DNA of 64,000 nucleotides, taken from Paracyclopina nana (taxonomy: Eukaryota; Arthropoda; Copepoda; Cyclopoida; Cyclopettidae). The position numbers and the translations under genes are program-made. This document shows positions 1-64,000 of this stretch, piece after piece. The stretch spans positions 3,484,501 through 3,548,500 of the forward strand of contig JAGUCH010000002.1 in the NCBI GenBank assembly GCA_019096065.1. The letters run 5' to 3'. How positions within the stretch are numbered: position 1 is the first letter of the stretch; every line of letters begins with the position of its first letter. The notes under the pieces were generated by a model. The model did no database searches. It had not been told where the DNA came from and saw nothing but the letters and a program-made list of their open reading frames with translations.

Positions 1-1187
1 TGATGACTTCTTCATCCAACCACTTCTGGATCTGTTCCTTCAGGGACGCCTCGAGGTTCGGATTGATGGGTCGCCGACGGATGTTGATGGGCTTTGTCCC
101 AGGCTTGAGGTCTATGGCGTGCTCGACCAGTGTGGTCTGCCCCGTGCGGCCGTCAAATGAAAAGGCTCCGACGTGGGCCGCGAGCAGGGTGGCAGCTTGA
201 GCCAGCCGCTTGGGGTTCCCTTTGAGCATGTCGTTCTCGTTCAGCTTGAAGGTGTCAATGATAAGGTTGGCTTGCTCGTAACGGCGCTTGGCATCGGACT
301 CCGACTGCTTTCGGCTGGTACTGCGGGTGGTGACCGGCGTGCGCACCGCGTGCACCGAGGGAGTAGCCTCGGTTCCGCTGGGGCCCTCGCTTTCTTCGTA
401 GACACGGAGGGTGCCGTAGGTCACTCCGCCCTTAAGGCGGAGCGGGTGATCCAGGGGGTTCAGCACCCCAACTGCCAGGCTGCCGCCGGCCCGCGGCTGG
501 ACTAATGCAATGTTCCAGGGCGCCAGCTGCGTCTGCGCGGCAAACTGGGGCTCTGCCTCGAGGGCGGCGGCCCGCGTGGACCCGTGGGGCCAGTGAGGGG
601 CTACGGCGGCCACCAGGGTGACAGTGCGGGCTGGAATATTGACGGGCCGCAGAATCCGGATTTCGTACTCTTCCTGATCCTCAGCGGGTTGGAGGGCGCC
701 CACCAGCGGGATCTGCTTCCCGTGCACGCGCAGGGTCCCTTGGGAGTGGAGCTGGTCGATGCGGTGGTGGCTCAAGAATGGCCCTGACAAGTTGAAATCC
801 ATGGAGAGGTTCCGTACCACTGCGGGTCGGATAGAGAAGGAGTGAGGGTGGTTACCCAGCTGCACTCGCAGTGGCTGCCGTAACTCCCCCAGGACCTGGA
901 GGCGTTGCTGTGCGTGGGCGGTGCCCACCGCGGGCATGTCGAGCATGGGCCGGAGACCGTGTGGAAGAACTCCAAGTCGGCGAGCAAAATTCTCGGAGAT
1001 GCACGTGCGCCAGCTGTTGCCGCTGTCGACCAGGGCCCTGGCTTTGATCTTGCCGATGCGGATCGGGACTTGGGCCATGAATCGTTGATGACTGGCGATG
1101 TGGTCGAGAGCTGCTAATATGGAGGAAGGTGAGGGGACCCGGCTGGAGCTCTCTACAACCGGGTCGAGTCGTTTCCCGGTGCCGCAT
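1..1187 (-). CDS. pol: Pol N-terminus of the Ty3/gypsy element: protease and start of RT (partial)
   Basis: The minus-strand frame opens near 1187, overlaps the end of gag by about 35 nt in the -1 frame, has a first ATG at 1078, and stays open to base 1. The retropepsin active site reads ALVDSGNSW shortly after that ATG. Further on, the frame carries the usual leader into a Ty3/gypsy reverse transcriptase: a segment ending in HAIDLKPGTKPINIRRRP, followed by a helix typical of the fingers subdomain (EQIQKWLDEEVI). The catalytic YxDD box, RNase H and integrase would lie to the left of the window. No stop or frameshift is visible in about 390 codons. Confidence 0.88.
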
Positions 1188-2508
1188 CATCCGAGGCCTC
1201 GGATTCGGGTTCTTCCTTGGGCTTGGCCTCGTAGATTTCATTGACTCGAGGCTTTTTGTTCGACGAGCCTTGCCGATCGGAGGTCCTTTTCTGGTCGGAG
1301 GCGCGCCTTCGTCCTCGACCTCGGGAACTCTGCCCTCGAGCCGCCTGGTCCTTGTTGAGGGAAGCTGCGTGAGCCCACTTGTCGATTTTGGAGTCGTAGC
1401 GGCCATTACGCTTGTCGGAGTCGAGGGTCCTGCATTCGCTCTTGCGGTGACCCTTACGCTCGCAGTAGAAGCATACAACCGTGGAGTCGTCGCCGGCTCC
1501 GGGAATCATGGCGGCGACGCGGCCTTTACCATGCCCCAACGACAACCAACATTCAGCTTGACTGGCAGCTTCCAAGGCGTCGGCCATGGTGGTGAATTTG
1601 TGCCCAGCGATGCCCATGACCACATCCTTGCGGTGAAGCTTGGTCACAAACATACGGATCAAGTCGGGGTAGGTCTCGACCTCCTTGGCCAGCTCAGGCT
1701 TGGCGCGGACGAAGATGCTGCGCAGTCTAGCGTGCCATTGGGGAATCCCTTCATCAGAGCGCTGATGGGCCGTTTCGAGGGCTATGCGGGCCACCTGGGA
1801 CGACGTAGCGGTGACGAAGAACCTCTCGTAGGCGTCGAGCAGGTGCTTGAGGGTGAAACTTTCGTCCGTCAGGAACAGATCTACCTCATTGATAGTACGA
1901 AGTGCCGCGCCCACCATGGCATGCTTAACCTCCAGTTTCTTGGTGGCCTCGGTGTCCTTGGACCCCAAGAAGGTGGCCTCCACATGAAGGCGGAAGGTGA
2001 GCCACTTGTCAGCTTCCGTGTCCTCGAACTTTTCAAGTTTGCGCTTGCGCCCGGAACGAGCAGCGGCGTTTTCAGCCTCGAGACGGCGGGTGTTGATCTC
2101 CAGGAGCCGTAGCTCGGCCTCCTGTTTGCGGGCCTGTGCATCCGCCTGCCGCTGGGCCTCCATGGACTTCAGGAATTGCAGCAGCATCGACTGCGACAGC
2201 CCCTCGGTGTCGGGGTTGGCGCCGGCCGGGTCGGTCTCGGTTGGTTGGTTTGGCGGATCCGCCCTAGCCTCGGGGCGAGGCCTGGTCCCAGTGGCAGCCT
2301 CAGCGGCCGATCCGCGGTTCCGCGGAAACCCAAGAGGGTCTAGGCCAGGACGGCTCCCGGCGGCGGCCCCGTGGGCCCCGAGGGTGCTTAGATCGGCTTC
2401 AAAGCGTTGTTGGAGCCCGGTGGGGTGTGGCCCCAACTCGTGGCTGTCTGGGGACGCCCCGAGCTCCTCGTTTGCGGAGGTGCGAGGAGGAGATCGTTCG
2501 ACAGGCAT
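1153..2508 (-). CDS. gag: Gag polyprotein of the Ty3/gypsy element
   Basis: This is a 451-residue structural protein that would package the element's RNA in the cytoplasm. The N-terminal ~130 residues are Pro/Gly/Ala-rich. A charged, Glu/Arg-rich stretch follows (around residues 130-180), then a helical capsid-like domain. A CCHC zinc knuckle, CFYCERKGHRKSEC (CX2CX4HX4C), is followed by a basic Arg/Gly/Ser tail. The chosen start is the first ATG of the open frame. The stop lies inside the start of the pol frame: pol is open in the -1 frame from about 1187, so a -1 ribosomal frameshift would make Gag-Pol. No host gene has this knuckle and layout, so assignment to Gag is firm; the lineage within Ty3/gypsy is not determined. 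Confidence 0.9.
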   Translation of the reverse strand: MPVERSPPRTSANEELGASPDSHELGPHPTGLQQRFEADLSTLGAHGAAAGSRPGLDPLGFPRNRGSAAEAATGTRPRPEARADPPNQPTETDPAGANPDTEGLSQSMLLQFLKSMEAQRQADAQARKQEAELRLLEINTRRLEAENAAARSGRKRKLEKFEDTEADKWLTFRLHVEATFLGSKDTEATKKLEVKHAMVGAALRTINEVDLFLTDESFTLKHLLDAYERFFVTATSSQVARIALETAHQRSDEGIPQWHARLRSIFVRAKPELAKEVETYPDLIRMFVTKLHRKDVVMGIAGHKFTTMADALEAASQAECWLSLGHGKGRVAAMIPGAGDDSTVVCFYCERKGHRKSECRTLDSDKRNGRYDSKIDKWAHAASLNKDQAARGQSSRGRGRRRASDQKRTSDRQGSSNKKPRVNEIYEAKPKEEPESEASDDAAPGNDSTRL

Positions 2509-2614
2509 GATGAGCGAGCGGCGGCTGCATAAGCGAAAGAGGTTGATTTCAAAGCCCTAGCGTAGTAAGTAGAGAATAATTACCAAGAATGGCGTAAAAA
2601 GCGCGAGAGCAGGG

Positions 2615-3680
2615 TGTAGCAACTTGGAGCGGATCCAAAGAACTGTGACTTTTCCCCTGGTACTCGATCTTTATAGCCTCTCTTGTCCCCTATGCAGCGG
2701 CCGCTCACCCGCAGCATCCGTTGTAATTCTCCGACCCTCGGGGATCGTTTTAGCGTAGCAATTTAGAATTGTTTGTGCGATCCGGTCCCCGATAGGAGAT
2801 GTTTTACGATCGTTAACAAGAAGGTTGTTTGGAGCGAATGCTGCGCATTTGAGAATAATGGCTTTTAGTGCGTTGACAAACAATCCGCTAATTGCTCTGC
2901 ACATGTGAAGCGCCACATGCAGCCCCCATAAAGGGGCCAGTTTATGGCTTGCTTGTACTGCTCTCTTGCTTTGATGCAAGATGGCCAATGCTTCTCTATT
3001 CACCACGGCAATTACGCGTGGAATGCATTGGAGCAGAGCAGCATTTAGTGCCTTGGATTGCAGTGATTTGGGTCTCTGCCCTGAGGGGGGTTGTGACCCG
3101 CCCGAGCGGCCGGAGGCCGCGGCCTCGGGCCAATGATCGTGCGTGAGCGTGGCCGACCGGCAGTTCGCTGCGCGGTATTCGAATTAAGTTGGGAGCATGA
3201 ATGAGCGATAGATTGATCAACTTAGTCACATTTGATTTATTGGCATTCGCGATGCGTGTACAGTGACCGATTATTACTAGTGGCTTGTTACATCCTTCTG
3301 CAGAGTGATGCAGCGCCGACTATGTAGCGCGCTTCCGGTGGCCCGGGGTAGATGGCCTCTTCTCAAGGGCACCCCGGCCTCGACGCGGAAACGGTCCTGG
3401 TGTTTGGACCCAGGGGGCACAGCATCCGCACTCGGTGTCTCGGGGGACGACGCGGGTGGCGGGATCTGCTGCCCAAGTTGCTCCCTCTCGTGAGCTTTTG
3501 GTAGCCTCAGCCACCTTAGCCTCAGCGAGGGTGAGGTTGATGTTCGTGGCATACTTTCAGCCGGAACGCACTAATATTGTCGCTTCCTCTTCCCGGTCTT
3601 ATTTGGTCGTTGTCGGAAACAACGACTTCCCCAGGGATGGAGGCGGGAGCGAAGGTGCGCAGGCTCGGGATCCTGCTACA
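2615..3680 (-). repeat. 5' LTR of the minus-strand Ty3/gypsy element
   Basis: On the minus strand the segment begins TGTAGCA (3680-3674) and ends TGCTACA (2621-2615), a perfect 7-bp terminal inverted repeat of the TG...CA type. It lies just upstream of gag. A TATA-like CTATAAAG occurs on the minus strand near 2670. I found no convincing tRNA-complementary primer site directly after the LTR. The second LTR is not in the window, so the borders rest on the terminal repeat and position only. Confidence 0.7.
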
Positions 3681-3758
3681 TTTTTTTCATCAAATGATGA
3701 TCATTAGGAGGTTAAAGTTCCATTCTGAACAAAGAGAGACTAACATCAGTTTGTGAAG

Positions 3759-5402
3759 ATGATCCGTTCAGATTGGGCAAATCTAGTTTTTCTTCTGCTC
3801 TTTGTGTCACTCTGCAATGGCGATAGCGTCTTGATGCGCAAATGGCGAAGGAATTTGCTGGTCAATCCGGAGCACGCATTGCTTCAATCCGAGGGCTCAA
3901 CTTTGTGGTTTGAGCAGACGTTGGACCATTTTCATCCCACCGATAGTAGAACCTGGAAGCAGCGATATTTCATCAACGATGCTTTTTACAAGGTGCCGCA
4001 TATATAGTATATGCTATAAATTGTTACAATTTTTTATTTATTCATAAAAGGTTGGAGGCCCAGTCTTCCTTATGATAGGAGGAGAGGGACCAGCCAATCC
4101 AATCTGGATGACTCAAGGAACTTGGATTGATTATGCTAAAGAGCACAATGCCCTATGCTTTCAATTGGAGCATAGGTTCTATGGTGAGAGCCACCCCACT
4201 GAAGATTTGAGGTTTGCATCATGCGTTCAACTATTAGCTTGAGTAGCCAAAAAATCATTTCCAGCGTTAAAAACTTGGTATACCTGACCTCAACGCAAGC
4301 TTTGGCTGATTTGGCCACTTTCATTGACGCCATGAATGCCAAGCACAACTTGACTGGCTCAAAGTGGATATCTTTTGGAGGTTCCTATCCCGGATCCTTG
4401 GCGGCTTGGCTCAGACTCAAGTATCCCCATCTGATCCATGGGTCCATTTCCACCTCGGGACCTCTGATAGCCAAAGCGGATTTCCACGAGTATCTGGAAG
4501 TGGTTGGCAATGCACTCGATTTAACCAGTCGTAAATGCCTGAGCGCTGTTCAAACTGGCATGAGCCAAGCAGCTAGATTGACCCTGCATAGAGTAGGCTG
4601 GCAGCTATTGTCAAACCTGTTCAAGACTTGCTCTCCATTCGATGGAACTGACTCCAAAAATGTCTCCAATTTCATGGAAGCTGTCATAGGTGAGCCCAAT
4701 TGAGATCACTCACTATAAACACATTTTTTCAAAAAGAATACGTTAGGCAACTTTGAGGATGTTATTCAGTACAACAAAGACAACCGAGCTTTCGAAGGAG
4801 TCAAAACTGCCAACTTGACCATCAATGATTTGTGCAATATCATGACAGAACAAAAAGGAACGCCTATTGAAAAGTTGGCCTCTGTCAATGCTCTAATGCT
4901 TGAAGCTACCGGCCAAAAATGCCTTGACACCTCCTATGAGAGCATGATCAATGAAATGGCTGCTACCAAGTGGGATTCCAATGCTGGAGTTGGTGGCAGG
5001 CAATGGACCTATCAAACTTGCACTGAATTCGGCTGGTACCAATCCTCCAATCAGGCTGGCTTTCCATTCACCAACATGTTCAACGTGTCTTTCTTTGAAC
5101 AGCAATGCCAAGACATTTATGGTGCAAAGTATAACTTGGACTTGCTCAATAGAGGCATCCAAAGGACCAATGTCATTTATGGAGCTCTGCAAATTCGAGT
5201 GACCAATGTGGTTTTTGTGCATGGCACTTTTGACCCTTGGCATGCATTGGGAATCACCAAGGACTCTGGACCCAATAAGGCCATCTTGATTCCTGGAACA
5301 GCTCACTGCGCCAATATGTACCCAGCCAGAGATGACGACCCTCCCCAACTGAAAAGTGCTAGAACCACTATTGGTGAATTGATCACTGAGTGGCTTCAAT
5401 GA
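3759..5402 (+). CDS. Secreted or lysosomal S28-family serine carboxypeptidase (PRSS16/Pro-X carboxypeptidase-like)
   Basis: Four exons, 3759-3992, 4051-4211, 4265-4689 and 4747-5402, join in frame to 491 residues, the usual length for S28 peptidases. Introns are 53-58 bp with GT-AG ends. The start ATG at 3759 gives a signal peptide ([21 protein letters not shown]). The family motifs are in order: [22 protein letters not shown], the nucleophile elbow GGSYPGS (Ser about residue 171), [11 protein letters not shown] (Asp about 436) and GTAHCANMY (His about 460), so the catalytic triad is complete. S28 enzymes remove residues from peptides after proline or act as dipeptidyl peptidases in lysosomes, gut or extracellular space. 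Exact substrate is unknown. The gene starts only about 80 bp from the end of the gypsy LTR. Confidence 0.92.
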
Positions 5403-5903
5403 TTAATTTATGCCTTTACTACAACACATGAATTTTAGATGGTTTTTCATAATTAAAAATGAGAAGTGCTTGCTTAAAATAAGATCTTCTCATTTCTGCT
5501 TGAAAGCCATAATTAGAAAGCTATCGCAAAATTCAGCCCCTTTTAGCTATGAAGACCGAGCTACAAGCCCCTATGTACTTAGTTTTCACAGAAATTAGAA
5601 TTATCATAAGAACATAAGAAACCAGCGCCTACTAGCTGAATAGGGTGTACAATTATGGAGTACATGCGTAAAAATAGCTCATTTTGACATAGGAATTGGG
5701 ATAAGGAGACATATATCCATTATAATGCGAAATGATTTCAACTGTTCGGCTTGCTCTATTCATATTGATGAATTATGTTCACTACGCTAAGTGCTCGAAA
5801 AGTGTCACCCTAAAGAATTGGGGGCTTTCTCCTTTTTGATGAAGCGTTGCGCTAATAATGAGTAAATGCTTGCCAGTAATTCTTCCCATTCAGAGCCTGC
5901 AAC
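5403..5903 (+). other. Intergenic spacer between protease and ionotropic receptor
   Basis: About 500 bp of AT-rich sequence between a stop codon and the next ATG. It must hold the 3' UTR of the protease and the promoter of the receptor. No clear AATAAA, TATA box, repeat or RNA gene was recognised. Confidence 0.5.
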
Positions 5904-8016
5904 ATGACTATGCAATTTTGCTTCAAAGTGGTCATGCCAATGGCTATTTTTACTATCATAGATGGTACAAGTTTGTCCGAAAAACTTTTGTCTTTGGGCT
6001 GGAAGCATTTAGACATTCTGGGCGATTTTCCCATAAATCATGTAAAACATATACATACATATGGGATCACTTGTAGACTTCTAATTGGCAACGAGACCAA
6101 AACCAATTCAAAATTGGTGGCATTCAATAGCAGCATGGCCGAAATCGAGAAATTGCTTACATTAAGGCAACCTCTCACGACCATGATTATTGGCCCAAAG
6201 TAAGACTTTTCTCGTACTCAACTAAATTAGCATATCATAACTTTTGAATTGTCACTTATTTAGCCAAGATTTCGCCATGAAAATCGCTAATTTAAATGTG
6301 ACGACTTCATTTTACTGGTTTGATGGGGGTAAGATGTTTCTGGTGTATACTTTCCAGCATGAGAAAAGAGTGGTGAAAAATGAGATTGAATTTTTGCCTC
6401 ATTTTGGTTATACCATCAAGCATGATTTGAGAGGTGCCAAACTTTATGGGATTTCTGCCACTTGGTGGCCATGGCTTGCTTATTTTAATTGCAAGAATCA
6501 AGTGAGACTAAAATGCTTGATGAAATTCTCCAAGTTTGCCTGTTTTCCTTTTGTAGAACTTTGATTGCCAAGTGAATGGAATTTTGGCAGATATACTAGC
6601 GACAATGGAGGAAATGTACAATTTTACAATTGTTCATGACAGAGTAAGATTTTGCAAAGACTTTTCAAAAACTATAGAACTTTCCTATTTAAAGGAGGCT
6701 GGAGATAAGTGGGGACAAGTTCCAATCAAAGGCTCTTTTCAAGATAAAGATGCCCAATTTGAAGGCATTTTCGGCCAATTAATTCATGGCAATTATGACT
6801 TGTCTCCCTCATCGTGGAGCATAAGCCAAGATCGCGACTTATGGTTGGACTTCACAATAAGGTCACCAGAGGTCAAATTGATCAATTAAAAAAATACTGT
6901 TTTCAATCAATTTTCAGCTTGAAACAAAGGAAATTCGGCCTTCTTTTCAACCTTGAAGGCAATCCAGTGTATGCAAGTTTATTTTGGAAGCCCTTTTCAG
7001 AGACCACGTGGGTTGTCACTTTAATTGTGTCCTTATTTATCATTGTTGAAGTCATTATCCTGAGAGCATGCAGGGCTTTTGTTAAAACGTGCAGGAACAC
7101 GAGTAATCATTATTTAAGTGACATTTTCAATTAATTTTCCACTCTCACTATTTCACAGAAGAAACCGAACGCTGCGTTGAAACTATTGGGTGGTTTTTCT
7201 TCCTCCTTATTTACTCTGTCTATAGTGGCATGCTCACTACTCAGTTGTCAACTCCACCAGAAATCCCATTTCAAACTTTGGACCAGGGCATGGAAAAGTT
7301 CCCGGAATGGAATCTATGCATTCTACGAGGGAATGAAGATGTGATTCAGGTGCTGGAAACTTAATTTCTTTTTCTGCAGCCACCTTTAATTCACTCTTAC
7401 TCAGGTGAAAGCCGATTATGCGCCTGAATCAAACTACCCCAAATATTATCAAGAACTGCAGCAAAATCCATCGAAGTATGCGTGTGCCTCAGTAGAAAAA
7501 GGCCTGCAATGCATTCAAAATGTTCCAGGCTGCTACCTATACGTGGACATGTTTAAAACAACGAACCACGTAATTTTTATAGTGTTCTCTTAAAAGAAAT
7601 TATTTGCCACAATATTTTTTGATAGATAAAAGATCATCCTAATGCTATTGAAAACATAAGTTTGGCCTACAAAGAAGCAAAATCAGCAGTTTCTACCAGC
7701 TTAATTCTGAAGAAGCATTCGCCTTTCACAAAGCTTTTTAACGAGTGAGTCCAAAGTTCAAGTTTGATTTTTATATTTATAAAACCTCGATTTCAGAGCC
7801 ATTCTCAGATTGAGAAGCTCTGGTTTTATCGATAGACTTTTATCAAAGTGGTCACCGAAGTTGCAAAATAGCTCTAACGAGGACTGGTCACCAATTTCTG
7901 TCCATGTGCTTTATGCTCTTTTTGTTATGGCAGTGTTCAACTTCCCAGTAACTTTGATTATTCTATTGGGTGAACTTTTGCTCAGTCATTTTCAAACTAA
8001 CTTAATTAATCACTAA
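5904..8016 (+). CDS. Divergent ionotropic receptor (IR/iGluR-like ligand-gated channel)
   Basis: Eight exons join to exactly 573 codons (572 residues): 5904-6199, 6264-6501, 6557-6861, 6918-7102, 7159-7349, 7405-7569, 7626-7744 and 7797-8016. Introns are about 50-65 bp with GT-AG borders. The ligand-binding lobe S1 carries the typical run ending in WLDFTI. A first membrane segment follows (TTWVVTLIVSLFIIVEVIIL). The TM3 region reads IYSVYSGMLTTQLSTP, the counterpart of the SYTANLAAF gate, then an S2 lobe ending SGFIDRLLSKW and a last membrane helix (LYALFVMAVFNFPVTLIILLG). This is the plan of protostome ionotropic receptors, mostly chemosensory channels in dendrite membranes. The N-terminal domain is short, as in divergent IRs. 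I cannot assign a subtype such as IR25a, and the ligand is unknown. Confidence 0.85.
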
Positions 8017-8490
8017 TTCATACATTTCTCAATCATTATATAAACTACCTGAAATCAAAATAAAGATGAAAATGGGTGCAAAATTGAGGAAGAATTTGGT
8101 TGGTGGCATCAAAGTCACAAAGTTAGCAGATATTCATTTCATGCAATGTACAAACAGGCCTGTAAAGGTGCTCAGTGTGGTACAGCTGCGTAGAATCAAA
8201 TAGAGTTGGCAGGTTGTAGAGGAACTGTGTTGCGGCTGTGGAGTTTCTCAGGTAGAAGAAATCTTGGCCGGCTTAACACCCAACAATTCTGCAGCCATGC
8301 CAGTACTTGATTACCTGAGCAGGTACCAATGGGAGTTGGCTGGCAAAGCACCAGAAGTCTTCTTCACCGCACAAATACCGTTTAGTTCTGCCAGTGACTT
8401 CACATTCAAAAGGCATATTTCCTTGGAGACAGAACCAAAAAATGTTATCTCTGATAGGTTCCAAAAGTGACTGAAGCCTCAATACACATC
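8017..8490 (+). other. Intergenic spacer upstream of the cadherin
   Basis: About 470 bp. It should contain the receptor's 3' UTR and the cadherin 5' UTR or promoter. An open frame crosses 8264-8470 but has no recognisable protein features and ends just before the cadherin ATG. Nothing else was identified. Confidence 0.45.
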
Positions 8491-11400
8491 ATGGAAAGAA
8501 CACACTTTTTGCTCTCATTTTGCCTCCTGCTATTGTCATCAGAATTGAGTTTGTGCCAAAGACCCTTGGGTCCTAAAAATCAACGTCCAAATGCCCTGAG
8601 GCCTAGACCACCTTTGCCAGAACTGATAAGGCCATCAAGACAGCCTCAAGTTGGACCTGACAGCCTCAATAGGCCACCTGTCCTTGAAAAGGGGCAAGAC
8701 TTGCTTGGCTTTGAAATCGATGAAGATACCCCTGTGGGATCTGTTGTGTACACCCTGAAAGGAACTGACCCAGAAGGTGCCAAAGTCCTGTACTCCATTA
8801 GTGGAGATCACTTTTCAGTCAATAGAGAAACTGGAGTCATTACACTAAGGTCATCACTTGACAGGGAGAGAGAAGATGTTCTGGATGTCATAGTCACTAT
8901 TCAAGATGAAGCCTTCCAGCACATCATTCCTTTCAGGAGGCAAATTAGGGTTGTGGACAAAAATGACAATGTGCCCACTTTTGTGAAACAAGTCTACAAG
9001 TTTGACATAGATGAGACTGTAACAGTTGGTGAGACTGTCTTCACTCAAATTGGAGTGTCTGATGATGATGTTGGGATCAATGCCATTGTCAGATTGTCCT
9101 GTGATGCCACTGCCTCACCTGAAGCTTGTGAAACATTTGATGTTACAGCCCAGGTAAAAGAATGCTTTTTTCCCTACCTATTTCAGCTTTAATTGATCAT
9201 GATAAATGTAGGAGCAATCACCAGGGTCTTTTGTTGGATTGGTGACCCTCAAGAAGGCCTTGGACTTTGAAGAGAGGTCTTCCTTTGACATGGTCATCAA
9301 GGCAGAGGATGCAGGTGTGATTCCATTGTCATCCACAGCCAACATTCTAATTGAGGTGAATGACATCCAAGATCAGAAGCCCTTCTTTTTAAATGCTCCA
9401 TACTCAGTGTCCATTCCTGAAAATGTCCCTGAAGGAGCAACCATTTTTGAAATCAAAGTCAGGGATGGAGATACTGGTATTCCTAGAAACCTCATTCTAG
9501 AGATTGCTGGAGACTCAGAAGACTTTTTTGAGCTGGAAGAGATTGGCACATCCAAAGATGGAATCTTGAGTGCTTCACTCAAAAAGAAGTCTGGAACCAT
9601 TCTAGACAGAGAACTTCCAGTAAGTTAAATTATCCTTTGGCAATTTATATGAACTAAAGTTTGAATATGGTTTTTTTCACAGAGCATCTTGAGGGATGGA
9701 GGTCTGTATGCCTTCCAATTGAGAGCCAGGGAGCTATTAGAGGATGGTGTCAATTTTGGGGAAGAGGCATATGCCAATGTGACTCTTGTAATCACTGATG
9801 TTGATGATATGCTCCCAACTTTCAACAGGGACAACTTCACTGTAGCTGTCCCTGAAGATGTTGGACAAGACACTCCACTGCCAGACCTGAACATGGTCAT
9901 AACAGACGGTGACATCTCAAGAAATGCAGAGTACGATCTAGTCCTCAGAGACATTGAGAATTCTGAAGGTGTCTTCAATGTCTACCCATCTAAGGGTGTT
10001 GGAAGGACCCCTGTAATTATTAGGGTTGCTAATCCAGACAAGTTGGACTATGAAGTTGAAACAGGAAGGAGATTTGTTATGAAAGTTGATGCAGTACAAG
10101 ACAATGAAATCCTATCTTCTGCCACTGTGACAGTATTGGTCAGAGATGCTAATGACAATGTCCCAATATTTGAGCATAATATCTACCACTTTTCATTGAG
10201 GGAAGATGTTCAGAGCAATCAATCAATCGGCCAAATTATTGCAACAGATGCTGACTCGGGACGCTTTGGGCAAGTTGAATATGCTCTCAGGGGCTTTGGA
10301 GTTGACAAGTTCAGGGTCAATGCTGAGTCTGGAGAACTTTTTGTCAATGACTGTGGCCCTGAGTTGCAAACTTCATGCTTAGACTATGAGACACAGAAAA
10401 CATTTGCTCTTACTTACACAGCCACAGATGGAGGTGGGCAAGTGACCACTACAACTGTCAACATTGATGTCATGGATGTCAATGATAACTACCCAAGATT
10501 TGAAGCCAAGCTGTACAAAAGAACCATACCAGAAGGAGCAACCTCATTTGAGCCTGCCCTGACCATCAAGGCAATAGACATTGATGGGCCTTCTCAGGGT
10601 AATGGACAAGTGTTCTACTCAATCAAATCAGTCAACACTGATGCCACCATATTTGGCATTGACCCTGTCACTGGTGAAATGGAAATTGTTCAACCTGCCA
10701 GGTCTGATCAGGTTGAGGGAGGAATTTATTCTTTGGTAATAAGGGCAACAGATGCAGGAACTCCACCTCTTCACAGTGATGTAAGAGTTACTGTCTCTGT
10801 GGGATCAACTGGGAACCAGAAACCCATATTTTCCACTAAGAATGAAGGTTATGAGGTGACAATCATGGAAAATACTGAGCCTGGCACACCATTTCTAAAA
10901 GTAGAAGCCAGCGATCCAGATGGTCCTAGTGAATTAATCAGGTTCAGCCTTGATATGGGTGCAAAAGACAACTTTGTGATTGATCCCAAATCAGGTGAAA
11001 TCAGAGTGTCTGATGATGCAATTTTGGATATCCAGGAGAATGGAAACATGTACAAGATCCAAGTTCAAGCTATCGATAGTGGAAAACCTTTTGGACAAAC
11101 TGCCCAATCCACAGTGACAATACTAATCCAAGATGTGAATGACAAGTATCCCAAGTTTGAAAAGGAAGCCTACACAATATATGTTCTTGAGAGCCTTGCA
11201 GTTGGAGAACCAGTGCTCAAAGTGGAGGCTTCTGATGTAGATATTGATGCTAAATTGGAGTACAATATCATTGAGCCAATAACTGCCAGGGACAAGACAG
11301 GAAATGTGCTGAACAATAGGGCATCTTATGACTTTGGCTCAGCCTTTGCCATCAACTCAGAGTCAGGCCAGATTGTTGTCAATGAGCCCTTGTCCTACTC

Positions 11401-14400
11401 GTCAGCTGCAGTGATAATTTTAACTGTTCAAGTTACTGATTTGAATGCCAACTTGCCTGACCCAGAAGACCCAGAATCAACTGAGAGGCCTTTAAATCCT
11501 CAGGTGGACACTGCAGAAGTGACCTTCTACATCCAGGCATATAAAGCTGACAGCCCTCAATTTTCAGCTCCTTGGACCCCAAGTGACCCAGTCCTTAAGT
11601 TCCATGTCAAAGAACAGCTTCCCATTGGCTCAGTTTTGTTCAAGCTGAATGCTCGAGATCCTCTGAGTGGTCAGCCTGTGATACAATATGAAAAGTTGCC
11701 TGATTCTGATCCTGGCAACCTCATAGACATTTCACCAGTCACAGGTGAGGTGATAAATAACCAAATTTTGGATTATGAGGCCATCAAGGAAGTTATTCTG
11801 AGAGTCAGGGCAATTGCTGGTGAGAGATTCAGTGATGCCAGCATTACCATCATGCTTCAAGATGTCAATGACAATTACCCCGTTTTTGACCAGGATGAAT
11901 ACAAAGTGAAAATTCTAGAATCAACTTTGCCAGGTGCAGCTCAGGTGTTGATTGTCCATGCCACTGACAGTGATACAGGAAAGTTTGGCCAAATTGTCTA
12001 CTCTATCAAGGGCGAGGGATCCAATGCTTTCACGATTCATCCCGAAGAAGGGTACATCCAAGTGAAAGCCTCTGGTAGTGGAAGGTCTAACATTGACAGA
12101 GAAAGGCAGTCAGAATATAGGCTACAGGTTGTTGCCTCAGATACACCTGATGGAGGACCTGACCAAAAGTCAACAACTGCCATAGTGTACATCACATTGG
12201 AAGATGTGAATGACACACCACCCATCTTCAGCCAATCAAGATATTCAGCTGTTGTGCCTGAAAACTCTCCAATTGGAACCTTGGTCACCCAAGTCATGGC
12301 TTCTGATCCTGATCTGGGGGAAAGTGGTGAAGTGACCTTTGAATTCCCTGAAAGCCCTTCTCCTATCAAGGACCTGTACAAGATTGACAGTGAGACTGGA
12401 GCCATCACAACAGCAGCAGTTTTGACTGGCAAAGGCAGAACAGCTCCATATGCTATCACTGTCAGAGCTTTGGACAAGGGAGCTCCTCAGTTATTTAGTG
12501 ACACCGAAGTTTACATCACAGTGGGAGATGTATCAAGCAATGATGGAGTTCCCAGGTTCATCAAACCAGAGCCAAATGAAGTGGCATATGTTCCTGAAAA
12601 CTCTAGCGCTGGCACCAAGGTGTTTCAAGTTGAGGCCTTTGACCCTGATGATCCCAACACTGCCAATGGCAAGATTGTTTACTCATTGCCAGATGATGGC
12701 ACAATCATAAGGAAACTGTTCCAAATTGACCCTGTCTCTGGGGTGCTGAGCACAAAAGTGAAGCTAGATAGGGAGGAGAGGCAGAATTACACATTGATCT
12801 TGGATATCTCTGACCTTGGCAGTCCTCCTCAGCAAACCTCTAGGCTGATGAAGGTGGTGGTTAATGATGTTGATGACCATGCTCCTGAATTCAAAAGGCA
12901 AAGGGTAAGAGTGAATTCAGCTTTCTAGGAAAACTAAATATTCCCAAATATTCTCAACAGAACTCGGTACCAGTTGAGCTGGAGGTCATTGAAGAAATCC
13001 AGATAGGGTCTGAAATAGGACAAGTGTATGCTAATGATGAAGATGAGGGTGAAAATGCTATTATTGACTATGCCATCATTGATGGCAATGACAACAGGAT
13101 TTTTGACATCAAACAAGGCCCTCAAAACCAAGGTCTTATCACTGTGAATAAGAGGTTGGACAGAGAAATGAGTGGTCACTACCTTTTGACTATCAAATGC
13201 TTCAGACCTTATGAGAGGAATGTGAAGTCAAAAAACAACAAATACAACAGTGCTGTAAGAATTTTAAGCTTAGAAGTTGAGTGAGCTTTCTATCTGACTT
13301 TCCATTTAATTTCAGAACCTAGATGAGATACAGGTGAAAATCAATGTATTGGATGTGGATGACAATGCACCCAAATTCCTAACCACCAACTTGACTTTGG
13401 GAGTGAGAGTCAATGCTCCAATTTACACCGAAGTCACCTCTCTCAAAGCTGAAGACATTGATGCTGATTCAGCCCCAGTTAATTTCTTCATAGAAAAAAT
13501 CCTCTTCTTTAGGCCAAGAAGCAACCTGAAGGAAATTGTGGATGACCATGTGTTCATCATTGATCAACTAACAGGAGTTCTTCAGACCAATCAAACTTAC
13601 TCTAGGTTTTCTGATGGTTACTTTGAAATCACTGTGAAGGCTCAAAATGCACCTACCAAGCTCGACATAATCAAAGTGAAGGTAAACATTTTTTAGCTCT
13701 TAGTCAAAAAAAACCTAGGCATCCTTATTCTTAATTTGCATGTCTGATTTTAGGAGGATGTAATGAAACTTAAGGTCAGCTAAGAATCAAAGTATTTGTA
13801 TTGTACTGTATTATATGAATAGCACTAGGAGAGACCAAGCTAGAAATTACCCTTAAACGTAAAAAATGTGCATGTGCACCTAAACCCAGCTTAACCTCAC
13901 CATAATTTTTAAGTTTTGAGCTTCCTGACATGAATGTTGCAATTTTTATAGGTATTTGTGCTTCAAGATACTGAGCTGATGAGATTTGTATTCAATCGTG
14001 ATCCAACAACAGTGCAAAAGAAGCTGCCCCAATTCACCTCAGATTTGGAAGAAGTCTTTGCTCAGCCTCTCAAATTCAACATTTATGACACAGAATTCTA
14101 CAGCAAAGTGGATGGGAGCCTGGACTTTGGCAGGACCAGCTCCTGCTTCCAGGTGATGTCTGATGATAAAGCCATTGATCTCAAGGATTCAGAGAGCATT
14201 TTTGCCAACAACCAAGAAGATCTGGAAGAACTCTTCAAAGAATATGACATAGTCAGAGTTGAGGTAAAAATGCAACTTCCACCTTGCATAAACATAAAAA
14301 TGCAGAGATCTAATTGAATGCTCTCTTTTGCATAATTTTCAGAGATGTGCTGAGATTTTTGTGACCAAAAAGATCAAGTGGATTGAAATCACTCTTCTTG

Positions 14401-14681
14401 TCATAGCTGCTCTGATTGGATTCCTTGCTTTTATTGCAACAATTGCCATTTGCTGCTTCTACTCCAGATACAGAAGATTGCTCAGAAGACATCAACCTGT
14501 CAAAATCATTGAGGCTCCAATTCGAGCCTATTTCCCCACCTCTTTGCCACCTGGCTCCATTCATGGAGGGGTCCATGGAGCTCCTTCAATATCAGGTTCA
14601 GATGGAAGAGTTCTCTATGATTGGCAAGAATCCACCATACCCATGGATGTGGCTTCATACAGAAGTTTACCAAATAATTAA
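8491..14681 (+). CDS. Large single-pass cadherin, Cad87A/Cad74A-like
   Basis: Seven exons (8491-9153, 9212-9619, 9683-12904, 12961-13254, 13316-13681, 13952-14263, 14343-14681) join in frame, all in phase 0, to 1867 residues. A signal peptide (MERTHFLLSFCLLLLSSELSLC) is followed by a Pro-rich linker and about 13 extracellular cadherin repeats. The repeats are marked by calcium-binding linkers such as DKNDNVPTF, DANDNVPIF, DVNDNYPRF, DVNDTPPIF and DVDDNAPKF, plus degenerate ones. A single membrane helix (ITLLVIAALIGFLAFIATIAIC) precedes a short tail of about 80 residues with YDWQE and SYRSLP but no catenin-binding region, so it is not a classical cadherin. Length and tail resemble the insect Cad87A/Cad74A group; that orthology is inference. 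Such proteins mediate calcium-dependent adhesion at epithelial membranes. One exon of 3.2 kb holds most repeats. AATAAA follows at 14724-14729. Confidence 0.9.
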
Positions 14682-14723
14682 TCATTATTTTAGGCATTTT
14701 TATCATTACTGTAATTGTTGTTA

Positions 14724-14729
14724 AATAAA
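14724..14729 (+). terminator. Polyadenylation signal of the cadherin gene
   Basis: AATAAA 43 bp after the cadherin stop codon. No competing signal lies between it and the stop. Confidence 0.7.
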
Positions 14730-17396
14730 TACAGGTTTTTTAAATTGAGAAAGCTTTGCATTCAATATTAGAGCTGACAACAGCATCTTGTGACATAACT
14801 TGAGGAATCTTGCAGCTTTCAAGAAACTGAAAAGTTGGCAGGTCATGCAGAGAATGCTCATAGCAATGAGGATGAGTCACTGGAAATTTGTTGCTGACCT
14901 CTATACACAACTTGCTTTCTATTTTAAATTACCCGAGGGAAAATTCCATTATTTTCTTCTAAGACTATTGAAAATGAATCAATGAAAATGGTTTTCTTCC
15001 TTAATTTGCGCCCCTCTAAACTTGCAATTTTTAAAAGCCAAAATACTTTTAATCTCAATACAAAATGCATTTACAACCACAATTTTATCAAAATCCAAGA
15101 AAATGTGGTTTAAGGCATACAGCAAAATGACATAAATCAAAATTCATCACTATGAGATTGTGTGTTCACCTACAAAGGTATTTATTACTTAAGCCTCCAT
15201 TTTCAGTACAGATAATTTCTTCTCACTTTTGATACCTTCAAGTAGACCACTTTTCCCACCTCTTTTGGTCATGAGTTTGAAGTGTATTGATTAATCACAA
15301 GTACTGAAACTGTTAGAGTGTTTCATTTAAGGATGCCGAAGGATTTTTAGGAAACGAGGCATAGGTGAATACCCTATTAATAATGCATATAAAACATGCT
15401 AAATTCAAAGTGCTCTCTACCCATATCGTAACAGGTGCCACAATAGCTTTTTGCCACGCTACGTCAATAAAAAGATTGGATCACTTAATTCAGCCTTTAT
15501 TGTGACCAGGCCCTACTTTGCAACATTATGTATCACCAAAAATTCCCAAAATTGAATGCAATTCAACACTTCTTGCTAATTAAGAAATATTATTTTCTTC
15601 AATTCTCCACTTTAGGACTGACCAATAATCCAGTTCTGTCATGCTTTCCTTTCACTTCAAACGACATGCTTTCAAGTAATAGCTTTAGCCTGCTCACAAA
15701 AAATTATGCAATCTTTAAAAGAAATCAACACAACCATTGAAAATGTCCAAACTCGCGAAACATCCATTTAATTTGATGATATTGCACCAAATATTTCTGA
15801 ATTAATTCAGCAAGTTGTCAAAGCATTAATTTTTGCGACAAAGCAATCATCAAAGCTTTACCGATTTTACAACGAAACGAGAAGAAAGCCTTAAAAGTTC
15901 TGGACTTTTGGGACTTAAATTGATCAGACTGTCACCTTCACCTTCAACCTTTGTTACTGAAGCTCCCAGCCATCTGCCAAACTGCCGTTAGTCCACGCGT
16001 TTCCACAAACATGAAAGATTCCAGCTTGCCCTCGAATTTGCTCATGATTTATTTTCTTTAGATCAAGAGGCCGAGCAGAAGTGAAGCCTGGCATAATCCT
16101 ATGCTGAAACAATTGTAGACTGCTGATTTGAGAAGGATCATTTTCAAGTCAGCGCGAACTACAAAGATAGTTGCACACTTAAAAGCTTGATAGCTTAAGT
16201 TTTTAATAGATATCAACAAAAAACATTATTTTCCAACTCACTTTTCATTTTTAAAAGTTTTGGGCGCATATTTCAAAAAATGGCGAGCTTTGAAGGCTGC
16301 TATGGGACTGGTGGCACTGAGAGCTTTTTGAACATCTTATAAGGAACGATGGCGTCTGTTACGTAGTACAGTCAGCGCACCCTAGCGTGAAAAGCCGTGT
16401 AGTATGTTCACTACAGAGGCAGCTAAATAGCAATTCGAAATTTGCCAAAAAATTGGCCTTCCCATATGATTTCTCAAAAATTCGATAAATAATATTTGAT
16501 CCCTATTACATTTCATGCTACTTAGTTTAAAAAAATCAGGCCAATCAGCAGAAAAAAGCGGGAAAATGCTAAAGTTCTTCAATTGCAATGTAATTTGAAA
16601 TTTTCCGCCTTTTTTTTAGACCAATCAGAGCAGAGTTAAATAATGTTGGCTTTTATGGCGCTACCAGATAAAAACTTTTTTCATCACATAATTAGTGATT
16701 TGGGCTGTTTTATGAAAATACTGGCAACTTTTAGCAGCTTTTGAGTGCGTAAACTTAAAATATTTTTTTCACACTTTTCTGTCAAAGCGTCATGCGTAAA
16801 CAGCTGTACTACCTTACAGTGGCGCCATCTAGCATGATAAATTTTAAAATCAGCTCTTATTACCCATCATCAGGGGCTAAACGTAGATAGACACCAAGCC
16901 AAAGGGTTTTGCCCTAGGGCCCTTGGGAGGGGGATTTATGGCTCTCGAAGTTTTAGGAAATTCTTATTAAGTAAAACTTTGGACACCTCTCACAGCCATA
17001 TGAAGCAACTTTTATCTACCCATTATGTCTTAGGTGTCTTTGGAAATTGGATAAAAGTTGTCGTCATGCATGCCCACTGTGCTCCAAGAGGGCAAAATGC
17101 GAATTTTAGGGGCTAACTTTGGAGCGAAATTGAGGAAACTTCCCCCAGATGAACTTTGTTCATTTTTTGCACAGAGTCAGTCAAAGATGAGTACTTGCAA
17201 ATAAAAAGGTCCATTTTTGTTTGAAGCCAGATACTGTACGTCAAAGTTTGGTAATTTCTGCCTGTATGGCTTTGTTAAGCCGACTTGCTGTATCCTGTAT
17301 ACTCCTGTAATTTCTTGAAATGCACTGTATTGCAATGTAGCTGCTGATGAGGTTAACTTGCACAGTTGGCTTTCTTCCTAAAATATGCTCAGCAAG
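14730..17396 (+). other. Non-coding spacer between cadherin and the first Mhc gene
   Basis: About 2.7 kb of AT-rich DNA without a supportable gene. Small open frames (for example 15528-15740) have no protein character. It contains one MITE-like element at 16348-16829. The right part should hold the promoter of the myosin gene. Confidence 0.5.
16348..16829. mobile_element. MITE-like element with imperfect terminal inverted repeats
   Basis: The left end GATGGCGTCTGTTACGTAGT and the reverse complement of the right end (GATGGCGCCACTGTAAGGTA) match over about 24 bp with a few differences. The interior of about 480 bp is AT-rich with no open frame. This is the shape of a non-autonomous DNA transposon. 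I could not define a target duplication or a superfamily. Confidence 0.5.
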
Positions 17397-17451
17397 AGCT
17401 TTCTTGGTGAGCAAAAGGAGAGAGCAAAATCAGTCTCATCTCGAACGTGAG
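17397..17451 (+). promoter_or_regulatory. Non-coding first exon (5' UTR) of Mhc copy 1
   Basis: A sequence ending CGTGAG followed by the donor GTAAGA recurs, with the same neighbours, upstream of all three Mhc copies (here, 56713-56760 and 58891-58931). Shared words include AGCTTTCTTGGTGAG and CAGTCTCA, and the intron start keeps a CCTAAG or CCTTAAG word. It would be spliced over 2.6 kb to the acceptor at 20083, just before the ATG exon. The 5' border is set by similarity only; the true transcription start is probably close by. Confidence 0.6.
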
Positions 17452-18233
17452 GTAAGACCTAAGAAAAAAAAGCCTACTCGTTGTTGTAGCAGAACAAATA
17501 CCTAGACAATATATTTATTTTAAAGAAAAGAGAAAACAACTTTACTGAACATATCAAATGCTCTAATGATCTTTTCATAATAAAGCTAACGTAAAAAACT
17601 CACACTAATCTATTAGGATTTTATTTTATTTGTGATCTGCGATTATGGCAACTGTTAGTCACATTTCCATTTTCCTATCCTTGTTGGTAGGCAAGGTTAA
17701 CTTTTATCTGTCATACCTTTGGGCCAGCCCATTAAAAGTTGCGCAACTGCAATTAATACACCTTTAAATAGCTCAGCTGTTTGAATAGCTAGATGCTTCG
17801 TAGGCTAAAACAATAAAATATTGCGAAACCTGTGCCTTACCAAACCTCTATTTAATGACAAGCTTTGATATTCCCCTTTGCACAATGATCCAGTGAGCTG
17901 CCTAACCAAAAGTTAATTGACCACCACCAAACATCTGAGATTCCTTGACCTCACGATTCCAACGGTGCATTGGGTACCATCACTTGTGGGCGCTACCCGA
18001 TCCATAAAAGTTTAAAAACTCCTGGCGCTCTAACCATTCGATATTTTTCGTCATCATCTTTAAAGACACTCTCTAAAAATAAATGATCTAACTTTGCGCA
18101 GAGGCGCACAATCTAAAGTAGCTATAAGAGAGGAGGCCTCAGGCACAGTCCTCTAAGAAAACAATAAGACTGTACAACAGTAAAAAATAATGAGTGTTAT
18201 CCGACAGCCTAGAGGTGTATAATCCTATTACTG

Positions 18234-18402
18234 GGGCGTTCTCATATCGCATTTTAGTTAAACCAAAACTGTTACTGGTTAGACCAAACTGACTTTTGTC
18301 CGGACAAAAGTCAGCATTCTTGTAGTGTTTAGTTTAACCAGAATCAGCGTGGTTTAACTAAAATCAGTTTTGGTTAGACCAAACTGCGATATGAGAACGC
18401 CC
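18234..18402. mobile_element. Palindromic 169-bp MITE in intron 1 of Mhc copy 1
   Basis: It begins GGGCGTTCTCATATCGCA and ends with the exact reverse complement, giving an 18-bp perfect terminal repeat. The interior continues as degenerate inverted repeats around GGTTAGACCAAACTG. Near its centre is the perfect palindrome CTGACTTTTGTCCGGACAAAAGTCAG. TACT occurs on both sides, one G away on the left, and may be the target duplication. No coding capacity. The superfamily is not assigned. Confidence 0.75.
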
Positions 18403-18665
18403 TACTATTAGCTGCCCCCCAACATTTCAAGCATTGGCTAAAATTGAATTTACGAAAGTTTTTTAGGCTTGATTTTTGCAAGATATGCCTTAAATTTTGC
18501 GGCTCGCTTTATTCCAGATAGCGAGCGTGAGCTCATCAAAGCTGACCCATCGGTCTAGCCTTCCACATGCGCCTGCCCCTGTTGCTGTTGCGTCTTGCGA
18601 CCATGCCGCGCCAGCCTGTTCGGCCCGTTTCTTCAACGCTCGCTAGTCGCCAGTTTACTGCTGCA

Positions 18666-19069
18666 CAGTGGACAAAAAAGCCGTTTTCGCGCTCACAAGA
18701 AATTCTGTCTAATCGCCAAATTCTCATTTCAAAACCAATTTTCAGCTTCTTATTTGAATGACTTCTAAGCTATCAAAAGTGTCAAAATCAATAGATATTG
18801 ACAAATTAAGATTAAAGTTTGCCTTAAAAGTCCATTTTGGGAAAAATAGTAGAAGAGCCATTTTTGGCTATTTTCAGGCAGCTATAACTTTTGTTTAGAA
18901 CCGAATGTAATCAAGATATTGTGACAAAAAATAACCAAGACACCATTTTAGGATAATCAATTGAATAGTTAAGATAGCCTGTTTTTAGCTTACAGCTATT
19001 AGAAAATGGTGCTACGTCAATTTCGCGACTTTTTCGGGATGAGCGTGAAAGCGGCATTTTTAACCACTG
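18666..19069. mobile_element. MITE copy A with about 30-bp terminal inverted repeats
   Basis: The left end CAGTGGACAAAAAAGCCGTT and the reverse complement of the right end (CAGTGGTTAAAAATGCCGCT) match over about 30 bp. The body is a close direct relative of copy B at 19306-19756, sharing segments such as GTAGAAGAGCCATTTTTGGC and ACACCATTTTAGGATAATC. No open frame. The 8-bp flanks are only partly alike, so the target duplication is uncertain. Confidence 0.7.
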
Positions 19070-19305
19070 CTGTGCACTGTGTGCTATAACTATTTAACCC
19101 AGCTTCTGAGCAATTATTCCAATCTAGTTGGTGGCTCATTGGTAGAGCGTCGGCTCAAATTAGCATGCATCACAAGAATCAATAAGAACTTATGTGATAG
19201 CACATTTACAATTACAACTATGCTCCTGAAAATTTGAAAGTAAAATAAGTTTGAAACTCTGCATGCACTTTTCGGCTGAATGCTTGCAGAATTAGTGACA
19301 TTGCA

Positions 19306-19756
19306 CACTGGAAAAAAAGCCGTTTTTGCGCTCACAAGATATTCCTACAAATTACCAATTTCACATTTGAAGACCAATTTTCAGCTTCTTATTTGAATGA
19401 CTTCTAGACTATCAAAAGGGTCCAAATTAGTGTGCACTGACAGATAAAGATGAAAATTTGCCTTAGAAATCAATTTGTCTCGGATTTAGTCAATTTTTGG
19501 AAAAATGGTAGAAGAGCCATTTTTGGCTATTTTCAGGCCGCCATAGCTTTTGTTTGCAACCGAATGTAATCAAGATAGTGTGACTAAAAAATAACTGAGA
19601 CACCATTTTAGGATAATCGATTAAAATTGGGCGTGGAAAAACGCGGAATGAGGAGCTGTGATAGCTTGTTTTTAGCATACGGCTATAAGAAATATGTGCA
19701 ATGTCGATTTCGCGACATTTTTGAGATGAGCGTGAAAGCAGCATTTTTAACCACTG
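19306..19756. mobile_element. MITE copy B, same family as copy A
   Basis: It has the same terminal repeats (here with CACTGG at the left end and CCACTG at the right) and the same body as copy A in the same orientation, but with two short extra segments making it 451 bp. The two copies lie about 240 bp apart in the first intron of Mhc copy 1. They differ at many sites, so they are separate old insertions or an old tandem duplication. Confidence 0.7.
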
Positions 19757-20108
19757 TGCATTGGAATTTTACAAGCTCATAGCAATGTTATGCAAGATAG
19801 CTTGAGATGTGGTTATTTTGGGTATTTCCAAAAAATAACAATAATACTTTGAATATAAGAAAAGCGTTTTTCCAAAAAAAAGTCTAAACAGATGAAATAA
19901 TGCAATCAAATCCATAAAATATTTTGAAAAATTCAGTTGCCTAAATTGCTTAAAAAAAGTTCCACCTATGTCGTCAAAACATAACAAGCAGTAAAATGTT
20001 ACAAAGTAATTCATTCTTAAGAACTTCTTACAGCATATAGAACATGAAAAATGAGAGAAAAGAGAAAATTGTTAATCTTTTAGGCCAAAATAATATCAAA
20101 CCAGAACA

Positions 20109-23100
20109 ATGCCTGGACACGTCAAGCTAGGAAAGGCTGGAGAGCCAGATCCTGATCCAACTCCATACCTATGTGTTTCAATGGAGATGAAGAGGGAGGA
20201 CATGATGAAGCCTTATGACCCTAAAAAGTCATATTGGTGCCCTGATGGCAAGCATGGATTCATGGAATGCATTCTTGAATCAGATGATGGTACTAAAGCA
20301 GTAGTCATGTGTGGACATGAGGTACATAAGCATAACAAAAAGTAATATTCATAAATTAAACACATTATTGATTTTTGCAGAAAAAAACCTTCAAGTCCTC
20401 TGAGATTGGCCAGGTCAACCCACCCAAATTTGAGAAATGTGAGGACATGGCCAACTTGACATTTCTCAATGATGCATCTGTCTTCTGGAACTTGAAAGTC
20501 CGATATGTGGCCAAGCTCATCTACACCTACTCTGGTCTGTTCTGTATTGTGGTGAACCCTTACAAGAGGTTCCCAATCTACTCTCCGACTGTTGTGAAAA
20601 TGTACTTGGGCAAAAGGAGGAATGAGGTGCCACCTCACTTGTGGGCCATCACTGAGACTGCATACCGTAACATGTTGACTAATGGAAAGGATCAGTCTAT
20701 GCTTATCACTGGAGAGTCTGGTGCTGGAAAGACTGAGAACACCAAGAAGGTCATCTCTTATTTGGCTATGGTTGCTTCATCTGGCAAGAAGGCAGCCAAA
20801 AAGGTCTCTCTTGAGGATCAGATTGTGGCTACCAACCCCATTTTGGAGTCTTATGGCAATGCCAAAACTTCCAGGAATGACAATTCCTCCAGGTTTGGTA
20901 AATTCATCCGTATCCACTTCACCAGCTCTGGCAAGCTCTGTGGTTGTGACATTGAGTCTTATCTGCTTGAGAAGTCTCGTATCACCCAGCAACAAGAAGT
21001 TGAGAGGTCCTACCATATCTTTTACCAATTGTTGCAACCTGCAGTGCCAGACATGAAGGCTAAGTGCTTGTTGACTGATGACATCTATGACTACTCTTAT
21101 GTGTCTCAGGGCAAGGTCACTGTTGCCTCCATTGATGACAATGAGGAGTTAGAGTACACTGACTCTGCCTTTGACATCATTGGATTCACAAATACTGAGA
21201 AGTGGGATTGCTTCAAGATCACAGCCGCAGTCATGTCTTTTGGAGAGGTCAAGTTCAAGCAAAAGGGCCGCGATGACCAGGCTGAGCCTGATGACATGGG
21301 ATTCCCCAACAAGATTGCTGAACTGTTTGGAGTCAATGGAGATGAGCTCATGAAGGCTTTCTGCAAACCCAAGATCAAGGTTGGTACTGAGTGGGTCACC
21401 AAGGGTATGACTTGTGAGCAAGCAACCAATGGAGCTGGTGGTATTGCCAGGGCCTGCTTTGATCGCCTCTTCAAGTGGCTCATCATCAAGTGTAATGACA
21501 CTCTAATTGATAAGACCATGAAGAAGGTCAACTTCACAGCTGTGCTGGATATTGCTGGCTTTGAGATCTTTGACTACAATGGCTTTGAGCAGATCTCCAT
21601 CAACTTTGTCAATGAGAAGCTGCAACAGTTCTTCAACCATCACATGTTTGTGGTGGAGCAAGAAGAATATGTGGCTGAGGGTATTGACTGGGCCATGGTG
21701 GATTTTGGCATGGACTTGGCTGCTTGCATCATCATGTTTGAGAAGCCAATGGGAGTCTGGGCCATTCTTGAGGAGGAGACTCTCTTCCCCAAGTCTACTG
21801 ACAAGTCCTTTGAAGACAAGCTCAAAGCTCAGCATCTTGGTAAGTCTCCTCCTATGGCCAAGCCATGCTCCAAGACGGACAAGAATGCTCACTTTGCCAT
21901 CATCCATTATGCTGGTATTGTGTCCTACAATGTCACTGGATGGCTGGAGAAGAACAAGGATCCTGTCAATGACACTGTGGTTGATGTGTTGAAGAGGGCC
22001 TCAAATGAGCTCTTGGTCTTCTTGTGGAGAGAGCACCCTGGTCAATCTGCACCTCCAGATGATGGCAAGGACAAGAAGAAAAAGAAGGCTGGTGGCTCCA
22101 AAACTGTCACTTCAGTCTACTTGGTACAGTTAAGTGAGCTTATGCACACTCTTCACAACACTGAGCCCCACTTCATCCGTTGCATTGTGCCCAACACCCA
22201 CAAGCAACCAGGAGCAGTAGAGTGTGAGCTTATCATGCATCAATTGACTTGCAATGGTGTACTTGAGGGCATCAGGATTTGTATGAGGGGATTCCCCAAC
22301 AGGATGCTTTACCCTGACTTTAAGAGCAGATACCAAATCCTTGGAGCAGCAGAGATTGCCAGTTCAAGTGACAACAAGACTGGAGTGTATGCTCTTCTTG
22401 ACAAGATTGAGTTCTCAAGGGAAAGGTATAGGCTTGGTCACACCAAGGTTTTCTTCAGGGCTGGTGCATTGGCAGGTCTTGAGGAGGCTAGGGATGGTAT
22501 TGTCCTAAAACTAGTAAGATGGTTGCAGGCTGAGTGCTATGGCTATCTCAAGAGGAAAGTTTACCAAAAGAAATATGACCAGAGGGAGTTGATGAAAGTC
22601 ATCCAGCGTAACTTCAGGAAATACCAGACATTGAGAAACTGGGGCTGGTTCATCATTATCCAAAAAACAAGGCCAATGATTGGTCAAAGAAATGTTGAAG
22701 AGGAGCTCAGGCTTTTGGAAGAGCAAGCCAATGCTGCATATGGTGCCTATAAAGAGCAATTGGAGACCAAGAAAAGGCTTGAAGAGGAAAATGTGAATAT
22801 TGAAGAAGAGAAGAAAGCTCTTATGAAACAACTTGAGGCAGAGCAGGGTAATATGTCTGAGTATACAGAGAGGCAAGCTAAGGCCTCAGCTATGAAAGCT
22901 GATCTTGAGGTCCAGTTGGCTGATGCTGGAAACAGATTAGTGGAAATGGAGCAAATTAGGCAGCAAGCTACAGCTGATAAAAAAGTTCTAGAGGGAGACA
23001 ATGTTGTCATCAAGAAGGACATTGAAGACCTAGAGATTGCCATCCAAAAGCTGGAGCAAGAAAAGACAAACAGGGACCACACCATCAGAACATTGAATGA

Positions 23101-26100
23101 TGAAATTGCAAACCAAGATGAGGTTATTAACAAGCTGAACAAGGAAAAGAAACACATGAGTGAGAACAGTGCTAAGGCTATGGAAGATCTCCAAGTTGCA
23201 GAGGACAAAGTCAACCACTTGGCCAAGATCAAACAAAAGCTAGAATCCACTCTTGATGAACTGAATGATTCTCTCCAAAGGGAAAAGCGAGCACGTTCTG
23301 ATGTTGAAAAAACAAGGAGGAAAATTGAGGGAGATCTTAGGGTTACTCAGGAAGTTGTTGCAGAACTTGAAAGGGCCAAGAAAGAAGCTGAAAATACTAT
23401 TGCCAGGAAAGAAAAGGATTTTCAGCAACTTGCAAGCAGGCTAGATGATGAGCAATCCATTGTTGGAAAGACCCAGAAGTCTATCAAGGAAATCCAAGGA
23501 AGAGTTGAGGAGATGGAAGAGGAACTGGAAGCTGAAAGACAAGCTAGAGCAAAGGCTGAACGCCAGAGATCTGACCTTGCAAGGGAATTGGAGAGTCTTG
23601 GAGAGCGCCTTGGTGAGGCTGGAGGAGCCACTCATGCACAAGTAGAACTCAACAAGAAGAGAGAAGCTGAGGTCCAAAAGCTGAGAAAGGATCTGGAAGA
23701 GTCTCATATTCAACAAGAGGCTACCTTGCTGAATCTGAAGAAAAAACATCAAGATGCAGTTGCAGAAATGTCAGAGCAGATTGATCAGCTTTCAAAGATG
23801 AAGGCTAAGATTGAAAAGGATAAAAGCCAAATTCAGCATGAGATCCAGGATGTGAGAGCTGCAACTGATGAGATTGGAAGATCAAAGGCTTCTGCTGAAA
23901 AATCCAACAGGAACTTAATGACTTCTCTCAATGAACTCAATAAGAAAGTTGAGGAAGCCAACCTTACTTTGGGTGATTTCGAAAATCATAAGCGCAAAAT
24001 TGCATCTGAGAATGCTGACCTTCTCAGGCAGCTCCAAGAGTTAGAAAATAATGCAAATATGCTTCAAAAAACTAAAGTTCAGCTTATGTCTCAACTTGAT
24101 GAAACCAAAAAGGTAGCTGATGATGAAGCCAAAGAGAGACAAGCTCTTTTGGGCAAATTTAAGAACTTAGAACATGAATTGGATGGCATGAGGGAGCAGC
24201 TGGAGGAAGAGTCTGCTGCAAAGGATGACATTCTCAGGCAACTGAACAAAGCTGTTCAAGAGGCAGATCTTTGGAGGTCAAAGTATGAGCAAGAAGGACT
24301 TGCCAAGGCTGAGGAGCTAGAAATGGCTAAGATGAAGTTGCAAGCCAGACTCAGTGAGGCCCAAGGAACCATTGATCAGCTCAATGCTAAACTTGGTCAA
24401 CTTGACAAGGCCAAGGCAAAACTTCAAGGTGAGATTGACCAGATGGCTGCTCAAGCAGATCAAGCTCACATTTTGAACAGCTCCATGGAAAAGAAAGCCA
24501 AGCAGTTTGACAGGATTGTTGGTGAATGGAAGCTCAAAGTTGACTCCATGTCAATGGATCTTGATGTTGCTCAAAAGGAGTGCAGAAATGCTTCATCTGA
24601 CCTCTTCAGAGTCAAATCTGCTTATGAAGAGTCTGTTCTGCAGCTGGATGAGGTTCGCAAGGAAAACAAAGTGCTAAGCAATGAGATCAAGGACATCATG
24701 GACCAAATCAGTGAGGGAGGAAGATCCATCCATGAGATTGACAAGATCAGGAAGCGCTTGGAGGCTGAGAAAATGGAGCTCCAGGCTGCCCTTGAAGAGG
24801 CTGAGGGTGCTCTAGAACAAGAGGAGAACAAGGTCCTCAGAGCCCAACTTGAGCTAACCCAAGTCAGACAAGAGATTGAAAGAAGGATTGCAGAGAAGGA
24901 GGAGGAATTCTTGAGCACTCGCAAGAACTTCCAAAAGGCCATTGATGGCATGCAAGGAGCTCTTGAGACAGAAAGCAAGGGTAAGGCTGAGGCTTTGAGG
25001 ATGAAGAAAAAGCTTGAGTCTGATGTGGGTGAGCTTGAAACTGCTCTTGAGCATGCCAATGCTGCCAACCAAGAGACTCAGAAGACCATCAAGAGGTACC
25101 ACCAGAACATCCGTGAAGCTCAAACTAAGCTGGAAGATGAGCAAAGAGCCAAAGAGGTTTGTCGTGATCACTTGCTTGCTGCTGAGAGGAAAGCAAACTC
25201 CAACCAAAATGCTTTGGAGGAAGCTCGCACCCTTTTGGAGCAAAGTGACAGGGCAAGACGAATCACTGAACAAGAGTTGTCTGACACCAATGAGCAACTC
25301 TCTGACCAGACCTGCCAAAACCAGGCCATTGCTGGGGCCAAGAGGAAATTGGAGTCCGAGATGCAAACATTGCATGTGAGTAGATGTATAGGGTGCAGCT
25401 CTAAAATTGCAACCATGTTACATGTTATATAATCAGAGTACTAAGCCATGCTTAGTTTTGGATCCACATTCTGTAGTTGTTATGCCAATATGGGAAATGT
25501 AAATTCCAAATTTTTAGGGAGACATTGATGAGATGGCAAATGAGGCTCATCTTTCTGAAGAGAAGGCCAAGAAGGCAATGATTGATGCTGCTCGTCTTGC
25601 TGATGAACTGAGATGTGAACAAGAATTGGCTCAAGGTTTTGAGAAGGATCGCAAACTCTTGGAATGTCAAGTCAAGGACATGCAAACTAGACTTGATGAG
25701 GCTGAAACCAATGCTCTCAAGGGAGGCAAGAAGGCCATGAACAAAATGGATACTAGAATAAGGGAGCTTGAGTCTGAGGTTGATGCCGAGAGCAGGCGTT
25801 TTGCTGATGCTCAGAAGAACTTGCGAAAGTCAGAAAGGCGCATCAAGGAGTTGACCTATGCTTCTGATGAGGACCGCAAGAACCATGAGCGCATGCAAGC
25901 TTTGGTTGATCAGCTTCAATCAAAAATCAAATCCTACAAGAAGCAGATTGAGGAGGCTGAGGAAATTGCTGCCCTCAATTTGGCCAAGTTCCGCCAAGCT
26001 CAAGGCCAATTGGGAACTGCAGAGGAGCATGCTGACTTGAATGAGCAAGCACTTGCCAAGACCAAAGCCAGAGGTCGTTCAGGCTCAATGGGACCCATGG

Positions 26101-26154
26101 TAAGTTTTGAAAATCAAAGCTGGATATTCTTAGCATTTTTTTTTCTTTTAGTAA
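20109..26154 (+). CDS. Mhc: Muscle myosin heavy chain (class II), complete, Mhc copy 1
   Basis: Coding exons 20109-20321, 20381-25375 and 25518-26099 plus a stop exon at 26152 give 1930 residues, normal for striated-muscle myosin. It is the actin-activated ATPase and the thick-filament rod. In order: SH3-like N-terminus; P-loop GESGAGKT (about residue 182); switch I NDNSSRFGKF (about 237); switch II DIAGFE (about 461); Lys-rich loop 2 DDGKDKKKKKAGGSK (about 631); the SH2/SH1 helix CNGVLEGIRIC (695-705); one or two degenerate IQ motifs; then about 1090 residues of coiled coil. All catalytic residues are present. Most of motor and rod sit in one 4995-bp exon, whereas insect Mhc has many exons with alternative cassettes. 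The acceptor at 26151 places TAA immediately after the last codon; reading through the last intron instead would add about 50 odd residues. A non-coding first exon lies at about 17.4 kb. Confidence 0.95.
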
Positions 26155-26304
26155 AAAAGGAACCGTTCACAGAGAATAGGGCTAACTCGTACAATCATGA
26201 AGTTGTACCAAGTCAATCCACCATCAAAGTAAGCGTTTATTTGTGGTAAAACATGTTTTATTTCTGCTCTTTGTTATAAATGGAACATGTCTTACTCTTG
26301 AGCA

Positions 26305-26310
26305 AATAAA
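26305..26310 (+). terminator. Polyadenylation signal of Mhc copy 1
   Basis: AATAAA about 150 bp after the predicted stop codon, followed by AT-rich non-coding DNA. Confidence 0.65.
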
Positions 26311-27828
26311 TACCCTATAGCATGCAAAATATATTAATTGTGTTCACTTATCATTACTAAGTTTAATAGAAACGCAAGCTGTGAGCCAAAATATGTTTAC
26401 ATTAGAAAGCTTGACACATCATCCTGTACTAAGCTAAGCCCTTAGTAACTTTCACATCTGCTGTAGTCCAAGTCCAAAAAGCTTTCTCATGCATAATGTT
26501 AATATGAGGCAACTAAGTCCTGAAACATCTTTTGTTGGACATATCAACATTGTAAAGCATGGATCAGCGGGTCATAATTGAAATGCTATTACAGTCGTAA
26601 TTTCTGCTCTTGTTAGTAATTGCATTCAAGGCAATCATATCCAACAGAAAAATGCAGCTTAAAAGTGGGATGCTTAGCAGCAATAGCAATAAATAATTCA
26701 ACTCCATCACACTAATGCAATTCAAGTTTTGCCAATTTCGTAATGAAAGAAACGGTATTTTCAAGATTCAAGCTTAAGCACCACAATTCATCAATTTTGG
26801 AATGAAAGTTTTACCCAACCAGACAAACTGAAAAATAGTAGGGAATTAATACTATATGACTACAGGGTTTTATTTAGTTCGATCTGTCATTAGTACCGAG
26901 AAACGTGTAACATTTTGAGTAAACATATGATTTGCGAAATACGGAATCTTAAAAATTGATGCTATGATTTTGAAATCATGGAAAATGTAATGCTTGCATT
27001 CCAATGATGCCGTAGGAATTAAATTTTTTATTACTTATTCATTAGTTTATGAAATATGTTAATCTTAAAATGAGGATAAAATATTTTAATTAGTATTAAT
27101 TCCCAATTTTTCAGACTTCAAACTTATTTATTATGGGGTCAGTTTTTTTTTAAATTCCTGTAAATTATAGCATGTATTTTTTCTGTATTTTTTTAGTAAA
27201 CAACTTATTTATATGGAATTTTAATTTTTGTATATAAGTTTTGAATCAGTATTTTTATTTGTAAAACATGAATTAGAACTAAAATAATTTTGTAAACTCA
27301 GTATTAATTATACACATTTGTATACAATTAGATGGCATTTCCTAAATCAGACATAATACACTCTTTAGGAACTGGATTTCCAATCGAAATTATGAACACG
27401 ATTAAAGATTCAGTAAGGTAAATATATATTCCAATTATTTATTATAGTGCAAAATTAGGAACTTTGCATGCCTAAAATTAGATGGCTCAATTCTCTACTA
27501 AAGAGAATTTTTTCCAATCATCAGTAACTACATGATAGGCAATCATATATAGTTATGTGAAATATAAGCACTTAAGCAAATACCTTCTTTCCTATCAAAT
27601 ACATTTGATTTTTTATGAAGTTTTACTTATTTTATTAGAAATAAGAATGATTGTCATTTTCAATCACATATTTAGGTACTTGCAGCTAAAAGCTATTAAT
27701 ACTTTTTTTGCAAAATCTATAACTCAATAAAAGTTATTTACAAGAGAATTTTCAAAATATAATGAAATGTAGGCAGCGCCATCTCTGAATAATTTTCTAA
27801 GTTTAATTCTAGAAAACAGATAAAATAC

Positions 27829-28209
27829 GGATGGAACAGCATTAGTAGAGACTGTGGAAATGGCATTAGCACCAAAAAAGTACCGACTTTTATTCTTTGC
27901 TGTTTTCAAAGCCACTAAGAAAGAGTGCACAGTCAGGTATGGCAATACTAGCAAAATAGCATGCCCACATTGTGAGCTGCACTATTTCGGATGGAACAGT
28001 ATTAGTATAGACTGTGAAAATGGCATTGGAACACATTTAAGACAGTAAAAGTACCGACTTTTATTCTATGCTGTTTTTGAAGCCAGTCAGAAAGAGTGCA
28101 CAGTCAGTTATGGCATTAGTAGCAAAATAGCATGCCTAATTTTTGAGCTGCACTATTAGAGATGGAACAGCATTAGTAGAGACTGTGGAAATGGCATTAG
28201 TACCCAATT
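27829..28209 (+). repeat. Tandem repeat, period 160-171 bp, about 2.3 units
   Basis: Units start with GGATGGAACAG(C/T)ATTAGTA at 27829, 27989 and 28160. Units one and two share GTACCGACTTTTATTCT, AGAAAGAGTGCACAGTCAG and GCAAAATAGCATGCC. The third is cut after about 50 bp. This may be satellite or a piece of a larger array; no coding potential. Confidence 0.8.
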
Positions 28210-29734
28210 AATACTAAGAAAGAACATATGTTAATGCTAGCATGCATTCGAGGCCCGTCAGAATGAGTGCTTCGTATTCTAATCATTTAGTGCTAATTAA
28301 AATCATACTAATTGTTTTCAGTAGTACTTAAGGAAATATATTTAAAAAACAGATTAATTTTATCAATATAGTACAGTAAAAATACTTATTTTTTATTATA
28401 CTCAATAAAAAATTTTTTGTAAGAAAGTACATTTATGAAATGGTGTATTATATCAATAAAATTGCAATATTAATTATAGAAATTGCGTAATATAAAATCA
28501 GTAAAATTGTGATTTAAATTAAGGAGTATTAATTAAGAATTAAAATACAAATAAAATACATATTAAATACTTAATTATTTAATTATTTTTTTAAAAAAAT
28601 AATATTTTTCTTACTTATTCCAACAATGCTATTATAAAAAAGAAGAAAAAAATAAATATCAACAAAAAAACATCAAGTTTTCAGTTGCGTCAAAATTGAG
28701 ACACACGTGAATTTTCAAAATATCATTACTCAAAAACTATGATAATAATTTTTGTAAAAACGTGTAATTCTATATTAGAAAACACTAAAGAATAATATTT
28801 CAAGAAATTTTTTTGAAAATTACAAAAAAAAAAATATCCAAAAACTACCGATTAAAACCTAATCGTTTGTCTGGTTGGGTACTGCATTTTAACTAAACAA
28901 ACAATGAAAATTGCAAGACACCATCTGATCGCTTTTATGTAGAAAATTGCACTTCATTTACGGCGCTCAAACTAGTGACCCAGTCCACCCACTAAAAGTT
29001 TAATTTTAGCTTGAATTGAGAAGAGGAAAGCTGAGAAGATTTTCACTTCGGGTCAGGCAAAGTTTGAGCTTAGCAGTTGTTTTCTAAGTTTTCAGCACCA
29101 GGAGAGCTTGGGTATGCCTTATGCCACTTTTTATGCCTTGAAAAAGTGTAGCACATGGTATTCTTCAGCAAGGATTTTACCGAAAATTTCATGTTCAGAT
29201 TTGAGGGAACGCAAAACATCTAATCGTCATTGCATGATAGTATCCGAGCTTACTCTAGAAAAAAGTGAAGTAATGCTGAACAAGCAAATATCATATTTGC
29301 TTCTAGAGTAAATGCTTAAATGAATCTTAGGTCAAACATAAGAGCAATGTACTTTTTTAACTCGAGCGCTAATAGAATAAGCTCACTTTTCAGTCTGCTG
29401 ACCAAATTCATGTAATATCGTCCCTTTTTAATGGTCAATGACTGGCCCAATTAAGATTTGTTCAGCCAATTTCTTCAGCAAAAATAACCTTAAAAAGATT
29501 CGAAATCCATCTGCCAATGCTTTACTTGAGGAAAAATATTAAAAAGTTCTGGTAAATTCTTACTAGAAAATGGTCCGCGAAATCCATGCCCTCAAAGCTA
29601 AGGAAAGGTCAAGCTTGGCCTCGATGCTCGTTGACACTTTGACCAAGGCTCCCGGTCTCGAAAACTATACCCAGACACACGCCTCTCAGATTCAAACAGT
29701 TCAATATATTGTAAAATATTGGCAATCCACACAT

Positions 29735-30005
29735 TGAGGTTGTCTTAGCGGTGGCAACTGAAGCTTTTTGACGGTAAATACTGCTTCGACGGCCGAATCT
29801 GAGGCTTTTGGCAGTCAAAATTGAGGCTGATTAGGTGGCCAAATCCAAGTCTTTGGGGCAGTCCATATTTAGGCTATTTCAGCGGCTGAATCCGAAGCTT
29901 TTCGGCAATCCTCATAGCGTCTGTTTCTCAGGCCTTCAGACGGCCAAAATTGAGGCCATAAAGGCTGCTCGACAATCCACACTAAGGCTGTTTCGGCGGG
30001 GTATA
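29735..30005 (+). repeat. Degenerate minisatellite, period about 50-55 bp
   Basis: About five diverged units, each of the kind GAGGCTGTTTCGGCGGCCGAATC followed by GAAGCTTTTCGGCAATCC. Examples lie near 29785, 29880 and 29985. The units are clearly related but differ at many positions. Function unknown. Confidence 0.55.
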
Positions 30006-30075
30006 TCTGACTATAGTGAAAACGGGGTTTTTGTTTAATGCTTTTGTTTTGAATTGTATAAAGTAACGTCATTAC

Positions 30076-30490
30076 TAGTGATGGAACGAGTTTCAGCTTG
30101 GCTTGAAAGCTTGAAGCTGAAACCCAGCTTGAGCTACATAAGCAAAAAGCTTGGGATTGCTCGAACCAAATTTTGAAAAGCTTGAAAAAGCTTGAAACCC
30201 AAAAAATGCAAAGCTTGAAAAAGCTTGACTCCAAAAAATTTCGAAACTTATCCATTTTTAATCAAAACAAAAAAGGGCGGATTTTAAAATTAGCAAATAC
30301 TTGAGGGAGTGAAGTACTTAATCAAAGTTAAAGCTATTTCTATCATTATTTGCGCTTTTTGGGTAATTTTGTCAAATCTGGTGACTAATCGCCATTTTTT
30401 ATGTCAAAATACTAAAAAAGTGAAAAGCTTGAAAAAAGCTTGAAATGTGAAATTTTGAGCTTGAAAAATTTCCGGCTCGTTCCATCACTA
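30076..30490. mobile_element. Non-autonomous hAT-like transposon with 8-bp target duplication
   Basis: The element is bounded by TAGTGATGGAACGAG and its reverse complement CTCGTTCCATCACTA. It is flanked on both sides by the identical 8-mer GTCATTAC (30068-30075 and 30491-30498), the duplication length typical of hAT elements. The interior is packed with subterminal iterations of AAGCTTGAAAAAGCTTGA-like words, common in hAT ends as transposase binding sites. There is no transposase. Confidence 0.88.
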
Positions 30491-30512
30491 GTCATTACGA
30501 TCGTTGCACTAC

Positions 30513-30905
30513 TAGTGATAGAACGAGTTTGAACTCGACTCGGTAACTCGAAAGGCTAACTCGATTCGGACTAAATAAGCATTTAACTTGAACTCGCTAT
30601 TTTGGGAGAAATCGGAAAACTCGGAAGCAATTTTTGCGAACTCGATAGTTCGAAAAAAATTAGAAAATTTGGCCGAACTGCTCAACATGATGCAAAAATG
30701 GCTAATATGCTAATATTTTTGCACGCCAACTTGAGAATGGTTCTTGACTGTTATCTTCTTGTAGGACAGGACAGTTAAGCAGCAATGCTTGAAACTCGAA
30801 GTAACTCGGATATTGGAAATTGCCAACTTGACCGAGCTCGTTTTCCATTAGAGACAACTCGAACTCGCTCGAGAAAATTTTCAGTAACTCGGAACTCGCT
30901 CGACC
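30513..30905. mobile_element. hAT-like element end with AACTCG iterations (right end not found)
   Basis: It begins TAGTGATAGAACGAGTTTG, a close relative of the end of the neighbouring hAT element, and continues with many AACTCG, CTCGGTAACTCG and CGAACTC words. No matching right terminus or repeated 8-mer was found, so it is truncated or diverged. It lies only 15 bp after the first element's target duplication. Confidence 0.55.
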
Positions 30906-31795
30906 CCAATTGATGTAGGGCGATACCAGCGGCTTTTATGGGCAACATTTGGGACTTTCAGCTGACGCTGCTCGAGAAAAAAAACCGAGTTGCCGCGTTT
31001 TTGCTACTCGAGAAGTAGTTCGAAATAAAGACCCAATCAAATAAGTGGATTAAATTTTTTTAAAGGATTACTTCATAGTGGTAAGATAGAATGGTTTTAT
31101 ATCCATATTAATCATAAGACACTAAATTTTCTGATGCTATGTATAAGTAAAAAAATAACAATTTATAATAATTAATCGCCCTAAAAAAGTGGCTAGACTC
31201 ATCAAAACAAAATATGAACTTAACTCCCGAGTGTTTCTTCAAAAAAAGGAGGTAGATGGCATGCCTTTGTTATGATATTGTTGTCTAATAAAAAAAATGT
31301 GAAATGGTGGATGGCAAAGCAGTTAAAAATCTTCGTTTGGATATTGACATCATTACCTAATTTGGTTATCTTCTTTTAGGCATTAAATAAAAAGTTCTTG
31401 CATAATAGATGATCCTATAACAGTAAATATTGATTAGCATGCTTTAATCGTTTACATTTTTAATTTAAAATGACCTGGATGACTGACTGAGCTTGTCAGA
31501 TGTTTGTGTATCCTTTAGATCAAAGCGAGCAGCTTTCGGCACAAGCCATTTCATGGCACTTTTTTGATGCGTTGCCAAAAAAATTGAATGTAATTTCACT
31601 GGGCCAAAGAAGCAATTAGTGGTCCATGCTGAATCAATCAGCAGCCATTGCATTGGTAACTTGAGCATAAAGAGTAAATACTAAATGGCTAAAAAGCAAA
31701 TCTTAGCTCCACGAGTCTCAATGCTAGTTTTCACAAGATCAAAATCAACATTTTGGTGCTACTTTGTCAGCAACGTCAGAACAGCAAAAAATACA

Positions 31796-31799
31796 ACTA
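31796..31799 (+). repeat. Left target-site duplication of the giant element
   Basis: ACTA immediately before the 5' LTR. The same four bases follow the 3' LTR at 56487-56490. If the LTR is taken to end one base earlier, the duplication reads AACTA (5 bp). Confidence 0.75.
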
Positions 31800-32508
31800 T
31801 GATGGACGACAAGTTCATCATGGCGTTATGATATGGAAATGGGATGACAGAAACAGAAGGAAGAAGAAGATGACTATTCAACGCAAAAATATCAACCATA
31901 ACCTCGCAACCTCCCTGTTGAATTGCATCAGAAATATGGGAAGGAAGATGAAGCTACCTGGTGAAGGGAGGTTAGCCTTGGGAGGACAAGGCAGGATTGC
32001 GAGGTAGAGGGGAGTTCTTCAGGGGACTTCAGAGAAGCAACATGTCAACCTTATAGCTAGAGGTTGACTGGTGTGAACTCTGCCAGCAGCTGGAACCTGA
32101 AGATCCTCGCCAAGTTTGACGTGTGCAGCACTGAAGAGACAGCCACAGAGAAGAAACTTTATTGTCATATATATTGTTTTGAGCTCTGATTAGAAGCAGC
32201 TGTTATGTTGTGTTGTGCCAGCTAATGAATAGAAAATACCATCAGACCTTAATGAAGTATATTAGTGCTCAACTCATAGCGAGGTCCTGATCCCTGGAAT
32301 GATCAGGGTGAAAGGGCGAGCCTTAACCACTGGTCAACTGTACATAAGCGTGCCGAGAGGTTCCTTGCCAGAAGCTGTGTACGTGAGGCTGCGGCCTCTG
32401 CATAGCGGCTCGTGAGACCTGGCAGCTCCGGTGTTGCGAATGAGTACTGGACTTGGGACCGATGCTTAACCTTCCTAGGTTCCTGAAGAGAGTACGAATT
32501 GTACACCA
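31800..32508 (+). repeat. 5' LTR of the giant element
   Basis: 709 bp, TGATGGACGAC...GTACACCA. A TATA-like CATATATATTG occurs near 32166-32176 in the middle, and could place transcription start in the second half. The sequence matches the 3' copy throughout by eye. Confidence 0.93.
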
Positions 32509-32511
32509 TTT

Positions 32512-32528
32512 TGGAGGCCCCGGAGGGA
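32512..32528 (+). promoter_or_regulatory. Primer-binding site (minus-strand primer tRNA)
   Basis: TGGAGGCCCCGGAGGGA starts 3 nt after the 5' LTR. Beginning with TGG, it would pair with a tRNA 3' end ...GGGGCCTCCA. The first 11 bases fit the acceptor end of many animal tRNA-Thr genes. The tRNA identity is inference; the position and TGG start are as expected for LTR elements. Confidence 0.7.
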
Positions 32529-33795
32529 TAGAATGGCCACTCTCTCTCTAGTGGTTTGAAGACCAAAAGAAGTCCTGGAAAAAGATGGATGGATGCGTCC
32601 TGAAGTTACCCATTTGTGGCTGTGAATTGCCGAGGGCGAGGCTGCGATGGTTAGGCGGCACTTTAGTTGCGACTGGGGTGTGTCAATACTGTAAAAGTCC
32701 TGAGGCTGACGAGCCAAGAAGGCCATCCCGGTGGAAGTGTCTATGTGTAGTCTAGCGGTAAATGCAATGAAAAAGGCACACGTACATTTCGCACCGTTGC
32801 CACATTTAGAGGTTGTGCCTAAATAGACTATATCTATGAATGGACGGCCCTAGTTTGTGAAGAAAATTCCATGGATCCTAGCCAGACAAAGTTCCTATGT
32901 TGTGTGGCTTGGTACTATCATTTCCTAAGGGAGAAGGCCCGTGGGGACGTCCTTGCTTGTCTTAAGCTGGAAAATGGGAGCCAAGCAGCCGGAAATGGTA
33001 GCCGGGTGGTGGCATGCGTGTCATTGCCCCTGTGGGCTTTAATGGGTCAATGGAGCTCAAGATGGGAGCCATTTTGGAAAGTTGAACCCGTTAGAAGCTG
33101 AAGCAGATGGAAGAACGAATAACCTGGAGCGTGTAGGGCGTGCATGGAGCTTGGGGTGGAAGCCACCCTGGAAAGTGTATGGTGCTCTGGACCAGGGCTC
33201 TTCTGGGGCGCAAAGAGTGCGCGCCTGGGCGAGCTTCGTATACCTGTGTGTGTGTGTACCTCTTTCTCTTTCCATTCACTTTGTTGAGCTTGCTCAGCAC
33301 AGTGGCGTTCAGGATTGGTAAAAGTGAATGCAACCCTTGTTTTTCAGCTTGTGGGCACTTAGGATTCTGTTGGACATCTGGTGCCTAGGTTTGGTAATAT
33401 CTCTTCTGAGCAAGTGCTCATCTTTATTCTTGTGTGTGTGTGTGTATATTTGTGTGCGTGTGGGTCTTTGGTGAAGACTACTTAGGTAAAAGTGGTCCTA
33501 ATCATTGAAATAAAAACTTGTCATAGTAATTGCAACTTTTTCTCCGAGTCACTTGACCGGCGTAAGTAGGAAGCTAACTGTGCTTTGAACAGTATTACGA
33601 TTAAAAGCTTTAGCTTTTAATTGAGTGCGATTAGAGGCCTAGTGCTTTTAAGTCGTGCGACGTAGCTCTGTACGAAAAGTTAGCATTTGTGTTAACTTAG
33701 TACAAAAACCTAGTTGAGTCTTAGAGATTAACTTCTCTGACGAAACTAAAGGACAAGTTGAGTTAAAGAGAACCTCTCTTTAGCGAAACGGAAGG
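32529..33795 (+). other. Untranslated leader of the giant element
   Basis: About 1.27 kb between primer site and gag ATG. It holds short open frames without protein character, a GT-rich microsatellite near 33433-33462, and two related words around 33060 and 33160 (GGGAGCCATTTTGGAAAGT and GGAAGCCACCCTGGAAAGT) that may be part of an RNA signal. A potential splice donor GCGTAAGTAG lies near 33559 and could serve the downstream genes. Confidence 0.5.
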
Positions 33796-36105
33796 ATGTC
33801 TCGTGATTTGAAAAATGCACTTCGAGTGCACTTGGAAGTCACTGAGATTGCTTTGGGGAAACTGCTGAAACCTTGCACTCCTACTGGGGGAAGCAGGGAG
33901 GCAGTGAAGGACTTTCTATCGTGGGTCAAGTACCCAACGTCTACTGGTACCTTGAATGTCACCAAGACAGAGGTGGTAAGGGCATGGAATGCTACACAAA
34001 TTATTGTCCTAAACACCGAGGAGCCCCTTTCTCTTGATTTGCATATTATGAAAATCATAGAGCAAATGCCCCAGGATGATCCTATTAGACAGATTATGGT
34101 GGTGGTCAGGTATGTCAATGCAATTGACCCTCCTGATCGCAATTCGGCTACGTGTGCTTTGCTCCTCTATTGTTTTGGTATGGAGTATTTGAATAAAGCA
34201 TTCAGGGAGAAGAAAACGATCATTCTTAACAGGTCTACTGATGCTGGTGAAGAGGACTTTGCTAGCCCTAATGAGGAATTGGAGCCAATAATAACAGCTC
34301 TGAGTACCATGATTAATAAAGAGAAACTTACTAACCCAGCAACAGGATTAGATGCTGTTGCTGCTTTGTTTGGATTACGGCCTGACTTCTTCTTAGAACC
34401 TGATGAGGAAGAAGGACTAGTGACCTCCACTTCGTTTGCAGTGGAGGATCCGCCAAAGGATGCTAATAAAAACAAGTCATTGGACCTGTCGGCCATCCCC
34501 AAGAAGGTTGGGTTCCAAGATGGCCAAAAATCAATTCTTACGTCCACTAAAATGACTTTGAAGGACTTGACTGTCTTAAATAATTCGGTGGTTCTGCCCC
34601 CTGGTAAGGTGGTAGAAACCACAGTAATGAAATTGTTGAAAGGAAAGACCTTGAGTCCATATGACTTGGGTGTGGTGCGAGCCCATTACACTGCGTTGCA
34701 TGATGCGAGCACTGCTAATAAAATAATAGCTACTGCCCAAATGACTGCAAAGCACATGTTTGGGGCTGACCCAAATGATATTTACGAACGAAACCTTGAA
34801 CGGGTTTTGAAATTAGCTGATGCTGCGTCCAAGGATTCATTAGTACCAGTGGCTGAGTCGGTCTACCATGAAGATGCCCCACTGGATGAAAGGATTGAAG
34901 CTATCAATATTAATGAAATAATAGATGTTGAATCTGCTAGGCGAGTTGTGTTGCAAATGGTGGATCCGGAGTTGTCACCTGGAAAAAAGGTCATTGAGAT
35001 GCAAAAACTATTTCAGGCCTTGCAGACCAGACCTGAGTTCACCCCATTGCAGCGCAAAATCTTTGTGGAATGTCACTTAAAAAGCCCTGAGGTGAGCTAT
35101 GCTGTTCCCTCGTACTCCGAACATTCGAAAAGTGTGTATGATCCTAAATACAATAAGGATTATATACCTTTGCCTCCTAATGGGCATCTGAAATTTGCCA
35201 ATACTAGTGCCCTCAAGGAGATCAGAGCAAAGTACGCTAAGAGGTTCGATATGCAAAGTTCTTCTAATACTGCTGATAGTGTGCTAGAATTCTTGCGCAC
35301 AGTGAGCACACTGGCCCGCCGGTATGACTGGAGCCATGATGCTATAATTGAAGGTTTATGCGAAGGGGCTACTGCAAGCACAGCTGAGTACTTCAGAGGT
35401 GTGGCAAGTGAAGGCGTAGAGATCCTTTGGAATGACATCTATGCTTACACCAAGAATGTCCAGGAGGTAGATGAGTTTGTAAGAATACATAACATCATCA
35501 GGAACCCCACCCAGACTTTTGATCAATCCGTTAGGGAATTGTATAAACTCAGGTTGCGAATCCATAGAGACTCTATGGATGGAGATGGCAAAGCACATGC
35601 CATTTCTGAGACGATCACTGATGCACATGCCCTACTGAAAAGGCATTGGCCTCAACAATACCAAGGGTATATCAATATATACCATGAGCATCTGTTGAAA
35701 CAAGGTACGCCCCTGAGGAGCATGGCCGCTCTATCGGAGATGGTCAAGGTAATTGGGGGCCATGTGGGGACTCACATACCGAAAACTGAGCGAGACAGAG
35801 GGGCTAGAGATGCTAGGCTACCTATGGCCCCAGCTGTTAAACACAAAGCCCATCTTGCTATGGTTGAAGTTGATGAGGACAATTTGGACAGTGCTAGCAT
35901 GCTATCAGTGATGTCACATGTTAGCTCAAAGAGTGCCAAAATAATAAGTGCTCTGCATGGTGAGTTGGCTAGAAAGAATACAGAATTGGAACGCCAAACT
36001 GCTGAAGTAGCGGCGTTAAAAGCCGAGACTGAGGCTGAGCGATCTAAAAGAATTGCAGCTACCTTTAATATCGACATTAGTAAGCTGCCGGCGAAACCCA
36101 TTTGA
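33796..36105 (+). CDS. gag: Gag-like protein of the giant element
   Basis: 769 codons from the first ATG after the leader. There are no recognisable enzymatic motifs. It is rich in alpha-helical sequence, with a probable capsid region between about residues 480 and 670. A charged coiled coil near the C-terminus (about 715-755) ends RSKR. The frame closes just before a zinc-finger segment that would normally be part of Gag and here lies in other frames (36110-36235). It is the first gene after the primer site, so its role as particle-forming Gag follows from position, length and the adjoining knuckle rather than from residue-level similarity. Confidence 0.75.
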   Translation: MSRDLKNALRVHLEVTEIALGKLLKPCTPTGGSREAVKDFLSWVKYPTSTGTLNVTKTEVVRAWNATQIIVLNTEEPLSLDLHIMKIIEQMPQDDPIRQIMVVVRYVNAIDPPDRNSATCALLLYCFGMEYLNKAFREKKTIILNRSTDAGEEDFASPNEELEPIITALSTMINKEKLTNPATGLDAVAALFGLRPDFFLEPDEEEGLVTSTSFAVEDPPKDANKNKSLDLSAIPKKVGFQDGQKSILTSTKMTLKDLTVLNNSVVLPPGKVVETTVMKLLKGKTLSPYDLGVVRAHYTALHDASTANKIIATAQMTAKHMFGADPNDIYERNLERVLKLADAASKDSLVPVAESVYHEDAPLDERIEAININEIIDVESARRVVLQMVDPELSPGKKVIEMQKLFQALQTRPEFTPLQRKIFVECHLKSPEVSYAVPSYSEHSKSVYDPKYNKDYIPLPPNGHLKFANTSALKEIRAKYAKRFDMQSSSNTADSVLEFLRTVSTLARRYDWSHDAIIEGLCEGATASTAEYFRGVASEGVEILWNDIYAYTKNVQEVDEFVRIHNIIRNPTQTFDQSVRELYKLRLRIHRDSMDGDGKAHAISETITDAHALLKRHWPQQYQGYINIYHEHLLKQGTPLRSMAALSEMVKVIGGHVGTHIPKTERDRGARDARLPMAPAVKHKAHLAMVEVDEDNLDSASMLSVMSHVSSKSAKIISALHGELARKNTELERQTAEVAALKAETEAERSKRIAATFNIDISKLPAKPI

Positions 36106-36109
36106 AACA

Positions 36110-36235
36110 GGTGGATGCCTGTTCTGCAATGGGACCCACTATGCCAAAAGTTGCGAGAACTATCCAGGTGTTTCACTGGATGAGTAAAAAAGGATGGCAC
36201 TGTGTGTATATCTTGTAAAGGATTACACAAGGTCA
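36110..36235 (+). pseudogene. Out-of-frame gag zinc-knuckle segment
   Basis: In the frame one base after that of gag, the sequence encodes CLFCNGTHYAKSC (CX2CX3HX4C), a finger spacing seen in BEL/Pao Gag proteins. A second Cys/His cluster, CISCKGLHKVINGLPC, follows in the original gag frame. The two fingers and the preceding gag frame are separated by two frame changes within about 100 bp. One falls in a run of six A at 36186-36191. Either this copy is damaged or the assembly has residual indels here. Confidence 0.65.
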
Positions 36236-36248
36236 TAAATGGATTACC

Positions 36249-39200
36249 GTGCTGGAAGTCGAGACAAGCACGAAGGTAATGTCTGAAATGGAAGAAGAAC
36301 CTAAAACAGACACTACACTTGATGATTGTTATGTTCTGCCCTCATTTATGCGTGGAGAATGTAACAAAGAAGTAGGGAGAGTGTATTTTGATCATCTAAA
36401 AGCACTCTCAGAAAAGAGAAAACAGTGCGCAAAGAGGCCTGATGAAAAAACCTCAAGTGCCATTGTTTTGGCCATATCTGGTTCTCAGTACATGAATGAG
36501 ACTAAAGATGGGTTAACCCCACCTAGGATGTGGAAAGGAATATTGTTATGGGTAATTGTGATGCTAGCTTTGGTGCTGTGGCTGAACAATTATGACCAAG
36601 TCGTGCCTGTAGCGATAGTATACATTATAATAATGGTATGCTGGTGTATGTGCTGGTTTTTTCCAGACACATCCCACACGTATGATGTACCTGTACATGT
36701 GGCGAAGCTAACTGCTGGCTGCATTGAAACTCCGGATGAAAATGTACAGCCAGAAGGGATCATTAAAGATGATGACATGCTAAGTGTATTTTCCTTAAAA
36801 CTACACAATGTGTGTGAAAGGTACTACATACCTGTCCAAATTACAGGCCAGATAAGACTTCATGCCTTATTTGACAGTGGAGCAATGGTTCAAATCATAT
36901 CTCGCACACTAGTAAGGTTAGTTGAAGAAAAATTGGGTTACTCATTACCGCGAGTTCAAACCAATTATCTTATTAAGAATTTCAATGGGGAAGAATTTCC
37001 CAGCACTGAAGGCGTGGTTCTGCAAGTCGCCTTTAACAATAGAGTACTGATTAGACAAGCAGTGTTCTTAGTCTCTGACTGTGAGACCCTGCTTATGATT
37101 GGGAATTCGTTATTAGTAGATAACAACATACGCTTGACTAGTAGGGATGGAAGTCATTTTATTGATTTCCCAGGGCGAATAAAATATAAAAAGATTCCCC
37201 TAGTCCTTACTAAGGAAGCGTTTTACCCTGTAGCTATAAATGAAAGTATTACTGTGCTACCTGGAAGGGAAGTGACAGTTAATGCTAGCTTTCCGCATGA
37301 GATACCTTTGGTAGCTGAGCCCATTCTTGGTGATTCAGACGCCGAAGTGGACCATGATGAAGTTAAAGTAAAGCCAGAAAGTAAAAGCGTTTACTCTAGC
37401 TTTCATGATAAGTGTTTGGAATTTAGTCCGGATGAGGATTATACCAGCGCTACTGCTGAAGGATGTGTTACTTCTGTGACCCGGAAGGGCACTTTTCCAG
37501 TGCAGATAGGTAATAATTCTGACGAGCCCATTTACATTGAGGCTCATTCTATCATAGGAAAGGCTAATATTGTTAAGAAACAACGCTATAAGCCTACCCA
37601 AATAGTGCATAAGTTAAACCTCAGTTTAAAGTCTTTGAACCATATAGTGGACACTTGCTATTGTGAGTTTATTGACACGCATATTTTGGTGCAATTTGTT
37701 GACATAAATGGATTAGCTTTCACTGACATGCACACCTTTAATGAACAAGTTCACATAAAGGGTAATGTTAAACAAAAGCTAACCAGACATTGGAACCATG
37801 TTTTCATTGCCTCTAACCAATCTGATGGTTTTGAGGAAATCACTGATGACTTATTGATAGAGTTTGTCAGTAAATGGAACTGGAATAGCCTACCATGGGT
37901 AGTTGTTGTCCCTAGTGACAAATTATTGTCTGGGGAACAAAAGCGGATTATATTAAAGCTCAACTCTATAGTTGAAAAACTAAGTGTAGTTTGGGTAAAA
38001 TACAAAAACGTTCATGATAAATGTAGGACTATAGCTCTCACTCCTATAGAGAATTACCTGGCTGGTATGGAGAGAGTGGTGCTAACTATCATGGTTCATA
38101 GTTATGATTGCTTTCCTGTTGCTTATCAAAGAAATGGAAATGATAAATATTACGAATTCACTATCTTGGGTGCTCCCACCGTCATGTATAAGATAGCAAA
38201 TGATATAGAACTAATGATCCATGTGCCTTGCCCCAAATCAAGGGATGTTGGTTACATGGCTACCTTAGTTTACAATATATTTGGCCACTTACGTTACAAA
38301 TGTGTGGCTGATAATATATGGGTGAGAACCTTAATGGATGGTGATGTGTCAGTAGAAGAACCTGTGTGTTTAGCAGTGTCTTCTGCATTGTTATTACTAT
38401 CGGGCTTGCCTATGTATCCACATGAATCTACATTTGAGGATATAAAGACAAAGTTTGGTGGTTTTATACCTTTTGAGTTTAAGCCAGAAAATTGTGCTTG
38501 TGCTCTTTGTCTAGCTAACCGTGCTGGGTCTAAGATAGTGTGTAAAAGTTACACTACAATATATGAAGGCCCTATAGCTGATCTTTGTGTCAGGCAAACG
38601 GTAATTAAAAACCCATCTGAATTGGACCTAGTGTCCGCTTCTTTAGAAATAACGCAAGACGAGGCAAAGAATCAGAGGCTGTATGAAGAGGTTTATAACC
38701 TTTTATTGCAGTTCCCTAGTGAATTTGACCCACATCGAGTTCTAAATGGAGTAGCTGGCTACACCTTTCCATTGGAACTTGACACCGTCTTAAAGTTTGA
38801 CCTGGACCACATACCAGTGGAAGTCAGAGAAGACTACAGGAATATATTGATAGAATATAAGGACATCTTCTCTGATGATCCGAGATCTTTTAGGTTATGG
38901 AATGTGGACCCCGTAAAGTTTCAATTGAAGGACAATAAACCCCTGGTACCGAAGGTGTTTAACATGTCTGAATATGAAACCACTCAAGTGGATAGAAAGA
39001 TATCATTGATGTTATCTTCTGGTCTAATTGAGATAGTAGATAAGTCTTTGAATAGGTACTCTGCTTGTCCTTGCTTCTTGACATCAAGGCCAAACGATGA
39101 AAAGTTACCTATGAAACAACGTAAACCTAGGTTATTAGTGGACCTGACGTCCTTTAATAAGAACCTAATTTTCACGCCATCTGAACATATTGTTCCACCT

Positions 39201-39254
39201 ATTCCCTACATTATTAGGGATGCTTTCGAACTCATGTTTGATGTCATCTTTTGA
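36249..39254 (+). CDS. pol: Pol segment 1: membrane hairpin, retropepsin, and N-terminal half of RT
   Basis: An open frame of about 1000 codons, with a first ATG at 36279. Two hydrophobic segments lie close together at about 36531-36663 (ILLWVIVMLALVLWL and VAIVYIIIMVCWCMCWFF), unusual upstream of a protease. The retropepsin site ALFDSGAMVQIIS is at about 36867-36905. A long region of unknown function follows. The end is a Ty3/gypsy-like RT start, with the words ISLMLSSGLIEIV and RKPRLLVDLTSFNK. The frame stops at 39254 within the RT fingers/palm, next to a short near-duplication (TTTGATGTCA twice). The remaining RT motifs continue in another frame. Confidence 0.8.
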   Translation: MLEVETSTKVMSEMEEEPKTDTTLDDCYVLPSFMRGECNKEVGRVYFDHLKALSEKRKQCAKRPDEKTSSAIVLAISGSQYMNETKDGLTPPRMWKGILLWVIVMLALVLWLNNYDQVVPVAIVYIIIMVCWCMCWFFPDTSHTYDVPVHVAKLTAGCIETPDENVQPEGIIKDDDMLSVFSLKLHNVCERYYIPVQITGQIRLHALFDSGAMVQIISRTLVRLVEEKLGYSLPRVQTNYLIKNFNGEEFPSTEGVVLQVAFNNRVLIRQAVFLVSDCETLLMIGNSLLVDNNIRLTSRDGSHFIDFPGRIKYKKIPLVLTKEAFYPVAINESITVLPGREVTVNASFPHEIPLVAEPILGDSDAEVDHDEVKVKPESKSVYSSFHDKCLEFSPDEDYTSATAEGCVTSVTRKGTFPVQIGNNSDEPIYIEAHSIIGKANIVKKQRYKPTQIVHKLNLSLKSLNHIVDTCYCEFIDTHILVQFVDINGLAFTDMHTFNEQVHIKGNVKQKLTRHWNHVFIASNQSDGFEEITDDLLIEFVSKWNWNSLPWVVVVPSDKLLSGEQKRIILKLNSIVEKLSVVWVKYKNVHDKCRTIALTPIENYLAGMERVVLTIMVHSYDCFPVAYQRNGNDKYYEFTILGAPTVMYKIANDIELMIHVPCPKSRDVGYMATLVYNIFGHLRYKCVADNIWVRTLMDGDVSVEEPVCLAVSSALLLLSGLPMYPHESTFEDIKTKFGGFIPFEFKPENCACALCLANRAGSKIVCKSYTTIYEGPIADLCVRQTVIKNPSELDLVSASLEITQDEAKNQRLYEEVYNLLLQFPSEFDPHRVLNGVAGYTFPLELDTVLKFDLDHIPVEVREDYRNILIEYKDIFSDDPRSFRLWNVDPVKFQLKDNKPLVPKVFNMSEYETTQVDRKISLMLSSGLIEIVDKSLNRYSACPCFLTSRPNDEKLPMKQRKPRLLVDLTSFNKNLIFTPSEHIVPPIPYIIRDAFELMFDVIF

Positions 39255-39720
39255 TGTCACCTCAGGATATGACAATTTACCTGTCGATTCTGACAGTGCA
39301 GATATGTGCTGCCTAGCTGTGACGTCACCACGGTCTAGGTATAGAGGCCTTTATTTGAAAAGTAAGGCTATATTGCAGGGTACGGCCTTGGCTGTGAGAG
39401 AATTTTCATCTTTATTAATTCAGGCAATTAATCCTGAAATATTACCTTTCACTTGTGTCTATGTAGACGATTTATTGGTCTCTTGCAAGAATCCGGACAA
39501 ACCGAAGCCGGCAACTCTAGACGATTATAAGAGGCATTTAGGTGATCTCAGGAAACTGTTTGACAGTTTAAGGGAACTAAATGCATTATTACAAATCAAA
39601 AAGACTCAATTAGGGGTCAAGGAAGCTACAGTCCTTGGACACCTCATAAAAATTGATGAGCATGGAGTTATGACGATGCAGATGCCTGATAAATACAGGA
39701 CTGCGTTTGATGACTTCGAT
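39190..39720 (+). CDS. pol: Pol segment 2: RT catalytic core
   Basis: It carries the first palm aspartate in SSFDVTSGYDNLPV and the catalytic box YVDDLLVSC (39460-39486), with a thumb-like helix after it. Residues match the Ty3/gypsy type (SGY word, then YVDD). The frame leaves RT homology near 39715, where the connection domain continues in the next frame. The overlap with segment 1 is only the shadow around the break. Confidence 0.78.
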
Positions 39721-40702
39721 GCCTTCAACAAAGAAGCAATTACAAAAGTTCATTGGTATGACCAACTGGTTAAGCCAATATTGTCCTAACATGGCCACTT
39801 ACACGGCACCTCTATTGGATGTAATGGCAACTAAACAGGGGAAAACAGGGAAGTTTAACTTCTCCTCTTTTCAAGAAAAATGCTTTTACAAGGTTATAGA
39901 GGAAATAAAGACAGGAATGTCCTTGGCCTTGCCTAACTTCAAGGAAGTGTATTTAGTAGTAGACTCGGGTGTAATAAGTACCTCAGCTCTACTTATGGAA
40001 ATTGATGCCAATGGGAAGGCAGTGTGTGTTGGGGCTCACAGTGCTAGATTCCCATTGTCAGTGTGCTTGTCTTACCACTCGTTTCAGCGAGAAGCATTAG
40101 GTGTATTAATGATGATACACCACTATAAAAGTATACTCTTTGCGTATGAGCGGTTAGTGATAGTAACTGATTGTCTATCGATTGCCAGTATACTGGCTAG
40201 CTCATTTACTGGTAAAGATGCTTTTACGCACAGACTTGCAGCGAGAATATACTCCTTGCCAGTAGCGTGGAAAATACGTGCTGTGCCAAGAACTGAGATT
40301 GAAATTGTTGATATATTATTGAATAAGTATCATCAAACTGAGGGAAATACAGTGTTCTTTGCACCGTATTCCATTCAATCGCAAATTACGAAGGACATTT
40401 ATGCTGGTGTTTATCCACTCCCGGAGGAAATTTCCTCTAAAGTAATAACCACGCAGGAACTTTTGACACATGTATTTGACACTTTGGTTAATTCAGGTAC
40501 TATGTCAAAGTCTTTACTACAAAAAAGATTACAATGTCTGAATGACAAGTGGGTTGAACTAATAGGTTCCTCTCCACCTTTTGTTCATGATGACACTTCC
40601 ACTATTCTTCATGCGCGTCATAAGGATGATAATGAGGTTGACAGGTTAACTGAGGTTTCGCATTCATTTGAAGGTGAAGCTAACCCTGAATCCTGTCTTT
40701 GA
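39707..40702 (+). CDS. pol: Pol segment 3: connection domain and RNase H
   Basis: The frame opens with the connection word LQKFIGMTNWLSQYCPNMA and reads into an RNase H domain: VVDSGVISTSALL, then REALGVLMMIHHYKSIL and IVTDCLSI. These correspond to the conserved acidic residues and the Y-x-x-x-E-x-E-x-x-x helix of Ty3/gypsy RNase H, partly diverged. The frame ends at 40702 near a further frame change. Confidence 0.75.
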   Translation: MMTSMPSTKKQLQKFIGMTNWLSQYCPNMATYTAPLLDVMATKQGKTGKFNFSSFQEKCFYKVIEEIKTGMSLALPNFKEVYLVVDSGVISTSALLMEIDANGKAVCVGAHSARFPLSVCLSYHSFQREALGVLMMIHHYKSILFAYERLVIVTDCLSIASILASSFTGKDAFTHRLAARIYSLPVAWKIRAVPRTEIEIVDILLNKYHQTEGNTVFFAPYSIQSQITKDIYAGVYPLPEEISSKVITTQELLTHVFDTLVNSGTMSKSLLQKRLQCLNDKWVELIGSSPPFVHDDTSTILHARHKDDNEVDRLTEVSHSFEGEANPESCL

Positions 40703-43700
40703 CATAGAAAACAATGTTATTGTTGACGCAATTACTGTTAAGCGTAAAATATCGGTACATTTACCAGGAATTACACGCAACCTTCTCATACGTTTGCAAC
40801 AAAACTGTGAGGAAACTCAAAAACTAGTGAACATGTTAGTTCTCACTCCTGAACACGAGGTACCTACCAGTATTGCGGCCAGGTACCGTGTCATTGATTG
40901 TGCACTTCTTGTTATTAGAAAGAATGTAAAGTTACCTTTTACGAAGGCCACCAACACGAAAGTGTATATGAGCATGCAAAATTGTGTTTACTTGATGGCC
41001 TGCATTCACCTTTTACATAACCATTTAGGAAGTAAGAAGGTGAATACCTTGTTTACACAGTCTATGTTCTCAACTTATTCTGCTAGAATAAGTAGAATAA
41101 TTGTAGGTGCGTGCATGCATTGTGCACTGTATAGACAAGCAAATACAAGGTTTGTGGGTAAGGGCAGATTCCGTATTCCGGATAAGCCCTTTGACCTTGT
41201 TATGATTGACCTTGCTTACTTTGATCAAACTTTAGTCAAAGGAAAGGATGCCAAAGTATGCCTAGTTATTATCGATGTTTATTCGAAAATGATAATAGCT
41301 AAACCTTTGTTAAATTCCACTTACAGGGAGGTAGCTACTGCTATGGAAGAAGTAACCTCCTTGTTTGGTGTGCCTAAAACCTTATTGGCTGATAATGGAG
41401 CGCAGCTTACTAGTAACCATGCCCTCCAGCGCTTGATTGACAAGTATAAAATACAGGAATTGTGCCAATACAGAACACTGTCACCAAACAAACATTCAAA
41501 TGCTTATGCTGAGAACAGTGTTCGTGTTTTGAGGAATGCTTTAATACTAAACTCCAAGTCATATAAGCGGCCTATGAGTGAAGTATTTAAACTGTCTGTA
41601 TATGCCATAAATAACCGCCCACTAACTTATTTATCATATACTGTACAGTATGGAGTCAAAGTAATACCTACTCCATTCTCTCTATTCTTTGACAAAATGC
41701 CAGGTTACCACCTTGGACGTGATGTCTTTGAAATATTGAGCGAAAGTGAGGACATCATACATAAAGCTGAATGGCAGGATGTCATGAGGAAGTATGATGA
41801 GGAAGAGCAAAGACGTTTTGAACTAATGAAAGCCACTGAAAGGCCTTCGTTTAAACCTGAAATTGGTTCATTAGTCTTAGTTATTAAACATCCTGTAAAT
41901 AAGCATGGGTACAAATTCATGCAGGATCTATTTGAGGTGATTGATGTGGGGTCCCACTCCACTGTGACAGTAAAACCTTATTTGCATGATGGACTAACTC
42001 GTGAAGTCAGTCTGGATCATGTAAAGTTGTACCGGTTTCATGAGTTATATAAGTTCTTACCTGGAAAGATAACTCATTTGCTTATGCGGCCTTACACTCC
42101 TGATGAGATGTTACAACGTCTTTCCAGGAATGAAATGCTTAAATTCTTGGAGGAGGATGAGCCTGAAGTAAATGAGTATGCATTGCGAAATCGAGTGTCA
42201 CAAAGTATTGCCGCTCGAGATGAAGCGAAAAGTGAATGGGCTTCCAACGTAACAGAAGAACTTATTACTGCTACTTCTTCGCTAGGAACCTCTACCATAA
42301 AGGATCACCAAACCTTGAAACATTCTGGATCTATACTGCGGAAGAAGGCTACTGATTTGTTTAAGCCCTCTGATGTGCGTCGCATCCAGGAGGAAAATCG
42401 TAGAATTGTTAAGCAGCAATGGGACAATTATGTACCTAAACCACCGCCTAATGAAGGTGTGACTGATTCTGCTGATTCTGCTCATATGAAGGAAGGTTCG
42501 TACCTTTCTCCGGATGAACAGAAGGCTGATAAACTCATTGACCAGTTACTCGAATCTAGTAGCAAAACATATGAGACTACCCTCTACGAGGAGCTTAAGT
42601 CTCTCCAATCGGAAGATTTACCCACTTTTGAAGACTTGGCTGCAAAAGGGAAGGTATTCCTCGAAGTACCGAAATCCACTCGACCACGCAGCCCCAGTCA
42701 AATAAGTACACCTACTAATATGACTGGGACACTATTGAATGATGATGTCAGTCCAGTTCCTCGTGCTTTTAGAGGTCGAAGGTCACCGCGCCCCAGCCCC
42801 AAAAGCCCAGAACAGGAAGAAGCTGACATCTCTAAAGTAGTGAGCGAGGCCTCGTTGCTTATAAATCAAGATAAGTTTGATACGGATCTTGAATCGCTAG
42901 CTTCGGCACTAGAAAATGTAGGTGAATTCATAGATGATGAATATATAGACAGCCAACCACTATATCAGCCTACAATTGCTGATGTGCTAGAAACCTTTGA
43001 ATCTGAGAAAGATTTTGAAGAGACTCTATCTAAAGTAATGGCGGAGAACAGAAAGTTTTCTCCTGATACAAAAAACCGATTTCTAGATGCCTTTAAGCGA
43101 GGCTCACAATTACTAAAGAAAAAACTCTCTATGTCGCCAAAGAAAAATGACAAAGAAGAGGATGGAAATCAGAGTATAAAAAGTAATGTAATTCCGTCAG
43201 CCCCCACACGGGAACAAATATACGAGACAGATATGTTACAAAATGATAGTGAGTCTTCTAGTACTAGTTCTCCGGAAGATGAATTGTTATCACCAATTAA
43301 GGAAGCCGCAGTGCCTGGGGCCAGTGATGAAGTGGAGCCGGAAGGTGCTGCTGCAGCGATACCTCTAAAAATTCTCCAGCGTCCTCGTGAAGGGCTACGA
43401 GACAAACCAAGAGTTGATTATAAAGCGATGGTAACACGCCGATATAATAGAAAATTACCTATCCACTATAATCCTGGACATCCACGTGAGTCTGCGCTCA
43501 CTCCAGAGGAACGTGAATTGGCCCGGATCAAATACTCGTTCAGGAATCCTAGGCCAAAACCTAATGAAAAATATATTTTACAGAAGGTGGTTCCTGCTTG
43601 GAGGAAAGATACTAACGTGGCAACGGTCCAAGATTACTCCAAGTTCCTGGAAGCAGGTGGCTTAGACCACTTGAATGATAGTTTTGTACAAGAGCTGAAA

Positions 43701-43757
43701 AAGTTGAGGCTGAACCGCCACGAACTCTATCTGCTGGTACATAAACAATTCAAGTAA
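40668..43757 (+). CDS. pol: Pol segment 4: integrase with very long C-terminal extension
   Basis: It has an HHCC-like zinc region (HLLHNHLGSKKV ... CMHC), then the catalytic core. First Asp is in MIDLAYFD (codon 41208), second in LLADNGAQLTS (41391), Glu in NAYAENSVRV (41511). The second spacing is 39 residues, four more than in typical integrases. After a C-terminal core domain, about 550 more residues follow from about 42100 to the stop. They are acidic, Ser/Pro-rich, with a basic patch (KRGSQLLKKKLSMSPKK), and look disordered. No chromodomain was recognised. The frame is uninterrupted for over 1000 codons. The extension may be another cleavage product. Confidence 0.82.
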   Translation: MKVKLTLNPVFDIENNVIVDAITVKRKISVHLPGITRNLLIRLQQNCEETQKLVNMLVLTPEHEVPTSIAARYRVIDCALLVIRKNVKLPFTKATNTKVYMSMQNCVYLMACIHLLHNHLGSKKVNTLFTQSMFSTYSARISRIIVGACMHCALYRQANTRFVGKGRFRIPDKPFDLVMIDLAYFDQTLVKGKDAKVCLVIIDVYSKMIIAKPLLNSTYREVATAMEEVTSLFGVPKTLLADNGAQLTSNHALQRLIDKYKIQELCQYRTLSPNKHSNAYAENSVRVLRNALILNSKSYKRPMSEVFKLSVYAINNRPLTYLSYTVQYGVKVIPTPFSLFFDKMPGYHLGRDVFEILSESEDIIHKAEWQDVMRKYDEEEQRRFELMKATERPSFKPEIGSLVLVIKHPVNKHGYKFMQDLFEVIDVGSHSTVTVKPYLHDGLTREVSLDHVKLYRFHELYKFLPGKITHLLMRPYTPDEMLQRLSRNEMLKFLEEDEPEVNEYALRNRVSQSIAARDEAKSEWASNVTEELITATSSLGTSTIKDHQTLKHSGSILRKKATDLFKPSDVRRIQEENRRIVKQQWDNYVPKPPPNEGVTDSADSAHMKEGSYLSPDEQKADKLIDQLLESSSKTYETTLYEELKSLQSEDLPTFEDLAAKGKVFLEVPKSTRPRSPSQISTPTNMTGTLLNDDVSPVPRAFRGRRSPRPSPKSPEQEEADISKVVSEASLLINQDKFDTDLESLASALENVGEFIDDEYIDSQPLYQPTIADVLETFESEKDFEETLSKVMAENRKFSPDTKNRFLDAFKRGSQLLKKKLSMSPKKNDKEEDGNQSIKSNVIPSAPTREQIYETDMLQNDSESSSTSSPEDELLSPIKEAAVPGASDEVEPEGAAAAIPLKILQRPREGLRDKPRVDYKAMVTRRYNRKLPIHYNPGHPRESALTPEERELARIKYSFRNPRPKPNEKYILQKVVPAWRKDTNVATVQDYSKFLEAGGLDHLNDSFVQELKKLRLNRHELYLLVHKQFK

Positions 43758-45290
43758 CCTGATAAAATGACCAGAATCTGGTCTTTATTTGGTATTCGTA
43801 AGATGCCACATTTTCATATAGTAAGTACGGTGGCCATGCTTTTTACGAAAACAAACATTACCAGCTAGTAACTGGTAATGGAATACTAAAAGTGTAAAGA
43901 AAAAGGTTATATTTTGCCTATTGAGTGTGGTCATGCTTTCTAAGTATATACATTTGTACCATAAAGCACTTATGTATATGGGGAATCGTGATGCACAAAG
44001 GCCAAATACTCCCGTGGCAGATGCCAGAAAGTATGGAAATAAAGTGAACAAAATATTGCTGCGTCTGATTTAACAAAATCAGTGTGTAGGGTAATATGTC
44101 ATCACCAGGGAATGGAGCCTCTTATTAGGCCCCTGATACTGTTATAGCTAGTATACTAAGAACGTCATGCAAATAAAAATCTGATTTGGCGTAACTTAGG
44201 ATGCTGGCTTCAGATGTATGATAAAATCTTTCAGAACTTTGCCCCTAGGCAATTGGAAGTTGCAAGTGGGGTTGATCAAAGTGATCAGTGGGGCGCAGCT
44301 TTTATGCCACTCCCACTGATGATATTACTATAAAATTAACGAAGTGCCTGATGCACTGTGGCTATGTTCAAATGGAACCCTTGAACAACGCATAGATGCG
44401 AATGGTACGATGTGTGGAACTGTTTTCGAGCTTATAACTTGAAAATAACCCGAACAAAATGTCACGAATGATTACAAATTCGTGTACCTTTTTTACGATT
44501 TTTTACTCATCAGTGAAATGCTTAGCCAGCACAATAGCACTGGCGTCAGCGTTACAATATTATAAAATATAAGGCATTTATGTCTTGCTACCTTTTAATA
44601 GAACACTATTTGTCTCCAAAAGATGATAAGTGAAAACCATTTGCAACCTTTTGGGGGCAGCTCTGGTGTGACTAGCTCCATACCAGTGTGCGACTGCAAG
44701 TGCAAATGGGGTTGATTAAGGTTGATTAAGCAAAAATCTTGCTTCCATTATGGACTTCAGAGTTGACCGCCTCTTTGATAAAATCTTAATGAGGCGATGT
44801 AAGAGTTCAGCATAAAGGATAATTGCTGGAATTCTACGCTTGAGTTCCACGAAGGTGGTAAACTCAAGCTATAAACTAAATGCGAAATGTACGCCACCCT
44901 CGGACTGAACCGAACAAGGGCACTCGCATAAGATTACCACTACTATCGGCCACTTGGCACGTAGTGTAATATAAATAAAATGAATGATAAAATAAGGTGT
45001 GTGCTGAACAACTAGGGCACATCAATTCTTAACATCATGGACGAGAAGTATCAGGCTGCCACCTGATACTTGCATACTATATGGATTTGATAAAAAGAGC
45101 AAGAATAAAATAGGGGAGCTCAGTAGCGCCTCTTGGCTACTTCTTCTTGTCCCACGTACAGCTCTTTCAACTGAGCGTGTACTATACAATATTGCCAAGC
45201 TTCCAGATGGAAAAGCAATCTGCTTAAGCTGCAAAAAGACTTTGGCCAACTTGACAAGTGCCAATCGACATTTCAATATGAATCAAAGAA

Positions 45291-45513
45291 CGGGTCGCCA
45301 TTCTTTAATCGCAGCGCTGCCCAGCCATGGGTGGGCGTGGGCTAGCGCAATAATAGCCTACGTTGCATTAAGCAACTTTAAAAATAAAAATTAGAAGACA
45401 AAAATGAAGGATGCGACACCCTTGCAAGCGGGTCGCCGTTCTTCATGCACTGCTCTGCCCGAATTGGGCTAGAGCAAGCGCGATAATAGATTACGTTGCA
45501 TTAAGCAACTTTA
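45291..45513 (+). repeat. Direct repeat of about 90 bp (45291-45380 and 45429-45513)
   Basis: Both copies start CGGGTCGCC(A/G)TTCTT and end ACGTTGCATTAAGCAACTTTA. In between they keep GGGCTAG and a GCGCAATAATAG/GCGCGATAATAG word. The ends are nearly identical, the middles differ. It lies inside the hairpin-rich region. Confidence 0.8.
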
Positions 45514-47837
45514 GAAACGTCCATGGCCACAGCGTCCTGTGACCATGTTTATTTAAAAAATTATTATTATTTTATTAGTACTGAGCAAAAGGATACTTAC
45601 CTGAAGACTGCCAAGTTTTGGAAGGATTTTCCTCCCAAAACCTGAGCTTCTTGGGTAGGGGGGGTACCCAGAGCCAGAGCACGCACAAGCCAGAGAGCGA
45701 GTGCGCGCTGTCACTAAAAATTCCAAAAAAATGGAGGCGTCCTTAAAACAGACGCGACCACATCTAGTTTGAGGCGGTTTTACCCCTTTGTTAAAGCAAG
45801 CTGAAGTCTAGACCGAAACAGCCCAAGAATTCCAAGGGAACAGTCTGCCCTAAAACTATAACAATGCACACCAATAGGAAAAACGTAGCGCTTATATTAT
45901 AACATCCTGGCCCGCGTCAGGGTGCAATTATATAAGGGGTGTGGCGCCACCTAGAGACCAAGGGGCCCGCGCCCATTTGAAAACGTTTTTGCTAAATTAG
46001 CAGATAATTTTGCAAAATAAGCAGACTGCAAACTAAAACATTGTAGTTTTGCTCGGGAAAAAGATATCCAAAAGCGACTGGATTTGTCAAAATTCTGCCA
46101 AATTCTAATAAATGCTGAGTAGCCTTTGCAGAACTTTCCCTACAAGATATGTACACGTATGGAAATTTGAGCATTAAGGTAAACTAAGCTAAAGTTCTTG
46201 CTCGGTCAGCTGAACAAGCTTCTATATAAAAAAGCTGACTTATATCAAAAAATCTGTCTATGATATTTTGGGTGCAGTGACCACTGAAACCATTAGTAAA
46301 AGTGTGCTGGCTGCAACGTATGTGACGTAGCCGTAGCCTCCAGGGGGCGCGACTATCCCCATATAACTGTGGCAAGGATGATGCATATTTTATGCAACAA
46401 CCTAGTACCTGAAACAGTACATCATTGGTGCCGTTATGCATGGCTTAATAAGTTGACCAGACCAATACTAAGTTTGGCAAGGAGTTTATAGAAAACATCC
46501 GGACTTGATTATGTATTCAAAGATAGATATCATGATGCTTGGTCATGAATTGAGCTAGAACCTACTGGAAACCATACTTTATTATCTTTTTGTTCCTCGT
46601 CTGGTTCTATGGTTTTGCCCTGGGACCAGATTGAGTTGCAAAAGGTGACTGATGCCGCAGAGTACGCGCCTTATAAAAAGGCCGATAATTGCTCTAGTAG
46701 CTCTTGCTTTTCCGTCCTATAACCGAGCTATCTGTACTGGTACTCAGTCACAAATAAGCGCACAATTTTTATGTGGCCCCATTTTGGGCCTTTAATGATA
46801 ACTAGACAAAGCTATAAGGTAAAGCTTTACAATGAAAACGATAAACAGTGAGTGCTCGTTTACCATTACATGGAAACAAATAAATAGTACTCAAACAGGT
46901 TATGTGTCTGTGCCTAAAGTTGGCCTTTAGCGAGCCAGAAGTTTTGGGTTGGATGAGGGACAATGACCCTTCTGAACAGACAATGAACTGCCATGAGTTG
47001 AGTAATGGTTATTGCTTGGCAAAAAACATTATTGAACGTCTTCCCCGCTGTGTGGTTTTGCTAGAAGATGAAAATAATGGCAGACACTGCCCATAAAAAG
47101 CAATGGTACGGCAGACAGTAAATGGGTAAAACGTTACAAACGTTGCGGTTAATAGTACTGAGGGTTGCGCCAGAGGGTGCTCCATGACTCGTTGACTATG
47201 CTGCACCTGAAAATTACTGCCTGCCTGCGAAGCGAAACCCGAAATAATAGCTTTGCAGGTATGTGCTTGGGGCTGTAATACATAGCCTTCTTTACTGTAG
47301 CTGCAGGTGGCTTAAAAATGGCTATTCATGCTACAAGTATGAGAATGTTCAATGTAAATGAGAAAATGGTTTGATGGTTGCTAAACAAAAATGTACGAAC
47401 AAACCATTACTTTATGACAACTTTGTGCTTGTCTGCTTCTGGGGTTCTGTCCCCAGGAGTAGGTACCGTGCAGTAGCATTCAGTGGTCTGTCATGTAGCA
47501 GTACACTGGAATCTTACTAAAAGCTTCCAGTTAGAAAGCGCTTAATATAAGCTTATGGCCATAGGACCACTGTCTGCTAAAGGTCACACAATTTTTGTAG
47601 GGCTTCGAGCCCATTATAATGTATTATGTGTGGCCTAAGAACACTTATGATGCTTATAAAAAACTTGAAGAAAAAGTCATGTTCTATGAGCAATAATGTT
47701 AAGCGTGGAGGCTAGTAAAGCTAGCTGACATGATGCTACTATAATTTTGCACTTCCTGTAAATCGTTCGATTTTAGGGCTCGACCACTGTGCAAAATGGG
47801 GCGATCTGATCTGGAACGTGTTACTGAGGCTCCAGAC

Positions 47838-47945
47838 TTAGCTGAAAATAACTTTCTCAGTGAAAGAAGTAAGCTTGCCCACCAACAAAATGATCGCTAA
47901 GATAATGGCGATAAAGAATGCGAGATAAGCTGTGTACGCTGGCAT
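47838..47945 (-). CDS. Possible 35-residue membrane microprotein
   Basis: A short minus-strand frame from ATG 47945 encodes one strongly hydrophobic helix (AYLAFFIAIILAIILLVG) with a short polar tail. The segment is part of a longer open frame reaching 48131. It could be chance in a non-coding region. Only the clean membrane-helix pattern supports it. Confidence 0.22.
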   Translation of the reverse strand: MPAYTAYLAFFIAIILAIILLVGKLTSFTEKVIFS

Positions 47946-49507
47946 TTTACTTGCTTGCGCCTTATGAGCATAAAGGTTAGTACAGCAGTGAAGCTCGCTA
48001 GATGGTGCCGCTAGCCAAAAGAGTGGCTGGAACGGACAGTAAAGTTTGCAATATACAAAAGGTGTAGCAAAGGAACTATTTCCATTTGCTTCATCGACAA
48101 AATATGACCTAGAGGGATCATGAATGCGCACATGCTTTGTGGATAAGAACTACGTAGCACGCTATAACTTGAGAAGTGTGCAAACGAGGAGCATATCGCC
48201 ACATTGTACGTAAAGAAAATGTGCATCAATAAAGGCATTTAACTTTGTGACTCTGTTTGTGCTTGGGGTTCTGCCCCCTACAAGCCAAATGAGACGCTGC
48301 CGTAATAGTGGCCATAAGCTGAGTAGTTGCCTCTCCACCTCAGGTTAGACTCATAAATGAGCTCTTGGCAAATGGCGCTAATTACACGAAGGCAGTTAAT
48401 TTTTGTGGGGCTCAAAAGCGAGCCCTATCATTTAAAAGGTAAAATATGAGGGCATTGACTTGGAAAAGTTCTGAGCGTGCTGATGTGAAAAAGAGCTCAT
48501 GATAATAACCGGTGCTTCTTATGCGCCAATGAGAATGCAAATATCATCTTAGCACTCAGTCTAAGAACGAAACATTATGAATATAAATTACCGCTGTGTT
48601 AGTGCTAGGGGGCGCCACGGGTGGTAATCGTGAATCATTAATTCCACCAGTAATGTCATGCCATTATAGCGTAGAGGCATGAGAACCAAGGAGCAGTGCT
48701 TTAATGTGGACTTATTATTAATGTGCATCGAGAACCTTGCTGAAGTTTTGAAAGGTGTCGAGGCTAATATGTACTGCGTCTTTTACCAAAAGAGAAAATA
48801 AGACTGATGGAAAGATGGTACCGCAGTGTGTGCTAAACAGACCATATTTTTGTTCACTTTTTGTTCCTAGTCTCAGCTTGGGTTTTGCCCCTTGCTTGAG
48901 CTAAGGTGCGTAAGGCATCTGGGATCAGAAGAATAAAGCGATGCTCCAGGGGCTAGTCCCTTGGTTTATGGGCTTGAACTTTCTTCTTTTCTCTGCTTAT
49001 GACACCTGATTTCGGATGCCTCCACGCACCCGTATTTTTGTTGGGCGATAGCGCCCCTTAATATAGCTAATATGGAAAGTAATCTGTTCGTCGCACCGTA
49101 CAGAATTTTATGTGCAAGTGCTGAACCGAGTACGAGAAGGTTATTGTTATTACCTGCTCACGTGAGGTGACGAGATAAGACCTTAACCTCTGATTTTCTG
49201 CTATGGCTTTCTACCTGTGGAGCTAATTATAATGTGCGTGACGAACGCTGTAAATGTAGCTTTTCGCTGAGATGCGTGAAAAAGTGCGAATTAGCTATAT
49301 ACGCACATGAGAATATTGTAGTCGGCAAGGCTCAAGTTATGCCATGCTAACGTAAATATGATATGATAAGATGAGGCAGGCAAAGCAATTCGGCACTTGA
49401 AGAAGCCGTAGTTTTTGCTGAGGCCCAGACGATGATAAGTTGCTCAGCTCAGAAAACGCGAAATGATTTGCGAAAACTCAGATATCAGAAGTAAGGTGGA
49501 ACTGGCT

Positions 49508-50196
49508 TTATTGCCTGAAGGGAGGCGAGGCCGGGCCCGGCGGAAGGGTGGGCCGGGGGTGCGCCCTGTCGCCCCTCCTCGAAACCAGACAGTTCTGCAA
49601 AAATAAAAGACAGTGTCAAGGGTGATTTCATTAATCCTGATAAGGACACTTACTACACCACGCCCTCGAGGGGGTCCTCGGTCTCGGGGATCCCGAGGAG
49701 GCCGAGGACCCAGCGGGTCACCCGGGGGAGCTCCTCTGGCTCGGCCCAGACTCGGCTGACGAGCCGATACAGCCCCCGGGGCTTGGCCCGGTTGACCCAG
49801 ACCAAGCCCGGGAGCACCACCCCATAATAGGTGGCCGCCGCTGCCACGTTTATGGCGATGCCCTAGAGAATCTCTTCGGCCTGCAATGAAAAGGAAGATC
49901 GCTAAAGGGATCTAATCTGTTATGAAAAGAACTTACAACACCATCCCCCTGGCAGGTTTGGCCTTGAAGGCCCGCCAGCTGGCCTGCGGGCTCCTGGGGC
50001 AGCAGGACCGCGGACTCGGCCGCGGCCTGCCCCCCTTCGACGGGAAGGTGGGCGGGGGCAGCCGTTGCTGCTGCTGCTGCTGTTGTTTGTTCGTTTGACT
50101 GTAAAACATAAAAATGTTGTTTTATGTATAAGATTGCACTGGAATTTAAAGATTTCTGTTTGCACTTACGAAAAAACCGTCCAAAAATGGGGCCAT
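49508..50196 (-). CDS. Antisense gene B: four-exon, GC-rich gene of unknown function
   Basis: On the minus strand, exons 50196-50170, 50098-49937, 49880-49654 and 49594-49508 are bounded by good GTAAGT donors and TTGCAG or TTTACAG acceptors. The ATG at 50196 begins MAPFLDGFF. The ATG frame continues through an Ala-rich exon and meets TAG at 49865-49863, yet stays open beyond it with natural-looking sequence (YYGVVLPGLVWVNRAKPRGL). A second frame is also open across exons 2-4, very Arg/Gly/Pro-rich, and ends in TAA at 49510, overlapped by a polyadenylation signal AATAAA (49512-49507). The exons are far more GC-rich than the DNA around them. I recognise no family. Which frame is used is unresolved. 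Confidence 0.5.
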
Positions 50197-50580
50197 CTTG
50201 GAAAGAATGCTAACTGTAGCGCTACCAAGTAATTTGTCACTTATATGAGTAAGAAGTTAACCAAAAGTGCCAAAATAAAAGGAACACTTGCATTAGCTCA
50301 TAAAAGCAGCCCTGACTGCTATGCCGGCATTCTTGGTTGATGTAACTACCACACTTGGCGGTATCGAACTTGTGTTATGAATATATGACTATTAGGGCAT
50401 TAGTGCTTTTATTAGTTTATTGGATCTGTCAATGCTTATGTAAATAAAAACAATAACATAGTGCTAAAACAGACCGCATAAAATGAATAATTTCCACCCG
50501 AAAAGTTGCACTTGACGAGTGGGATGACTAAGTGTAAGACTATTGGGCCCCGCGAGGTCTGATGAGGTCGCCATGGATCA

Positions 50581-51589
50581 CTAATTGGAGGGCTCTGCTA
50601 CAGTGCTTGACAATGCGTGGGTGGCCTCGTTTGGTAGTTCTTGGATCACTGCCCCAGTGGTCCTCGGGACATTGACGTAGAACTGGCTCCGGTTGCGGCG
50701 CCTTTTGTTCCTTCTCCGCTTAGAGCGTTGGCTTTCATCTGTTTGCCCCTGTAAAAAAAGGCACCTGATGAGGATCTAAGGTACACAAAACGCATGGAGC
50801 AGACATCTTCATTGAGCTTTGATCCCATTAAGGAAACGAACAATTACTTACTTGTCCCAGTGGCCGCAGCACATCATAGATGGGCTCGTTCAATGATGGG
50901 CGTGAAAAGGTGGAGACATGGTAAGGGGTCGTGCCTCCACGTACCAAGATCATGTTATCAAAATTGGACAATGGCAATGAAGGCAACGGTCTCCTACTCA
51001 TAGTTTCGTAAAGTTCCGGGAAAGAGGGGTTTGCCAATGGCAAGGCCAGAGGCTCCAGCTCAACCTGGTCAATGACCTCTGCGTTCTCAACGCAGGCTCG
51101 GCATAGACAGCACCGCTTGCACCTCTTGTACAGGCGGTACAAGAAGCATGTGACCATGATTAGAAGAAGCTACGATGGCGAGGAAAAGTATTAATGACTA
51201 GCCTTGCTTAAATTCAATGGTCATAATTGGACTCACCAAAATGATCACTAGGGCCGCTACCAGGCCAACCCAATCCTGAACGCTGTACTGATCGAATTCG
51301 AAGAAACTTCGGGATGACGGTACAGAGGGGTCGATCTCCGCGGTATCCTTTGGAACAGACTCCATAGAGGTTGCAACCTCAGGGAGAGGACTAGTAGAGG
51401 CCGTGGTAACCCTAGTTGGGGTGCTGCAGTCGCCATTGTTGAAGTTCTTGTCCAAGACTCGGGCAAGGTCCACCTAGTGGTGGTTGCAAGGGTCTTTGCA
51501 GTGGGACGAACTGTCGTTGGCAATGTGCTAGTCATTGCTGTTGTAGTTGTAGCCGCCGTAGTGGTGGTGGGCAACTGGAGGAAACCCAT
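50581..51589 (-). CDS. Antisense gene A: three-exon single-pass membrane protein of unknown family
   Basis: On the minus strand, exons 51589-51237, 51169-50852 and 50748-50581 are separated by introns of 67 and 103 bp with GTGAGT/GTAAGT donors and a T-rich TTTACAG acceptor on the second intron. The first intron splits one membrane helix: DWVGLVAALVIIL on one side and LLLIMVTCFLY on the other, which strongly supports the splice. A Ser/Thr-rich ectodomain precedes it. The tail has a Cys/Lys/Arg cluster, tyrosine motifs (ELYETM, PIYDVL) and a basic run (KRRRNKRRRNRSQ) before TAG at 50581. The first ATG (51589, Thr-rich MGFLQLPTTTTAAT) is not in the same frame as the helix, and a TAG lies just upstream of the helix frame (about 51474). 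Either an unseen upstream exon supplies the start or exon 1 is damaged. Confidence 0.55.
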
Positions 51590-51916
51590 GACTTATGTAT
51601 ATAAACAACTGTAAAGTTGGGCTATTATAAGTTCAAGGGTTGATATGCTGCTGAAGACTGCGTGAAAGCTGACCAGGGCATTGCCTTTTATGCAAGAGAG
51701 CTTGACGTATGTTGCAAGACCGAGACTTGAGCAGTGGAATTTGTTGACTCAGCATCTTGGAGACAAGAGCAACGATTTCAGCGGGGAGAAATGATTCACC
51801 TCGGCAACGAGAAAATTGCGCACTATAATATGAACGTGCTGGAGAAATTATGGTAATAATAACGCTGTGAGGCGCTGTTGGTTACCTGGTTGAGAGCTAT
51901 AAAAGAAGGGGTGGAA
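51590..51916. promoter_or_regulatory. Possible divergent promoter between antisense gene A and the sense-strand gene
   Basis: About 330 bp separate two divergently oriented frames. TATATA on the minus strand (about 51598-51603) lies just upstream of the Thr-rich ATG. On the plus strand CACTATAATATG (about 51821-51832) lies some 85 bp before the ATG at 51917. A minus-strand T/C-rich tract ending in CAG near 51613 could instead be a splice acceptor. This is positional inference. Confidence 0.3.
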
Positions 51917-53512
51917 ATGAGCAGGTTCCAGTCTATGATGAACACTGCTACCGATACCACCCTCCCCAGTCTTGCCAAACTTGGTGAAGCTTTGCCTGAA
52001 AACGAGATGGACCAGAAAAAGAACGGTGAAGTCCGAACGGTTGTCGTAGTCATGATCCCGCAACTGGAGGATCATGAACATGAGGCTCTACTTATGGAAG
52101 AGGTACCTGAGGGTGTGGCCCCTGGTACCATTGATCAGGATGCATACCGGGCTAATGCCCAGTTTTGGGACGAAGAAAGTGCTGGATTAGACCAGATGGC
52201 GCTCTTTGCTGATACCCAAACTGGTGATGAGGCTGACGAGGCTGAGGGGCCTCCCTTACTTGTGAGGGGAGGTGAGGCTTCAAGGAAGGACTCTGGTGAC
52301 CAGGTTATCCACGAGAATGTAGAACATGAAGTTGCTACTGTGACTCGGGCTCCAAATGCTAGAGTTATGACTGAAAAAATGGATCAGGATGATGAAGGAC
52401 TAGCACCTACTCACAATGTTGAGGTAGCCCGTGCTGACCCAAGATTGATGAGGCCTTGCATAGTTGAGCTCCCCCTTGGGGATGAAGCTGTGAGGCTGAG
52501 GTATCCTGTGGCGTATCAGGACTTGATCCGCCCCCATTGCCGGACACCTTCAAGGCGTATAACCGTCAAGCAATGGCAGTACGAGAATTGGTCCAGAGGG
52601 GCTTTAACGAGGCCATGTTAAAAGTGGCTATCAGTAATACTCCGATGGTTAGCCGTGAGAGAGCCTTTGATATCACGGTACGCTGCAATGGCGAGGTTCT
52701 GGAGCAACCGGACTTCCGCCGCCCATTAAAGGTGTGTAACTTTGAGACTTTCGAGTTACAATTGAAGCCAGTTAGCGAGGGAGGACCGCTACCAGATTTT
52801 GTGGTGGTCTTCTTGATGTTGGGGACGCTCGGTCTTCAATTTGCCAAAGGAGGCTGCGTTCAATGACACCTATCATCGACGCACTAATGTCAGGGATTGG
52901 GCTGCGATTCAAAGTCCCTCTGCACTTAGCTACGCAGTCTACAATGTCCAAGGAAGAGACGGTGCCAGGGTACCTGTTGTGGTGTCCAAGCATCTGGCTA
53001 AACATGGCGTTGTTCAATTAAAGCCAACTCTGGATAGGTCTTTTGCCAATGCCAGGCTTTTTATGGATGTGAGCTCACCTTACTTCCAATTGCACGTTGG
53101 AACCCCGTCTTGCCTTATGCATGAGGTTGCTCAAGCCCCACGAAGAATCGATATCAAAGTTGACATGACTGCCATGCTACCTCGCGAGGTAGGCAGGTTT
53201 GTGGAAAGAGTAGAGCGCTCTAACCCCCAAGCGATGCGTTTCATCTCTGGGGCCCGCTCACTGAAGGTAGCTGAAATACAGGATCGGCCACAGAAAAACC
53301 GTCGAGGTACCCGCACTTACTTGGAGGCGGCGACCAATCAATCTGCTGGGGCCATGTCTATAAAACAAGGAGCTCCAAAAGCGAAACGTACCAAGGGTGA
53401 CAAGGAAAAGGCTCGATTGGGCCAATTAATTGTAGCCAAGATGGAGACGCTATCATCAACTGACTTGAAGTCCTTTGGAGCGGCGATAAATGAGTTTGTT
53501 GACCAATTCTAA
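51917..53512 (+). CDS. Unknown sense-strand gene of the giant element (two frame changes)
   Basis: Three open frames follow one another: 51917 to about 52530, 52537 to about 52815, and 52841-53512. In each, natural-looking protein sequence stops being open where the next begins, so I read them as one gene of about 530 codons with frame changes near a C-run at 52532-52537 and near 52815. The N-terminal third is acidic (Asp/Glu-rich). The middle has hydrophobic beta-like sequence (AFDITVRCNG). The C-terminus is basic with KAKRTKGDKEKARLGQ. No signal peptide, membrane helix, zinc finger or known domain is seen. Its position just before the envelope gene suggests a structural or regulatory accessory protein; that is inference. 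Confidence 0.5.
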
Positions 53513-53779
53513 ACATTGTATTTTGACTTTGTTGTAGATATGGATTATGAGTTTTGATCTACTTTGCTAATTGGACCTCGGGTTCTAAGTAGGTTAGACT
53601 CGAGATATACGGTATTATAAAGTAAGATATGGTCTTGTGCGCACCTGACTATACTAATAAATGTTTGGTGGGGAAGGCTGGCTCGCTTGCCTTGCCCGAA
53701 ACAAGTACCTGTTGTACATATAAAGGCGGCGTAGGCCTGGGGCCTAGTCAGTTTTTACTTGACATTCGCTGAGTTAATA

Positions 53780-55663
53780 ATGTTGGTGCTTGTGCTTTTA
53801 ACTTTGTCCGTGCCCATAATCAACAGCCGGGCTGCATCTAACGCACTATTAGATGGACCTGTATGTCACAAAGGGCATGCCTTGGTCCCTGTGCGCATGG
53901 TTTATCATCCTAAGCCTGATAAAAAGGCTATGATCATTGACACTGGTAATTTCCGCCAGCTCCTTGAAAAGACCCGTGACTCGGTGAATATGCTTGAGGA
54001 TGGGGTGGGACGATTAACGGAGGAGGTTCCTACAACTCAGACTCCCACTGATGTAGTGACCTACCAAGATAGAGAATATGTGGGTGTTAAGGCTCTCCCA
54101 ACGAAATTGGATGAGGAGTGTAAAACACTAGGACTTGATTTTAACTCGTTTATTCCGGAAAACCAAGTTGACATGGACAGAACATTAGAACTTTTGACTC
54201 AAGCAGCAGATTCTAATACTGCGACTACCTTCACGTTTTGCTTGAAGTTTCGTTTCATTGGGAACTCTCCAGTTTCACTGGATGGACGTGTTCAGTTTGA
54301 TAGAATTCCATGGAAAGAAGTTCCTAAAGCTTCCATCAAACCTGGGTTCCCATGCATAACAGGGAAGTTTACTGATAAAAAACTAGTAGAGGCCTCGTCA
54401 CATCTTTTTGACGGCACAAGCCCAGTGGGAACTATCTGTGTACGTCATAAATATGCCATTAATCATAAAGGCCGGATCAGCCATAAATTGTCCAAGGCCA
54501 AAAGTATGGTCAACCATGCTTTGACCGCTCTTAATAACCTTGCTGAAGCTGGTCGCACTACAAAATTTACTGAAGGAATGATGAAGAAAGTCAAACTTCT
54601 GGTCATTCCGGATAATATTAGTTTGGCAGTACACATGCTACGAAAGGTTAGTGACGCATTTGTAAAACTCGGCTACTTGCCCGGAGATTACAAGGAAGTG
54701 CTAGCGATGGTGGAACAAATAGTAACCTTTGCTAGAAACATTAGGCAGGTTGACAAGCGATTCAGTCTGCCCCGAGTTAACATAGCTAGTGATTTGGAGA
54801 ACCAAGCTGTGACAAATAGTGTGTATGATCCACTAACTAATACTGAAGTGGTGGGCGATAGTGTATCTCAGGGAATGATGAGTTCCCACAGTCTGGATCC
54901 TGAACCTGAAGTGACATTTAAAGTAGTGTCTAGAAGTGTTCATGGACAAGTGTTAGCAGACACATTCTTAACAAAATATAAAGATATGGCTTATGTCACT
55001 AAGGATCTACCTATTTATGGAGATTGCTATATGCATGATGCCAATGTCACTGTGTGTGGTAATAAGCATGTTACAATACCATACGGAGCCCAACAGTGTG
55101 CCAAGTTATTATTGGGCCTAGCTTTGGGTGACCCTTTTTCCGAGTGTAACATGGTCCCACTGGCTGATAATACATTGGAAGAAGTGGCTTGCCAGGAGTA
55201 CAGAGGGTTCCTGAACGTCATCAAGGACACTTCTATAAACAGGACTTGCTTAAATGACTTTAAGAATTCCATAACTTTAGTGCCTGGCTCGTACCAAGTA
55301 CTGAGCCATTGCCTGGTCACGATGGGAAGTTATAGTACTGGGTATGAAGACTCCCCATGGGAAAGTGACATTTTGAAGTTCTTTACAAAGTTTCCAGAGG
55401 AAGAGCCATTGGGTTTGTTTGACCATTGGAAAATCATACTAATTATAAGCACACTTTCAGGCTTTATTATAATTTTGTTAGTCTGCATCCTAGTGTGGAA
55501 ACGTCGGGCACTAATCCGCAGATGCTGTGGAGAGCCTGATTATGTTGAACCAAGAACTGGGCGCCGGCGGGTTAATGCCAGGCGCCTTGACAATGAAAAG
55601 GACCCCATGGAAATGGGACTGATGGGTGCAAAAAACAAACTTGGAGCTGCTACGTTAGTATAA
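53780..55663 (+). CDS. env: Envelope-like glycoprotein of the giant element
   Basis: 627 residues from the ATG at 53780. It starts with a hydrophobic signal peptide (MLVLVLLTLSVPIINSRA), has a long ectodomain with paired cysteines and some N-glycosylation sequons, then one membrane helix (about residues 549-573) and a 54-residue basic tail with CCGEPDYVEP and RRRVNARRL. A single C-terminal anchor, position directly before the 3' LTR and uninterrupted frame match retroviral or errantivirus-style Env proteins, which mediate cell entry. I see no residue-level match to a named fusion protein family and no furin-type site I would trust, so function is inferred from architecture. It would need a spliced or internal mRNA, since it lies 21 kb from the 5' LTR. 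Confidence 0.72.
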   Translation: MLVLVLLTLSVPIINSRAASNALLDGPVCHKGHALVPVRMVYHPKPDKKAMIIDTGNFRQLLEKTRDSVNMLEDGVGRLTEEVPTTQTPTDVVTYQDREYVGVKALPTKLDEECKTLGLDFNSFIPENQVDMDRTLELLTQAADSNTATTFTFCLKFRFIGNSPVSLDGRVQFDRIPWKEVPKASIKPGFPCITGKFTDKKLVEASSHLFDGTSPVGTICVRHKYAINHKGRISHKLSKAKSMVNHALTALNNLAEAGRTTKFTEGMMKKVKLLVIPDNISLAVHMLRKVSDAFVKLGYLPGDYKEVLAMVEQIVTFARNIRQVDKRFSLPRVNIASDLENQAVTNSVYDPLTNTEVVGDSVSQGMMSSHSLDPEPEVTFKVVSRSVHGQVLADTFLTKYKDMAYVTKDLPIYGDCYMHDANVTVCGNKHVTIPYGAQQCAKLLLGLALGDPFSECNMVPLADNTLEEVACQEYRGFLNVIKDTSINRTCLNDFKNSITLVPGSYQVLSHCLVTMGSYSTGYEDSPWESDILKFFTKFPEEEPLGLFDHWKIILIISTLSGFIIILLVCILVWKRRALIRRCCGEPDYVEPRTGRRRVNARRLDNEKDPMEMGLMGAKNKLGAATLV

Positions 55664-55777
55664 AGCTAAAGTTTTGTTGTATCACTTATCATTTACTATT
55701 GAGCAATCTAGTCACCTTTTTTCATATTTTAGTTCATAAAATGATGACAAAAGCTGAAAAAGTTTGGGCCGGGGTAA
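55664..55777 (+). other. 3' untranslated segment and presumed polypurine tract
   Basis: About 110 bp between env stop and 3' LTR. The purine-rich word before the LTR is broken (GCTGAAAAAGTTTGGGCCGGGGTAA), so a clean polypurine tract is not obvious; GGGCCGGGG just before the LTR is the best candidate. Confidence 0.4.
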
Positions 55778-56486
55778 TGATGGACGACAAGTTCATCATG
55801 GCGTTATGATATGGAAATGGGATGACAGAAACAGAAGGAAGAAGAAGATGACTATTCAACGCAAAAATATCAACCATAACCTCGCAACCTCCCTGTTGAA
55901 TTGCATCAGAAATATGGGAAGGAAGATGAAGCTACCTGGTGAAGGGAGGTTAGCCTTGGGAGGACAAGGCAGGATTGCGAGGTAGAGGGGAGTTCTTCAG
56001 GGGACTTCAGAGAAGCAACATGTCAACCTTATAGCTAGAGGTTGACTGGTGTGAACTCTGCCAGCAGCTGGAACCTGAAGATCCTCGCCAAGTTTGACGT
56101 GTGCAGCACTGAAGAGACAGCCACAGAGAAGAAACTTTATTGTCATATATATTGTTTTGAGCTCTGATTAGAAGCAGCTGTTATGTTGTGTTGTGCCAGC
56201 TAATGAATAGAAAATACCATCAGACCTTAATGAAGTATATTAGTGCTCAACTCATAGCGAGGTCCTGATCCCTGGAATGATCAGGGTGAAAGGGCGAGCC
56301 TTAACCACTGGTCAACTGTACATAAGCGTGCCGAGAGGTTCCTTGCCAGAAGCTGTGTACGTGAGGCTGCGGCCTCTGCATAGCGGCTCGTGAGACCTGG
56401 CAGCTCCGGTGTTGCGAATGAGTACTGGACTTGGGACCGATGCTTAACCTTCCTAGGTTCCTGAAGAGAGTACGAATTGTACACCA
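55778..56486 (+). repeat. 3' LTR of the giant element
   Basis: 709 bp, read side by side with 31800-32508 and found without difference. ACTA (56487-56490) follows it, matching the bases before the 5' LTR. Confidence 0.93.
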
Positions 56487-56712
56487 ACTATTGCTCTACT
56501 CTTTGGTCAGTGGCATTGGGTTGACCTTAGTGGTCAAAAAAACGCCAGTTGCCTTAAAGTACGCACATAAAAAAATGAGAGAGTTGAGCATGAGTTGGAC
56601 TGATGCTACTATCATGCAGTCGCTTGCAAATCTGGAGTCGTCCTCACTCTTCGGGTAATTTGGCATCCTATTTTTAAGTACTGACTCGCAACTGTAAGAG
56701 ACATACAAAATA

Positions 56713-56760
56713 GCTTTCTTGGTGAGGAGAGTGCCTAGTCTCAAATCCACTCAACTTGAG
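56713..56760 (+). promoter_or_regulatory. Non-coding first exon retained by the Mhc relic
   Basis: GCTTTCTTGGTGAG and AGTCTCAAATCCACTCAACTTGAG followed by GTAAC match the first exons of Mhc copies 1 and 3 and their intron starts. It lies about 1.1 kb before the relic's ATG and 226 bp after the giant element, so this promoter area survived although the coding part collapsed. Confidence 0.6.
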
Positions 56761-57900
56761 GTAACACCACCTTAAGAGTTCTAAGAATATTGTATGCCTA
56801 GCTGAGTGAAACGTGATGAGTTCTCATAGCTGCACATGCTTAAGTTATGTCTGTATTTGAAACTACATTACCATCAAGCATTCAAAGTTACTTAATACAC
56901 ATATCAGGAATAAACATCAGACCACTGAAGTTTTGGCCATGTAATCTGAACTCGATGATTGACATACCATGATGAGAGCGGCAATCTTTTCCATCACTTT
57001 TAGCTTAATGATCTGCATATGGCTACTAATTCACATGCAGCATGAAATAGTGCTGGAAAAGAAGTTTTGCTCATAATTTATCCGAAAAAGTTGAACTAAA
57101 AAAAAGGTTATTCAATCGGGCATATTTAGTTGCAAACATTTGATGAACCCAAGCATGCTAAAAATATTTTTCCTATTCAAACCCTAACCCGAAAATAAAA
57201 AATAATACAATTTCTAGTCAACAAACATTATATTTTCTTAACCAAAATGCTTAAAATATTGCCTAGAAAATGAAAAAAATGCTTTCTCTGATCAGAGACA
57301 AATTGTTTGAAATATGGAAAATATGATAGAGAGATAGATGAATTATCCGTAGCAGATAAGCTTGTATTTTATATTTCTAGAGAGAAGAGATCAACACCAT
57401 TTCAAATGAAGCAATGCAACCTTCTGGTAAATCATTGCAATATAATTAAACTAATAATAAACTTGAAGCTGAACTGAGTTCTGTAATCTAGGGCAAAAAG
57501 ATAACCCTTTCAATCATTCTGTTTGAACAGTTTGCCATCACAAATATTTATCTTTTAACAACCTCAGAGCTAAATTATTTCCAGCATTACACTAATAATT
57601 CTTGTAAGGAGTTAGCTTGGCTTCAACTCAAAAATGTAAGCAGATGAACCATTTTTGTCGCTCAAGAAAGCTAAATTAAGTTTCTGATCCAATTGTTCAG
57701 AGAAACTTCTCTTAATCAGGCATCTACTCTAACTAAGCACAAAAAGCAGATTTTCCCTTCTTGAAAAATGCCTTGATATTGATTTCTCACACTGTGATGG
57801 TAAAAACAGAGCATTTACCAACGCAACAAACCAAAAGAAAAACCTGAACAATTAATCTAAGCTACAACAATCAAAATATAAGCTAACCTTTTTTCATTAG
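56761..57900 (+). other. First intron of the Mhc relic
   Basis: 1.1 kb of AT-rich DNA between the retained first exon and the acceptor before the relic's ATG. No gene or clear repeat was recognised. Confidence 0.45.
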
Positions 57901-58379
57901 GCCAGTTGCGCCTCTTTGCTGAACCATGCCTGGACATATCAAGCAAGGAAAGCGGCAAGAGAACCAGATTGATGAAAATGAGGAGTTGTAGTACACTGAC
58001 TCAGCCTTTGACATCATTGGCTTCTGCAATACTGAGATGCTCTGCAGATGAGCAGAGATCTGAGCAAGACTATGCTCAATTATTTGCGTATGAGTGTCTT
58101 GAATGACAGCTTGAGGAGTGGCAAAGTAGACTTCATGAGGCTGAAACCAATGCTCTCAAGGGAAGCAAGAAGGCCATCAACCGCAAGCTAGGATTCGCTA
58201 ATATGAATAAGAGGTTGAGAAGGTCGAAGAAATTGCTGGTTTGAACGCTGCCAAATTCAGACAGGCTCAAAGTCACCTGAGAGATTGAGATGCTTATGAA
58301 AAGGCACTCTTGAATGAAGTTGCTCTTGTAAAATCTAAGGCCAAGGCAAAAGGGCATGGTAGCTCTCTGCGACAATTGG
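57901..58379 (+). pseudogene. Collapsed Mhc relic (internally deleted copy 2)
   Basis: After an acceptor ending ATTAG at 57900, the sequence has ATG (57926) with MPGHIKQGK, the start of Mhc. It jumps to a motor fragment (TDSAFDIIGF, copy 1 about residues 315-330), then to the end of the rod (HEAETNALKGSKKAI, later AAKFRQAQS), and ends at a donor-like site at 58380 where copy 1 has its last intron. The missing parts amount to most of the 5-kb coding exon. Several in-frame stops occur (for example after DENEEL). Internal order is kept, and the introns at both ends are retained, so this is a deleted gene copy and not a processed pseudogene. Confidence 0.88.
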
Positions 58380-58890
58380 TATGAAGCAGTAGCATTTAGA
58401 GTGATATTTTATCAATATATCTTTATTTAGCAATGAAGAAGAAGGATAGCTCCACTAGATGAAAGAAATCTCATTGACAGAAACCTCATTAGAAGAATGG
58501 CGAAAATTCATGGTAAATCATGTTCATCAAATTTTTTTTATCTCACCTCCAAAGTGTTTCCTCAAAATTATCGATCAATGGTGTGTGTCTTTGTTATCAG
58601 ACTGTTGTCTATAGCCACAAATTCAAACCATAAAATTCATTATTGAAAAAGTGAAATATTGATGAGGTTATCATATTAATTTGCAATAAACCTTAACTCA
58701 ATGTTTACTACCAAGTCTTAGTTTGTTAAATAATTTTTTGAAGTGTGTAGAAAGAGATTGTGAGTCCGGTGGGGAGGAGTCAAAACTGCTTTCATTTTTG
58801 GAATCTTCACCCACACACCCAACTTAAGTCAGCAGCTACACACATTTCAGGTCTAAATTTGACTGACCCAAAGTTTACTAGGAAAGGAAA
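58380..58890 (+). other. Spacer between Mhc relic and Mhc copy 3
   Basis: About 500 bp, AT-rich. It should hold the relic's old 3' end and the promoter of copy 3. No AATAAA or repeat of note. Confidence 0.45.
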
Positions 58891-58931
58891 AGTTTAAAGA
58901 GAAAATCAGTCTCAAATCTTCCATACTTGAG
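58891..58931 (+). promoter_or_regulatory. Non-coding first exon (5' UTR) of Mhc copy 3
   Basis: AGAAAATCAGTCTCAAATCT followed by TCCATACTTGAG and donor GTAAC, homologous to the first exons of copies 1 and 2, including CCTTAAG a few bases into the intron. It would splice over 1.4 kb to the acceptor CTTTCAG at 60327. The 5' border is approximate. Confidence 0.6.
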
Positions 58932-60327
58932 GTAACTCAGCCTTAAGTACATTCAGAATATTCTATGCATGATTCAAGTTGTCAGAATAGAACTCGCTAT
59001 TGTGTGAGCTTTTCTGGCAGCTTCATCAAGAGAAAATTCTTAATGTATTCTATAGTGTAATATTTTCATTAGCACATTAAAAAAAAAACAAATTAAATTA
59101 ATGAAAAAGCAAGATAATCTTACTCCACACATTCAGAGACTTCTAAGCATGATCTAATATGCACATATTGTTGCCTCGTACACCACAACTTATTTTTTGA
59201 TAATTGTTTTGTTCTTTAAGAACTATTCTTTTATTCAAATTTTTAGAGCAATACCAATTGCACTTCTTCAAGTCATTTTATATTATAGCACAGCAAAACA
59301 ACCTGAGAAGTAACAACGAAACTTTACCAAGCTTTGTTATGAAAAATAAGGTTAGAGTCAGTTGGAAAGGAAATAAAATTCAATCATCTTCTTGAAAAAG
59401 CAAAACGTCCATCCAAAATAAAGCTTTCACAAATGGGAGCTAGTTTTAAAGTCATAGTTTAGCATTAATTCTCTAAAGTGTTACTTTTAAAAAGATGAAA
59501 TAATGATGCCTGAAAATCTGAAATCTCAGAAACTAGCAAGAAATTGTAAAATATCTAAGTAATGGCCAAATCAATTCAAGGAAATCCCAACTTTGAGTTA
59601 CATTTTTAAGAAACACCGGACTTCATAGATATCATTAGAAATATTGAGTCTTTTACCATCCTTTTATGTTTAATTAGAAAAAATCCATTCGAAAGGGAAA
59701 AAAAGAAAAAATATTCCCAAGGCAACCCTGAAAATCATGTGCAAAAATGCACACAACGCTAATAAAAATCAGTCATCTTTGAATACTCAAATAATAATCA
59801 ATCACGTTTGATCCATATGATAATTTAGTGCTCAAAATCAAATGTCATGTTATTGGGAAATGAAAGTCCAAATGCAGTGACACTTGTGTTGAAAAAGTAG
59901 ATGCTAAACTCTGAAAAATCATAAATACTGTTTTAATTATTTGCTGTCACGCATAAATCATAAAGACGCCAAATAGTTCAAGCTTTCCAACAATACAAAT
60001 TATGCTAGGAAATTCATGAATTCATGAACACACTTTTGATTCCCGCACTGTCCAATTTTGAATGGATCAATTATGAGTCATTTTGAGGCAGAAAGCAAAA
60101 TGACAATATTTAGCCTTATGGAATCTTAATTGAAGGGTCTTAAAGTAATATAATATTTAAAAACATTATTTTATTACATTTTTGAAAAAATGTAATAAAA
60201 AAGCAGATAAATCTGTGAACTGACCCAATTAAAGCACCTCATGCACTATAATTCGAATTTCATTATTGTGAAGAGCAAAATTAGTGCCTCAGAGAAGAAC
60301 CTTTCTTAATAAAATTTCATCTTTCAG
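58932..60327 (+). other. First intron of Mhc copy 3
   Basis: 1.4 kb of AT-rich DNA without recognisable genes or elements. It lacks the MITEs found in the matching intron of copy 1, so those insertions came after the duplication or were lost here. Confidence 0.5.
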
Positions 60328-60353
60328 GCCAAAAATACTAAAAAACTTCAACA

Positions 60354-63300
60354 ATGCCTGGACATGTCAAGCTAGGAAAGGCTGGAGAGCCAGATCCTGA
60401 TCCATCTCCATACCTATGTGTTTCAATGGAGATGAAGAGGGAGGACATGATGAAGCCTTATGACCCTAAAAAGTCATATTGGTGCCCTGATGGCAAGCAT
60501 GGATTCATGGAATGCTTGCTGGAATCAGATGATGGCACTAAAGCAGTTGTCATGTGTGGACATGAGGTAGACAATTACAATGAAAATAATGAATTTCATA
60601 AGTAATTCAATAATATTTTTGCAGAAAAAAACCTTCAAGTCCTCTGAGATTGGCCAAGTCAACCCTCCCAAGTTTGAGAAATGTGAGGACATGGCCAACT
60701 TGACATTTCTCAATGATGCATCTGTCTTCTGGAACTTGAAAGTCCGGTATGTGGCCAAGCTCATCTACACTTACTCTGGTTTGTTCTGTATTGTGGTGAA
60801 CCCTTACAAGAGGTTCCCAATCTACTCTCCGACTGTTGTGAAGATGTACTTGGGCAAGAGGAGGAATGAGGTGCCACCTCACTTGTGGGCCATCACTGAG
60901 ACTGCATACCGTAACATGCTGACTAATGGCAGAGATCAGTCCATGTTGATCACTGGAGAGTCTGGTGCTGGAAAGACTGAGAACACCAAGAAGGTCATCT
61001 CTTATTTGGCAATGGTTGCCTCATCTGGAAAACAAAAGGCATCCAAAAAGGTCTCTCTTGAGGATCAGATTGTGGCTACCAACCCCATTTTGGAGTCTTA
61101 TGGCAATGCCAAAACCTCCAGGAATGACAATTCCTCCAGGTTTGGTAAATTCATCCGTATCCACTTCACCAGCTCTGGCAAGCTCTGTGGTTGTGACATT
61201 GAGTCTTATCTGCTTGAGAAGTCTCGTATCACCCAGCAACAAGAAGTTGAGAGGTCCTACCACATCTTCTACCAATTGTTGCAACCATGTGTGGCTGACA
61301 TGAAGGCTAAGTGCTTGTTGACTGATGACATCTATGACTACTCTTATGTGTCTCAGGGCAAGGTCACTGTTGCCTCCATTGATGACAATGAGGAGTTAGA
61401 GTACACTGACTCTGCCTTTGACATCATTGGATTCACAAATACTGAGAAGTGGGATTGCTTCAAGATCACAGCCGCAGTCATGGCTTTTGGTGAAGTCAAG
61501 TTCAAGCAAAAGGGCCGTGATGACCAGGCTGAACCTGATGACATGGGATTCCCAAACAAGATTGCTGAGCTGTTTGGAGTCAATGGAGATGAGCTCATGA
61601 AGGCTTTCTGCAAGCCCAAGATCAAGGTTGGTACTGAGTGGGTCACCAAGGGTATGACTTGTGAGCAAGCAACCAATGGAGCTGGTGGTATTGCCAGGGC
61701 CTGCTTTGATCGCCTCTTCAAGTGGCTCATCATCAAGTGTAATGACACTCTAATTGATAAGACCATGAAGAAGGTCAACTTCACAGCTGTGCTGGATATT
61801 GCTGGCTTTGAGATCTTTGACTACAATGGCTTTGAGCAGATCTCCATCAACTTTGTCAATGAGAAGTTGCAACAGTTCTTCAACCATCACATGTTTGTGG
61901 TGGAGCAAGAAGAATATGTGGCTGAGGGTATTGACTGGGCCATGGTGGATTTTGGCATGGACTTGGCTGCTTGCATCATCATGTTTGAGAAGCCAATGGG
62001 AGTCTGGGCCATTCTTGAGGAGGAGACTCTCTTCCCCAAGTCTACTGACAAGTCCTTTGAAGACAAGCTCAAAGCTCAGCATCTTGGTAAGTCTCCTCCT
62101 ATGGCCAAGCCATGCTCCAAGACAGACAAGAATGCTCACTTTGCCATCATCCATTATGCTGGTATTGTGTCCTACAATGTCACTGGATGGCTGGAGAAGA
62201 ACAAGGATCCTGTCAATGACACTGTGGTTGATGTGTTGAAGAGGGCCTCAAATGAGCTCTTGGTCTTCTTGTGGAGAGAGCACCCTGGTCAATCTGCACC
62301 TCCAGATGATGGCAAGGACAAGAAGAAAAAGAAGGCTGGTGGCTCCAAAACTGTTACTTCAGTCTACTTGGTGCAATTAGCTGAGCTTATGCACACTCTT
62401 CACAACACTGAGCCCCACTTTATCCGTTGCATTGTGCCCAACACCCACAAGCAACCAGGAGCAGTAGAGTGTGAGCTTATCATGCATCAATTGACTTGCA
62501 ATGGTGTACTTGAGGGCATCAGGATTTGTATGAGGGGATTCCCCAACAGGATGCTTTACCCTGACTTTAAGAGCAGATACCAAATCCTTGGAGCAGCAGA
62601 GATTGCCAGTTCAAGTGACAACAAGACTGGAGTGTATGCTCTTCTTGACAAGATTGAGTTCTCAAGGGAAAGGTATAGGCTAGGTCACACCAAGGTTTTC
62701 TTCAGGGCTGGTGCTTTGGCAGGTCTTGAGGAGGCTAGGGATGGCATTGTGTTGAAGCTTGTGAGATGGATGCAGGGAGAATGCTATGGTTACATCAAGA
62801 GACAAGTTTTCCAAAAGAAGTATGACCAGAGGGAGTTGATGAAAGTCATTCAGCGTAACTTCAGGAAGTATCAGACATTGAGAAACTGGGGCTGGTTCAT
62901 AATTATTCAAAAAACTAAACCCATGATTGGTCAAAGAAATGTTGAAGAGGAGCTTAGACTTTTGGAAGAGCAAGCTAATGCTGCATATGGTGCTTATCAA
63001 GCCCAGCTTGAGGAAAAGGCTAGACTTGAGCAAGAAAATGTGTCAATGGCTGAGGAAAAGAAAGCTCTCATGAAGCAGCTTGAATCTGAACAAGGCAACA
63101 TGTCTGAGTACACTGAAAGACAAGCAAAGGCATCTGCCATGAAAGCAGACTTGGAGGTCCAGTTGGTTGATGCTGGTCATAAGTTGGCGGACATGGAGCA
63201 AGCAAGACAGGCTGCTACTGCAGACAAAAAAGTTCTTGAGGGAGATAACATCATTATCAAAAAAGACATGGAAGATTTGGAAATTTCTATCCAAAAGCTG

Positions 63301-64000
63301 GAGCAAGAAAAGACAAACAGGGACCACACCATCAGAACATTGAATGATGAAATTGCAAACCAAGATGAAGTTATCAACAAGCTCAATAAGGAAAAGAAGC
63401 ATATGAGTGAGAACAGTGCTAAAGCTTCTGAGGATCTCCAAGTTGCAGAGGACAAGGTCAACCATTTGAGTAAAATTAAACAAAAATTGGAAGGGACACT
63501 TGATGAGCTTAATGATTCCCTCCAAAGGGAAAAGAGGGCAAGATCTGATGTTGAAAAAACCAGGAGGAAAATTGAAGGTGACCTTAAAGTTACTCAGGAA
63601 ACTGTTGCTGAGCTTGAAAGGGCAAAAAAAGAGGCAGAGAACACCATTGCTAGGAAAGAAAAAGACTATGGCCAGCTTGCTAGTCGACTGGATGATGAAC
63701 AATCCATTGTTGGAAAAACTCAGAAATCTATCAAGGAAATCCAAGGAAGAGTTGAGGAGATGGAAGAGGAACTGGAAGCTGAAAGACAAGCTAGAGCAAA
63801 GGCTGAGCGCCAAAGGTCTGACCTTGCAAGAGAGCTTGAGAGCCTTGGAGAGCGCCTAGGAGAGGCTGGAGGTGCAACTCATGCTCAAATGGAACTAAAT
63901 AAGAAGAGAGATGCTGAGGTCCAGAAGCTTCGGAAAGATTTGGAAGAAGCACACATTCAGCAAGAATCTACTTTGATCAACTTGAAAAAGAAGCATCAAG
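60354..64000 (+). CDS. Mhc: Muscle myosin heavy chain, Mhc copy 3 (runs off the right edge)
   Basis: Coding exon 60354-60566 (71 codons) and a giant exon from 60625, open to the window end. It has the same plan as copy 1: P-loop GESGAGKT, switch I NDNSSRFGKF, switch II DIAGFE, loop 2 with KKKKKAGG, CNGVLEGIRIC, and the beginning of the rod. One residue is inserted after the P-loop region (SGKQKASKK against SGKKAAKK). The motor is almost identical to copy 1, including most silent sites, while the lever-arm and early rod differ more (for example KRQVFQKK against KRKVYQKK). About 1200 residues are visible, with no stop or frameshift. It is a functional-looking gene. Confidence 0.93.

What the first reader, a model, noticed from the sequence alone, without database searches (positions are those of the whole stretch)
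31800..56486. A 24.7-kb LTR retroelement with gag, pol, env and extra genes
Two LTRs that look identical, flanked by ACTA and with a primer site, prove that the whole 24.7 kb is one insertion and not a nest of several. Typical animal LTR elements are 5-10 kb. Here about 12 kb between pol and the 3' LTR holds a structured non-coding region, two antisense spliced genes, an unknown gene and an envelope-like gene. The combination of Ty3/gypsy-like RT with a CX2CX3HX4C gag finger is also odd. This is the best candidate for an undescribed retrovirus-like lineage.
Basis: partly seen in the sequence, partly recalled or inferred. Interest (0 to 1): 0.93.

Follow-up and report, generated by a model that had tools for sequence, protein, structure and literature searches.

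The report
Giant retrovirus-like element with antisense genes
A 24.7-kb retrovirus-like element sits here as one recent insertion; copies of it and of a sister family are scattered through the same animal genome, and besides the usual genes they keep two spliced genes on the opposite strand, at least one of which appears to make a small membrane protein, an arrangement I did not find described for any animal element.

Summary
Identical 709-bp LTRs (31800-32508, 55778-56486), a 4-bp target duplication (ACTA) and a primer site for tRNA-Thr(AGT) bound one 24,687-bp insertion. The host assembly (92 Mb; arthropod-like by its myosin) holds 12 LTR pairs of this family, 11 of them 23.8-24.8 kb long, plus 3 pairs of a sibling subfamily. 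All 15 carry the downstream cargo, so it is not a nest. A sister family of about 23 kb (39 gag matches, 45-47% identity) has the same layout as far as tested.

Gag, Pol, an unknown protein (ORFX), an Env-like membrane protein and two antisense spliced genes show purifying selection: strong for antisense gene 1, resting on one exon for gene 2. About 5.7 kb after pol is non-coding. Pol is Ty3-like but remote. ORFX and Env had no relatives in the searches made; the antisense products were compared only with Pfam and this genome. At least one copy is a clear mosaic.

This copy has broken frames; open frames exist in other copies. Size alone is not new (planarian Burro exceeds 30 kb); the conserved antisense module is new as far as I could find. 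Verdict: a new variant of a known kind.

The parts
31796..31799 (.). target-site duplication ACTA, left copy
31800..32508 (+). 5' LTR, 709 bp
   Evidence: identical to the 3' LTR; 47 genomic matches
32512..32529 (+). primer binding site, tRNA-Thr(AGT)
   Evidence: 15 nt of the tRNA gene's 3' end plus CCA
33784..36279 (+). gag; 832-aa open frame in 8 of 12 family copies; broken near its 3' end in this copy (open 33784-36105; end about 36279 by comparison)
   Evidence: dN/dS 0.10-0.16 in 4 pairs; zinc knuckle CLFCNGTHYAKSC
36219..43757 (+). pol (two hydrophobic segments, PR, RT, RNase H, IN, long C-terminal extension); frame broken at several places in this copy; one open frame of 1684-1687 aa through the fetched 3' part in 4 of 14 other copies
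   Evidence: dN/dS 0.04-0.05 in 3 pairs
36528..36665 (+). two hydrophobic, possibly membrane-spanning segments ahead of protease, also seen in the sibling subfamily
39226..39642 (+). reverse transcriptase core match (RVT_1)
   Evidence: nearest solved structure Ty3 RT
41226..41456 (+). integrase core match (rve)
43758..49506 (.). about 5.7 kb without coding signal; strongest predicted folding near 45.4 kb; imperfect 71-nt repeats at 45314 and 45447
49507..50098 (-). antisense gene 2 (AS2): exon alpha 50098-49937, exon beta 49862-49654 (69 codons, stop, GTAAGT donor), 3' exon from 49594, AATAAA at 49512-49507; upstream exon not found
50581..51589 (-). antisense gene 1 (AS1): exon 1 51589-51237 (frame broken in this copy), exon 2 51169-50852, exon 3 50748-50581; AATAAA downstream at 50421-50416 and 50413-50408
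51863..53512 (+). ORFX; 550-aa open frame in 10 of 12 family copies, 542 aa in one more, broken in this copy
   Evidence: dN/dS 0.07-0.09 within the family, 0.10-0.11 to the sibling subfamily, 0.17 inside that
53735..55663 (+). env-like gene: signal-like segment, C-terminal membrane segment, short tail; 3 N-glycosylation motifs in the copy examined (L025)
   Evidence: dN/dS 0.12-0.19 in 4 pairs
55741..55777 (+). stretch with the purine-rich tract before the 3' LTR, resembling that of the sister family
55778..56486 (+). 3' LTR, 709 bp
56487..56490 (.). target-site duplication ACTA, right copy

Best explanation
This is one recent copy of a multicopy, giant, envelope-bearing LTR retroelement of the Ty3 type (an endogenous-retrovirus-like element). 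Shown from sequence: LTR-bounded insertion with a 4-bp duplication, tRNA-Thr priming site, Gag-Pol, Env-like protein, ORFX, and two opposite-strand genes between pol and ORFX, kept by selection; a sister family shares the layout as far as tested; at least one copy is a mosaic. Inferred: the full-length RNA runs from the 5' LTR and is packaged and reverse transcribed; pol is reached from gag over a 58-nt overlap in the -1 frame; ORFX and env are made from spliced or internal sense RNAs, and AS1/AS2 from antisense RNAs starting near 51.6-51.9 kb, a divergent promoter region; Env lets particles leave or enter cells; AS1 and AS2 are accessory membrane proteins, AS1 acting through its YxxL/M and proline motifs on host signalling or trafficking; co-packaged RNAs recombine.
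For: LTRs, duplication, primer site. 12 pairs plus 3 sibling pairs with cargo. 0 of 709 LTR differences and a 4-bp duplication in the 4 pairs read at both ends. dN/dS: pol 0.04-0.05, ORFX 0.07-0.17, gag 0.10-0.16, env 0.12-0.19 (hand-picked pairs). AS1 exon 2: no stops and the lowest dN/dS (0.11-0.20) of six frames in 5 of 5 comparisons (not independent), the other frames holding 5-11 stops; exon 3 lowest in 3 of 3 (0.16, 0.23, 0.40; 30-36 codons); exon 1 0.27 in the one pair tested. Splice ends at the same codons in three alleles. AS2 exon beta: 79 genomic places, 77 without a stop inside, dN/dS 0.20 between families. Sister family: gag, ORFX, env, LTRs, antisense region. RT nearest Ty3. Mosaic copy switching near 48.4 kb.
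Against: No transcripts or proteins were available, so splicing, promoters and expression are not shown. Env has no recognised relative in the searches made and no furin-like site in the copy examined, so its entry role is topology only. My scan of the gag/pol overlap found no standard slip heptamer. AS2 exon alpha is inconclusive (35 codons, dN/dS 0.40; one opposite frame scored 0.19 with one stop), and AS2 beta passes the hydrophobicity cut-off only in the sister family. Within alleles AS1 constraint is weak or absent on few changes: exon 2 0.52 (L025/L032) and 0.64 (L030/L031), exon 1 2.46 (L030/L031). AS2 beta between this copy and L040 gives only 0.42. Pol of the sister family was not tested. 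Frame breaks in this and other young copies may be assembly error or mutation.
Confidence: 0.85

Rival explanations
1. Ordinary nested insertion: a normal 8-12 kb Ty3 element into which another element or virus was inserted once.
For: The cargo holds apparently self-contained genes on both strands with AATAAA signals downstream of the antisense genes.
Against: 15 of 15 LTR pairs carry the cargo and the sister family, 45-47% identical in gag, has gag, AS2 beta, ORFX and env in the same order. The one nested copy (37.2 kb) stands out and carries a BEL/Pao match. If there was an insertion it predates both families and is now part of the element.
Confidence: 0.03
2. The 3' module (AS2, AS1, ORFX, env) was captured as a block from a DNA or negative-strand RNA virus by an ancestral Ty3 element, and still works as that virus's entry and matrix module.
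For: Divergent gene layout with AATAAA signals on both strands; ORFX and env adjacent in both families; passages of PMC6431247 report hits of a gypsy-type element's env region to mononegavirus fusion proteins.
Against: No match of ORFX or env in Pfam, solved structures, viral contigs or the protein database; structure models failed (mean pLDDT 30). AS1 and AS2 were compared only with Pfam.
Confidence: 0.3
3. The antisense frames are by-products: the region is non-coding regulatory RNA or DNA and frames stay open by chance.
For: AS2 exon alpha is inconclusive; the strip around exon beta is conserved in several frames between subfamilies, and two further frames of beta are also free of stops between families.
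Against: AS1 exon 2 has no stops and the lowest dN/dS of six frames in 5 of 5 comparisons; donors and acceptors at the same codons in three alleles; beta has no stop inside at 77 of 79 listed places and dN/dS 0.20 between families against 0.35 or more in the other five frames.
Confidence: 0.08

Closest known systems
Burro giant gypsy-type elements of planarians (PMC6431247, passages read)
   Same: animal, gypsy-type, giant (over 30 kb with LTRs), Env-like region, extra domains
   Different: Burro has a huge ORF1 polyprotein with env between gag and pol and BIR, ankyrin and BCL2-like motifs; here gag and pol are separate overlapping frames, env lies 3' of pol, no such domains were found, and there are two antisense genes
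Retand, Grande and RIRE2 elements of plants (PMC11963269, passages read)
   Different: plants; the common antisense product has a TRP28 domain, predicted to bind DNA; here the antisense genes are predicted to be spliced, AS1 predicts a membrane protein, and an Env-like gene lies beside them
Antisense genes of HTLV (HBZ, APH-2) and HIV-1 (ASP) (PMC10186651, passages read)
   Same: retroviral genes on the opposite strand; HBZ and APH-2 RNAs spliced; ASP a predicted membrane protein with Cys triplets and a PxxPxxP motif
   Different: vertebrate retroviruses whose antisense RNA starts in the 3' LTR; here the two genes lie upstream of ORFX and env and away from any long conserved sense frame
Errantiviruses such as Drosophila gypsy (recalled)
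   Same: arthropod Ty3-type element with env and a 4-bp target duplication (recalled)
   Different: about 7-8 kb; baculovirus F-like Env with furin site; no ORFX or antisense genes (recalled)
BEL/Pao elements
   Same: the CX2CX3HX4C gag finger resembles BEL/Pao gag (recalled; a term search of PMC3118150 found no mention)
   Different: Pol matched no BEL/Pao-specific Pfam family; a BEL/Pao ORF of the same genome gave E 0.43 to the RT profile

Membership tests
LTR retroelement | paired LTRs, target duplication, tRNA primer site, gag and pol | tested here: met
Ty3/gypsy (Metaviridae) | Pol order PR-RT-RNase H-IN | tested here: met
   (PR and RNase H matches are below Pfam's curated cut-offs; RT and IN above)
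Ty3/gypsy (Metaviridae) | RT closest to Ty3 among retroelement classes | tested here: met
   Ty3 RT E 4.8e-17; next 5.4e-8 (annotated Peptidase A9/RT/RNase H; foamy-type by recall), 1.4e-6, and 4e-4 or worse for the rest; 20 of 20 protein hits list PF17919; one BEL/Pao ORF E 0.43
Ty3/gypsy (Metaviridae) | firm position inside the clade in a tree | tested here: inconclusive
   22 rows, 2 of 19 inner branches strong, long branches
Errantivirus | F-like Env with furin-type cleavage site | tested here: not met
   no R-x-[KR]-R in the L025 env; no Pfam family above cut-off in 3 env proteins
BEL/Pao | Peptidase_A17 and other BEL/Pao Pfam families in Pol | tested here: not met
   RT profile against a BEL/Pao ORF E 0.43
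Burro | env in frame between gag and pol in one giant ORF with BIR/ankyrin domains | tested here: not met
   against passages of PMC6431247
Retroviridae with antisense gene (HTLV type) | antisense RNA started in the 3' LTR | not testable with these tools
   no transcript data
Retand-type elements | antisense TRP28 (PF04195) protein | tested here: not met
   the AS1 and AS2 pieces scanned gave no Pfam match better than E 2.3 (Mucin)

The most novel reading that the evidence does not exclude
A previously undescribed, at least genus-level lineage of complex invertebrate retrovirus-like elements (23-25 kb) that carries a second, divergently transcribed regulon: ORFX and env one way and two spliced genes for small signalling-type membrane proteins the other way, exchanged between co-replicating genomes by recombination.
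Probability: 0.5. Interest if true: 0.9.

Novelty: new variant of a known kind. Interest (0 to 1): 0.78.

Why it matters
Complex retroviruses with regulatory and accessory genes are known mainly from vertebrates (recalled). A multicopy, recently active element of an arthropod-like host with six conserved genes, two of them antisense and spliced, would show the same kind of complexity evolving separately, with open frames in several copies for direct study. It also bears on how long an LTR genome can be and still copy itself, and gives an Env-like protein and ORFX for which no relatives were found here.

Tried and rejected
Nest of insertions: rejected. BEL/Pao membership suggested by the gag finger: rejected for Pol. 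Homologues of env and ORFX in about 5.8 billion proteins (in each only the nearly 8,000 candidates sharing most words were scored), in solved structures (one chance-level hit, E 0.27) and in viral contigs (pol): none; env against phage records: none. AlphaFold models of ORFX and env: mean pLDDT 30 and 31, so no fold search was run. RNA families over the element: one hit far below its cut-off, taken as chance. RT tree with 18 of the 20 Ty3-type hits (P0012 and P0016 gave no usable segment), 3 element rows and 1 BEL/Pao row: unresolved. P0007 grouped with the element at 89/82, a join the program flagged as unsafe; identity 24%. In one search the AS2 beta comparison with L040 (1.06) is unreliable because that copy has an in-frame stop, which I believe the aligner dropped, with the stop masked, gave 0.42. 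Rows left out before counts: dN/dS pairs were hand-picked from copies with open frames or from pieces searched apart, not all pairs.
Full report
WHAT WAS CHECKED FIRST. The two LTRs are 709 bp (31800-32508 and 55778-56486) with no difference, start TG, end CA and are flanked by ACTA. Three bases after the 5' LTR lies an 18-nt site (32512-32529) complementary to the last 15 nt of a tRNA-Thr(AGT) gene of the same genome plus the CCA that is added to tRNAs. A purine-rich tract precedes the 3' LTR and resembles that of the sister family.

ONE ELEMENT, MANY COPIES. The window lies in a 92-Mb assembly of 10 contigs. The LTR gave 47 matches: 24 form 12 pairs over the full LTR, 3 are nearly full single LTRs and 20 are partial, among them 3 pairs of a sibling subfamily. 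Eleven of the 12 pairs span 23.8-24.8 kb; the twelfth spans 37.2 kb and contains a BEL/Pao match. ORFX, env and AS1 exon 2 occur in 15 of 15 pairs and AS2 exon beta in 14 of 15. Four pairs were read at both LTRs: 4 of 4 have identical LTRs and a 4-bp duplication (TTAT, ACTA, TAAT, CCAA). The insertions are therefore recent; no mutation rate is known, so no age is given.

HOST. The myosin heavy chain in the window scores best against three full-length chains (2160, 2142 and 2052 bits) that I recall as giant water bug, fruit fly and tarantula; the next, Myosin-7, has 1641 (best 60 of 144 shown; the call names no organisms). I take the host to be an arthropod or near relative; the solved-structure library lacks many phyla, so this is an inference.

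GAG AND POL. Gag is open over 832 aa in 8 of the 12 family copies; this copy is broken near its end. It carries the finger CLFCNGTHYAKSC. Pol overlaps gag by 58 nt in the -1 frame; my scan of that overlap in one copy found no X XXY YYZ heptamer. Pol starts with two hydrophobic segments also seen in the sibling subfamily, then protease, RT, RNase H, integrase and a long C-terminal extension. In 4 of 14 fetched copies the 3' part of pol is one open frame of 1684-1687 aa; in the window it is four overlapping pieces. The nearest solved RT is Ty3 (E 4.8e-17); the best of 20 protein-database hits has 23% identity. A tree did not resolve the placement.

NON-CODING STRETCH. From 43.8 to 49.4 kb substitutions show no codon periodicity against the divergent copy L039 (26 of 28 bins at 33-57% in one phase; the exceptions had 9 and 2 substitutions), whereas 8 ORFX/env control bins gave 52-85%. 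Predicted folding is strongest at 43.8-45.7 kb. Only short blocks align with the sibling subfamily.

ANTISENSE GENE 1 (AS1). Opposite-strand exons 51589-51237, 51169-50852 and 50748-50581 (this copy has a frame break in exon 1). Three alleles (A: this copy and relatives; B and C: other copies) have the same three exons, with GT and AG at the same codons and phase 0; the fuller donor GTRAG is present at donor 1 in A and B only, and at donor 2 in A, B and one of two C copies. A and B do not align as DNA across the middle of this gene (0 of 500 nt in the 50.9-51.4 kb bin in 3 of 3 B copies) while the bins on either side are about 87-96% identical. In exon 2 the gene frame has no stop and dN/dS 0.11-0.20 in 5 of 5 comparisons, which share sequences; the other five frames hold 5-11 stops, and the lowest dN/dS among them is 0.23-0.49. 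Exon 3 was also lowest in its gene frame in 3 of 3 (0.16, 0.23, 0.40; 30-36 codons, the last only just), exon 1 0.27 in one pair against 0.32 for the next frame, which has stops. Weak or contrary values: 0.52 and 0.64 for two close pairs of exon 2 and 2.46 for one close pair of exon 1 with almost no changes. Predicted product: Thr-rich N-terminal part, one hydrophobic segment interrupted by intron 1, a Cys cluster, a tail with YETM or YETL, PLPSLP and YDVL, and a basic last exon. In the sister family (L055) a very diverged gene has its first donor at the matching codon (exon 1 match E 4.6e-5), YGTL and IYDVL in the exon 2 frame and a basic stretch after it; its second donor is in another phase, so exon 3 there is tentative. 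A genome search with exon 2 of allele B found 16 places, 15 in the LTR pairs of this family and its sibling and one in a decayed copy, none in the sister family.

ANTISENSE GENE 2 (AS2). Exons alpha 50098-49937, beta 49862-49654 and a 3' exon from 49594 with AATAAA at 49512-49507. Beta (69 aa) was found at 79 places, 77 of them without a stop inside: 15 at 81% identity or more, 56 at 66-78% (sister family), one at 55% and 7 at 45-51% of unknown nature. Between families dN/dS is 0.20 over 68 codons; two other frames are also free of stops there but score above 1. The donor overlapping the stop codon and the flanking acceptors recur in the sister family. Alpha is inconclusive, and a further upstream exon is likely but not found. 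Beta begins with a moderately hydrophobic stretch that passes my cut-off in the sister family (1.72) but not here, so 'membrane protein' is weaker than for AS1.

ORFX AND ENV. ORFX is open over 550 aa in 10 of 12 family copies and 542 in another, broken here; 3 of 3 sibling copies have 547-548 aa. Its first 200 residues are variable and look acidic; the rest is mostly 45-47% identical to the sister family. Env-like: signal-like segment, 3 N-glycosylation motifs, C-terminal hydrophobic segment, short tail, no furin-like site in the copy examined. Of 12 family copies, 5 have no stop in the aligned env frame, 4 have one (in the leader part in the two of them read here, this copy and L032), and 3 are split between frames; the 3 sibling copies have stops. 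Neither protein had a relative in the searches made.

SISTER FAMILY. In the same genome 39 of 56 listed gag matches (45-47%), 60 of 80 ORFX matches (39-50%) and 47 of 67 env matches (41-49%) belong to it by identity; these lists are lower bounds. One copy on contig C4 shows the order LTR, gag, AS2 beta on the other strand, ORFX, env, LTR over about 23 kb. Its pol could not be searched, because the request did not complete.

MOSAICS. One copy (C4:9027721) is 98.4-100% identical to the window in 500-bp bins up to about 48.4 kb (99% or more in all but one), then 90.6-97.2% where it aligns, with allele B, to about 55.4 kb, and 99.6% in the last bin; in the divergent part its values run nearly with those of another copy (C3:6239341). 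C2:92724 has shorter dips at 34.4-36.9 and 48.4 kb. This fits template switching between co-packaged RNAs; gene conversion is an alternative.

HOW IT MOST LIKELY WORKS. Established for Ty3-type elements (recalled): LTR-driven RNA, tRNA-primed reverse transcription in Gag particles, integrase-made short duplications. Inferred for this one: Env gives particles a way between cells; ORFX may be a structural or matrix-like partner; AS1 and AS2 come from antisense RNAs starting between AS1 and ORFX and act at membranes.

KNOWN OR NOT. Giant animal elements exist: Burro exceeds 30 kb (passages of PMC6431247). Antisense genes 3' of pol are known in plant Retand-type elements (passages of PMC11963269) and in vertebrate retroviruses (passages of PMC10186651). 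I found no animal LTR element with two conserved spliced antisense genes in searches (listings only); that library lacks most subscription papers.

Noticed in passing
window 20065-23753 and 60311-64000: Two muscle-type myosin heavy-chain genes in tandem, 91.7% identical over 3.7 kb, the second cut by the window's end; the element sits between them. The first has a 1,686-codon frame without stop.
   Followed up: partly
G000, e.g. C4:6678406, C3:4743164: The genome holds at least 150 BEL/Pao (Peptidase_A17) matches, 149 of the 150 scored without a stop inside.
   Followed up: no
G000 C2:884089, C3:3138218, C3:3609340, C5:6528305, C3:2723329, C1:9472874, C7:4161976: Seven places encode a 45-51% relative of AS2 exon beta but lie away from the listed ORFX and env matches: a third element family or a host gene.
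   Followed up: no
window gag end, pol 39.1-40.7 kb, ORFX 52.4-52.9 kb: Frame breaks of this copy are absent from several other young copies although its LTRs are identical; against six copies 1-nt indels in 5 kb of pol number 1-3 each (11 in all, 8 of them in runs of three or more) plus 2 longer ones each. Assembly error or mutation made during copying.
   Followed up: partly
window 1153-2556 minus: GC-rich frame with weak PNMA and zinc-knuckle matches, below Pfam cut-offs: possibly another retroelement gag or a domesticated one.
   Followed up: no
window 27874-28270: Tandem array of a 171-bp unit, about 2 copies.
   Followed up: no
G000 C6:6501187-6517421: A further decayed copy appears to lie next to the sibling-subfamily copy on C6.
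   Followed up: no
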